From Mesostigma viride (lineage: Eukaryota; Streptophyta; Mesostigmatophyceae; Mesostigmatales; Mesostigmataceae): a stretch of DNA of 64,000 bases. Both the position numbers and the translations under genes were made by a program. The stretch lies in assembly GCA_009746045.1 (NCBI GenBank), contig RPFO01000072.1, positions 2,709,971 through 2,773,970 on the forward strand, read 5' to 3'. The notes beneath the pieces were generated by a model that worked only from the letters and a program-made list of their open reading frames with translations, was not told where the DNA came from and searched no databases. Shown here piece by piece: positions 1-64,000 of this stretch (the stretch's first letter is position 1; the number at the start of each line of letters is the position of its first letter).

Positions 1-945
1 TCTTTGAAGGTGCGGGCCTTGCGGCGTCTAACATCACTGGGCCCGGCCGCTGGGCAGCGATGTCCTTCACCGCCTGGGCGGTGAGGCCTGTGGTGTCCTG
101 CGGGCACTCAATGGCGATGGCGCTGTCGTGGATGCGCTTGCGGCGATGTCGAGGAGCTGGGCCTTGATGTCGGCGGTGGAGGCGGAGGTGGCAGTGGAAA
201 GGTGAGGGAGCTCAGTAGCCATGCAGCGTGCCCCCCATTGCTGCCACATCTGCAAGCAAGGGGGGTCCGGCCGTGCTGCTGGAGGGCTTTCGTAAGGATG
301 GAACGGAGTGTGGGTGCAGAGATGGATGGAGCCCAGATCTCGCCAGCAGCTAGAGCGCATGAGAAGGGAGTTGAGAATGGTGTGCTGGAGTGGGGGGCGG
401 GCTTGCCCGAACAGAATTAAGTCGCGGCGCATGTTGGTGCCGTCGGGGTGGATGAGGCGGTTGATGTCGTGGAGATGGAGGCCCAGGTCATAAAGGGGGG
501 CGTAGTAAGTAAGTAAGTACTTGCGTGTCATGCGCAAAGGCATGCCACGGAGTACTATGCTAATCTCATTAGAAAAATAATTACACAAAAGTTTAAACAA
601 ATATCGTCTGCATCATCCCCCAACCGTTAAGCACTAGATGGGCGTAGCCGGTCCCCAAAGAAGAGGAAATGCATGGCAGTTGCCGGTCCAGTCGTGATCG
701 TCAACCTTGGTTGGGGCCAGAAGCGCGGTTCAGCTGGGCGTGGTTCTGCTGGGCGACTGCGTTTAGGATCTGGCGATGCCAAGGGCGAGGCCGCAGGAGC
801 CGAGTGCACTACTAACGCTTGAGTAGTGGTCTCGCTGCCTGGCAGGCCATGCAGGCGGAATTACAGCCGAAGCTGCAGGCGAATTTTCTTGGCTCATGCA
901 TCGCGCACAGATTCGCGCACAGATTCCACGTTAATGCATGGTTCC
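1..945 (-). pseudogene. Decayed antisense copy of a LINE-type ORF1, running off the left edge
   Basis: Read on the minus strand, this stretch reproduces segments of the intact ORF1 at 1095-2441 in the same order. Examples are a Ser-Pro-Asp-Pro-Lys-Arg segment near 740-800, a LYDL.LHL.D..RLI segment near 440-500, an LQHTILNSLL segment near 350-390 and ADIKAQLLD near 150-190. The copy contains stops and frameshifts and is split by a 134-bp insertion at 506-639. It lies head to head with the intact copy, its decayed start being near 910-945. It is a dead retroelement fragment rather than a host gene. The 177-codon open stretch at 67-600 is part of this relic joined to the insertion. Confidence 0.75.
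506..639 (-). mobile_element. 134-bp SINE-like insertion with 8-bp target-site duplication
   Basis: GGGCGTAG occurs immediately before (498-505) and after (640-647) this segment. Removing the segment plus one duplicate restores alignment of the surrounding ORF1 relic with the intact ORF1, so this is an insertion. On the minus strand it starts ATCTAGTGC and ends in a tetranucleotide tail (ACTTACTTACTTA). Relatives lie on the minus strand at about 59271-59600 and, 3' end only, on the plus strand at about 60840-60895. They share the segments ACTCCGTGGCATGC and ATGCGCATGACA just before the tail. No ORF. Short size, a terminal tetranucleotide tail and a target duplication fit a non-autonomous element moved by a LINE. 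Confidence 0.7.
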
Positions 946-954
946 ACGAGCCAC

Positions 955-1093
955 GAGCCACGAGGTAGCCATGGCTGACGGCGGAGCTCATAACTTTCAC
1001 GTTTGAGCACCGAATTCAGCTGTGAATATCACTATCGCTTCGTCTCTCTAAGACGCACATGCTGATATAATTTTCCGAATCTAACACGCAATA
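955..1093. repeat. Left arm of a long inverted repeat (5' leader of the ORF1 element)
   Basis: The reverse complement of this stretch matches about 3179-3310 closely, including GCGTCTTAGA, GACGAAGCGAT, GTGATATTCAC, AACGTGAAAGTTATGAGCTC and GCCATGGCTACCTC. The left arm abuts the ATG of the intact ORF1, so it probably serves as that element's 5' leader. The right arm is inside a separate inverted-repeat element. Confidence 0.75.
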
Positions 1094-1094
1094 T

Positions 1095-2441
1095 ATGACG
1101 AGCAAACGTCCTTTGACGCAACGCAGTTTGGCGGATGCGCTCGCCCATGAAAATGCGGCAGCTGCGGCTGCAGCTTCGCCATCAGGTCCGGTAGACAGCG
1201 GTGACACTAGTCGTGCACTGGTGGCCACCCAGCAACCTCCCGGGCTTAATGCCTCGCCATCGGCATCGCCTGACCCGAAACGCACCCGCCCAGCCGACAA
1301 AACAGGATGGTCCCGCCCCTCGGAACCGCGCTTTCGGCCCCACCCTTTCAAGGTCGATGATCACGACTGGAACAACCTGTCTCCTTACGATGCTATGGAC
1401 TGCATCTTCTACGGGGACTACGCCTCGCTTTACGACCTGTGCCTCCATCTTTACGACCAAGGTCGCCTCATCGGCAGCAACGGCTGCCGCTGGCAAACCC
1501 ACGGCGCCCTGCTTGGCTGCCCCCGCCCCCAGCTCCAGCACACCATCCTCAACTCCCTTCTCGAGCGCTCTGACGACGAGATCTGGGCTCCATCCATCTC
1601 CGCCCCCACCCTCCGTTCCATCCTCACGGAAGCCTTTCAGCAGCACGTGACCCCCCTTGCTGCTGACGTCGCAGCAATGGGTGGCACGCTGGCTGCTGAA
1701 CTTCCTCACATTTCCGCCGCTGCCGCCTCCACCTCCACTGCCATTTCCGCCTCCACTGCCGACATCAAAGCCCAGCTCCTCGACCTCGACCAACGCCTTC
1801 AAGCCACCGCCAACGCCCTTGAGAGCTTGCATGACACCGCCGGCCTCACCGCCCAGGCGGTGAAGGACATCGCCGCCCAGCCGGCGTCTGCTGGCCCGGC
1901 CGGCGATGCTCCCTCCACCTGGGCGGACTTGCTTAAGCAGCACACCACCTCCACCACCTCCACCATCTCGGCACAACTCAAGCAACAAGCCCTCGACCTT
2001 CGCGAGGAAACCGACATCGCCCGGCGCAGCCACAATGTCATCGTCAAGCACTTCGACCAGCCGGCAGGTGAGACCTCCACGACCCTTCTTGAGGCATTTA
2101 AGCGCGACATTCTTGCCCCCATGCTACTCACTGGTGAGCTGGACATGTCGGCTGTCCGCCTCCCCCGCGCGCGGGGGAAGGCTGGCCCGGCACCCGTGCT
2201 CCTCACCTTTAAGTACATGGCGGACAAGCTGTCGTTCCTTAAATGCCGCAAGAAGCTCTCGAGGACTCGCTTCACGCTGGACGACGACTTGACCCTGGCC
2301 CAGCAACAGCGGCGACGCGAGCTATGGCCGGCCTACCTTCAGCTCCGGCACAGCGCAGGGGGGAAGCCGGTATACTGGAGGGGGGCGGTCATCCACGTTG
2401 ACCACAAGCCCTGGCAGCCCCCTCCTGCCACCCCAGACTAG
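1095..2441 (+). CDS. LINE-type ORF1 (RNA-binding, gag-like) protein, 448 aa
   Basis: An intact reading frame from ATG at 1095 to TAG at 2439-2441. The N-terminus is Ala/Ser/Pro-rich. Residues about 200-260 look like a heptad-rich helical segment. Around residue 315 is RRSHNVIVKHF, resembling the RNP2 strand of the RRM-like domain of L1 ORF1 proteins. The C-terminus (about residues 355-440) has LPRARGK, PVLLTFKYMADKLSFL, LDDDLTLAQQQRRRELWP and a final VYWRGAVIHVD strand, the layout of the ORF1p C-terminal domain, which binds RNA and works as a nucleic-acid chaperone. No reverse transcriptase ORF follows: only about 440 bp of 3' sequence and a pentanucleotide tail lie downstream, so this copy lacks ORF2. 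An antisense relic lies head to head on its left. The family assignment rests on motif layout; the exact clade is not determined. Confidence 0.7.
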   Translation: MTSKRPLTQRSLADALAHENAAAAAAASPSGPVDSGDTSRALVATQQPPGLNASPSASPDPKRTRPADKTGWSRPSEPRFRPHPFKVDDHDWNNLSPYDAMDCIFYGDYASLYDLCLHLYDQGRLIGSNGCRWQTHGALLGCPRPQLQHTILNSLLERSDDEIWAPSISAPTLRSILTEAFQQHVTPLAADVAAMGGTLAAELPHISAAAASTSTAISASTADIKAQLLDLDQRLQATANALESLHDTAGLTAQAVKDIAAQPASAGPAGDAPSTWADLLKQHTTSTTSTISAQLKQQALDLREETDIARRSHNVIVKHFDQPAGETSTTLLEAFKRDILAPMLLTGELDMSAVRLPRARGKAGPAPVLLTFKYMADKLSFLKCRKKLSRTRFTLDDDLTLAQQQRRRELWPAYLQLRHSAGGKPVYWRGAVIHVDHKPWQPPPATPD

Positions 2442-2885
2442 GGAATTCATACCAGTAGTGTAGATTAGTCAGGCTTAGCCTAGCATGTGGCCCACGCGCA
2501 TGTGCGCCCATAATGGCCCCCATGGATGTTGTCTACAGGATTTAGCCAAGCCCTGCCTATAACGGGACCCCCATGGATGTTGCATTAAGAATTTCGCCAT
2601 TCTATGCCATGCAGAGAGATGCTCTCTGTAGAGAAGCCATGTCCTAGCTCTTGTATAGCCATGATGATCTTCCCCACCTATGACAGGCTCCCCTTCGCTG
2701 GGTGTTGCCTGAAACTCTGGGTGGTGCAGGTGCCCTAGTGCACCTAGAGCAAGTGTTGTTTACATTCCCACCCTTGCAGGAAGTAGCTTAGAATGTATGA
2801 TAGGCCATATGCCCCTTCTCTGGGCTATGTGCTACATATACTCCCAACGGAGTTATGTTACAATTCAATTCAATTCAATTCAATG
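2442..2885 (+). mobile_element. 3' untranslated region and (CAATT)n tail of the ORF1 element
   Basis: Non-coding. A 15-16 bp phrase, CCCCCATGGATGTTG, occurs twice about 55 bp apart (near 2515 and 2570). The end is marked by a run of ATTCA/CAATT units at about 2855-2884, the simple tail expected where a LINE 3' end was primed. A related 3' end (sharing CATATGCCCCTTCTC) lies on the minus strand at the right edge of the window, about 63733-64000. That supports 2442-2885 being a mobile 3' end rather than unique sequence. Confidence 0.65.
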
Positions 2886-3144
2886 CATCGCGCAGCCGCC
2901 AGGCTGCGTTGCGTAGTCGAGCGTGTGCTTGTCATATAATATTGAAACACACGCCCTGATCAAGCATGCTGTTTCCGGCCCCGCCGTCTAGGTCATCTAG
3001 TCGCTCTACACGTAAGCCAGCCATAATTTCAATGCACAAGGCTACACATTTCCATCACCATTCATTTTCATCATCCTGAACGACTCGAACACGCGGACAA
3101 GATAACGGCAGGCTCGAGCTACCATGGTCCGGATATATTCTCCC

Positions 3145-3377
3145 GATTTCTGGCCTGCGCTGGTTGTCTCCTTCGAAATTGCGTTCGAGTTTCGGGAAAA
3201 TATATCAGCGTGTGCGTCTTAGAAAGACGAAGCGATTGTGATATTCACAGCCTAATTTGGTGCCCAAACGTGAAAGTTATGAGCTCCGCCGTCAGCCATG
3301 GCTACCTCATGGCTCTCTGCATTCTAGAGGCTGGATTTGCAAGATATCAATGAGACAACCAGCGCAGGCTAGAAATC
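3145..3377. mobile_element. 233-bp MITE-like element with 26-bp terminal inverted repeats
   Basis: The 26 bp at 3145-3170 (starting GATTTC, containing CCTGCGCTGGTTGTCTC) are the reverse complement of 3352-3377 with one mismatch. The interior, 3179-3310, is an inverted copy of the leader at 955-1093. There is no ORF of note. I found no convincing target-site duplication, so the element class is open. It could be a MITE or a fold-back derivative that captured the leader. Confidence 0.55.
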
Positions 3378-3996
3378 TAGACAATTTGATGAATGGTGTA
3401 CAAAATCGCCATCATGCATATTAGGATTGACTTGTGAAATCTCTTATGCCCATGAATTATTGGAAAATGGCAGCAAGTCAACTGGATTGCTGTTCCTGCT
3501 ACGTGGTAAGAGGTCTGGATTGTGAAAATGTTCTGAGCTTACACCACTTGGGGTGAGTGCTTGCTGCAGAAGTCCGGGCTTCCAAAACCAGAACAATGTT
3601 TGCCTAACAAGACTAAAAAACGGAGAGTGTCTAATGCCTGAGGGCATCCATGTCCGCGATTGAAAGCCTCACGCCTGCTGTGGGTCAGAGAGCACGATTA
3701 GTGATATCGGTTGTGTCAATGTGATAAAGGCCTTCTACGCCGCTGCTAACTAACAACTAACTACCCACGTGAGACATGGGTGAACCCTTCACTGAAGCTG
3801 CTGATTGTTGGCTCCATTCAGCTGTTCTATACCAGTCGCGCTGAATTCCACCTCAACCTAACCACGGCAAGTACCACTGCCATTTCAAATCACTTCAGCC
3901 CAAAATCTGGATCCAGCCGCCACAAAAAAAGCACCGCCCCTGGAGCCTGAAAAAACATACGCGAATCATGTACACTATGCCGTTAACCCACTTGTC
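3378..3996. other. Intergenic sequence, no recognised gene
   Basis: This lies between the left retroelement island and the 3' end of the protease gene. Only short unsupported open stretches are present (for example 3444-3647 minus). Base composition is less GC-rich than the flanking exons. The 2886-3144 stretch to its left is likewise featureless. Confidence 0.6.
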
Positions 3997-4001
3997 TTAC
4001 A
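3997..4001 (-). terminator. Poly(A) signal TGTAA of the protease gene
   Basis: TTACA on the plus strand gives TGTAA on the minus strand, about 80 nt past the protease stop codon. UGUAA is the usual volvocine polyadenylation signal. It is the first such pentamer I see downstream of the stop. Confidence 0.55.
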
Positions 4002-4079
4002 ACACCATCTCATCCTTAATCCTCATCCGCCTTCTACCCCATCGTTAACCCCGTGTAAACCCGATGCATCAGGGGTCCC

Positions 4080-6952
4080 TTATCCCCGCCCCGACCGCCG
4101 GTTGTCACGTGTATCCCGTGCGTCCCTCTTGCGATTATCCCGCGACCGGCTGCTGCCGCCGCTACGGCTGCGCGGGTCATCCGCTCGGCGCGAAGACGCC
4201 CGCGAGGACGAAGGCGAGGAGGACTTGGACGAAGAGGAAGAGGACTTGGAAGAAGAAGCTGAGGATCGACCCGACGGCGGCGATCGGCGGTCGTCACCAT
4301 GCGCAGGCTGATCGCCGCGGGACCGGGGCGAAGGCACGGGGACAGCTGGTGCCGGCGAGAAGTCTGGGACGCCTGCACCCTGTGGGTACCCCTCCGCACC
4401 CGCCCGCTGCTGCTGGGGGCTCGCCACGTGGCGGAGCAATGAGTCCACTCCGTAGCCCACGGGGGCGGTCTGCCTCCCGCTGGACTTATACGATTCCGAG
4501 ACCTCCCTGGTAGAGCTCGCGCCGCCTGCCCGCAGCGAGGCGGTGGCGGCGGCAGCCGCGCTGGCTGCTGCTGCTGCGGCTTCTGCTGCCGCCGCGGCGG
4601 CCGCGGCAGCGGCCTTCGCGGCCGCAGCCTTTGCGCGGGACCCGGCGCGGACATCGGCGGCGACCGACGCGGCCATTGAGGTGGGGGAGGGCCGGCCGGC
4701 CCCACTGGCTCGTTGGGCACGCTCAGCGGCCGCCGCGGCTTGCTCCTGGAGCCGTTTGGCGCGCTCCTCGTGACGCGCTTGACGCTCCTGGGGGTGGGGT
4801 GGGTGGGTTCAGGCCAACGGTCGTGGGTCAATGGGGTCATGTGGACGGTTGTGGGGTCAGATGGTGAGTCCGATGGTGGTCGTGTGTAAAGCCGTGTGTG
4901 AGGTGGGGTGACATGGTGGGTCATGTGGTGGGCCGCATCTACCGCGACAGGCTAGGGGCTGGGCCGAGAAGTGGGCATGCATACACGATATGGTGAGATG
5001 GGATGATGGGGGATGGCTTGCTATGAAGGCGGTGACAAGGTTGTTAGCAGAGGTTGGAGACATGGCCATGTGAGGTTCCCACAATGAAGGAAGCGCGGGG
5101 GGCACGCGGTGAGGGGGGGGAAGAAGGGAGGACCCTGGGGGATCTCGACCGTGGCGGGGCCTTACGATAGTTTCGACATTTTGGTTTCCAAGCATGAGGC
5201 ATGGTAGCCATGGGGCAAAGCAAGGCGAGAAAAATGGGGCGAGGAACCCATTCTTCAGAAACCGAGGCCAACGGCGAGAGCTCACCAGTGCCCGCTGCTC
5301 CTGCTGCTCCCTCCGCACCCTCATCGCCGCTACATAGTCCGGCACCGCGCTGACATCACCAGCACCGCCCTGGGCCACGACCTCCACCTCCGCTGGCGCG
5401 TCCACCGAAGGGCCCGCCATGTGGTCAGCCGCAGGGCTTCCTTCCGCCCCCGCATTGGACCCCACGCCGCCGGCATCCCCACCGTCCACCGCCGTGATGT
5501 CGGCAAACAGCGCAGAGCCTCCATCCGTGTGACTGGGAGGGCTGGCTCCCTCGCCGGACATGCCCACCTGGTCCCCCATGGAACCATCCAGTGCAGGCCC
5601 CCCTGCCTGGTCCTGGCCCTCCGCCTGCCCCTGCGCCTTGGTGTGAGCTTGAGCTGGTTGCTGATCCAATGACAACGATGCCAGAGAATGCCCCTGTGCA
5701 GGCTCCTGCGGTCCCGGTGGACCTAGAGACAATGTCCTCGCGTCCGCGTGCGCCGAGGGCAGGTCTTGCCCCTGCGCCTGCGCCTGCGCTCGCGACGAGG
5801 CAGACTTTGGCTTCCCCTTGCTTGAGTTCCTCTCGGACCAGGCGAGGAAATCTTGCTGCTGCTGTGCGCGCCGCTTGGCACGCTCCTGCACTCGCGCCTC
5901 CCTGTCCCGTAGCTGCTTCGCCCGCTGCTGCGCGGCGACGTCCGCGGCCACCGGGAGCAGCGGGTCCTGCTGGCGCAGGTCCCCAACTTCCTCGACCCCT
6001 TGCCCGGCCAAGGGTGCTGCACCCCGGGAGATCGCCCCCCCTGCTGTGGCAGCCCCACCCCCTTGGGGCCCTGTGATCACGCCCCCCCCCAACAGGCTCT
6101 TGTCGCGCTCCCGTCGCTGATGCTTCTCGAGTAGCTGCAGCCAGTCAAACCGGCCGGGCCCGGCGGCAGGGACCCCCCCAGCAGGTGCTACATCGGCTGC
6201 CGCTGCCACCTGCGAGGCATACTCGGCAGACCCCCCTGCCTGGGAGGAGGGATCCTCGAACGAGGCTGACGCGTCCACTGCCGCCGACCCAGCTCCGCTG
6301 TCTGAATCTGCGAGAGCGGGCACCTGCACGTCCACCATGGCAAACTGCTGGTCAGTCATCGCGGCGACAGTTTCGCTGGCAAACGCTGTGGCAGCGGCGG
6401 CGGCGGCTGTTTCGGGGGATAGACCTAACGCCATATCGCTGGCCGCGCTTCCGTCATAGAGACTGCCACTACTCGAGGCGGCGTCCGCACCTATTTGGGG
6501 TTGCGCGTCTGCCGCTGCGGCCTGAGCATGGCCATTCGCTTCCCCCGCCCACATTTCGTGCGTGGCCCCGACCCCCCCCCCATCCTCGGGGTTCTCCACC
6601 TGCGAGTACGGGCTGTTACCTGGGGCCACCTCCCCGGACCCATCCGCCATGATGTACGTGCCGCGGTTGAGCGCGTACTGCCCTGGGTGGGCCGTCGGGG
6701 CCGCCTGCCCGGAGACCAGCACATCCTCTTGCAGCTTTGTCGGCATCACCGGATCCTGCAGCCCAGGGATGGCGCCATGGCTCAGCTCGGAGGGGGCGTC
6801 GATGGGCACCGGCAGGCCCTTTTTGGCCAGTCGGGCCGCTTGCCCGGCCTCAAACGCGGGCATCTCCTCGCGCCACGCGGAGTGCAGCTCGCGCTCGCAG
6901 TAGGGCCCCGTGTAGCCCGGCAGGCAGTGGCAGGTGAGGTTGTGGCACATGC
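4080..6952 (-). CDS. Protease exons 12-13: EGF-like motif and long low-complexity tail
   Basis: Exon 12 (5286-6952, 1667 nt) starts with a short EGF-like Cys module and continues through Ala/Gly/Gln-rich sequence. An Arg/Glu/Gln-rich helical stretch (AAQQRAKQLRDREARVQER) lies near 5900. Exon 13 (4080-4787) continues the same charged helix (ERQARHEERAKRLQEQ), followed by a long Ala run near 4540-4630, a Ser-rich run, and Arg/Asp-rich RS-like sequence to TAA at 4080-4082. This extension is roughly as long as the protease proper and unlike the C-terminus of animal or trypanosomatid relatives. Continuity across the junction is supported by phase 0 on both sides and the uninterrupted coiled-coil pattern. 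Confidence 0.78.
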
Positions 6953-9900
6953 CTGGAGGCGGGGGGGATGTGTGTGTTGGGGGGATTGGGGGTTTGAGCG
7001 GGAAGGGGGAAGCGACGGACGGGGAATGGGAGGCCATCACTGTCACAAAAAAGTTCTCTTGAAGGCAATGTCAGCATAGGGAAGCGTCGGGGGAACCGAT
7101 ACACATCTCAGGATACGTATCGACTTGAAATCGTGTACCATGTCAAGGGAGATACTGAGGCAGTACATATACAACATAAATATTAGTGTATCTGTTTAGT
7201 AAAGGGAGATACTGAGGCAGTACAAGTACAACATAAACATTAGTAGTGTATATGTTTAGTATCACTTAGACCATGTTTGTCGCTGGGGAGGTCACAGTAC
7301 ACAAACACGTGCTCGCAATCACCCCGACAGAGGCATAGGCCTGCTCAACGGCCGTCATGCTACAGTGACAACCGATCTGTAACCGTCATGCCCACGTTTC
7401 GCTGCCGCCACCATACGCGCCCGTTTGCCCCACCTTAATTGGGATGCCTTCCCTATCTTCATTGGAATGGCTTTCCCCCCCCCTTGACAACCATAAAACG
7501 CTATAGAACGCCTCTGTCCCACATTCATTAATACATTCCCACATTACTCATACAGGCGCCTCCTCCCCACATTCCATATTACCAACCACTTCCCCATCAT
7601 TATTCGACCGCTGTATGCACCTCTGTATGCGACCTCTCTACTTGCGAGCCACCTCGTCATGCACCTTTATTCGAATGTAAGCCAGTTGGTTACGCACCCT
7701 TATTGGAGCAGTCGAACAGGCACGCATTGTCGGGGCAGTACTCATCCGCGACAGGGCACGGCCCAATCGCCGCCGCCTTGAAGTGGTGCCCGGAACCTGA
7801 CGCGTCCACGACCTGGTTGTCCACGCACTTGACCCACAGCGACGACCCGACGTGTACTTCCAGCAACCAGCGGCCATGCACCAGCCTGCAGCGGCGCTCA
7901 AAGCAGCCGGCCCCGAGAGCTGGGTGCTGCCACTTGTCCTTGATCCAGGGCTCGAAGCCGGTGCCAAAGCACCTGCAGTCGAAAGGCACCCAGTTCCAAG
8001 AATATTATCAATGTTGATGTCACCATGGATCTTTCTAACTAAAGTCTCCGTCGAACACACCCTTGCAGTGATTGGGACGACTGAACAAAACAGGGCATCT
8101 AAGTAGAGATTGCACAATCCTTCGCACATCAATAGTTTATCAAGGAAACGATTCTGGGCTGCTTCCGGTGCTGCATTCTGGGTAAGGCCTGGAAGCACCC
8201 TTTTACTTGGGGGAGCGTGGCTGGCAACCGCCAGGCTTGGGGGAGCGTGGCTGGCAACCGCCAGGCTTGGAGAAAAGCCTCCTTCTCTAATACACCCAAC
8301 ACTCATTCAAACACTACTCGTAGTGTAGTTAATTCGTCAACAGTGGTAATTGGCATGCGGTTTCTAGGGTGACAGTTTGCGTGGGTTGAGAACCCACCTT
8401 TTCTTGTTTGCCACACTCTGTGCTAGCTGCGGTGTTTGCTGTTGCTGGCGTTGCGGGGCATCCGCTTATGGGGCCATGGAACCAAGGAGAGGTGGCGGCG
8501 AACGATGATGGACACGCAAACACTACAAAATGAATCATATAATACTGATAAATCTTACCTTCTGCATACCGAGAGATATGCGAAGAAGCCCGCCCCCGGC
8601 ACGTGTACTTGTGGTACTAACATGCATTTGTACTTGTGGTACTAGCATGCGTAGCATCAGGGCTTGTGCGTAGCATCAGGGCTGGTGCGTAGCATCAGGG
8701 CTTATCATCCTTGTCCCTACCATTACAAGGGACCATGCCAGGGAGCCCTTATTGCGAACTAGCAATGAACAGGGACAACGCCACACCGCGAGCTATCCGA
8801 AAGCGCCTGGCCCCGTCACTAGTCTACAGATGAGCCCTTCTGATAACATCACTGGGGTCAACGCTAGTCAGCCCTAACCGCGACTGCCCGAGAAGGCCTG
8901 CCCCCAGCAGTAGAAACGGTACATAGTGATCTTCCCTTCACCCCATTACCAGACAAGAGATTAGCCAGCCCGTACCGCGAGCTGTCCGAGAAGGCCTGCC
9001 CCCAGTACTCTGGGTTACGGTGGTTGTCGCGCTCGTGGTGCGCGCGCCGACCCGGGTTGGTGCATCGATAGTTGGAAAAACGCTTGAGCCGCGTGCATCC
9101 ATCGGTGAGGCATGCGTGGAAGCGGACCTCGGTCGGCGTGCATGGGGCGCAGCCGCCCACCGCCATGCCGTCATAGGTGCAGCCGGTGGGCTGTTTCGTG
9201 TGAGTTGAGGTGTGAGTGTGTGTGTGTGTGTGTGTGTTTGGAAACCAGGCAAATGAGAGGAAAGGGGCCCACTGTAGCAAACTTACCAAACTTACCTTGG
9301 ACTTACAGTAAACTCGGACTCACGGTAAGTGACCCACGGGCAACAAGCAATACGAGGTAGGGAGGAACAGAACGCACCATCGCAAGCTCCTGCCCCTGGT
9401 ACACGCGGTGGACCTTGTTGCTCGAGCAGTACGACCCTTGGAAGACGTCCGGCATCACCGGACCCGAGCACGCGCGCAGCGCAAAGTCGCAGCCAAGCAT
9501 GTGCCCAAACTGGAGGAAGCCCGCGTTGGCGTACACAGGGAGGTACCAGCCCGAGTCCTCGAACGCCGCCAACGTGACCGCGCTCAGAACCTGGTTCTCC
9601 ATCCCCTTGCCGACCATCATCTCGCCAAAGAAGATGCGGCTCTCCCAGTGGGAGTCGGCGGTTCCGATGCCCCCCTGGTGCTCGAGCTCGGCGCCGTTGA
9701 GGGCCGGGCAGCCAAAGTGGGCGCGCGCCGCCGCGGTGACCTGAGCCAGAGGGTACATTATTGTTATTGTTATTTATTTATTTTTTACATGTGGAGTCGG
9801 CAGGAAAGGTCCAGCGAAGACACAGGTCAGAGGGCATGCAAGCGGATTCGAGCGGAAATGAAGGCGGGTGAAAACGAAGGTGCATAAGCTTTGCCTACAC

Positions 9901-12900
9901 GCGGCGTCAGGCGGAGCGGGGACGGGGGAACTATGAGGCGGGCAGGTAGAGAGAGACATGAGGGAAAGCCGTGCGGGGAAACGATGCGGAGTACAGGAAG
10001 AAGGGACAAAAGGAAGAGGGGGCGAGAAAGCAGGGAAGAGAGAGGAGGAGAAACAAGACAGACTGCGCTAGCACAGATGCGGGTAAGGAAAAGAAGCGAC
10101 AATGAAAGGGCAGGAGTGCACAGATGGTGAGCCGGTTAGCTAATTGAAACGGTCCAGGCTCTGTCTTTCCAGCACTCGGCTCATTAACCCATGCTTCCGT
10201 TTTATCACGGCATGCACCGGTAACCCTAGCCACCATGGTTCACTTGTAGACACAATTTTCACCCCTACAACGACCCATCGGCCCACCTGCCTGCCCACCC
10301 TCCAATCGACGCCCTGTGCGTCGCCCAACCCGGCGCATTTGATGAGCACGGGATGCAATTGCATACCCAAAAAGAGTGCCCGAAATACATGCCCCTGGAC
10401 ATGCCCCTCCCACATTGCATCCTCCCCCCCCCACCACCACCAAGTCCCCTCCGCCTCCCCCATCATGGCAGGCGAACACATCTCGTCGAGCCCCCCTTCC
10501 CCCACCGAACCCCCCAGGTGACCAGCATTTGCCCCCCCCTTTCTATTTATGCAGATTGTACATGACCGATGTATCATGCACTGCGGGCTCGACGGGCTTG
10601 TGCACCACGCGATCGTTCCGGGCATGCCCACCTCTAGCCTTGCACGGCAACCACCCTTGGCCGTGTACTTCACCCAAAGACATCTACTGCAAACATGGCC
10701 CTTTCACCCACCGCGGGAGTGACGAGCTTGTGCACCACGTTGTCCCGCTCGTGGAAGGTTGCCATCACCGCGCTGATGTCCGCCTTGAAGTTGCCCGCGC
10801 TGTCCATCGGGATTGTGCCAAAGCGGTCGCGCGTCACCCGCGGTTCGCCTGCATGGAAGGGGGGGAGGGGGAGGGGAGGATAGCATGTAGAACAGTATAG
10901 CATAAAAACATGAGGTGTTATACAGGGTTGGAAATCGTAGGTAGAAAGGGAAACACACAAGGGATGGTGGTTGAGTCGTTGCGTGGCACGCGCAGTTGGC
11001 CTGCATGGGAGGATGCCGCAGAGGCAGAAGTGTAAGAGGCCAGAGGCCAGGGGATAGAGTAAAGGGGGGGTATTGCAGCCGTAGTAGCACAAGGAAGGAA
11101 GGGGTCAATAACTGCTTCGATACACCTTACCATTTCCAGATAATTCCCTCAACATGCAGTTGCACGAACTCACTTCCCCGCGACCAACCAGATCGAACAT
11201 TTTCTCCTTCTACATGGCGACTAGCCACAACCCCCCTGGCCGCTGCCCTAGGTGCAAAGTATCCACATCCAGGGTTTGTATATGTCAAGTTCATGTGTTC
11301 ATGTGTTCATGTGTTCATGTGCTCATGTGTTCATGTGTTCATGTGTTCATGTGCTCATGTGTTTATGTGTTCATGTGTTCATGTGTTCATGTGTTCATGT
11401 GTTCATGTGCTCATGTGTTCATGTGTTCATGTGTTCATGTGCTCATGTGCTCATGTGCTCATGTGTTCATGTGTTCATGTGGTCATGTGGTCATGTGGTC
11501 ATGGGGTCATGTGTTCATGTGTTCATGTGGTCATGTGTTCATGTGTTCATGTGTTCATGTGGTCATGTGTTCATGTGGTCATGTGCTCATGTGTTCATGT
11601 GGTCCTGTGGTCATGTGGTCATGGGGTCATGTGGTCATGTGGTCCTGTGGTCATGTGCTCATGTGGTCATGTGGTCATGTGTTCATGTGCTCATGTGTTC
11701 ATGTGGTCATGTGTTCATGTGTTCATGTGTTCATGTGCTCATGTGTTCATGTGTTCATGTGTTCATGTGTTCATGTGTTCATGTGCTCATGTGCTCATGT
11801 GTTCATGTGTTCATGTGGTCATGTGCTCATGTGTTCATGTGTTCATGTGGTCATGTGCTCATGTGTTCATGTGTTCATGTGGTCATGTGTTTATGCTCAT
11901 GTGTTCATGTGGTCCTGTGCTCATGTGTTCATGTGTTCATGTGTTCATGTGTTCATGTGTTCATGTGTTCATGTGCTCATGTGTTCATGTGGTCATGTGT
12001 TCATGTGCTCATGTGTTCATGTGTTCATGTGCTCATGTGTTCATGTGTTCATGTGTTCATGTGTTCATGTGTTCATGTGTTCATGTGTTCATGTGTTCAT
12101 GTGCTCATGTGTTCATGTGCTCATGTGGTCATGTGGTCATGTGGTCATGTGGTCATGTGGTCATGTGTTCATGTGTTCATGTGCTCATGTGCTCATGTGT
12201 TCATGTGCTCATGTGCTCATGTGCTCATGTGTTCATGTGCTCATGTGCTCATGTGTTCATGTGCTCATGTGCTCATGTGTTCATGTGGTCATGTGGTCAT
12301 GTGGTCATGTGGTCATGTGGTCATGTGGTCATGTGGTCATGTGGTCATGTGGTCATGTGCTCATGTGTTCATGTGTTCATGTGCTCATGTGTTCATGTGT
12401 TCATGTGCTCATGTGTTCATGTGCTCATGTGCTCATGTGTTCATGTGGTCATGTGGTCATGTGGTCATGTGGTCATGTGGTCATGTGGTCATGTGGTCAT
12501 GTGGTCATGTGGTCATGTGGTCATGTGTTCATGTGGTCATGTGGTCATGTGTTCATGTGGTCATGTGTTCATGTGTTCATGTGTTCATGTGTTCATGTGT
12601 TCATGTGTTCATGTGCTCATGTGTTCATGTGCTCATGTGGTCATGTGTTCATGTGGTCATGTGGTCATGTGGTCATGTGGTCATGTGGTCATGTGGTCAT
12701 GTGGTCATGTGGTCATGTGTTCATGTGTTCATGTGCTCATGTGCTCATGTGTTCATGTGCTCATGTGCTCATGTGTTCATGTGGTCATGTGGTCATGTGG
12801 TCATGTGGTCATGTGGTCATGTGGTCATGTGGTCATGTGGTCATGTGGTCATGTGGTCATGTGTTCATGTGGTCATGTGGTCATGTGTTCATGTGGTCAT

Positions 12901-15900
12901 GTGTTCATGTGTTCATGTGTTCATGTGTTCATGTGTTCATGTGTTCATGTGTTCATGTGCTCATGTGTTCATGTGCTCATGTGGTCATGTGGTCATGTGG
13001 TCATGTGGTCATGTGGTCATGTGTTCATGTGGTCATGTGCTCATGTGTTCATGTGTTCATGTGGTCATGTGTTCATGTGTTCATGTGGTCATGTGCTCAT
13101 GTGTTCATGTGCTCATGTGCTCATGTGGTCATGTGGTCATGTGGTCATGTGTTCATGTGGTCATGTGCTCATGTGTTCATGTGTTCATGTGTTCATGTGC
13201 TCATGTGTTCATGTGTTCATGTGCTCATGTGTTCATGTGCTCATGTGCTCATGTGTTTATGCTCATGTGGTCATGTGCTCATGTGTTTATGCTCATGTGG
13301 TCATGTGCTCATGTGCTCATGTGGTCCTGTGCTCATGTGCTCATGTGTTCATGTGGTCATGTGTTCATGTGCTCATGTGTTCATGTGTTCATGTGCTCAT
13401 GTGTTCATGTGCTCATGTGCTCATGTGTTCATGTGTTCATGTGTTCATGTGTTCATGTGTTCATGTGCTCATGTGCTCATGTGCTCATGTGGTCATGTGG
13501 TCATGTGCTCATGTGGTCATGTGGTCATGTGGTCATGTGGTCATGTGGTCATGTGGTCATGTGGTCATGTGGTCATGTGTTCATGTGCTCATGTGCTCAT
13601 GTGCTCATGTGCTCATGTGTTCATGTGTTCATGTGGTCATGTGGTCATGGGGTCATGGGGGCATGGGGTCATGAGGTCATGGGGTCATGGGGTCATGGGG
13701 TCATGGGGTCAAGGGGTCATGGGGTCATGGGGTCATGGGGTCATGGGGTCATGTGGTCATGTGGTCATGTGGTCATGTGGTCATGTGTTCATGTGCTCAT
13801 GTGCTCATGTGCTCATGTGCTCATGTGTTCATGTGTTCATGTGGTCATGTGGTCATGTGGTCATGTGTTCATGTGGTCATGTGGTCATGTGTTCATGTGT
13901 TCATGTGGTCATGTGTTCATGTGGTCATGTGGTCATGTGTTCATGTGGTCATGTGTTCATGTGTTCATGTGTTCATGTGCTCATGTGGTCATGTGGTCAT
14001 GTGGTCATGTGTTCATGTGGTCATGTGCTCATGTGTTCATGTGTTCATGTGTTCATGTGTTCATGTGCTCATGTGTTCATGTGCTCATGTGGTCATGTGG
14101 TCATGTGGTCATGTGGTCATGTGGTCATGTGTTCATGTGTTCATGTGCTCATGTGCTCATGTGTTCACGTGTTCATGTGTTCATGTGTTCATGTGCTCAT
14201 GTGGTCATGTGGTCATGTGTTCATGTGTTCATGTGTTCATGTGTTCATGTGTTCATGTGGTCATGTGTTCATGTGTTCATGTGGTCATGTGTTCATGTGG
14301 TCATGTGTTCATGTGCTCATGTGTTTATGCTCATGTGGTCATGTGCTCATGTGCTCATGTGTTCATGTGCTCATGTGCTCATGTGTTCATGTGGTCATGT
14401 GCTCATGTGTTCATGTGTTCATGTGGTCATGTGCTCATGTGGTCATGTGTTCATGTGTTCATGTGCTCATGTGCTCATGTGTTCATGTGCTCATGTGCTC
14501 ATGTGGTCATGTGCTCATGTGCTCATGTGCTCATGTGGTCATGTGTTCATGTGTTCATGTGCTCATGTGCTCATGTGCTCATGTGTTCATGTGTTCATGT
14601 GCTCATGTGGTCATGTGGTCATGTGTTCATGTGCTCATGTGTTCATGTGGTCATGTGTTCATGTGCTCATGTGTTCATGTGCTCATGTGGTCCTGTGGTC
14701 CTGTGTTCATGTGGTCATGTGGTCATGTGGTCATGTGGTCATGTGTTCATGTGGTCATGTGTTCATGTGTTCATGTGGTCATGTGGTCATGTGGTCATGG
14801 GGTCATGGGGTCATGTGTTCATGTGTTCATGTGGTCATGTGTTCATGTGGTCATGTGCTCATGTGTTCATGTGGTCCTGTGGTCATGTGGTCATGGGGTC
14901 ATGTGGTCATGTGGTCCTGTGGTCATGTGCTCATGTGGTCATGTGGTCATGTGTTCATGTGCTCATGTGTTCATGTGGTCATGTGTTCATGTGCTCATGT
15001 GTTCATGTGCTCATGTGGTCCTGTGGTCCTGTGTTCATGTGGTCATGTGGTCATGTGGTCATGTGGTCATGTGTTCATGTGGTCATGTGTTCATGTGTTC
15101 ATGTGTTCATGTGTTCATGTGCTCATGTGGTCATGTGTTCATGTGTTCATGTGCTCATGTGTTCATGTGCTCATGTGCTCATGTGTTCATGTGTTCATGT
15201 GCTCATGTGCTCATGTGCTCATGTGTTCATGTGGTCATGTGCTCATGTGTTCATGTGGTCATGTGCTCATGTGTTCATGTGTTCATGTGTTCATGTGTTC
15301 ATGTGGTCATGTGCTCATGTGTTCATGTGGTCCTGTGGTCATGTGGTCATGGGGTCATGTGGTCATGTGGTCCTGTGGTCATGTGTTCATGTGCTCATGT
15401 GTTCATGTGGTCATGTGTTCATGTGGTCATGTGGTCATGTGGTCATGTGGTCATGTGCTCATGTGGTCATGTGCTCATGTGTTCATGTGGTCCTGTGGTC
15501 ATGTGGTCATGGGGTCATGTGGTCATGTGGTCCTGTGGTCATGTGGTCATGTGGTCATGTGGTCATGTGGTCATGTGCTCATGTGTTCATGTGCGCATGT
15601 GTTCATGTGGTCATGTGTTCATGTGTTCATGTGCTCATGTGTTCATGTGGTCATGTGTTCATGTGCTCATGTGTTCATGTGGTCATGTGGTCATGTGCTC
15701 ATGTGCTCATGTGTTCATGTGGTCATGTGGTCATGTGCTCATGTGCTCATGTGCTCATGTGTTCATGTGTTCATGTGGTCATGTGCTCATGTGCTCATGT
15801 GCTCATGTGTTCATGTGTTCATGTGTTCATGTGGTCATGTGGTCATGTGGTCATGTGGTCATGGGGTCATGGGGGCATGGGGTCATGAGGTCATGGGGTC

Positions 15901-18900
15901 ATGGGGTCATGGGGTCATGGGGTCATGGGGTCATGGGGTCATGGGGTCATGGGGTCATGGGGTCATGTGGTCATGTGGTCATGTGGTCATGTGGTCATGT
16001 GTTCATGTGTTCATGTGTTCATGTGTTCATGTGTTCATGTGCTCATGTGTTCATGTGCTCATGTGGTCCTGTGGTCCTGTGTTCATGTGGTCATGTGGTC
16101 ATGTGGTCATGTGGTCATGTGGTCATGTGTTCATGTGCTCATGTGCTCATGTGCTCATGTGCTCATGTGTTCATGTGTTCATGTGGTCATGTGGTCATGT
16201 GGTCATGTGTTCATGTGGTCATGTGGTCATGTGTTCATGTGTTCATGTGGTCATGTGTTCATGTGCTCATGTGGTCATGTGTTCATGTGGTCATGTGCTC
16301 ATGTGGTCATGTGGTCATGTGGTCATGTGGTCATGTGGTCATGTGGTCCTGTGGTCATGTGGTCATGTGGTCATGTGGTCATGTGGTCATGTGGTCATGT
16401 GGTCATGTGGTCATGTGGTCATGTGTTCATGTGTTCATGTGTTCATGTGTTCATGTGGTCATGTGGTCATGTGGTCATGTGGTCATGTGGTCATGTGGTC
16501 ATGTGCTCATGTGTTCATGTGTTCATGTGTTCATGTGGTCATGTGTTCATGTGCTCATGTGCTCATGTGCTCATGTGCTCATGTGCTCATGTGCTCATGT
16601 GCTCATGTGCTCATGTGCTCATGTGGTCATGTGCTCATGTGCTCATGTGGTCATGTGGTCATGTGGTCATGTGGTCATGTGGTCATGTGGTCCTGTGGTC
16701 ATGTGGTCATGTGGTCATGTGGTCATGTGGTCATGTGGTCATGTGTTCATGTGGTCATGTGTTCATGTGGTCATGTGGTCATGTGCTCATGTGCTCATGT
16801 GGTCATGTGTTCATGTGGTCATGTGTTCATGTGCTCATGTGCTCATGTGTTCATGTGCTCATGTGTTCATGTGTTCATGTGTTCATGTGTTCATGTGCTC
16901 ATGTGTTCATGTGTTCATGTGCTCATGTGCTCATGTGTTCATGTGCTCATGTGTTCATGTGCTCATGTGCTCATGTGCTCATGTGCTCATGTGGTCATGT
17001 GGTCATGTGCTCATGTGGTCATGTGGTCATGTGGTCATGTGGTCATGTGGTCATGTGGTCCTGTGGTCATGTGCTCATGTGCTCATGTGCTCATGTGGTC
17101 ATGTGGTCATGTGCTCATGTGGTCATGTGGTCATGTGGTCATGTGGTCATGTGGTCATGTGGTCATGTGGTCCTGTGGTCATGTGGTCATGTGGTCATGT
17201 GGTCATGTGGTCATGTGGTCATGTGGTCATGTGTTCATGTGGTCATGTGTTCATGTGTTCATGTGGTCATGTGGTCATGTGCTCATGTGGTCATGTGTTC
17301 ATGTGGTCATGTGGTCATGTGGTCATGTGGTCATGGGGTCATGGGGTCATGTGGTCATGTGGTCATGTGTTCATGTGCTCATGTGCTCATGTGGTCCTGT
17401 GGTCATGTGGTCATGTGGTCATGTGGTCATGGGGTCATGTGGTCATGGGGTCATGTGGTCATGTGGTCATGTGGTCATGTGGTCATGTGTTCATGTGCTC
17501 ATGTGCTCATGTGCTCATGTGCTCATGTGTTCATGTGTTCATGTGTTCATGTGGTCATGTGTTCATGTGTTCATGTGTTCATGTGGTCATGTGCTCATGT
17601 GCTCATGTGTTCATGTGTTCATGTGGTCATGTGGTCATGTGGTCATGTGCTCATGTGTTCATGTGCTCATGTGCTCATGTGTTCATGTGCTCATGTGCTC
17701 ATGTGCTCATGTGCTCATGTGCTCATGTGTTCATGTGCTCATGTGCTCATGTGTTCATGTGCTCATGTGCTCATGTGCTCATGTGCTCATGTGCTCATGT
17801 GCTCATGTGTTCATGTGCTCATGTGCTCATGTGCTCATGTGCTCATGTGCTCATGTGGTCATGTGCTCATGTGCTCATGTGGTCATGTGCTCATGTGCTC
17901 ATGTGCTCATGTGGTCATGTGGTCATGTGCTCATGTGGTCATGTGGTCATGTGGTCATGTGGTCATGTGGTCATGTGGTCCTGTGGTCATGTGCTCATGT
18001 GCTCATGTGCTCATGTGCTCATGTGTTCATGTGCTCATGTGCTCATGTGCTCATGTGCTCATGTGGTCATGTGTTCATGTGCTCATGTGTTCATGTGGTC
18101 ATGTGGTCATGTGCTCATGTGGTCATGTGGTCATGTGGTCATGTGGTCATGTGGTCATGTGGTCCTGTGGTCATGTGCTCATGTGGTCATGTGGTCATGT
18201 GGTCATGTGGTCATGTGGTCATGTGGTCATGTGCTCATGTGTTCATGTGGTCATGTGTTCATGTGCTCATGTGTTCATGTGGTCATGTGGTCATGTGCTC
18301 ATGTGGTCATGTGGTCATGTGGTCATGTGGTCATGTGGTCATGTGGTCATGTGGTCATGTGGTCATGTGGTCATGTGGTCCTGTGGTCATGTGTTCATGT
18401 GTTCATGTGGTCATGTGGTCATGTGGTCATGTGGTCATGTGGTCATGTGTTCATGTGGTCATGTGCTCATGTGGTCATGTGGTCATGTGGTCATGTGGTC
18501 ATGTGGTCATGTGGTCATGTGGTCATGTGGTCATGTGGTCATGTGTTCATGTGGTCATGTGCTCATGTGGTCCTGTGCTCATGTGGTCATGTGGTCATGT
18601 GGTCATGTGGTCATGTGGTCATGTGGTCATGTGTTCATGTGGTCATGTGGTCATGTGGTCATGTGTTCATGTGGTCATGTGTTCATGTGGTCATGTGGTC
18701 ATGTGGTCATGTGGTCATGTGGTCCTGTGGTCATGTGTTCATGTGTTCATGTGGTCATGTGGTCATGTGGTCATGTGGTCATGTGGTCATGTGTTCATGT
18801 GGTCATGTGCTCATGTGGTCCTGTGCTCATGTGGTCATGTGGTCCTGTGGTCATGTGGTCATGTGGTCATGTGGTCATGTGTTCATGTGGTCATGTGGTC

Positions 18901-21900
18901 ATGTGGTCATGTGTTCATGTGGTCATGTGTTCATGTGGTCATGTGGTCATGTGGTCATGTGCTCATGTGTTCATGTGTTCATGTGCTCATGTGGTCATGT
19001 GGTCATGTGCTCATGTGCTCATGTGTTCATGTGGTCATGTGGTCATGTGGTCATGTGGTCATGTGGTCATGTGGTCATGTGGTCATGTGCTCATGTGTTC
19101 ATGTGGTCATGTGCTCATGTGTTCATGTGTTCATGTGCTCATGTGGTCATGTGGTCATGTGCTCATGTGGTCATGTGCTCATGTGGTCATGTGTTCATGT
19201 GTTCATGTGGTCATGTGGTCATGTGGTCATGTGTTCATGTGTTCATGTGTTCATGTGTTCATGTGTTCATGTGGTCATGTGCTCATGTGTTCATGTGTTC
19301 ATGTGCTCATGTGGTCATGTGGTCATGTGCTCATGTGCTCATGTGTTCATGTGGTCATGTGGTCATGTGGTCATGTGGTCATGTGGTCATGTGGTCATGT
19401 GCTCATGTGCTCATGTGTTCATGTGGTCATGTGCTCATGTGCTCATGTGTTCATGTGGTCATGTGGTCATGTGGTCATGTGGTCATGTGGTCATGTGGTC
19501 ATGTGCTCATGTGGTCCTGTGCTCATGTGGTCATGTGGTCATGTGGTCATGTGCTCATGTGGTCATGTGGTCATGTGTTCATGTGCTCATGTGTTCATGT
19601 GTTCATGTGTTCATGTGTTCATGTGTTCATGTGGTCATGTGCTCATGTGCTCATGTGGTCATGTGCTCATGTGCTCATGTGCTCATGTGCTCATGTGTTT
19701 ATGTGTTCATGTGCTCATGTGCTCATGTGTTCATGTGGTCATGTGCTCATGTGCTCATGTGGTCATGTGGTCATGTGGTCATGTGCTCATGTGCTCATGT
19801 GTTCATGTGGTCATGTGTTTATGCTCATGTGTTCATGTGGTCATGTGCTCATGTGTTCATGTGTTCATGTGTTCATGTGTTCATGTGTTCATGTGTTCAT
19901 GTGCTCATGTGCTCATGTGTTCATGTGCTCATGTGTTCATGTGTTCATGTGTTCATGTGCTCATGTGTTCATGTGGTCATGTGCTCATGTGTTCATGTGG
20001 TCATGTGCTCATGTGTTCATGTGTTCATGTGGTCATGTGCTCATGTGTTCATGTGTTCATGTGCTCATGTGCTCATGTGCTCATGTGTTCATGTGTTCAT
20101 GTGTTCATGTGTTCATGTGTTCATGTGTTCATGTGTTCATGTGTTCATGTGCTCATGTGGTCATGTGGTCATGTGGTCATGTGGTCATGTGGTCATGTGT
20201 TCATGTGGTCATGTGCTCATGTGTTCATGTGTTCATGTGGTCATGTGGTCATGTGGTCATGTGGTCATGGGGTCATGGGGTCATGTGTTCATGTGTTCAT
20301 GTGGTCATGTGTTCATGTGGTCATGTGCTCATGTGTTCATGTGGTCCTGTGGTCATGTGGTCATGGGGTCATGTGGTCATGTGGTCCTGTGGTCATGTGC
20401 TCATGTGGTCATGTGGTCATGTGTTCATGTGCTCATGTGTTCATGTGGTCATGTGTTCATGTGCTCATGTGTTCATGTGCTCATGTGGTCCTGTGGTCCT
20501 GTGTTCATGTGGTCATGTGGTCATGTGGTCATGTGGTCATGTGTTCATGTGGTCATGTGTTCATGTGTTCATGTGTTCATGTGGTCATGTGGTCATGTGG
20601 TCATGTGGTCATGTGCTCATGTGGTCATGTGCTCATGTGTTCATGTGGTCCTGTGGTCATGTGGTCATGGGGTCATGTGGTCATGTGGTCCTGTGGTCAT
20701 GTGGTCATGTGCTCATGTGGTCATGTGGTCATGTGCTCATGTGTTCATGTGCTCATGTGTTCATGTGGTCATGTGTTCATGTGTTCATGTGCTCATGTGT
20801 TCATGTGGTCATGTGTTCATGTGGTCATGTGGTCATGTGGTCATGTGGTCATGTGGTCATGTGTTCATGTGCTCATGTGCTCATGTGCTCATGTGCTCAT
20901 GTGTTCATGTGTTCATGTGGTCATGTGGTCATGGGGTCATGGGGGCATGGGGTCATGAGGTCATGGGGTCATGGGGTCATGGGGTCATGGGGTCAAGGGG
21001 TCATGGGGTCATGGGGTCATGGGGTCATGGGGTCATGTGGTCATGTGGTCATGTGGTCATGTGGTCATGTGTTCATGTGTTCATGTGTTCATGTGTTCAT
21101 GTGTTCATGTGCTCATGTGTTCATGTGCTCATGTGGTCCTGTGGTCCTGTGTTCATGTGGTCATGTGGTCATGTGGTCATGTGGTCATGTGGTCATGTGT
21201 TCATGTGCTCATGTGCTCATGTGCTCATGTGCTCATGTGTTCATGTGTTCATGTGGTCATGTGGTCATGTGGTCATGTGTTCATGTGGTCATGTGGTCAT
21301 GTGTTCATGTGTTCATGTGGTCATGTGTTCATGTGCTCATGTGGTCATGTGTTCATGTGGTCATGTGCTCATGTGGTCATGTGGTCATGTGGTCATGTGG
21401 TCATGTGGTCATGTGGTCATGTGGTCATGTGGTCATGTGGTCATGTGGTCATGTGGTCATGTGGTCATGTGGTCATGTGGTCATGTGGTCATGTGTTCAT
21501 GTGTTCATGTGTTCATGTGTTCATGTGGTCATGTGGTCATGTGGTCATGTGGTCATGTGGTCATGTGTTCATGTGGTCATGTGTTTATGTGTTCATGTGC
21601 TCATGTGCTCATGTGTTCATGTGCTCATGTGCTCATGTGCTCATGTGCTCATGTGCTCATGTGCTCATGTGGTCATGTGCTCATGTGCTCATGTGGTCAT
21701 GTGGTCATGTGGTCATGTGGTCATGTGGTCATGTGGTCCTGTGGTCATGTGGTCATGTGGTCATGTGGTCATGTGGTCATGTGGTCATGTGTTCATGTGG
21801 TCATGTGTTCATGTGGTCATGTGGTCATGTGCTCATGTGCTCATGTGGTCATGTGTTCATGTGGTCATGTGTTCATGTGTTCATGTGTTCATGTGCTCAT

Positions 21901-24900
21901 GTGTTCATGTGCTCATGTGCTCATGTGCTCATGTGTTCATGTGCTCATGTGTTCATGTGCTCATGTGCTCATGTGCTCATGTGCTCATGTGGTCATGTGG
22001 TCATGTGCTCATGTGGTCATGTGTTCATGTGGTCATGTGCTCATGTGTTCATGTGTTCATGTGGTCATGTGTTCATGTGCTCATGTGCTCATGTGCTCAT
22101 GTGCTCATGTGTTCATGTGGTCATGTGTTCATGTGGTCATGTGTTCATGTGCTCATGTGCTCATGTGCTCATGTGTTCATGTGCTCATGTGTTCATGTGT
22201 TCATGTGCTCATGTGTTCATGTGCTCATGTGCTCATGTGTTTATGCTCATGTGGTCATGTGCTCATGTGTTTATGCTCATGTGGTCATGTGCTCATGTGC
22301 TCATGTGGTCCTGTGCTCATGTGCTCATGTGGTCATGTGGTCATGTGGTCATGTGTTCATGTGTTCATGTGTTCATGTGTTCATGTGTTCATGTGTTCAT
22401 GTGTTCATGTGCTCATGTGTTCATGTGGTCATGTGTTCATGTGCTCATGTGTTCATGTGCTCATGTGCTCATGTGTTCATGTGTTCATGTGCTCATGTGT
22501 TCATGTGTTCATGTGTTCATGTGTTCATGTGTTCATGTGTTCATGTGTTCATGTGTTCATGTGTTCATGTGCTCATGTGTTCATGTGCTCATGTGGTCAT
22601 GTGGTCATGTGGTCATGTGGTCATGTGGTCATGTGTTCATGTGTTCATGTGCTCATGTGCTCATGTGTTCATGTGCTCATGTGCTCATGTGTTCATGTGG
22701 TCATGTGCTCATGTGTTCATGTGGTCATGTGCTCATGTGTTCATGTGTTCATGTGGTCATGTGCTCATGTGTTCATGTGCTCATGTGCTCATGTGTTTAT
22801 GCTCATGTGGTCATGTGCTCATGTGCTCATGTGGTCCTGTGCTCATGTGTTCATGTGTTCATGTGTTCATGTGTTCATGTGTTCATGTGCTCATGTGCTC
22901 ATGTGTTCATGTGTTCATGTGTTCATGTGGTCATGTGTTCATGTGGTCATGTGGTCATGTGGTCATGTGTTCATGTGGTCATGTGGTCATGTGCTCATGT
23001 GCTCATGTGTTCATGTGGTCATGTGTTTATGCTCATGTGTTCATGTGCTCATGTGCTCATGTGTTCATGTGCTCATGTGTTCATGTGTTCATGTGTTCAT
23101 GTGTTCATGTGTTCATGTGGTCATGTGGTCATGTGTTCATGTGCTCATGTGTTCATGTGGTCATGTGCTCATGTGTTCATGTGTTCATGTGGTCATGTGT
23201 TCATGTGCTCATGTGCTCATGTGCTCATGTGCTCATGTGTTCATGTGGTCATGTGTTCATGTGTTCATGTGTTCATGTGTTCATGTGTTCATGTGTTCAT
23301 GTGCTCATGTGCTCATGTGGTCATGTGTTCATGTGGTCATGTGCTCATGTGTTTATGTGTTCATGTGGTCATGTGGTCATGTGGTCATGGGGTCATGTGC
23401 TCATGTGCTCATGTGGTCCTGTGCTCATGTGTTCATGTGTTCATGTGTTCATGTGTTCATGTGTTCATGTGTTCATGTGGTCATGTGTTCATGTGTTCAT
23501 GTGTTCATGTGGTCATGTGTTCATGGGGTCATGGGGTCATGGGGTCATGTGGTCATGTGCTCATGTGGTCATGTGTTCATGTGTTCATGTGCTCATGTGC
23601 TCATGTGTTCATGTGTTCATGTGTTCATGTGCTCATGTGGTCATGTGGTCATGTGTTCATGTGCTCATGTGTTCATGTGGTCATGTGTTCATGTGCTCAT
23701 GTGTTCATGTGCTCATGTGGTCCTGTGGTCCTGTGTTCATGTGGTCATGTGGTCATGTGGTCATGTGGTCATGTGTTCATGTGGTCATGTGTTCATGTGT
23801 TCATGTGGTCATGTGGTCATGTGGTCATGGGGTCATGGGGTCATGTGTTCATGTGTTCATGTGTTCATGTGCTCATGTGGTCATGTGGTCATGTGTTCAT
23901 GTGCTCATGTGTTCATGTGGTCATGTGTTCATGTGCTCATGTGTTCATGTGCTCATGTGGTCCTGTGGTCCTGTGTTCATGTGGTCATGTGGTCATGTGG
24001 TCATGTGGTCATGTGTTCATGTGGTCATGTGTTCATGTGTTCATGTGGTCATGTGGTCATGTGGTCATGGGGTCATGGGGTCATGTGTTCATGTGTTCAT
24101 GTGGTCATGTGTTCATGTGGTCATGTGCTCATGTGTTCATGTGGTCCTGTGGTCATGTGGTCATGGGGTCATGTGGTCATGTGGTCCTGTGGTCATGTGC
24201 TCATGTGGTCATGTGGTCATGTGTTCATGTGCTCATGTGTTCATGTGGTCATGTGTTCATGTGCTCATGTGGTCATGTGTTCATGTGTTCATGTGGTCAT
24301 GTGGTCATGTGGTCATGGGGTCATGGGGTCATGTGTTCATGTGTTCATGTGGTCATGTGTTCATGTGGTCATGTGCTCATGTGTTCATGTGGTCCTGTGG
24401 TCATGTGGTCATGGGGTCATGTGGTCATGTGGTCCTGTGGTCATGTGCTCATGTGGTCATGTGGTCATGTGTTCATGTGCTCATGTGTTCATGTGGTCAT
24501 GTGTTCATGTGCTCATGTGTTCATGTGCTCATGTGGTCCTGTGGTCCTGTGTTCATGTGGTCATGTGGTCATGTGGTCATGTGGTCATGTGTTCATGTGG
24601 TCATGTGTTCATGTGTTCATGTGTTCATGTGGTCATGTGGTCATGTGGTCATGTGGTCATGTGCTCATGTGGTCATGTGCTCATGTGTTCATGTGGTCCT
24701 GTGGTCATGTGGTCATGGGGTCATGTGGTCATGTGGTCATGTGGTCCTGTGGTCATGTGGTCATGTGCTCATGTGGTCATGTGGTCATGTGCTCATGTGT
24801 TCATGTGCTCATGTGTTCATGTGGTCATGTGTTCATGTGTTCATGTGCTCATGTGTTCATGTGGTCATGTGTTCATGTGCTCATGTGTTCATGTGGTCAT

Positions 24901-27900
24901 GTGGTCATGTGCTCATGTGCTCATGTGTTCATGTGGTCATGTGGTCATGTGCTCATGTGCTCATGTGCTCATGTGTTCATGTGTTCATGTGGTCATGTGC
25001 TCATGTGCTCATGTGCTCATGTGTTCATGTGTTCATGTGTTCATGTGGTCATGTGGTCATGTGGTCATGTGGTCATGGGGTCATGGGGCATGGGGTCATG
25101 AGGTCATGGGTCATGGGGTCATGGGGTCATGGGGTCATGGGGTCATGGGGTCATGGGGTCATGGGGTCATGGGGTCATGTGGTCATGTGGTCATGTGGTC
25201 ATGTGGTCATGTGTTCATGTGTTCATGTGTTCATGTGTTCATGTGTTCATGTGCTCATGTGTTCATGTGCTCATGTGGTCCTGTGGTCCTGTGTTCATGT
25301 GGTCATGTGGTCATGTGGTCATGTGGTCATGTGGTCATGTGTTCATGTGCTCATGTGCTCATGTGCTCATGTGCTCATGTGTTCATGTGTTCATGTGGTC
25401 ATGTGGTCATGTGGTCATGTGTTCATGTGGTCATGTGGTCATGTGTTCATGTGTTCATGTGGTCATGTGTTCATGTGCTCATGTGGTCATGTGTTCATGT
25501 GGTCATGTGCTCATGTGGTCATGTGGTCATGTGGTCATGTGGTCATGTGGTCATGTGGTCCTGTGGTCATGTGGTCATGTGGTCATGTGGTCATGTGGTC
25601 ATGTGGTCATGTGGTCATGTGGTCATGTGGTCATGTGTTCATGTGTTCATGTGTTCATGTGTTCATGTGGTCATGTGGTCATGTGGTCATGTGGTCATGT
25701 GGTCATGTGGTCATGTGGTCATGTGCTCATGTGTTTATGCTCATGTGGTCATGTGCTCATGTGCTCATGTGGTCCTGTGCTCATGTGCTCATGTGTTCAT
25801 GTGGTCATGTGTTCATGTGCTCATGTGTTCATGTGTTCATGTGCTCATGTGTTCATGTGTTCATGTGTTCATGTGTTCATGTGTTCATGTGTTCATGTGT
25901 TCATGTGCTCATGTGGTCATGTGGTCATGTGGTCATGTGGTCATGTGGTCATGTGTTCATGTGGTCATGTGCTCATGTGTTCATGTGTTCATGTGTTCAT
26001 GTGGTCATGTGCTCATGTGTTCATGTGTTCATGTGTTCACGTGTTCATGTGTTCATGTGGTCATGTGTTCATGTGCTCATGTGCTCATGTGTTCATGTGT
26101 TCATGTGTTCATGTGTTCATGTGTTCATGTGGTCATGTGTTCATGTGGTCATGTGGTCATGTGGTCATGTGGTCATGTGGTCATGTGTTCATGTGGTCAT
26201 GTGCTCATGTGTTCATGTGTTCATGTGTTCATGTGGTCATGTGTTCATGTGTTCATGTGTTTATGTGTTCATGTGTTCATGTGTTCATGTGCTCATGTGT
26301 TCATGTGGTCATGTGCTCATGTGTTCATGTGTTCATGTGTTCATGTGTTCATGTGTTCATGTGGTCATGTGTTCATGGGGTCATGTGCTCATGTGTTCAT
26401 GTGTTCATGTGTTCATGTGGTCATGTGGTCATGTGTTCATGTGGTCATGTGCTCATGTGGTCATGTGTTCATGTGTTCATGTGTTCATGTGCTCATGTGT
26501 TCATGTGTTCATGTGTTCATGTGGTCATGTGGTCATGTGTTCATGTGCTCATGTGGTCATGTGGTCATGTGGTCATGTGGTCATGTGGTCATGTGGTCCT
26601 GTGGTCATGTGTTCATGTGTTCATGTGTTCATGTGGTCATGTGTTCATGTGTTCATGTGTTCATGTGTTCATGTGTTCATGTGGTCATGTGTTCATGGGG
26701 TCATGGGGTCATGGGGTCATGTGGTCATGTGCTCATGTGGTCATGTGTTCATGTGTTCATGTGCTCATGTGCTCATGTGTTCATGTGCTCATGTGCTCAT
26801 GTGGTCATGTGCTCATGTGCTCATGTGCTCATGTGGTCATGTGTTCATGTGCTCATGTGGTCATGTGGTCATGTGTTCATGTGCTCATGTGTTCATGTGG
26901 TCATGTGTTCATGTGCTCATGTGTTCATGTGCTCATGTGGTCCTGTGGTCCTGTGTTCATGTGGTCATGTGGTCATGTGGTCATGTGGTCATGTGTTCAT
27001 GTGGTCATGTGTTCATGTGTTCATGTGGTCATGTGGTCATGTGGTCATGGGGTCATGGGGTCATGTGTTCATGTGTTCATGTGGTCATGTGTTCATGTGG
27101 TCATGTGCTCATGTGTTCATGTGGTCCTGTGGTCATGTGGTCATGGGGTCATGTGGTCATGTGGTCCTGTGGTCATGTGCTCATGTGGTCATGTGGTCAT
27201 GTGTTCATGTGCTCATGTGTTCATGTGGTCATGTGTTCATGTGCTCATGTGTTCATGTGCTCATGTGGTCCTGTGGTCCTGTGTTCATGTGGTCATGTGG
27301 TCATGTGGTCATGTGGTCATGTGTTCATGTGGTCATGTGTTCATGTGTTCATGTGTTCATGTGTTCATGTGCTCATGTGGTCATGTGTTCATGTGTTCAT
27401 GTGGTCATGTGTTCATGTGGTCATGTGCTCATGTGTTCATGTGGTCCTGTGGTCATGTGGTCATGGGGTCATGTGGTCATGTGGTCCTGTGGTCATGTGT
27501 TCATGTGCTCATGTGTTCATGTGGTCATGTGTTCATGTGGTCATGTGGTCATGTGGTCATGTGGTCATGTGCTCATGTGGTCATGTGCTCATGTGTTCAT
27601 GTGGTCCTGTGGTCATGTGGTCATGGGGTCATGTGGTCATGTGGTCCTGTGGTCATGTGGTCATGTGGTCATGTGGTCATGTGGTCATGTGCTCATGTGT
27701 TCATGTGCTCATGTGTTCATGTGGTCATGTGTTCATGTGTTCATGTGCTCATGTGTTCATGTGGTCATGTGTTCATGTGCTCATGTGTTCATGTGGTCAT
27801 GTGGTCATGTGCTCATGTGCTCATGTGTTCATGTGGTCATGTGGTCATGTGCTCATGTGCTCATGTGCTCATGTGTTCATGTGTTCATGTGGTCATGTGC

Positions 27901-30900
27901 TCATGTGCTCATGTGCTCATGTGTTCATGTGTTCATGTGTTCATGTGGTCATGTGGTCATGTGGTCATGTGGTCATGGGGTCATGGGGTCATGGGGTCAT
28001 GAGGTCATGGGGTCATGGGGTCATGGGGTCATGGGGTCAAGGGGTCATGGGGTCATGGGGTCATGTGGTCATGTGGTCATGTGGTCATGTGTTCATGTGG
28101 TCATGTGTTCATGTGGTCATGTGGTCATGTGCTCATGTGCTCATGTGGTCATGTGTTCATGTGGTCATGTGTTCATGTGTTCATGTGTTCATGTGCTCAT
28201 GTGTTCATGTGCTCATGTGCTCATGTGCTCATGTGTTCATGTGCTCATGTGTTCATGTGCTCATGTGCTCATGTGCTCATGTGCTCATGTGGTCATGTGG
28301 TCATGTGCTCATGTGGTCATGTGTTCATGTGGTCATGTGCTCATGTGTTCATGTGTTCATGTGGTCATGTGTTCATGTGCTCATGTGCTCATGTGCTCAT
28401 GTGCTCATGTGTTCATGTGGTCATGTGTTCATGTGGTCATGTGTTCATGTGCTCATGTGCTCATGTGCTCATGTGTTCATGTGCTCATGTGTTCATGTGT
28501 TCATGTGCTCATGTGTTCATGTGCTCATGTGCTCATGTGTTTATGCTCATGTGGTCATGTGCTCATGTGTTTATGCTCATGTGGTCATGTGCTCATGTGC
28601 TCATGTGGTCCTGTGCTCATGTGCTCATGTGGTCATGTGGTCATGTGTTCATGTGCTCATGTGTTCATGTGGTCATGTGGTCATGTGTTCATGTGTTCAT
28701 GTGGTCATGTGTTCATGTGCTCATGTGTTCATGTGTTCATGTGGTCATGTGTTCATGTGCTCATGTGTTCATGTGCTCATGTGCTCATGTGTTCATGTGT
28801 TCATGTGCTCATGTGTTCATGTGTTCATGTGTTCATGTGTTCATGTGTTCATGTGTTCATGTGTTCATGTGTTCATGTGTTCATGTGCTCATGTGTTCAT
28901 GTGCTCATGTGGTCATGTGGTCATGTGGTCATGTGGTCATGTGGTCATGTGTTCATGTGTTCATGTGCTCATGTGCTCATGTGTTCATGTGCTCATGTGC
29001 TCATGTGTTCATGTGGTCATGTGCTCATGTGTTCATGTGGTCATGTGCTCATGTGTTCATGTGTTCATGTGGTCATGTGCTCATGTGTTCATGTGCTCAT
29101 GTGCTCATGTGTTTATGCTCATGTGGTCATGTGCTCATGTGCTCATGTGGTCCTGTGCTCATGTGTTCATGTGTTCATGTGTTCATGTGTTCATGTGTTC
29201 ATGTGCTCATGTGCTCATGTGTTCATGTGTTCATGTGTTCATGTGGTCATGTGTTCATGTGGTCATGTGGTCATGTGGTCATGTGTTCATGTGGTCATGT
29301 GGTCATGTGCTCATGTGCTCATGTGTTCATGTGGTCATGTGTTTATGCTCATGTGTTCATGTGCTCATGTGCTCATGTGTTCATGTGCTCATGTGTTCAT
29401 GTGTTCATGTGTTCATGTGTTCATGTGTTCATGTGGTCATGTGGTCATGTGTTCATGTGGTCATGTGCTCATGTGTTCATGTGTTCATGTGCTCATGTGG
29501 TCATGTGGTCATGTGGTCATGGGGTCATGGGGTCATGTGTTCATGTGTTCCTGTGCTCATGTGGTCATGTGGTCATGTGGTCATGTGGTCATGTGGTCAT
29601 GTGGTCATGTGCTCATGTGTTCATGTGTTCATGTGGTCATGTGTTCATGTGCTCATGTGCTCATGTGCTCATGTGCTCATGTGTTCATGTGGTCATGTGT
29701 TTATGCTCATGTGTTCATGTGCTCATGTGCTCATGTGTTCATGTGCTCATGTGTTCATGTGTTCATGTGTTCATGTGTTCATGTGTTCATGTGGTCATGT
29801 GGTCATGTGTTCATGTGCTCATGTGTTCATGTGGTCATGTGCTCATGTGTTCATGTGTTCATGTGGTCATGTGTTCATGTGCTCATGTGCTCATGTGCTC
29901 ATGTGCTCATGTGTTCATGTGCTCATGTGGTCATGTGGTCATGTGGTCATGTGGTCATGTGGTCATGTGTTCATGTGGTCATGTGCTCATGTGTTCATGT
30001 GCTCATGTGTTCATGTGGTCATGTGCTCATGTGTTCATGTGTTCATGTGGTCATGTGCTCATGTGGTCATGTGCTCATGTGTTCATGTGTTCATGTGTTC
30101 ATGTGTTCATGTGTTCATGTGTTCATGTGTTCATGTGCTCATGTGCTCATGTGGTCATGTGTTCATGTGGTCATGTGCTCATGTGTTTATGTGTTCATGT
30201 GGTCATGTGGTCATGTGGTCATGGGGTCATGTGCTCATGTGCTCATGTGGTCCTGTGCTCATGTGTTCATGTGTTCATGTGTTCATGTGTTCATGTGTTC
30301 ATGTGTTCATGTGGTCATGTGTTCATGGGGTCATGGGGTCATGGGGTCATGTGGTCATGTGCTCATGTGGTCATGTGTTCATGTGTTCATGTGCTCATGT
30401 GCTCATGTGTTCATGTGTTCATGTGTTCATGTGCTCATGTGCTCATGTGGTCATGTGTTCATGTGCTCATGTGTTCATGTGGTCATGTGTTCATGTGCTC
30501 ATGTGCTCATGTGCTCATGTGTTTATGCTCATGTGGTCATGTGCTCATGTGCTCATGTGGTCCTGTGCTCATGTGTTCATGTGGTCATGTGGTCATGTGG
30601 TCATGTGTTCATGTGTTCATGTGCTCATGTGCTCATGTGTTCATGTGTTCATGTGTTCATGTGGTCATGTGTTCATGTGGTCATGTGGTCATGTGGTCAT
30701 GTGTTCATGTGGTCATGTGGTCATGTGCTCATGTGCTCATGTGTTCATGTGGTCATGTGTTTATGCTCATGTGTTCATGTGCTCATGTGCTCATGTGTTC
30801 ATGTGCTCATGTGTTCATGTGTTCATGTGTTCATGTGTTCATGTGTTCATGTGGTCATGTGGTCATGTGTTCATGTGCTCATGTGTTCATGTGGTCATGT

Positions 30901-33900
30901 GCTCATGTGTTCATGTGTTCATGTGGTCATGTGTTCATGTGCTCATGTGCTCATGTGCTCATGTGCTCATGTGTTCATGTGGTCATGTGTTCATGTGTTC
31001 ATGTGTTCATGTGTTCATGTGTTCATGTGTTCATGTGCTCATGTGCTCATGTGGTCATGTGTTCATGTGGTCATGTGCTCATGTGTTTATGTGTTCATGT
31101 GCTCATGTGTTCATGTGCTCATGTGCTCATGTGGTCCTGTGCTCATGTGTTCATGTGTTCATGTGTTCATGTGTTCATGTGTTCATGTGTTCATGTGGTC
31201 ATGTGTTCATGGGGTCATGGGGTCATGGGGTCATGTGGTCATGTGCTCATGTGGTCATGTGTTCATGTGTTCATGTGCTCATGTGCTCATGTGTTCATGT
31301 GTTCATGTGTTCATGTGCTCATGTGCTCATGTGGTCATGTGTTCATGTGCTCATGTGTTCATGTGGTCATGTGTTCATGTGCTCATGTGCTCATGTGCTC
31401 ATGTGTTTATGCTCATGTGGTCATGTGCTCATGTGTTTATGTGTTCATGTGCTCATGTGTTCATGTGCTCATGTGTTCATGTGCTCATGTGGTCATGTGG
31501 TCATGGGGTCATGTGCTCATGTGCTCATGTGGTCCTGTGCTCATGTGTTCATGTGTTCATGTGTTCATGTGTTCATGTGTTCATGTGTTCATGTGGTCAT
31601 GTGTTCATGTGTTCATGTGTTCATGTGGTCATGTGTTCATGGGGTCATGGGGTCATGGGGTCATGTGGTCATGTGCTCATGTGGTCATGTGTTCATGTGT
31701 TCATGTGCTCATGTGCTCATGTGTTCATGTGTTCATGTGTTCATGTGCTCATGTGGTCATGTGGTCATGTGTTCATGTGCTCATGTGTTCATGTGGTCAT
31801 GTGTTCATGTGCTCATGTGTTCATGTGCTCATGTGGTCCTGTGGTCCTGTGTTCATGTGGTCATGTGGTCATGTGGTCATGTGGTCATGTGTTCATGTGG
31901 TCATGTGTTCATGTGTTCATGTGGTCATGTGGTCATGTGGTCATGGGGTCATGGGGTCATGTGTTCATGTGTTCATGTGTTCATGTGCTCATGTGGTCAT
32001 GTGGTCATGTGTTCATGTGCTCATGTGTTCATGTGGTCATGTGTTCATGTGCTCATGTGTTCATGTGCTCATGTGGTCCTGTGGTCCTGTGTTCATGTGG
32101 TCATGTGGTCATGTGGTCATGTGGTCATGTGTTCATGTGGTCATGTGTTCATGTGTTCATGTGGTCATGTGGTCATGTGGTCATGGGGTCATGGGGTCAT
32201 GTGTTCATGTGTTCATGTGGTCATGTGTTCATGTGGTCATGTGCTCATGTGTTCATGTGGTCCTGTGGTCATGTGGTCATGGGGTCATGTGGTCATGTGG
32301 TCCTGTGGTCATGTGCTCATGTGGTCATGTGGTCATGTGTTCATGTGCTCATGTGTTCATGTGGTCATGTGTTCATGTGCTCATGTGGTCATGTGTTCAT
32401 GTGTTCATGTGGTCATGTGGTCATGTGGTCATGGGGTCATGGGGTCATGTGTTCATGTGTTCATGTGGTCATGTGTTCATGTGGTCATGTGCTCATGTGT
32501 TCATGTGGTCCTGTGGTCATGTGGTCATGGGGTCATGTGGTCATGTGGTCCTGTGGTCATGTGCTCATGTGGTCATGTGGTCATGTGTTCATGTGCTCAT
32601 GTGTTCATGTGGTCATGTGTTCATGTGCTCATGTGTTCATGTGCTCATGTGGTCCTGTGGTCCTGTGTTCATGTGGTCATGTGGTCATGTGGTCATGTGG
32701 TCATGTGTTCATGTGGTCATGTGTTCATGTGTTCATGTGTTCATGTGGTCATGTGGTCATGTGGTCATGTGGTCATGTGCTCATGTGGTCATGTGCTCAT
32801 GTGTTCATGTGGTCCTGTGGTCATGTGGTCATGGGGTCATGTGGTCATGTGGTCATGTGGTCCTGTGGTCATGTGGTCATGTGCTCATGTGGTCATGTGG
32901 TCATGTGCTCATGTGTTCATGTGCTCATGTGTTCATGTGGTCATGTGTTCATGTGTTCATGTGCTCATGTGTTCATGTGGTCATGTGTTCATGTGCTCAT
33001 GTGTTCATGTGGTCATGTGGTCATGTGCTCATGTGCTCATGTGTTCATGTGGTCATGTGGTCATGTGCTCATGTGCTCATGTGCTCATGTGTTCATGTGT
33101 TCATGTGGTCATGTGCTCATGTGCTCATGTGCTCATGTGTTCATGTGTTCATGTGTTCATGTGGTCATGTGGTCATGTGGTCATGTGGTCATGGGGTCAT
33201 GGGGCATGGGGTCATGAGGTCATGGGGTCATGGGGTCATGGGGTCATGGGGTCATGGGTCATGGGGTCATGGGGTCATGGGGTCATGGGTCATGTGGTCA
33301 TGTGGTCATGTGGTCATGTGGTCATGTGTTCATGTGTTCATGTGTTCATGTGTTCATGTGTTCATGTGCTCATGTGTTCATGTGCTCATGTGGTCCTGTG
33401 GTCCTGTGTTCATGTGGTCATGTGGTCATGTGGTCATGTGGTCATGTGGTCATGTGTTCATGTGCTCATGTGCTCATGTGCTCATGTGCTCATGTGTTCA
33501 TGTGTTCATGTGGTCATGTGGTCATGTGGTCATGTGTTCATGTGGTCATGTGGTCATGTGTTCATGTGTTCATGTGGTCATGTGTTCATGTGCTCATGTG
33601 GTCATGTGTTCATGTGGTCATGTGCTCATGTGGTCATGTGGTCATGTGGTCATGTGGTCATGTGGTCATGTGGTCCTGTGGTCATGTGGTCATGTGGTCA
33701 TGTGGTCATGTGGTCATGTGGTCATGTGGTCATGTGGTCATGTGGTCATGTGTTCATGTGTTCATGTGTTCATGTGTTCATGTGGTCATGTGGTCATGTG
33801 GTCATGTGGTCATGTGGTCATGTGGTCATGTGGTCATGTGCTCATGTGTTTATGCTCATGTGGTCATGTGCTCATGTGCTCATGTGGTCCTGTGCTCATG

Positions 33901-36900
33901 TGCTCATGTGTTCATGTGGTCATGTGTTCATGTGCTCATGTGTTCATGTGTTCATGTGCTCATGTGTTCATGTGTTCATGTGTTCATGTGTTCATGTGTT
34001 CATGTGTTCATGTGTTCATGTGTTCATGTGCTCATGTGGTCATGTGGTCATGTGGTCATGTGGTCATGTGGTCATGTGTTCATGTGGTCATGTGCTCATG
34101 TGTTCATGTGTTCATGTGTTCATGTGGTCATGTGCTCATGTGTTCATGTGTTCATGTGTTCACGTGTTCATGTGTTCATGTGGTCATGTGTTCATGTGCT
34201 CATGTGCTCATGTGTTCATGTGTTCATGTGTTCATGTGTTCATGTGTTCATGTGGTCATGTGTTCATGTGGTCATGTGGTCATGTGGTCATGTGGTCATG
34301 TGGTCATGTGTTCATGTGGTCATGTGCTCATGTGTTCATGTGTTCATGTGTTCATGTGGTCATGTGTTCATGTGTTCATGTGTTTATGTGTTCATGTGTT
34401 CATGTGTTCATGTGCTCATGTGTTCATGTGGTCATGTGCTCATGTGTTCATGTGTTCATGTGTTCATGTGTTCATGTGTTCATGTGGTCATGTGTTCATG
34501 GGGTCATGTGCTCATGTGTTCATGTGGTCATGTGCTCATGTGTTCATGTGTTCATGTGTTCATGTGTTCATGTGTTCATGTGTTCATGTGGTCATGTGGT
34601 CATGTGTTCATGTGTTCATGTGTTCATGTGTTCATGTGTTCATGTGGTCATGTGTTCATGGGGTCATGGGGTCATGGGGTCATGTGGTCATGTGCTCATG
34701 TGGTCATGTGTTCATGTGTTCATGTGCTCATGTGCTCATGTGTTCATGTGCTCATGTGCTCATGTGGTCATGTGCTCATGTGCTCATGTGCTCATGTGGT
34801 CATGTGTTCATGTGCTCATGTGGTCATGTGGTCATGTGTTCATGTGCTCATGTGTTCATGTGGTCATGTGTTCATGTGCTCATGTGTTCATGTGCTCATG
34901 TGGTCCTGTGGTCCTGTGTTCATGTGGTCATGTGGTCATGTGGTCATGTGGTCATGTGTTCATGTGGTCATGTGTTCATGTGTTCATGTGGTCATGTGGT
35001 CATGTGGTCATGGGGTCATGGGGTCATGTGTTCATGTGTTCATGTGGTCATGTGTTCATGTGGTCATGTGCTCATGTGTTCATGTGGTCCTGTGGTCATG
35101 TGGTCATGGGGTCATGTGGTCATGTGGTCCTGTGGTCATGTGCTCATGTGGTCATGTGGTCATGTGTTCATGTGCTCATGTGTTCATGTGGTCATGTGTT
35201 CATGTGCTCATGTGTTCATGTGCTCATGTGGTCCTGTGGTCCTGTGTTCATGTGGTCATGTGGTCATGTGGTCATGTGGTCATGTGTTCATGTGGTCATG
35301 TGTTCATGTGTTCATGTGTTCATGTGTTCATGTGCTCATGTGGTCATGTGTTCATGTGTTCATGTGGTCATGTGTTCATGTGGTCATGTGCTCATGTGTT
35401 CATGTGGTCCTGTGGTCATGTGGTCATGGGGTCATGTGGTCATGTGGTCCTGTGGTCATGTGTTCATGTGCTCATGTGTTCATGTGGTCATGTGTTCATG
35501 TGGTCATGTGGTCATGTGGTCATGTGGTCATGTGCTCATGTGGTCATGTGCTCATGTGTTCATGTGGTCCTGTGGTCATGTGGTCATGGGGTCATGTGGT
35601 CATGTGGTCTGTGGTCATGTGGTCATGTGGTCATGTGGTCATGTGGTCATGTGCTCATGTGTTCATGTGCTCATGTGTTCATGTGGTCATGTGTTCATGT
35701 GTTCATGTGCTCATGTGTTCATGTGGTCATGTGTTCATGTGCTCATGTGTTCATGTGGTCATGTGGTCATGTGCTCATGTGCTCATGTGTTCATGTGGTC
35801 ATGTGGTCATGTGCTCATGTGCTCATGTGCTCATGTGTTCATGTGTTCATGTGGTCATGTGCTCATGTGCTCATGTGCTCATGTGTTCATGTGTTCATGT
35901 GTTCATGTGGTCATGTGGTCATGTGGTCATGTGGTCATGGGGTCATGGGGTCATGGGGTCATGGGGTCATGGGGTCATGGGGTCATGGGGTCATGGGGTC
36001 AAGGGGTCATGGGGTCATGGGGTCATGGGGTCATGGGGTCATGTGGTCATGTGGTCATGTGGTCATGTGGTCATGTGTTCATGTGTTCATGTGTTCATGT
36101 GGTCATGTGGTCATGTGGTCATGTGCTCATGTGTTCATGTGTTCATGTGTTCATGTGCTCATGTGTTCATGTGCTCATGTGGTCCTGTGGTCCTGTGTTC
36201 ATGTGGTCATGTGGTCATGTGGTCATGTGGTCATGTGGTCATGTGTTCATGTGCTCATGTGCTCATGTGCTCATGTGCTCATGTGTTCATGTGTTCATGT
36301 GGTCATGTGGTCATGTGGTCATGTGTTCATGTGGTCATGTGGTCATGTGTTCATGTGTTCATGTGGTCATGTGTTCATGTGCTCATGTGGTCATGTGTTC
36401 ATGTGGTCATGTGCTCATGTGGTCATGTGGTCATGTGGTCATGTGGTCATGTGGTCATGTGGTCATGTGGTCATGTGGTCATGTGGTCATGTGGTCATGT
36501 GGTCATGTGGTCATGTGTTCATGTGTTCATGTGTTCATGTGTTCATGTGGTCATGTGGTCATGTGGTCATGTGGTCATGTGGTCATGTGTTCATGTGGTC
36601 ATGTGTTATGTGTTCATGTGCTCATGTGCTCATGTGTTCATGTGCTCATGTGCTCATGTGCTCATGTGCTCATGTGCTCATGTGCTCATGTGGTCATGTG
36701 CTCATGTGCTCATGTGGTCATGTGGTCATGTGGTCATGTGGTCATGTGGTCATGTGGTCCTGTGGTCATGTGGTCATGTGGTCATGTGGTCATGTGGTCA
36801 TGTGGTCATGTGGTCATGTGTTCATGTGGTCATGTGTTCATGTGGTCATGTGGTCATGTGCTCATGTGCTCATGTGGTCATGTGTTCATGTGGTCATGTG

Positions 36901-39900
36901 TTCATGTGTTCATGTGTTCATGTGCTCATGTGTTCATGTGCTCATGTGCTCATGTGCTCATGTGTTCATGTGCTCATGTGTTCATGTGCTCATGTGCTCA
37001 TGTGCTCATGTGCTCATGTGGTCATGTGGTCATGTGCTCATGTGGTCATGTGGTCATGTGGTCATGTGGTCATGTGGTCATGTGGTCCTGTGGTCATGTG
37101 CTCATGTGCTCATGTGCTCATGTGGTCATGTGGTCATGTGCTCATGTGGTCATGTGGTCATGTGGTCATGTGGTCATGTGGTCATGTGGTCCTGTGGTCA
37201 TGTGGTCATGTGGTCATGTGGTCATGTGGTCATGTGGTCATGTGGTCATGTGTTCATGTGGTCATGTGGTCATGTGGTCATGTGGTCATGTGCTCATGTG
37301 CTCATGTGGTCATGTGTTCATGTGGTCATGTGGTCATGTGGTCATGTGGTCATGGGGTCATGGGGTCATGTGGTCATGTGGTCATGTGTTCATGTGCTCA
37401 TGTGCTCATGTGGTCCTGTGGTCATGTGGTCATGTGGTCATGTGGTCATGGGGTCATGTGGTCATGGGGTCATGTGGTCATGTGGTCATGTGGTCATGTG
37501 GTCATGTGTTCATGTGCTCATGTGCTCATGTGCTCATGTGCTCATGTGTTCATGTTTCATGTGTTCATGTGGTCATGTGTTCATGTGTTCATGTGTTCAT
37601 GTGGTCATGTGCTCATGTGCTCATGTGTTCATGTGTTCATGTGGTCATGTGGTCATGTGGTCATGTGCTCATGTGTTCATGTGCTCATGTGCTCATGTGT
37701 TCATGTGCTCATGTGCTCATGTGCTCATGTGCTCATGTGCTCATGTGTTCATGTGCTCATGTGCTCATGTGTTCATGTGCTCATGTGCTCATGTGCTCAT
37801 GTGCTCATGTGCTCATGTGCTAATGTGTTCATGTGCTCATGTGCTCATGTGCTCATGTGCTCATGTGCTCATGTGGTCATGTGCTCATGTGCTCATGTGG
37901 TCATGTGCTCATGTGCTCATGTGCTCATGTGGTCATGTGGTCATGTGCTCATGTGGTCATGTGGTCATGTGGTCATGTGGTCATGTGGTCATGTGGTCCT
38001 GTGGTCATGTGCTCATGTGCTCATGTGCTCATGTGCTCATGTGTTCATGTGGTCATGTGCTCATGTGCTCATGTGCTCATGTGTTCATGTGTTCATGTGT
38101 TCATGTGGTCATGTGGTCATGTGGTCATGTGGTCATGGGGTCATGGGGTCATGGGGTCATGAGGTCATGGGGTCATGGGGTCATGGGGTCATGGGGTCAA
38201 GGGGTCATGGGGTCATGGGGTCATGGGGTCATGGGGTCATGTGGTCATGTGGTCATGTGGTCATGTGGTCATGTGTTCATGTGTTCATGTGTTCATGTGG
38301 TCATGTGGTCATGTGGTCATGTGCTCATGTGTTCATGTGTTCATGTGTTCATGTGCTCATGTGTTCATGTGCTCATGTGGTCCTGTGGTCCTGTGTTCAT
38401 GTGGTCATGTGGTCATGTGGTCATGTGGTCATGTGGTCATGTGTTCATGTGCTCATGTGCTCATGTGCTCATGTGCTCATGTGTTCATGTGTTCATGTGG
38501 TCATGTGGTCATGTGGTCATGTGTTCATGTGGTCATGTGGTCATGTGTTCATGTGTTCATGTGGTCATGTGTTCATGTGCTCATGTGGTCATGTGTTCAT
38601 GTGGTCATGTGCTCATGTGGTCATGTGGTCATGTGGTCATGTGGTCATGTGGTCATGTGGTCCTGTGGTCATGTGGTCATGTGGTCATGTGGTCATGTGG
38701 TCATGTGGTCATGTGGTCATGTGGTCATGTGGTCATGTGTTCATGTGTTCATGTGTTCATGTGTTCATGTGGTCATGTGGTCATGTGGTCATGTGGTCAT
38801 GTGGTCATGTGTTCATGTGGTCATGTGTTTATGTGTTCATGTGCTCATGTGCTCATGTGTTCATGTGCTCATGTGCTCATGTGCTCATGTGCTCATGTGC
38901 TCATGTGCTCATGTGGTCATGTGCTCATGTGCTCATGTGGTCATGTGGTCATGTGGTCATGTGGTCATGTGGTCATGTGGTCCTGTGGTCATGTGGTCAT
39001 GTGGTCATGTGGTCATGTGGTCATGTGGTCATGTGGTCATGTGTTCATGTGGTCATGTGTTCATGTGGTCATGTGGTCATGTGCTCATGTGCTCATGTGG
39101 TCATGTGTTCATGTGGTCATGTGTTCATGTGTTCATGTGTTCATGTGCTCATGTGTTCATGTGCTCATGTGCTCATGTGCTCATGTGTTCATGTGCTCAT
39201 GTGTTCATGTGCTCATGTGCTCATGTGCTCATGTGCTCATGTGGTCATGTGGTCATGTGCTCATGTGGTCATGTGGTCATGTGGTCATGTGGTCATGTGG
39301 TCATGTGGTCCTGTGGTCATGTGCTCATGTGCTCATGTGCTCATGTGGTCATGTGGTCATGTGCTCATGTGGTCATGTGGTCATGTGGTCATGTGGTCAT
39401 GTGGTCATGTGGTCCTGTGGTCATGTGGTCATGTGGTCATGTGGTCATGTGGTCATGTGGTCATGTGGTCATGTGTTCATGTGGTCATGTGTTCATGTGG
39501 TCATGTGGTCATGTGCTCATGTGCTCATGTGGTCATGTGTTCATGTGGTCATGTGGTCATGTGGTCATGTGGTCATGGGGTCATGGGGTCATGTGGTCAT
39601 GTGGTCATGTGTTCATGTGCTCATGTGCTCATGTGGTCCTGTGGTCATGTGGTCATGTGGTCATGTGGTCATGGGGTCATGTGGTCATGGGGTCATGTGG
39701 TCATGTGGTCATGTGGTCATGTGGTCATGTGTTCATGTGCTCATGTGCTCATGTGCTCATGTGCTCATGTGTTCATGTGTTCATGTGTTCATGTGGTCAT
39801 GTGTTCATGTGTTCATGTGTTCATGTGGTCATGTGCTCATGTGCTCATGTGTTCATGTGTTCATGTGGTCATGTGGTCATGTGGTCATGTGCTCATGTGT

Positions 39901-42900
39901 TCATGTGCTCATGTGCTCATGTGTTCATGTGCTCATGTGCTCATGTGCTCATGTGCTCATGTGCTCATGTGTTCATGTGCTCATGTGCTCATGTGTTCAT
40001 GTGCTCATGTGCTCATGTGCTCATGTGCTCATGTGCTCATGTGCTCATGTGTTCATGTGCTCATGTGCTCATGTGCTCATGTGCTCATGTGCTCATGTGG
40101 TCATGTGCTCATGTGCTCATGTGGTCATGTGCTCATGTGCTCATGTGCTCATGTGGTCATGTGGTCATGTGCTCATGTGGTCATGTGGTCATGTGGTCAT
40201 GTGGTCATGTGGTCATGTGGTCCTGTGGTCATGTGCTCATGTGCTCATGTGCTCATGTGCTCATGTGTTCATGTGCTCATGTGCTCATGTGCTCATGTGC
40301 TCATGTGGTCATGTGTTCATGTGCTCATGTGTTCATGTGGTCATGTGGTCATGTGCTCATGTGGTCATGTGGTCATGTGGTCATGTGGTCATGTGGTCAT
40401 GTGGTCCTGTGGTCATGTGCTCATGTGGTCATGTGGTCATGTGGTCATGTGGTCATGTGGTCATGTGGTCATGTGCTCATGTGTTCATGTGGTCATGTGT
40501 TCATGTGCTCATGTGTTCATGTGGTCATGTGGTCATGTGCTCATGTGGTCATGTGGTCATGTGGTCATGTGGTCATGTGGTCATGTGGTCATGTGGTCAT
40601 GTGGTCATGTGGTCATGTGGTCATGTGGTCCTGTGGTCATGTGTTCATGTGTTCATGTGGTCATGTGGTCATGTGGTCATGTGGTCATGTGGTCATGTGT
40701 TCATGTGGTCATGTGCTCATGTGGTCATGTGGTCATGTGGTCATGTGGTCATGTGGTCATGTGGTCATGTGGTCATGTGGTCATGTGGTCATGTGTTCAT
40801 GTGGTCATGTGCTCATGTGGTCCTGTGCTCATGTGGTCATGTGGTCATGTGGTCATGTGGTCATGTGGTCATGTGGTCATGTGGTCATGTGGTCATGTGG
40901 TCATGTGGTCATGTGGTCATGTGTTCATGTGGTCATGTGTTCATGTGGTCATGTGGTCATGTGGTCATGTGGTCATGTGGTCCTGTGGTCATGTGTTCAT
41001 GTGTTCATGTGGTCATGTGGTCATGTGGTCATGTGGTCATGTGGTCATGTGTTCATGTGGTCATGTGCTCATGTGGTCCTGTGCTCATGTGGTCATGTGG
41101 TCCTGTGGTCATGTGGTCATGTGGTCATGTGGTCATGTGTTCATGTGGTCATGTGGTCATGTGGTCATGTGTTCATGTGGTCATGTGTTCATGTGGTCAT
41201 GTGGTCATGTGGTCATGTGCTCATGTGTTCATGTGTTCATGTGCTCATGTGGTCATGTGGTCATGTGCTCATGTGCTCATGTGTTCATGTGGTCATGTGG
41301 TCATGTGGTCATGTGGTCATGTGGTCATGTGGTCATGTGGTCATGTGCTCATGTGTTCATGTGGTCATGTGCTCATGTGTTCATGTGTTCATGTGCTCAT
41401 GTGGTCATGTGGTCATGTGCTCATGTGGTCATGTGCTCATGTGGTCATGTGTTCATGTGTTCATGTGGTCATGTGGTCATGTGGTCATGTGTTCATGTGT
41501 TCATGTGTTCATGTGTTCATGTGTTCATGTGGTCATGTGCTCATGTGTTCATGTGTTCATGTGCTCATGTGGTCATGTGGTCATGTGCTCATGTGCTCAT
41601 GTGTTCATGTGGTCATGTGGTCATGTGGTCATGTGGTCATGTGGTCATGTGGTCATGTGCTCATGTGCTCATGTGTTCATGTGGTCATGTGCTCATGTGC
41701 TCATGTGTTCATGTGGTCATGTGGTCATGTGGTCATGTGGTCATGTGGTCATGTGGTCATGTGCTCATGTGGTCCTGTGCTCATGTGGTCATGTGGTCAT
41801 GTGGTCATGTGCTCATGTGGTCATGTGGTCATGTGTTCATGTGCTCATGTGTTCATGTGTTCATGTGTTCATGTGTTCATGTGTTCATGTGGTCATGTGC
41901 TCATGTGCTCATGTGGTCATGTGCTCATGTGCTCATGTGCTCATGTGCTCATGTGTTTATGTGTTCATGTGCTCATGTGCTCATGTGTTCATGTGGTCAT
42001 GTGCTCATGTGCTCATGTGGTCATGTGCTCATGTGTTCATGTGGTCATGTGGTCATGTGTTCATGTGGTCATGTGTTCATGTGGTCATGTGTTCATGTGT
42101 TCATGTGTTCATGTGCTCATGTGCTCATGTGTTCATGTGTTCATGTGGTCATGTGTTCATGTGTTCATGTGCTCATGTGGTCATGTGGTCATGTGGTCAT
42201 GTGGTCATGTGGTCATGTGGTCATGTGGTCATGTGGTCATGTGGTCATGTGGTCATGTGCTCATGTGCTCATGTGGTCATGTGGTCATGTGGTCATGTGG
42301 TCATGTGCTCATGTGTTCATGTGGTCATGTGGTCATGTGGTCATGTGCTCATGTGTTCATGTGGTCATGTGCTCATGTGTTCATGTGTTCATGTGCTCAT
42401 GTGTTCATGTGGTCATGTGTTCATGTGCTCATGTGTTCATGTGTTCATGTGTTCATGTGCTCATGTGCTCATGTGCTCATGTGCTCATGTGCTCATGTGC
42501 TCATGTGCTCATGTGCTCATGTGCTCATGTGTTCATGTGTTCATGTGCTCGTGTGCTCATGTGTTCATGTGCTCATGTGTTTATGCTCATGTGGTCATGT
42601 GGTCATGTGCTCATGTGTTCATGTGCTCATGTGCTCATGTGCTCATGTGCTCATGTGCTCATGTGTTCATGTGCTCATGTGCTCATGTGTTCATGTGTTC
42701 ATGTGTTCATGTGTTCATGTGTTCATGTGCTCATGTGCTCATGTGCTCATGTGCTCATGTGCTCATGTGCTCATGTGCTCATGTGCTCATGTGCTCATGT
42801 GTACATGCATGTTTTATATTCCAAATACACACTTTCAGATACACACGCACCCACCCACCCACACCCACATGAACGCTCGCTAATACACCACCGCGCTCAC

Positions 42901-45900
42901 CGTTGGCGTGACGGTAGAAAGGGAACAGCAGCGATGAGAAACCCAGCGCGTGCAGCATCTCGTGGATGGTCGTGTGCAGCTGCAGGTCCCAGTCCTCGGG
43001 ATCCTCGCTCAGTCGCGTGGGGCAGAAGTTCGCGTTCCCCGCGAGCGGGCGGTCACTATCCATGTCCAGGAGACAGTGACCGGCGGCCGCCAGCATCGCC
43101 TCGTGGCAGCTGACCGTGTCTCTCGCTGTGATCAGCAGAAGGAAGTCGGCATCGGGGATGCCCGGTTGGTTTGCGTTGCGGCCGCCGCGCCCGTGTGGGT
43201 TGTTATCGCACTCGGTATGCTTGAGCCGCCCGCCGGTTGCGTGCTTGAGCTCCTTGCACAGCTGGGGGTCGAAGAAGCGGTCCTCAAGGGTGCCTTCCTG
43301 TTGCCATGCAATTTATGACACAAAATCAAAGCCATTTGAGACCATTCCAGACCATTTGAGACCAAGTATCAGACGCGTGGTCATGTTGGCGAGCCGTGGA
43401 AGGGTGTGTTAAGGCAACATGATAATGATCGTAACGAGTGACAAACACGAGTTCACTACTATACCTGCATAAATGATCAACACTAAGCAACAAAGATCAA
43501 TACTAAGCAACAAAGATCGATACTAAACAACAATGTTCGACACTAAGCAACTATGGGCTACTCACCAACGCGGGAAGGGCATCGACCATGAGCAGAGCAA
43601 AAGCAGGATTGCGTGAGAGCGGGCCGGAAGTGAGCTAGAGAAAACACAAGGTGAACTAGCAACGCACCGAGAAAAAGGATATTTCGGTAGTTCATCACGG
43701 AAATGCACAAAGGTTCGAGAAAGAAAAAAGGGGTGCCGCATACACCAGGTCCACATCAAACACACAAATATTTGCGGACATCTCTTGTGGAAGCCTCGTG
43801 TGCAAACCAGATGTGGAAACCTATTTTTGACGTACGGAAACCTGTGCACAGCGCTTCCGATGCTGTACCCTCCCACAAGCTGTCGAGCACAAGCTGCCGA
43901 GCACAAGCACCGCGGCTCCCGCGCTGAATGGTCAGGCACACTTGGCCAGTCAACTTGCTACGCGCTTCATCACAAAGCCTTGCGGTGGGCGTGCTTGCGA
44001 CAAATGAAAGCTGTTGCCTCGCCAAGCTGAAAGCACCAGGCAACAGTGGCCGCCAAAAGCGTTCACCACAAAGACTGAAAAAGGATATCGACAGCGGCGC
44101 GTCTGCGTGCAACAAAAACGAGGGCGGTTGCCTCGCGGGGCTGAATTTACCAGGCACTGGTGGCCGCTGAACTTGAGGCAGTGGATGCGGCCGTCAGAGC
44201 TCTCCCTGGCCTCCTCGCACTCGCGCGTGAGCAGCAGCCGCCCTTGCACCGGGTTGCGGATGTACAGGATGCTCTGGATGTACCTGCACAGTGGTAATAA
44301 ACAAAATAGCAACCGCAGCAGAAAGGGACATGCACAATCATCAAACAACAACATTGGAACATCAAACAACAACATTAGAACATCAAATAACAACATTAGA
44401 ACATCAAATAACAACATTAGAACGTCAAACAACAACATTGGAACATCAAACAATAACATTAGAACATCAAATAACAACATTGGAACATCAAACAACAACA
44501 TTAGAACATCAAATAACATACCCCTATGCAATGAGTGGGGGAGTGGGCAAGCCAGCGAGGCAATAAGTGGATGCGTCAGTCGTGCTCGGGTGAGCAAACG
44601 AGTGGGTGACTGAGCAGGTGAATGGGTGAAAAATGAGAGGGTGAACGAGTCAGTGAGCCAACGACTTAGCAAAGGCAGCGAGTAAGTGCACTCACTAGTT
44701 AGTGAGCAAGCGAGCAGAGGAGCCAGCAGCTCCGCAGTTAATGCGGGTGCCAGCAGGTGTGCGAGTGAGCACACAAGGGTAGCGCAGGGGGGGCACGCAG
44801 GCATGCGGGCAGGCAGCAGGAGCAATGGCAACGCCGCGCGCGTCATAGGGGGAGCTGGCAGCTGGCCATGCTTACCCAAGGGGGACGTCGTCACAGTTGT
44901 TAGGGCGCTAGTCCCTTACATGCAACATTATCGCAAGGCAGCCCTTGGGGTGGGGGGTACCTTGCCAAGCCGTAGTGGTAACACAGACACACACACAACC
45001 CTTGGGGTGGGGGTTACCTTGCCAAGCTGTAGTGCTAACACAGACACACACACAACCGTTGGGGTGGGGGGTACCTTGCCAAGCCGTAGTGGTAACACAG
45101 ACACACACACAACCCTTGGGGTGGGGGTTACCTTGCCAAGCCGTAGTGCTAACACAGACACACACACAACCGTTGGGGTGGGGGGTACCTTGCCAAGCTG
45201 TAGTGCTAACACAGACACACACACAACCCTTGGGGTGGGGGTTACCTTGCCAAGCCGTAGTGCTAACACAGACACACACACAACCGTTGGGGTGGGGGTT
45301 ACCTTGCCAAGCCGTAGTGCTAACACAGACACACACACAACCGTTGGGGTGGGGGTTACCTTGCCAAGCCGTAGTGCTAACACAGACACACACACAACCG
45401 TTGGGGTGGGGGGTACCTTGCCAAGCCGTAGTGCTAACACAGACACACACACAACCGTTGGGGTGGGGGGTACCTTGCCAAGCCGTAGTGCTAACACAGA
45501 CACACACACAACCGTTGGGGTGGGGGGTGCCTTGCCAAGCCGTAGTGGTAACACAGACACACACACAACCCTTGGGGTGGGGGTTACCTTGCCAAGCCGT
45601 AGTGGTAACACAGACACACACACAACCGTTGGGGTGGGGGGTACCTTGCCAAGCCGTAGTGCTAACACAGACACACACACAACCATTGGGGTGGGGGTTA
45701 CCTTGCCAAGCCGTAGTGCTAACACAGACACACACACAACCCTTGGGGTGGGGGGTACCTTGCCAAGCCGTAGTGCTAACACAGACACACACACAACCCT
45801 TGGGGTGGGGGGTACCTTGCCAAGCCGTAGTGGTAACACAGACACACACACACACACACATGTAGTGATAACACAGACACACACACAAACACACACACAC

Positions 45901-48900
45901 ACATGCACGCACAAGCGCGCGCACACCTACCAAGCATGTGCCCTTGCTTACTTGACACCCCTATCAAGCATGCCGTCTGGCCTACTGTATAGTTTATCAT
46001 TATCATTATTATTATTTTTACTTACTGGATGGCGGCGGGCACCAACTTCTTCTCCAGGTACGCAAGCTTGTGGGGGCTGAGGCCGGACAGCTGGTATTCC
46101 TGCTCGCGCACACGCCCGTCATAGCATCAGAAGCATGCCAGCCTCTCACATTGTGTATCAGTGATCCAAGTTTTGCGTATCATTAACAGAGTACACCCTA
46201 CACAATCCATATAATGAATATAGCACGTTACTAGTGCACGCCATTCACATTATCCGTGATGCACACCCTCCATTTCACTTGCATCGTAGCATCCCTAAAT
46301 GGTGGATGCCTTCGGTACCGCTAAAGATGCACATCGTCCATTCTGTCGATCATGCCCGCCTTACACGTTGTAAGTGATGCACACCCCAGGCATACCCTGG
46401 GTACTATCATCATGCACACCGTACAGTGTTATTACCGCCGTAGACCGCTATGCTTTGAATATCCAAACCTCGCTGCCAACCACAAAAAAAAACAAAATAC
46501 AGCGGTTAGATTTCCCTACATATGCATCCAGTCTTCGTAGCGATTGGACTTTAAATCCTTGCTAAGACAGAGCAGTGACCGGCTTAAGATGCAAGACTTG
46601 TACGCATTAAAGCGGCCCACAGCCTTTTCCACACCATGCTCCTGCGACCCACAAGCACTCCATCTATTCGTCCTCAATCAACCAACCTCAAACAACCCTT
46701 AGTTAGGACGCAGTCAACGCCTAAGCCCTCAGACAACCAACCCTCACATCAATCCTCCCTTAAATCCGCCAACCCTCAATCCTTAGCCCGTCAACCAACC
46801 AGCCCTCAATGCCCAAGCCCTATTGGGAGCCCCAGCCGCCAGCGATAGCCTACAGGTGGAAACCAGGTGGTTGGATTCCGGTGCCATTTCACACAGAGCA
46901 CCAGCGCAGACACCCATATCTTCTATGCAGGCATTCAACAACACAAATTCTTGGGATCTTCACAAATCAATGACGAATACGAAGAAGAGTTTCGCGGGTA
47001 GGTGCCCAGCGAGGCGCTAGTGCCGTACCACGTGGATGCGGACGGGGACCGCGCCGGCACCGGTGGCATCCAGCAGGTGGCGCCGGCCATCCTGCAGCAG
47101 GGCACCTGAGGAGACGGCGGAAATAATTTTATAATTGTAATTAGTAGTAATTTTTATATAGTAGTTGTATGGCATATGGGGTTAGAATAGATTATATGTA
47201 TAAAGGTGGGCATCGATTACATGAATTGGTGGGCAAAGACTATGTACGGCTGGGCAAAACCTATACATACGGGTGAACAATTGATGGTGTTGGTGGATTA
47301 GTGGCGGATGTCCAAGCAATCACAATTGCAATAATGTGTGAGAAGCATGCTGGGGAATATTTCTGGTAGTCCAGCATTAATTAATAACACATATAAATAA
47401 TTAAAAGCATGCCCCACCGAGGCCTGCGTGCTGTGTGCGTGCTTCCCAGCCTGCGGTATCCGTGAGGCATGTCCGTTAGATGGCAGGCGGGCACCGCATT
47501 GCCAAGGGTGGTGTAGATAGGCACACATTAAAAGGTCGTCGCTATCAGCCACCAAATAGTGTTGCATGTATGCAACAGTCTGCCATGATTTGCACGCATT
47601 TGTAACTGTCTGCGATTGCCTGCCATTATCTAAAGACCACGACTAGTAGGTGCACCGGATGATCCGCTAAAACCACGTGGATAATGACATGAACAAGGTC
47701 TACCCAAAATAGCAGCCACATCTACCGCCAACCACACAAGCCCGCTGGAAAACCAACCTGACGTCTCGTTGCTGCGATGGCCCCAGGCACTAGTTCCCTT
47801 CCTTCCCAGGTCAGCACCCACGCGGCCATCCTCCACGCTGATATCATCCATCCATTGCTCCTCCTCCAGGTCATCCACTCCATCAGCAGCGGCCCCAGCG
47901 TGCCCCATGGCGCCACGTGGCGGAGGCACCCAGCTGGCATTTGCGACGAAAGAACCGCCGATAATAGCGTGCCATCAATTAGCAGTCACATGCACATTCA
48001 GGCAGATACACAAAGAAACAAGATACATGCCAATGGCAGCATTAGCATAAATCAGATAGGCAATCAAGCTTTCTTTTCTCTTGGCTTGAAGGCCAGGCAG
48101 AACAGATAGGCAGGCAGCATTACACACAAAGTTTGCATCAGCCTTCTGGAGTTCGTTTGCTTCAATATACTGGAAGGTGACTCACAAGGGCGAAAAGAGG
48201 CTAGAAATACAGAATGCGTCAGGGTATAACGTAGGGTGTACTCACCCGACGGCCCTGGCCTGGCTCCGGCGAAACATCATCTCAGCAATGCGGGGTCGGA
48301 CGTATTTGTCATGGGCACAACCCCTGTGATGAGAGTGGTCGTGCGCCATGTCTTCGTGTTCATGATCATGATCATCGTCATGCTCATCGTCATCGTCTTC
48401 ATCGTAGATGTAAGGAAGATCTTCGACGGTCTCGTATTCCTCTTCTGCTGACGCCTCCAATTCAAGGTTACCCCCATCAAGTGCCCCAGGGGTGAAGGCA
48501 TTATCTGCTGTGGAGACTGCGTCCTTTGAAGATTGGCGGTCCGAAGCAGTTTCTTCGACTGTCATTGCCATGTGCAGATCGGCGTATTCGGGGACTGCAG
48601 CATTAACTGCAAGTTACCGAACGAGGGAACCCCAGCGCGACGAGGTTTCCGGGGCAGATAAATGAGACGAAGAACAATCCAGCATTTGATCGCCAACGGC
48701 CGCCGGGTTGAAGGCAGACCATTAAACCAGCAGCGGGCAGGATCATAGCAACGCGGGAAGATTATATCGGGGAAAAAAGACAAAAAACGAAAATGATAAA
48801 AATGGCAAAAAGCAGCTAGATACATTGGCCTCGAGCCAAGCTTACCTGACCATTCCACGTGAAGCCAGTTTCCGCACAAAAGGAGAACGATCAGGGCCCC

Positions 48901-48933
48901 CGGCAGCACACGGCAACATGAGTTTAACGCCAT
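4080..48933 (-). CDS. Leishmanolysin-like (peptidase M8) zinc metalloprotease, 13 exons, 1556 aa
   Basis: Proposed exons in transcript order: 48933-48846, 48606-48246, 47933-47758, 47105-47029, 46099-46026, 44283-44151, 43297-42901, 10848-10712, 9740-9378, 9190-8976, 7972-7698, 6952-5286, 4787-4080. All junctions are GT/AG and in phase, and the sum is 4671 nt. The N-terminus (residues 1-29) is a hydrophobic signal peptide. Residues 123-130 read HHRGCAHD, the M8 cysteine-switch type motif (Cys126), preceded by an Asp/His/Glu-rich run. Residues 415-419 are HEMLH, followed by ALGFSS; the third zinc ligand is His489 in ARAHFGC, 70 residues on (gp63 spacing is similar). GEMMVG supplies the Met-turn. 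An EGF-like HNLTCHCLPGYTGPYC stretch lies at about 768-783. The remaining roughly 770 residues are low-complexity, with charged coiled-coil stretches spanning exons 12-13, and no clear membrane segment. M8 enzymes are secreted or surface endopeptidases. Intron 7 is 32,052 bp. Confidence 0.88.
4788..5285 (-). other. Protease intron 12
   Basis: A 498-bp intron between a GTGAGC donor and a CCCCAG acceptor. It is G/T-rich on the plus strand and contains two short phrases close to the intron-7 array unit: GGGGTCATGTGG near 4833-4844 and GGGTCATGTGG near 4918-4928. No gene inside. Confidence 0.6.
7143..7262. repeat. Tandem duplication of about 60 bp in protease intron 11
   Basis: GGGAGATACTGAGGCAGTAC occurs at about 7149 and 7205, each followed by a related AACATAAA.ATTAGT...GTTTAGT segment. 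Intron 11 spans 6953-7697; the rest shows nothing recognisable. Confidence 0.7.
7698..10848 (-). CDS. Protease exons 8-11: third zinc ligand and Cys-rich C-terminal M8 region
   Basis: Exon 8 (10712-10848) opens with GC, completing the glycine codon left by exon 7, and encodes GEPRVTRDRFG. Exon 9 (9378-9740) opens with VTAAARAHFGCPALNGAELE (His489, third zinc ligand), then HWESRIFFGEMMVG and VTLAAFEDSGWY, all M8 hallmarks. Exon 10 (8976-9190) has TYDGMAVGGC, close to the M8 phrase around the conserved AVG, and ends SDSSR. Exon 11 (7698-7972) encodes CFGTGFEPW and a Cys-rich tail ending DCSNK. Phases are 0, 0, 2, 1. Intron 9 has a (TG)n run near 9213-9238, intron 10 decayed echoes of exon 10, and intron 8 nothing clear. 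Confidence 0.87.
8208..8275. repeat. Two-copy 32-bp tandem repeat in protease intron 10
   Basis: GGGGGAGCGTGGCTGGCAAC followed by CGCCAGGCTT occurs twice in a row. Further right in the same intron are a two-copy GTACTTGTGGTACTA repeat (about 8605-8645) and a three-copy GCGTAGCATCAGGGCT repeat (about 8648-8700). Confidence 0.75.
8778..8915 (-). pseudogene. Decayed partial copies of exon 10 inside protease intron 10
   Basis: The minus strand of about 8868-8912 reads TGGGGGCAGGCCTTCTCGG...CGCGGT, nearly the same as the end of exon 10 plus its donor at about 8974-9010. It encodes WGQAFS in the same arrangement and keeps a GT. A weaker third version lies at about 8778-8815. They are too short and decayed to be full exons but could act as decoy splice sites. 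Confidence 0.6.
13640..13765. repeat. G-rich marker block 1 of the octamer array (higher-order repeat boundary)
   Basis: A run of TCATGGGG units containing a TCATGAGG and a TCAAGGGG unit. Similar blocks lie at about 15,855-15,965, 20,930-21,035, 25,075-25,180, 27,970-28,070, 33,190-33,295, 35,935-36,045 and 38,135-38,240. The TGA inside TCATGAGG is what ends several of the long plus-strand frames (near 13674, 15888, 20958, 25101, 28002, 33217 and 38162). Spacing of 2.2, 5.1, 4.1, 2.9, 5.2, 2.7 and 2.2 kb suggests amplification of kilobase-scale blocks. Confidence 0.8.
17340..19760. repeat. Long-range duplicated segment of the array (partner at about 39,595-42,015)
   Basis: Unit order in this 2.4-kb stretch matches that at about 39,595-42,015. 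Rare markers occur in the same order at a constant offset of about 22,250-22,260 bp, including TCCTGTGC near 18,570 and 18,820 against 40,820 and 41,075, and TTTATGTG near 19,698 against 41,956. This is a recent duplication or conversion tract rather than independent variation. Confidence 0.7.
42901..44283 (-). CDS. Protease exons 6-7: M8 core with the HExxH zinc motif
   Basis: Exon 6 (44151-44283) encodes YIQSILYIRNPVQG, matching the RPVQGNL strand of M8 proteins. Exon 7 (42901-43297) encodes GIPDADFLLLITAR, then a Cys-rich stretch, RPLAGNANFCP, and HEMLHALGFSSLLFPFYR with zinc ligands His415 and His419 and catalytic Glu416. Exon 7 ends in phase 1 at a GTGAGC donor at 42900. From there the array-filled intron 7 runs to 10849. 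Intron 6 (43298-44150) holds a four-copy 20-bp repeat at 43473-43556. Confidence 0.88.
43473..43556. repeat. 20-bp minisatellite, 4 copies, protease intron 6
   Basis: Units of the form GATC.A.ACTAAGCAACAAA repeat four times with a few substitutions. The rest of intron 6 (43298-44150) shows no gene. Confidence 0.75.
44338..44518. repeat. 21-bp minisatellite, about 8-9 copies, protease intron 5
   Basis: The unit is close to AACATCAAATAACAACATTAG, with G/A variation in ATTGG versus ATTAG. It lies in intron 5 (44284-46025), on the side nearer exon 6. Confidence 0.85.
44941..45850. repeat. 57-bp minisatellite, about 16 copies, protease intron 5
   Basis: Each unit has CTTGGGGTGGGGG, then TACCTTGCCAAGC, GTAGTG.TAACAC and AGACACACACACAAC. 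The 57-bp length is a multiple of three, so open frames of 300-460 codons appear on both strands; these are repeat artefacts. A (CA)n stretch with further AACACAGACACACA copies follows to about 45,905. Variation at GGGGG(G)T and CCGTAGTG(C/G) distinguishes units. Confidence 0.92.
46026..48933 (-). CDS. Protease exons 1-5: signal peptide, propeptide and start of the M8 fold
   Basis: Exon 1 (48846-48933) encodes MALNSCC followed by a hydrophobic run, ending at a GTAAGC donor. Exon 2 (48246-48606) carries the acidic/His-rich segment and the RGCAHDKY cysteine-switch motif. Exon 3 (47758-47933) is an acidic linker. Exon 4 (47029-47105) ends in VPVRIHV, the first strand typical of the M8 domain. 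Exon 5 (46026-46099) encodes the SPHKLAYLEKKLVPAAIQ helix. The ATG at 48931-48933 was chosen because it opens the only signal peptide in phase with exon 2. Phases run 1, 2, 1, 0, 2. Introns 2-4 (47934-48245, 47106-47757, 46100-47028) show no recognisable gene or strong repeat. Confidence 0.8.
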
Positions 48934-50294
48934 CTAGATGTATTAAATGATTCGATCACTGATTTTTATTTGGCAGGTTGCTCGCTTGAATCATCTCGAG
49001 GACAAAGTCGAGCACGAGGTCTTTTTCATATGCCAGCTTGCACCAGCATTGTGTGCCACTTATGAAAATTTGGCTTTGTTACAATCGCGTAGAAATGCAC
49101 CGCACTTTAGTAAGGAAGTGAGATGATGAGGCATCCGTCGAAAACGCAGGACTAAATTTTATATTTTTTTCTCAAAAACCGGTAGGCAAGTATTTGCCTT
49201 ACTCCAGTCATGAACGCAGTGCAACGCAGAGACGACCGCAGAAATGGCAGACCAAGCCTCCGACCAAGCCAAGTGCCCAAGAGTTTCGACTTTCGCCAGT
49301 AATAGCCAGTAATAATATGTTGCTTGGCTTTCAGCAAGGGCTTCAGCGCGCATCCTTGGGGCACGGCAAACAGCAGGAAAAGGTTCTTCATTCACGCCAA
49401 GGATCATCATGGCGGCATCGTCTGATACCGGCAGGAGGAAAAGAAAGGTTTCTCCAAGTCCTTACAGTTAGTTAGTTAGTTAGTTAGTTGAAAGTCCTTT
49501 TTCACTGTTCAGTAGTTAAATAAGTTTTACTGGAAGTCCGTCGTCTGTCGCTTGCCCAAACCCGGCCGAGGCGCCGACCCTCGAGGCCTCGACCCCGATC
49601 ATCAGTCAGGCTGTACGCAGTCAGTACTAGAAGTTAATCCCACTGACGCCAGTTGTCGCATCTGGTTGATGGCCTTCGTGATGGCGAATCGCGGAGATGT
49701 CAGATAGTCAGCTCTTTTAACTACACGCCACTAGTAACACAGATCCTCCCTCTTACAGTACCCACAGTTTCCCACAATCGAGATCGCGAGCTGACTCAGC
49801 CCAGCACGCTGAACCAGGGCTGAACAATCATGCACTTCAAGTGGGCCCATCTTCCCGCCTTTCACAGAACCGAGGTGCTACAAGGGGTACACGTACATGT
49901 AATATAGCGCGCGAACCAGGCAAAATAATGCCACAGCCAGCAGGTAGAGCTGCAGGAAGCCAGGCCAAAGCCGTTAACAAAATGCAATTAATCAACATTA
50001 CATCTGACATGGCGGGTGCCTCTGTCGAATGTCGCTAAGGAAATGCCTTGGTCGGGACGCCATGGCGATACAGGATCAATGACAGCAAAAACTGGAGGGC
50101 TTCCTATCCAAGTAGAGCTTCTTGGTCGTGACACATCGGCCTGATTTTCTGGTGATGCGGTTTTCCTAGATTGTAAACAGCCTTTCGAGCTTGTGCTGCG
50201 AACGAATATCCATAACTGTGGGGAGGCTTTTCGCTCTTCTCCACAGTTGGCTTAGCAACAAGCTGCATAAGCCCTTTGTACCTAATTCAATGCA
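48934..50294. other. Divergent intergenic region between protease and EME1-like genes
   Basis: These 1361 bp must hold both promoters. No TATA box can be defended. A (GTTA)n microsatellite of five to six units lies at about 49468-49490. Short open stretches here (for example 49159-49410 minus, 49841-50038 plus) have no recognisable protein. Start-codon contexts are CTAGATGG for the protease and TGCAATGGAG for the EME1-like gene. Confidence 0.6.
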
Positions 50295-52178
50295 ATGGAG
50301 GGCGACTATTCCGACGACGAGGAGCTTCTGAACGCTGGGTTGCGGCCCCTGGGGAAGAAACCGTCCCGCATTGAACCGTTTGTGGGCGATGTAAAGATCA
50401 TTCCATCAAGCTCGTGCCCGGTGAGGCCGGTAGATTGCACCCCCGCCAAATTGGCTAGCCGTTCCACGACCACAGTATTTATCGGCACGCCGTCTGGGAT
50501 TATCTACGTTTCCAGTGGAGACACACCTGCGCGCCCGCAGTTCCATGAAAAGGGAGGCGACGAACCCACGGGGGACGCATTCCATCCCTCTTCGTCCATT
50601 GGTGGACCCCGGCCAGCCGGTCCTGCGGGGAAGGGGCAAAATACATATGGGAATGTGATCAGTCTCCTGGATTCCGATGACGACAGTTGCGACCTGCAAC
50701 TCGTGGGATCAGCGAACCCGATACATCGCGGCGCCAGTGACAAGAGTACGGCCCCACCCAAGCCAGCTACGGGATCTTCTTCCCAGGGTGCTCCCTCGTC
50801 CTCTGGGTCATCACCTACCCCTGCTGGCCCACGCGCAAACACTACCGGTTGCATGTCTACAGAAAATGGGGCTTCGTCCAGCGGCGTCCTCCACATGCCA
50901 CTGCCGCCGCGACCCTCGCGTGCTGACGTGTGCCCCTCCCAACCCTCCTTTGCGGACGCCAGTGAGAAGAGCTACCCCCTGGACACCCTGGGCCGAGCAC
51001 GCAAGTGCTCACCCTTGCATGGTGATGATTGCAGTGGTGGTGATGATGAGGAGGAGGAGGACGACAAGGATGGCATGGGCAGACATGGAGGAGGATCGAT
51101 GGACCGGGATGCCGATGTCCTGGACGTGCAGATGTCACGTGACTGGTCACCGCCACCCTACCCACCGTCCCCCTTGTCCCCAGGGGAAGGCTGTGAGGAG
51201 CTCCCTGGGGGGACGGGTCCAACCAATCACAAGCTCCCGGTGACCGTTCGGACACCTAGCAAGCTGGCTGTGGTGGGTCGAACAGATGACAATGTGCCCG
51301 GTGGGCGCGAACCCATCTCTGTGCTCTCCTCGCCCTCAGCTTCCCCCGCGTCGTCTCCCTCGCGTTCCCTCTCGCCGCTCCACCCACCGCTGGTCCCCAG
51401 TTCCCGGGATACCATCTCGCAGAGGAGGCTGCGCCCGCTGGTCCGCCCGGACGATGACGATGATGATGCTGATGATGGTCACGACCCCGACGATGATGGC
51501 AATGATGGTATGACGGCTTCCGGAGGGGATTGGAACCTGGGGGTGCCTGTATCTGGCGCGGTGGCCCGGGATGGGTGCGCCCGGGATCCCTCGGGCATTG
51601 ATGGCCAGAAGGCGGTGTCAGATACGCACCAATCGTTAGCCGGCAGGGGCGGCATGGAGGGCGCAGCGGGCCGCTTTGTGACTTTGTCTTGTGAGTTTGG
51701 GGAGGATGATGACCATGATGACGACGACGAGGATGGTGATGGCATCGGTGGTCGGTTCAAGTCGCTACTGCACCGAAACGCAGCGCCAGGTGGCGCGTTC
51801 ACCGCGGGCGGGTCCTCCACCGGGCCCACAAGTAACTATAGCGATACTGTATACGCGCGGAAAGGCGGTAACGGCACGGCTCATGCTGCTCCCGTGGCGT
51901 CTCAGTATGGGGCTTGTAATACTTCTGGCGTACCGATTGTGGAAGGAGCCGGAAACAGCTCGGCCGGGGGCCAGGCAGCTGTCAAACGTCGCAAGCTTGG
52001 GGACGACAAGGCGGCCGCGAAGGAGGCGGCCAAGGAGGCAGCAAGGGAGGCTAAAGAGGTGGCCAAGAAAGAGAAGGCGGAGGCAAAGGCGCGGGAGAAG
52101 GAGCGCAAGGCCAAGGAGGCGGAGGAGCGGCGCGAGGCGTTGAGGAAGAGCCGGGAGGCGGCCAAGGCCGACAAGGAG
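50295..52178 (+). CDS. EME1: EME1-like exon 1: disordered acidic N-terminus and Lys/Glu helix
   Basis: A 1884-nt exon ending in phase 0 at GAG|GTGGGT. It holds several Asp-rich runs from GAT/GAC repeats (about 51,023-51,075, 51,449-51,510 and 51,697-51,745), Ser/Pro-rich stretches, and a C-terminal helix of Lys, Glu, Ala and Arg starting around VKRRKLGDDKAAAKEAAKEA. This helix resembles the charged segment before the ERCC4 fold in other EME1 proteins. Confidence 0.8.
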
Positions 52179-55100
52179 GTGGGTGTTGTCAGCCGTAATA
52201 AGACTTGCGTTCTTTTGGAAATGTGTATCGTGAACTTTTCATGCCGAAAAGTAGCCGCCCAGGGTCTCAGTATTCCTGGCCCTGTGTGTTGTTTTTGTTG
52301 CCTACTCCTTGCCTACTCCCATGACACAGCACGAGAAGGAGAACCACACCTCAACTGTCTGGTTGATTGCCTCCACGGTGTGTCCTCTGGTTCATCGCCT
52401 CACAGCCCGAGAAGGAGAACTGCGGTTTGGCTTGTTTGCCTTGTTTGCCTTGTTTTCCTCATGTCGGACAGCGAGAGAAGGAGAACCGCGGCGCCGAGCG
52501 CGAGCTGCGCCGCCGGCTGGGTGGGCGCGACGCCGCGCAGGACCTGACCATCCTCCTGGACGCGGCCGTGCTGGCCAAGGAGAAGATCGGGTGTGAGTAC
52601 ATGCATGAGGAAGTCAGTAGCTAAAAGAGCCAAGGTATAGGGGCTGTGAGTGGGTGGAAAGAGAAAAACGGGTGTCAGTGGGCATGAGGAAATCAGTGGC
52701 CATAAAGCAAAAGTTATAGGCCTGTGAGTGGGTGCGAGCAGGCGGTTGGGTGTGAGTGGGCGCGGGGAGAGGCTGGGTGATGCCTGGCACCGCTTTAGAG
52801 GTGTGAGTGGGCATGAGGGGATGTTTAGGTGTGACAAGTCAAATGGAGCCGTGCGGGAGAATGTTACTACGGATGTGATGGTGGTGTAGGATGCTCTACG
52901 AGGTATCTCCTGAGTTGTATTTGCTGTGGTGCCTGGTACTGGTAATTGGTTGCCCTGGTCTTGGTCTGTGGCATGGCCGCCCATTCTGGTCACCACCCAT
53001 TCTGAACACACCCTTACGCGCTGTGTCCTGTTCGCTATTCTCGTGTTCCTCTCCCTGTGTTTCTACCACTTCATCTGCTAGCAATAGTGTACTCCTTTTC
53101 ACCCTGTAAATGAAGGCTTCCGGTGGACTGTGCCTGGTCGCTCCAGTCACGCACAGAGGCTTCTGCTTTCTCTAGGATATCTGTATGCCTAAAGAATATA
53201 CTAAATATTCACCGTTGCAACGCCCGTGTCATGGTAATCGTTGTCAGGTAGGGGGGTCAGGCGACCTTCTGTGCACACTAGCCTAGCTCATCCTGTACAA
53301 GTAACATCCTGAACAACACCCTCCGGTACAAGTGACATCCTGAACAAGTAACTGTGTAAATAGGACATCGCTACGCCGTTTACGCCAAATATCCTAATAC
53401 ACGATATTCTGAAATATACTTTTATGATCGCTGCCCGGGCGCGAGCAGGCGAGCTCCTGCGCACGCTGGACGAGACGGAGTACCCGCGTGAGGTGCGGCA
53501 GAATAAGCTTCCAGGAACGATCGAGTGGCATCGGCGGCGGACTCTGCCCGATGGCAGCGTCATCCAGGTACGTGCCCATGTAATACCTGCGGAGAAAGGG
53601 AGGGAGGGAGGGAGGGAGGGAGGGAGGGAGGGAGGGAGGGAGGGAGGGAGGGAGGGAGGGAGGGAGGGAGGGAGGGAGGGAGGGAGGGAGGGAGGGAGGG
53701 AGGGAGGGAGGGAGGGAGGGAGGGAGGGAGGGAGGGAGGCAGGGAGGCAGGGAGGGAGGGAGGGAGGGAGGGAGGGAGGGAGTGTGCACGGGGGTCGCTT
53801 ACCAGATGACATACCGGCACGTGCAAACTTCCTGACATGCTTCCCTTTATGGATTGTATGTGTGCATGTATTAATTGTATACTATTATTGTATGTATAAG
53901 TGGGGTTACCTGCCCACGCAGTGTACGGCAAGTGCTCACAGTGCATAGGGCTCGCCCACGCAGTGAACCGCCGGTACAAAGGGCTCCGCGGCCCACATAG
54001 TTGCCAGCAGGTATTGCCTGGTGGCATCGACCTGCCACCTCACCTGCACCTACCTGCCACCCCATTGTTTGCAGAGCCCTGGCCTTGGCTGCCAGGGATG
54101 GGCGAGGTAGTTAGCAGGATCGCCAGTACAGCCTGATCTTATGCCGCCACTGCTCCCACGATGCCTCCTTTTACTATGAGCTTTGAGCCCTACACAGGAG
54201 CGCATGGCACACATATAAGATAGATGGTGCCGGTGTATGATGGCCCTTATGCTATTGCCGCTCTCACAATGACCCTTTCTTACGCCCATCATTATGGTCG
54301 GTCTTATACACACCAGCTGGAGCACGCGGCCCACCGCTACAATCGCCTCCCTCACGCTGTGCGTCATCCCTTATGCTGTCATCCCTCACGCTGTGCGTCA
54401 TCCCTTATGCTGTCATCCCTCACGCTGTGCGTCATCCCTTATGCTGTCATCCCTCACGCTGTGCGTCATCCCTTATGCTGTCATCCATCACGCTGTGCAT
54501 CATTGTTTGTCCCACAACGCCTCCGTCATACCATCAACCGCACACCTGACCAGGCGCACGCGGCCCATTTCTGGGGTTGCCCTGATACAGCTGCTGGCCC
54601 CCTTCCCATGCGCCTTATGCTGCTTATTGCTTATGCCCCCCTTCTAATGCGCCTTGCGATGCCTTTTGTTTATGCCCCCCTTCTAATGCGCCTTGCGATG
54701 CCTTTTGTTTAGGCCCCCCTTCTAATGCGCCTTGCCATGCCTATTGTTTATGCCCCCCCTTCTAATGCGCCTTGCGATGCCTTTTGTTCATGCGCCCGCG
54801 TGGCCCCCCACCACCAGGAGCGTGTGGCGCACGTCGCCTTCCTGTACAGCGGGGAGGAGTTTGGGCGCGTGCTCTACGGGCGTGAGCCAGCACTAGATGC
54901 GTGCGTGCGGCGTGCGGTGGAGGCCTACCCTGGCCACGTCATCAGCCTGGTGGTGTCGGGCCTGGTGCCCTACCTGCGCAGCTGGTACGCCGGAATACGT
55001 GAACTAGTGACCTACAATAGTAGCGTACGCCAGAATACGTGAACTAGTACTTACGCCGGACTACAGGTGACGTATTATTTTCACAGGCAGGCCAGGATAC

Positions 55101-58100
55101 ATAAATAAACAAAGTTTATTAATTGAGCAGAGAAGGTGTGCAGGTGAACAATTCGAAATAAATCTTGGAATGGCCGCATAGATATCATTATACTCTACCA
55201 TAATATCAAAATAATCATGATATAATCATAAGGGGTATAGTATGCTAATTGTATTATAGTAGCTGATGATCATGGCTGGTACACAAGGAACGATAGTCCC
55301 GATCTTGTGGGTAAGCACCATCGGCAACCATGCCATGATCATCACTTGCATACAGTCACCCTGTGTCCTGCGCTTGGGGATGTCTTATCGCAGGGCTTCA
55401 CTTCCCAGCGCATGTTCGCAGTGCATTATCTTTTCTTGGTCCCTGCTTGTATGTCCATACCTGAACCCTGCGTGACTGTGTCTGACTCAACTTCTGCCTC
55501 GTTAGCACGATGTCGTTAATTGATCCCGGAACGAGCTGTATTCACGTAAAGGCAGTACATGTATGAGATACGTGCTCTCTTATAATTGATCACTGATTTT
55601 ATCTCCTCGATAATTTTTGTTTGATTCTATTTGATCTCATCCCCTCGCAGCAAGCAAAAGGAGTGGAAGGCTGGGGGCACCGGCGGCAGCGCGCCGGACA
55701 TAGACGCAATGCTGGCACACCTCACGGTGGCCCACGGCGCGGCCAAGGTGAAGCACTTCCTGGCGCTTGACGCGGCCGACGCGGCGGATCATGTGGTGCA
55801 GCTCGCCAAGTGCATGGCGCAGGCGCCTTACCGGTAAGTCGGGGACTACGGAACGTAGCCACCTTGAAGAGTTTACTCGAGAAGCCTGGGGCATTCGGTT
55901 GACATCACAGCAAATACCTGCTACCCGGGCTCTAGAGACTCATCCTGCATCCTGTATCGCTGCTGGGCAATGTTGCAAATCATGAGGGCTGGTTCATGGG
56001 AACACGCCGCATCATCCACGACAGGGTCGACAGGGGTGTTGCAGCCACATCGTCGATGGGCTTCAAGCGCGCAACCTGCGTACCCTGCAGTGTGATGACC
56101 AGTCCGTCACACGGTCTCCACGCAGCTGCGCAACACAACAGCCAACAAGTACCTAAACAAGATGGGTCATCAGCTCGCCCATTGTCTGCGCAAAGCACCA
56201 CCTTCCTAGCTGGCTATAAATAAATAATGAGATCAATAAGTTGCTCTTGGGCTGCCCCGGTGGCCGTGTGGCTGATTTGATTAGTGGTGTCCACGTGCCC
56301 ATGCTGGGGGTGTGGGGGGGGGCCTTGATTTAAAAACTTGTCAGAGAACAAGTGATGCATGCTTTTTGTTATTAGAAAAAGAAGGTCGCCATAAGAGGGT
56401 GGGTCTACGGCTGTTAGGTGATATAGGGAAGCATTACAAGGCGATAGGGATCTAATCTACCACACTGGAACAAGCATGACCTCTCTTTCAAAGGTGCGCA
56501 TGTTTGGCTGCAAATTTGGCTCCGTTGTCTACTGCATGTTTGGCTTTATGTTTGGCTACGTGCTGGGCTATGCCTTGGCGATTTCTTGACGTGTGACCTG
56601 CCCCATTTGAACGGAAAGGAACTAGAGAGGAAGTCGCTCTAGTCCATTTCCTGTTTAAGCCTCAGGCTGACATAGTAAGCTTCATAACGATACTACAGTG
56701 ATAATAATAACTCTACGGTTTAGTTTACGACTTCCGGCTGTCGGCTGTGGCCTTACGGCTTACGGATTGCATGTCAATCTGCATGACGCCGTGTCACGTG
56801 TGGCATTCTTCTTTCTCGTGATGCTGGCATTCCCGCAGAACGGACATGAAGTTCCTCAAGGTCTTCGGCTCGGCACACGCCAGCACGTCGCGAGTGGTGG
56901 AACACCAGGACGGCCAGTGCGGCAGCTGGTAAGCCTGTACTTACCTGAAGTGGGCCTTCTCTATCTGGTCAGCCTGTACTTACCAGAACAGGGCTTCTCT
57001 CTCTCTTGTAAGCATGCACGTAGTGGCAAGGGCAGACGGAACCACGCTGTGTGCACATGCGAGAGACATGCGGGCGAGGGTCGCAATCGGAGGCGGACCT
57101 TGTCTATCACCTCGTCGTTGCCCTTACGATCCTTTCTTCCTTTCGGAGGCTCCGTTCCCTCTCGTCCCATTATCATCGTCAAGTGCCGTGCATGCATGAT
57201 TGTGGCATCCTACCCCGGCCCCTAAATTGGCCCGTGCGATGCCCCTTGCCTCGCCTCTCACCGCCCGTGCCGTGCATGCACCACCGCCCATGCCGTGCAT
57301 GCATGATCTCTCTCATCTTCCCCTCCGTGCACCATGCCCCTCACCGCGCTGCGCTATCTATGCCTCTCACCGTGGTGGTCTGTCTATGCCTCTCACCAGG
57401 GCCGCTATGCTGAACACCATCCAGGGCAGCGGTGACCGCTCCGCGCGCGCCATCGCAAAGGCCTTCCCTTCGCTACGGCACCTCATGGACGCATACGCCG
57501 CGCTGCCGGACGATGCGGTGAGCGACGGAAGATTTGGTGCATCCGCCCGCACGCCCGTGTCCTCCACCGCCAGCACGCACGTGTCCTCCATCGCCCGTGT
57601 CCTCCATCGCCCGTGTCCTCCACCGCCCGTGTCCTCCATCGCCCGTGTCCTCCACCGCCAGCACGCCCGTGTCCTCCATCGCCAGCACACTCGTAAACTA
57701 TCCTCCATCACTAGTACATTCGTACACTAGTATAAGCTATGGTGTGTTACAGTGTTCTCTCGTGTATGCTGGAATATCCTCCGTAGCGTGGCCTGCTCAT
57801 GCAGCACGTCCTTGTGTTGCATTGCATCATCCGTGGTATGAGGGGTCCTGTCAGAGACTGCCAGGAAATGGTTGTGGGATGGGCACTGGGCAGACATCGA
57901 CAAAATGCAAAGACTGGTCTGTAACCCCTCCTGTGACTTGGCGGAATACCTGGGACCCATCGCTTTTCAATTCATTATGGGTTGGCAGTAGGGTTGCCTC
58001 TCCTGGTCGATTTGCTGCTGCTGTCTGCATGCACCAGTACAACACTAAGATACCAGGCTCGTCTCCCCTCCCCCTCCCCCCCCCCCCCCCTCCCCCTCCC

Positions 58101-58512
58101 CCTCCCCCTCCCCCTCCCCCCCCCCTCCCCCCCCCCCTCCCCCCTCCCCCCTCCCCCCTCCCCCTCCCCCCTCCCCCCTCCCCCCTCCCCCCTCCCCCTC
58201 CCCCTCCCCCTCCCCCTCCCCTCCCCCCTCCCCCTCTCCTCTCTTCCCCCCCCCCCCCCCTCTCCTGCCACCACCATCACAACTACCGGAATCTTTGGAA
58301 TCGTGGTGCAGGCTCGGGTGAGAGTGCTCGCCACCCTAGAAAAGGAGGCGCCAACGGATACAGTGCAGTACTGCGTGCGCAAGGTGGGCGAGGTGGCCGC
58401 GCGGAGGGTGCTGATGCTGCTCACCGCCACCGACCCCTGCCTGCCATTTGGCAGCTCAGGAACCGCCACCACCGCAGGCCCAGACGCGGCAGAGGAACTC
58501 GAGGAAGCTTGA
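50295..58512 (+). CDS. EME1: EME1-like subunit of the MUS81-EME1 crossover junction endonuclease, 8 exons, 960 aa
   Basis: Proposed exons: 50295-52178, 52472-52592, 53449-53567, 54818-54984, 55651-55833, 56839-56928, 57400-57517, 58312-58512. All junctions are GT/AG and in phase, 2883 nt in total. Residues 1-628 are low-complexity and acidic, with VISLLDSDDD at 121-130, a good SUMO-interaction motif. A long Lys/Glu/Ala helix (about 565-660) leads into an ERCC4-like nuclease fold (DLTILLD, LPGTIEWHRR, HVAFLYSGEEFGRVL). Residues about 855-895 form a helix-hairpin-helix (AAMLNTIQGSGDRSARAIAK). The nuclease ERKxxxD motif is absent, as expected for the non-catalytic EME1 partner rather than MUS81 or XPF. 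In the nucleus it would pair with MUS81 to cleave branched recombination and replication intermediates. The start is the first in-frame ATG. The N-terminus is about twice the usual length. Confidence 0.83.
52472..53567 (+). CDS. EME1: EME1-like exons 2-3: start of the ERCC4-like fold
   Basis: Exon 2 (52472-52592) encodes REKENRGAERELRRRLGG, then DLTILLDAAVLAKEKIG, ending in phase 1 at a strong GTGAGT donor. Exon 3 (53449-53567) completes a Cys codon and gives ELLRTLDE and QNKLPGTIEWHRRRTLPDGS. Intron 2 (52593-53448) shows degenerate GTGAGTGGG-type phrases but no gene. Confidence 0.8.
53598..53783. repeat. (GGGA)n array, about 46 units, EME1-like intron 3
   Basis: Almost pure GGGA on the transcribed-sense strand, with two GGCA interruptions near 53738-53749. 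Runs of three guanines every four bases are the classic form for G-quadruplexes in DNA or pre-mRNA. Apparent Leu-Pro-Pro-Ser and Gly-Arg-Glu frames here are artefacts. Confidence 0.95.
54347..54500. repeat. 34-bp minisatellite, about 4 copies, EME1-like intron 3
   Basis: Units start CCCTCACGCTGTGCGTCATC and continue CCTTATGCTGTCAT, with period 34 bp at 54361, 54395, 54429 and 54463. Confidence 0.9.
54636..54795. repeat. 39-40-bp minisatellite, 4 copies, EME1-like intron 3
   Basis: Units contain CTTCTAATGCGCCTTGC.AT and CCTTTTGTTTATGCCCCC. The last copy ends 25 bp before the exon 4 acceptor. Confidence 0.88.
54818..56928 (+). CDS. EME1: EME1-like exons 4-6: remainder of the nuclease-like fold
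   Basis: Exon 4 (54818-54984) encodes ERVAHVAFLYSGEEFGRVL and VISLVVSGLVPYLRS. Exon 5 (55651-55833) encodes KQKEWKAGG and ends AKCMAQAPYR, matching the EME1 phrase before the linker. Exon 6 (56839-56928) encodes DMKFLKVFG and GQCGSW. Introns 4 (54985-55650) and 5 (55834-56838) hold no recognisable gene; intron 4 starts with two near copies of GTACGCC.GAATACGTGAAC. Confidence 0.75.
57400..58512 (+). CDS. EME1: EME1-like exons 7-8: helix-hairpin-helix and C-terminus
   Basis: Exon 7 (57400-57517) completes the Trp codon of exon 6 and encodes the hairpin-helix segment ending LMDAYAALPDDA. Exon 8 (58312-58512) encodes ARVRVLATLEKEAPTD and an acidic tail ending TGA at 58510-58512. The exon 8 acceptor follows a 200-bp C-rich tract. 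Confidence 0.8.
57550..57712. repeat. 16-bp minisatellite in EME1-like intron 7
   Basis: Units of CCCGTGTCCTCCATCG or CCCGTGTCCTCCACCG are mixed with a CCAGCACGC-containing variant. The array starts about 35 bp after the exon 7 donor. Confidence 0.85.
58061..58263. repeat. 200-bp C-rich (CCCCCT)n tract before the last EME1-like acceptor
   Basis: Runs of C broken by single Ts, in intron 7, ending about 48 bp before exon 8. The complementary strand is a string of G-runs. Confidence 0.95.
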
Positions 58513-58715
58513 GGATTGCCCATCGCAAGGAAACCGCGCATCCTGGCCATATTGCGTCTGTTCGAGCTGCGCGCTGAGCTGTCACGTTTTTCGCGTACCG
58601 GCACTAGGCAGCATTTGGTTTGCTATTTGCTGCCTGCCTCGATGATATTGTGTCGAAGTGTGATCTGGCAATTTGAACTAGACGAATGCTGATGCGAAGA
58701 ATCTTGTCACTTTAA

Positions 58716-58720
58716 TGTAA
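58716..58720 (+). terminator. Poly(A) signal TGTAA of the EME1-like gene
   Basis: TGTAA lies about 204 nt after the TGA stop, before the retroelement island begins. Confidence 0.55.
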
Positions 58721-58801
58721 TCGGTTCCTATCTGACCCGAGTTGCGAGTATAACATGCTGCTACATACTTAACCTTAGCACAAGGGACCATAAAGTGCCT
58801 G

Positions 58802-59270
<469 letters not shown>

Positions 59271-59275
<5 letters not shown>

Positions 59276-59600
59276 CTGCTTGCGTGCATGTCATGCGCAT
59301 AATAGGCATGCCACGGAGTACTATGAGCACTGATCTCGTTAGAAATATGATTACACGAGAATACAAACAGACAAAGGTCATCTGCATCATGCCCCAACCA
59401 CATAGTTCGATCCGGAGACGTCCGTCCTATAGTCAGCAAAATTGGTGCGAGAGGTCCCCAGTTCGATTCCGGCCTGGATTCATTTGCAGATCGCGTTTTT
59501 CCGCGTTTTCCGCGGACCGGCACTGAACGCAAATGGTTTTCACCTTTGCGGCGTGCCAAATCAGAATATAGTTGTCCCTTTGATATAACGTGCACTAGAT
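59271..59600 (-). mobile_element. Second copy of the SINE-like element, interrupted by a 162-bp repeat
   Basis: On the minus strand it begins ATCTAGTGC near 59,595 and ends with ACTCCGTGGCATGCC and GCGCATGACA next to the tetranucleotide array, as in the copy at 506-639. Between its 5' end and the shared GGGGCATGATGCAGA part sits the 162-bp repeat at 59409-59570. Confidence 0.65.
59409..59570 (+). mobile_element. 162-bp dispersed repeat with tRNA-type B box (SINE candidate)
   Basis: Nearly identical in inverted orientation to 63358-63519, with only two or three differences. It contains AGTTCGATTCC (59460-59470), one base off the RNA polymerase III B-box consensus. An A-box-like CAGCAAAATTGG lies at 59434-59445, but only 14 bp separate the two, too close for a true tRNA. 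Most likely a decayed tRNA-derived SINE. Confidence 0.6.
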
Positions 59601-59702
59601 GGGGCCGGATAGTAACCCTCATCCGAGCTGGACATCCTCTATTGTACTGGCAGACGAGACGGTAGTGTAGTGGCTATCCTCAGGGGAAATATGCTGACCT
59701 CC

Positions 59703-60415
59703 GCCGCTGGTGGAGCAACCCCGCCCTACCCCGGATCGTCAAGCGTGACCTCTTCAAGGTCGTCATTCTGACGATCCTGACCTACGGCGCCGAGACGTGG
59801 GCACTGACGCAGGAGCTGGAGCAACGACTCGACGGCGCCGTCACCAAGATGCTGCGCCAGGCCCTTAACATCCCCTTTGGTTTGCACATTAGTAATGAGG
59901 ATTTGTACGCTGATTTGCCCTATGTTTCCCACATTATTAGGCACAGGCGCCTGGGCCTAGCCGGGCACCTGGCCCGCACAGATCAGGTAGATACATCAGA
60001 TAGACTAGCTGGCACCAAGCCCGCCCAGCCTGGGCGATATGTCCTCACCTGGCGTGCCCCCGGCCGCGCGCGGCAGGGCCGCCACCCGTGGACTTTTCGT
60101 GATAGACTCGGCATGGACATGTGCTACACTAGACGTGACGGGCTCACCCCCGGGCAGCCTCCTGGTTTGTCTGTAATATGGAGGCAGATGGTGCGCAAGG
60201 ATAGATGGCAAGTAGTGATGAAGGAGACCACCCCCAAGCCTGTGGGGGCTCCGCGTGTGACCAAGTATGGCATTCATAGCGATTCGGGCCGCGGTGCCCA
60301 CACCCCTGTAACTAGGACCTAGATAGCTTATACCATCCATTCCATCCCATGTTCCCCTCCCACTGAGGACTTATGCTCACGTGACGCAGTCACGTGTCTA
60401 TTAATTAATTAATTA
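59703..60415 (+). mobile_element. 5'-truncated LINE: C-terminal end of a reverse transcriptase ORF
   Basis: A frame open to TAG at 60320-60322 encodes LFKVVILTILTYGAETWALT, then RLDGAVTKMLRQALNI, ISNEDLYADL and RRLGLAGHLARTDQ. This is the typical region after the polymerase domain in L1/RTE-type LINE ORF2 proteins. It ends in a (TTAA)n tail at about 60,401-60,416. The perfect 12-bp duplication ATGCTGACCTCC flanks it at 59691-59702 and 60416-60427. The 5' truncation with a target-site duplication is the signature of target-primed reverse transcription. Dead copy. Confidence 0.85.
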
Positions 60416-60427
60416 ATGCTGACCTCC

Positions 60428-60779
60428 ACCTGTTGACTTCTACCCTAGCTGGCTAGCAATGGGCCGCGGGGGCCGTGACCGGAGACAACAGGATCGTACC
60501 CTTCAGGAACTAGGTGCTCGGTATTGCCGGGTTTGCTGGCGATGGGTTTGCGGGCCCAGTCGGCTGGCCGGGCAAGGACGATGGCCTGTGGGTTGGTCTG
60601 GGAGCCGGAAGCTCATTTTCCAAACCTCGTTTTGCTTTTGGAGTCGTCATAGCTGTCACGTGCGTAACTTTTTCGATACTGCGTTTCAGCCGTAGCCGAT
60701 TATACTGGCAAGTGCGTGACTTTAAAAGGCGCATCGAATGCAAGTGATCTGACTGAATTTGGGACTCAGACGCAAAACT
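60428..60779. other. No recognised feature
   Basis: GC-rich at first, then mixed. Short open stretches on both strands carry no motif I recognise. Confidence 0.5.
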
Positions 60780-60895
60780 GATCTGGGCGATCCGCCATCT
60801 GACAGCCATACCGCCGTCAGCCATTTTCATGTGTCACTGCATTCCACTCCGTGGCATGCTCATGCGCATGACACGCAAGTACTTACTTACTTTGA
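60780..60895 (+). mobile_element. Third, partial copy of the SINE-like 3' end
   Basis: CACTCCGTGGCATGC, then CATGCGCATGACACGCAAGT and ACTTACTTACTT at about 60845-60893, match the 3' ends of the elements at 506-639 and 59271-59600, here on the plus strand. The upstream limit is unclear. Confidence 0.6.
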
Positions 60896-60957
60896 TATTA
60901 CCGTTAATTCATTAATAAATTGAATTGATAAATAATTTGGATTGATAGATATATCAA

Positions 60958-61480
60958 TCAGGGAGGCGGCCGGCGCTTGCTCATTGACGTTTATGTGCAT
61001 GCATGGCTCGCCCCTCTCTCTTAGCCATGTGGTTGGTGTGCACATCCCAGCTATATATATGAGCGGGCCAAGCTCCTGGCCTACGGCGACGTCGGGCACC
61101 ATCGTGTGGTGCCCTTTGTCCTGGAGGAGTTTGGGGCCATGGGGCCCCTGACCTCCGCCTTCTTCAAGGAGTGTTGCCGGCTCCGGGAGGACCGGCTGGA
61201 CCTGGAGGGCCAGCGGGCCCCATGGTCGGCGCGGACCTGGACGTCATATTGGCGTCAGCGCCTGTCGGTGGCGCTGACTCGGGCCATGGCTGACATCATG
61301 CTCCGCCGTACGCGGGCTGATTTTGCGGTGCAGCAGGGCTATTAGGTTCCTCCCGTTAGGCGTTTCCATTGGTCTTATCGTAGTATAGAGCTTTGACATG
61401 GCTCTGTATATAGGTTTATAGCTGGGCGTTTGCTTTGGTTTGAGTGATTTCACTCTGCTGTAAGTAATTATATTTTTAAA
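60958..61480 (+). mobile_element. Truncated restriction-like-endonuclease LINE, copy A
   Basis: From about 60,964 the sequence is a degraded version of copy B (from GGCCGGC.TCTGCTTATTGACG on). From about 61,070 to TAG at 61343-61345 it is nearly identical to copy B, encoding AKLLAYGDVGHHRVVPFVLE and RLSVALTRAMADIMLRRTRA. The 3' UTR and A/T-rich end (GTAAGTAATTATATTTTTAA) follow. Confidence 0.75.
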
Positions 61481-61554
61481 ATATATATTAAAAATATAAT
61501 TACTTACAGCAGAGTGAAATCACTCAAACCAAAGCAAACGCCCAGCTATAAACC
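61413..61554. repeat. Perfect 67-bp inverted repeat with 8-bp spacer
   Basis: 61413-61479 (the 3' end of LINE copy A) is the exact reverse complement of 61488-61554. Two LINE 3' ends thus meet tail to tail. The DNA can form a long hairpin or cruciform. Confidence 0.93.
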
Positions 61555-61579
61555 TCTATTAATATATATATAGCTATTT

Positions 61580-62850
61580 TTGGGCTCCGTCGCTCAGTCG
61601 TGGGCGGAAAGCTGCCGGCTCCTGCCCCTTTTGGCTACGGCAGCGCCTGACCTCCCAGGTGGACCCCAGCAGCCCTTTGCCCTTCGTCACCGCCATCCAG
61701 GAGGCCTATGCTGAGATCCAGCAGGCCTGTTCTCCCGTCCGTGCCGCTCAGGCGGTACAGCGCCACCTCCCTCGCGGCACTCCCTCGGTCGCCTCCGTTC
61801 AATCTCCCGCCGCATTCCCTGCTCGCGTCATCGATAAACACCAGAAAACCTACGCGGGTACTGTATTCTGCACACGGCTGATTGGATTGCTCTTTTCGCG
61901 GACCTCAACGCCCAGGGACGTGCGTGGCTGTTCTCGCTTTCCTTGCGGAGTGTGGGCTCGGCGTACCTTCGTGCTCTTCCCATGGCCCCCCCATTCGCCT
62001 TGGCTCCCAGCCACTACTCGGTGGCGCTCCGGCACCAGCTATTTGCCCCGCAGCCTCTTGTTCCGGCCGGGCGGCCTTCAATGTGGTAGCTGTGGGCAGC
62101 CGCTGGATCCCACGGGGACTCACTACCTTGCCTGCATGGGGGGCCAACAGAATCAGAATTGGTATTTGTATTTGCACACTGACAGTCCTCCTGACGGTGG
62201 TGCTCGCCATGATTCGGTCGGTCTTCCCCCACGCGAACATCCGGTCCGAGGATGCGGATGGCGCTGCCTTCTATTCCCCCAACCACCGGCCTGACATCGT
62301 GGTGCTGGACTTTGAGGGGGGTGGCCGGCATCTGCTTATTGACGTTTCGGTGGCGCGGCCCTTGGCTCTTAGCCACGTGGCTGGGGCCTCCCTCACGGCA
62401 GGTTACACGGCGGACCGGGCGGAGCGGGCCAAGCTCCTGGCCTACGGCGACCTCGGGCACCATCGTGTGGTGCCCTTTGTCCTGGAGGAGTTTGGGGCCA
62501 TGGGGCCCCTGACCTCCGCCTTCTTCAAGGAGTGTTGCCGGCTCCGGGAGGACCGGCTGGACCTGGAGGGCCAGCGGGCCCCATGGTCGGCGCGGACCTG
62601 GACGTCATATTGGCGTCAGCGCTTGTCGGTGGCGCTGACTCGGGCCATGGCTGACATCATGCTCCGCCGTACGCGGGCTGATTTTGCGGTGCAGCAGGGC
62701 TATTAGGTTCCTCCCGTTAGGCGTTTCCATTGGTCTTATCGTAGTATAGAGCTTTGACATGGCTCTGTATATAGGTTTATAGCTGGGCGTTTGCTTTGGT
62801 TTGAGTGATTTCACTCTGTTGTAAGTAATTATATTTTTAATATATATACG
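61580..62850 (+). mobile_element. Truncated restriction-like-endonuclease LINE, copy B
   Basis: Encodes, across two or more frameshifts, the C-terminal part of a reverse transcriptase ORF. CGSCGQPLDPTGTHYLAC at 62082-62135 is a Cys-Cys-His-Cys knuckle, ARHD is at about 62202-62213, and RPDIVVLDF...LLIDVSVARP lies at about 62287-62360, with PD and D separated by 15 residues. Knuckle, RHD and PD...D in that order are the marks of the restriction-like endonuclease at the C-terminus of R2/CRE/NeSL/Dualen-type LINEs. The frame at 62235-62706 is open to TAG. The RT core is missing and the frame is broken near 62215-62235, so the copy is dead. Confidence 0.78.
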
Positions 62851-62854
62851 GCTA

Positions 62855-63730
62855 GGCGGCGGGCTACACGGCGGATCGGGCTGACCGGAGCGGGCCAATG
62901 ATGCAAGCTCGCGGCCTATTATGGCGACGTCGGGCCGATCGATCACCGTGTGGTGCCCAATTCAATGTCTTGGAGGTCCGAGTTCGGGGCCATATGGGGA
63001 CCCTCAGTGACCGCCGGCTTCTTAAGAAGTGCATGCTGCCCGGCTCCGGGAGTACCGCCTCCAGTAAGTCAGGGACCTGGAGGGCCAGCGGGCGCCTATA
63101 GTTGGTCGTCCCGGTCCGACCTGCAAGCAAGGGATGTCCGGTACTGGCGCCGGCCATGCAACGCCTTTCGGTAGCGCTTACCCAGGCTATATGGCATTAT
63201 GGCTGACATCTTGCTCCGTCGCACGCGGGCTGACTTGCGGCGCAGCACGGTTATTATTAGGCTGTTTTACTTCATATTGACGCGCGGTGTGGATCGAGTA
63301 TCTCAAGCCGGCTGTAGTTATTTGTTCGTGGTATCTCTTGTTAGCGTTGGCTTGGCTTATATTCTGATTTGGCATGCCGCAAAGGTGAAAACCATTTGCG
63401 TTCAGTGCCGGTCCGCGGAAAACGCGAAAAAACGCGATCTGCAAATGAATCCAGGCCGGAATCGAACTGGGGACCTCTCGCACCAATTTTGCTGACTATA
63501 GGACGGACGTCTCCGGATCCTAGGGCATCGCCAACTGACACCTACAGTCATCCGCAAAAGTTCTCCTTTCCGGGGAGTGATGCAAGCCTGTCGGATTTGG
63601 TACTAGATAAATCATTCGAGATCTGTGTGTAGGAGTACTACACACGTGTCTCGTGGCTTATATTTCATTGGGTGCCTTCACTCTGATGTAAGTATAATTA
63701 TAATTTTTTTAATATATATCAATCGATAAA
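62855..63730 (+). mobile_element. Degraded restriction-like-endonuclease LINE, copy C, split by a SINE candidate
   Basis: Echoes copy B with many changes: GGCTACACGGCGGATCGG, GACGTCGGGCCGATCGATCACCG, TGGCTGACATC.TGCTCCG at about 63,198 and GCACGCGGGCTGA. The 3' end motif TTCACTCTGATGTAAGTA with an A/T run at about 63,677-63,716 matches the ends of copies A and B. The inverted 162-bp repeat at 63358-63519 sits inside its 3' UTR. Confidence 0.65.
63358..63519 (-). mobile_element. Second copy of the 162-bp B-box repeat, inverted
   Basis: Reverse complement of 59409-59570 with two or three differences. The B box reads GGAATCGAACT on the plus strand here. Insertion into an already decayed LINE shows it is the younger element at this spot. 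Confidence 0.7.
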
Positions 63731-63732
63731 CT

Positions 63733-64000
63733 AAATCGTAGTATGATGAGCATATCTCTGTGGGGAGTATATCATAACACATATCCCTGAGAAGGGGCAT
63801 ATGTACGTTTTAAATACAGACTCTAGGATCGCTACAACCTGCAGGTCGGGAGGGTGAAAACTGCCACCGGCCTACTCCTGGTGCACAATGCGCATGCACC
63901 GGGCCGGCTGCACCACCATGCATGCATTCCAGCCGAGCTAACTATAGGTGCGGACACGGGGTGGAAGATGATTAATTAATTAAAAGTCCTGAACACAACG
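63733..64000 (-). mobile_element. Antisense 3' end of the ORF1-type element, running off the right edge
   Basis: The minus strand shares CATATGCCCCTTCTC, a following TATACTCCC, an upstream CACCCT..TGCAGG and a GGTGGTGCAG phrase with 2660-2870, in the same order. This is a diverged member of the element family found at the left edge. No coding part is in view. Confidence 0.6.

Follow-up and report, generated by a model that had tools for sequence, protein, structure and literature searches.

In the early-diverging streptophyte alga Mesostigma viride, a 31,511-bp array of a single head-to-tail octamer, TCATGTGN, fills intron 7 of a predicted M8 peptidase gene, and the array is itself a mosaic of internal block copies (Table 1). 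Its origin was probably passive: a seed lying within the intron would have expanded, and would be spliced out, without any function of its own. The locus is a clear natural example of a gene, apparently intact, that carries an intron of 32 kb of pure repeat. It can serve to test how much simple repeat a spliced intron will bear and by what route such arrays grow; its own record is one of slippage by whole units and of copied blocks, with point mutations few in number.

The M8 gene and its exon 7-8 join

Joining the 13 exons predicted in the window (the whole 64,000-nt stretch of DNA that was analysed) across their GT-AG introns yields a single frame of 1,552 residues, in which the sole stop is terminal. 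Intron 7 makes up 71% of the gene as measured from start to stop codon, with the remaining eleven introns spanning 187-1,742 nt. It has the features of a spliceosomal intron, namely GT-AG ends, a long polypyrimidine tract at its 3' end and a preserved frame from exon 7 (42901-43297) into exon 8 (10712-10848). Exons 6-9 matched PF01457, the Pfam profile of the M8 (leishmanolysin) peptidases, over positions 158-351 of its 529 (E = 9.9e-38; 130.5 bits, cut-off 21), and the two parts of the M8 motif, HEMLH in exon 7 and SHWE in exon 9, occur within one frame; the histidines of HEXXH and [ST]HWE are presumably the zinc ligands of the peptidase. When the 13-exon translation was aligned with 12 of the 35 retrieved proteins, [ST]HWE was found in 12 of the 13 rows, the remaining one (P0001) stopping short of the motif. 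These results bear out what the first-pass annotation had claimed for the junction (42901 to 10848, coordinates that are exact in the 13-exon model), for its ordinary splice sites and kept phase, and for a ~31.5-kb octamer array of ~3,900 units, which it had placed at 11290..42802: TRF delimited the array at 11291-42801 and counted 3,944.9 copies of period 8 (92% matches; score 44955).

Table 1. Positions of the gene, intron, exons, octamer array and copied blocks in the window
Feature	Position	Strand	Description
Predicted M8 gene	4080..48933	-	start-to-stop span 44,854 bp; 13 coding exons; 1,552 aa
Intron 7	10849..42900	-	32,052 nt; GTGAGC...polypyrimidine...CATGCAG
Exon 7	42901..43297	-	carries HEMLH (HEXXH) of the M8 domain
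Exon 8	10712..10848	-	M8 domain carried on in frame
Octamer array	11291..42801	.	N = G, T or C; TRF and unit counts
4.3-kb block	23369..27646	.	copy at 31485-35609; 0 substitutions, 8 gap events
2.5-kb block	17275..19769	.	copy at 39517-42027; 0 substitutions, 3 gap events

A public M. viride protein model, P0013, is identical to the 13-exon translation across the exon 7-8 join. Residues 1-1,317 of the translation are all present in it and in order, the one difference being four additional residues where exons 1 and 2 meet, which an acceptor shifted by 12 nt would explain; beyond residue 1,317 the two diverge because P0013 reads into intron 12. The join falls inside the peptidase domain, and, of the M. 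viride paralogues, the four that extend to this point align there without a gap.

P0013 is probably an annotation of the same assembly rather than an independent witness, because the identifiers of its series (Mv19974, 25554) go beyond the model count of the CCAC 1140 genome (9,300; PMC7027972) and fit the 24,431 genes of NIES-296 (PMC6947507). The NIES-296 annotation drew on ab initio and homology methods together with isoform sequencing brought in through PASA (PMC6947507), which makes transcript support for the M8 gene likely. P0013 itself seems to use an exon 2 acceptor 12 nt upstream (48595-48606) together with the intron 12 read-in (4788-5285), and these alternatives suggest transcript-derived isoforms. 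In the paralogue P0001 (Mesvir1/6265), the model ends a few residues past the point matching the exon 7-8 join, and its later exons may have been missed behind a long intron.

Other tandem repeats occur in the M8 gene, including a 57-bp minisatellite of ~16 copies in intron 5 (44945-45852) and two further short arrays in introns 5 and 6, at 44339-44518 (21 bp) and 43475-43551 (20 bp). Elsewhere in the window, an ORF at 59666-60322, which gave no match in a Pfam search, looks by eye like a LINE reverse-transcriptase tail.

Composition and growth of the array

The array consists of one short unit repeated head-to-tail over kilobases, as in a short-unit satellite or expanded microsatellite, and with thousands of copies in register it cannot be a product of chance. 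The unit given above is that of the + strand; the transcribed - strand reads NCACATGA. Exact units number 3,604, with an eighth base of G in 1491, T in 1201, C in 912 and A in none, and the chief variants are TCATGGGG, TCCTGTGG and the 6-bp TTATGC.

The missing A can be explained by a low count of mutations. Single-linkage clustering of the contexts gave a rough figure of ~23-26 mutation events, from which 0.65-0.99 A would be expected at the eighth base, with a probability of 0.37-0.52 (also rough) of finding none. The absence is therefore compatible with founder variation, and selection against A, with fewer than one A expected from the rough event count, is not needed. It is because this base is never A that the + strand carries very long open frames, of up to 8,903 codons, which might be taken to encode a giant Cys/His-rich repeat protein. 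We give that reading virtually no chance: the same stretch can be read without a stop in more than one frame, as would hold for any stop-free octamer, and zero A is what chance alone would produce with a probability of ~0.4-0.5 (rough). Coding on the + strand was rejected on the ground of these multiple open frames.

Copies within the array are long and numerous. The longest exact ones extend to 1,742 bp, and exact repeats of at least 160 bp cover 86% of the array. A scan in 60-unit windows, with identity set at >=90%, recovered 28 block pairs that together contain 79% of the units and, once merged, have unit identities of 0.83-0.95, as compared with 0.28 for random units. Four of the 28 pairs were aligned in full (~9.3 kb); they had been picked for the longest exact repeats, so that their substitution count is biased low, and they showed 16 gap events, with 9,297 positions identical and 3 mismatched. 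The block copies differ mainly by whole units: the gaps resolve into 10 whole-unit changes (8, 24, 40 or 104), two of which are merged gaps (6+2 and 7+1), and 4 single bases. A control pair taken from unrelated places in the array was far more divergent (94.0% identity, 75 mismatches, 13 gap events), which marks the four block pairs as true copies. Across the whole array there are 202 non-canonical stretches, of 23 types only. Together with the scarcity of substitutions relative to whole-unit gaps, this points to unit slippage and block copying that outrun substitution, and growth of the array appears to have proceeded mainly by these two processes. Blocks of ~90-104 bp made of TCATGGGG, noticed both as breaks in the open frames and among the non-canonical stretches, recur in the array near 13.7, 15.9, 21.0, 25.1, 28.0, 33.2 and 38.2 kb, where they sit within its larger copied blocks.

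In the history that we favor, the algal M8 peptidase gene is intact and one of its introns, of the usual spliceosomal kind, would have held a short TCATGTGN seed. This seed would have grown to ~31.5 kb by replication slippage in unit steps and by the copying of blocks of 1-4 kb, either through unequal exchange or through a break-induced process. The array would then be transcribed as NCACAUGA repeats, would leave the transcript with the spliced-out intron, and would itself serve no function.

What is least certain in the finding is the exact length of the array, which is taken from a single long-read assembly whose PacBio reads have an N50 of 11.2 kb against a repeat of 31.5 kb, and which was built with Canu and gap-filled with PBJelly (PMC6947507). 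The array could accordingly be real and its length or inner order a product of repeat stitching; the long copies free of substitutions would fit such a product, and the four single-base gaps between copies resemble residual errors. We consider this unlikely. There is no N among the 64,000 nt of the window, every 1,800-bp stretch of the assembled array is unique, so that its order could be worked out from reads of the usual length, whole-unit differences separate the block copies in several places, and the published assembly also used optical maps (PMC6947507).

RNA and DNA properties of the array and its possible roles

The two strands of the array differ sharply in content, with GT occurring 3 times on the transcribed strand and 6,733 times on the opposite one. 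A search of both strands of the array for AATAAA and for one form of pyrimidine-rich acceptor found neither. In one 401-nt piece, the predicted fold of the sense strand reached -81 kcal/mol and that of the antisense strand -163.5 kcal/mol, and both folded better than all 100 of their shuffles; the sense RNA thus has structure, though less of it than the antisense. With almost no GT and no AATAAA on the sense strand, and with a long pyrimidine tract closing the intron, this one array may be tolerated in the pre-mRNA. If the M8 gene is transcribed through, it follows that the pre-mRNA would carry ~32 kb of repeat; effects on splicing, transcription time or chromatin, which the first-pass annotation had raised, are speculation. 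A rule that sense-strand arrays must be GT-poor is weakened by the 57-bp array of intron 5, whose sense strand holds 142 GT and 15 AGGT, where the AGGT may represent a series of intron-internal 5' splice sites.

A working giant intron, in which transcription time or a satellite RNP on NCACAUGA RNA would set gene output in analogy to the Drosophila Y-loop genes, is in our judgment quite improbable. Elongation through 32 kb takes just minutes at usual polymerase rates, and the 15 sense AGGT of intron 5 make GT-poverty no general rule of the gene, even if the transcribed strand of the octamer array is the GT-poor and, in the one piece folded, the less strongly folding strand. Satellite-filled introns of a coding gene are, for their part, known to work (PMC6508621).

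The unit also contains a putative binding site. The array carries 3,606 CATGTG (CACATG, a PBE-type E-box), and CACATG is among the predominant motifs bound by PIF3 (PMC11552376), so that the array might act as a DNA decoy for bHLH factors. The chance of this seems to us exceedingly slim, as CATGTG is automatic in any TCATGTGN array, and low substitution with recent copying can explain the constancy of the unit without selection. That constancy, which extends to seven of the eight bases, could nonetheless be read as constraint and counts against passive expansion. In more general terms, it is very improbable that the array is kept for a role, whether in a nuclear body of NCACAUGA RNA or through ~3,600 CACATG boxes titrating bHLH factors; if it were, the single-celled alga would be linking the expression of its secreted protease to light or to the time of the cell cycle.

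As DNA, the array holds 5 CpG, 246 CHG and many CHH contexts; the 5 CpG leave little room for CG methylation, and CHH methylation is possible. In Arabidopsis, IBM2 and EDM2 act in reading through heterochromatic introns. The M. viride array resembles such introns in placing repeat DNA within a gene that is transcribed there and predicted to be so here (PMC4417168). It differs from them in that the Arabidopsis introns consist of transposable elements with heterochromatic marks, whereas the array is a simple repeat with the methylation contexts just given.

Known counterparts and genome setting

Arrays of this size are known from the introns of disease alleles, and far larger ones from Drosophila; what is unusual here is the lineage. 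The Drosophila Y fertility genes kl-3 and kl-5 have giant introns filled with satellite (PMC6508621), and as in those genes a short-unit satellite fills the intron of a coding gene and is predicted to lengthen its transcript. The Drosophila introns reach megabases, are expressed in spermatogenesis and need RNA-binding proteins (PMC6508621), whereas the M. viride case amounts to ~32 kb in one intron, well short of the megabase size of the Y-loop type. In human myotonic dystrophy DM2, CCTG in intron 1 of CNBP ranges from 75 to 11,000 units (PMC10849350), likewise a pure short repeat within an intron that can reach tens of kilobases. The DM2 arrays are pathogenic variant alleles, whereas the Mesostigma array is the sole allele in one assembly, with a variable eighth base and block copies.

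The gene, intron, splice phase and array reported by the first-pass annotation all stand, by the gene model and the protein match, but its description of the gene setting as compact does not. The published M. viride genome is large and rich in repeats, at 442 Mb with 66% repetitive sequence and a mean intron of 1.14 kb (NIES-296 assembly: 441,847,188 bases in 2,363 scaffolds; PMC6947507). We sampled eight stretches of ~10 kb, of which two flank the window, two more lie on the same scaffold and one consists of N for half its length. The tandem-repeat share of these stretches is 1.5-33%, reaching at least 10% in five and staying below 6% in three, and the largest array among them (~1.6 kb) is far below 31.5 kb. 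A search of 439,911,974 bases in 2,243 contigs for three consecutive units found 3,222 of the 3,373 genome-wide forward matches in the window, and 580 reverse matches outside it. With nearly all forward matches in one window and by far the largest array sampled, the locus is exceptional, a point that speaks against passive expansion. Among the matches listed in a search of the open-access literature, no title or abstract opening dealt with this octamer array.

Two further arrays came to light in these searches. On the scaffold of the window, shortly beyond its edge, lies a 389-copy GATG array (L009:8145-9701). The control pattern, which was the unit read backwards, gave 954 reverse-strand matches, indicating that a AGTACACN octamer array is also present in the genome.
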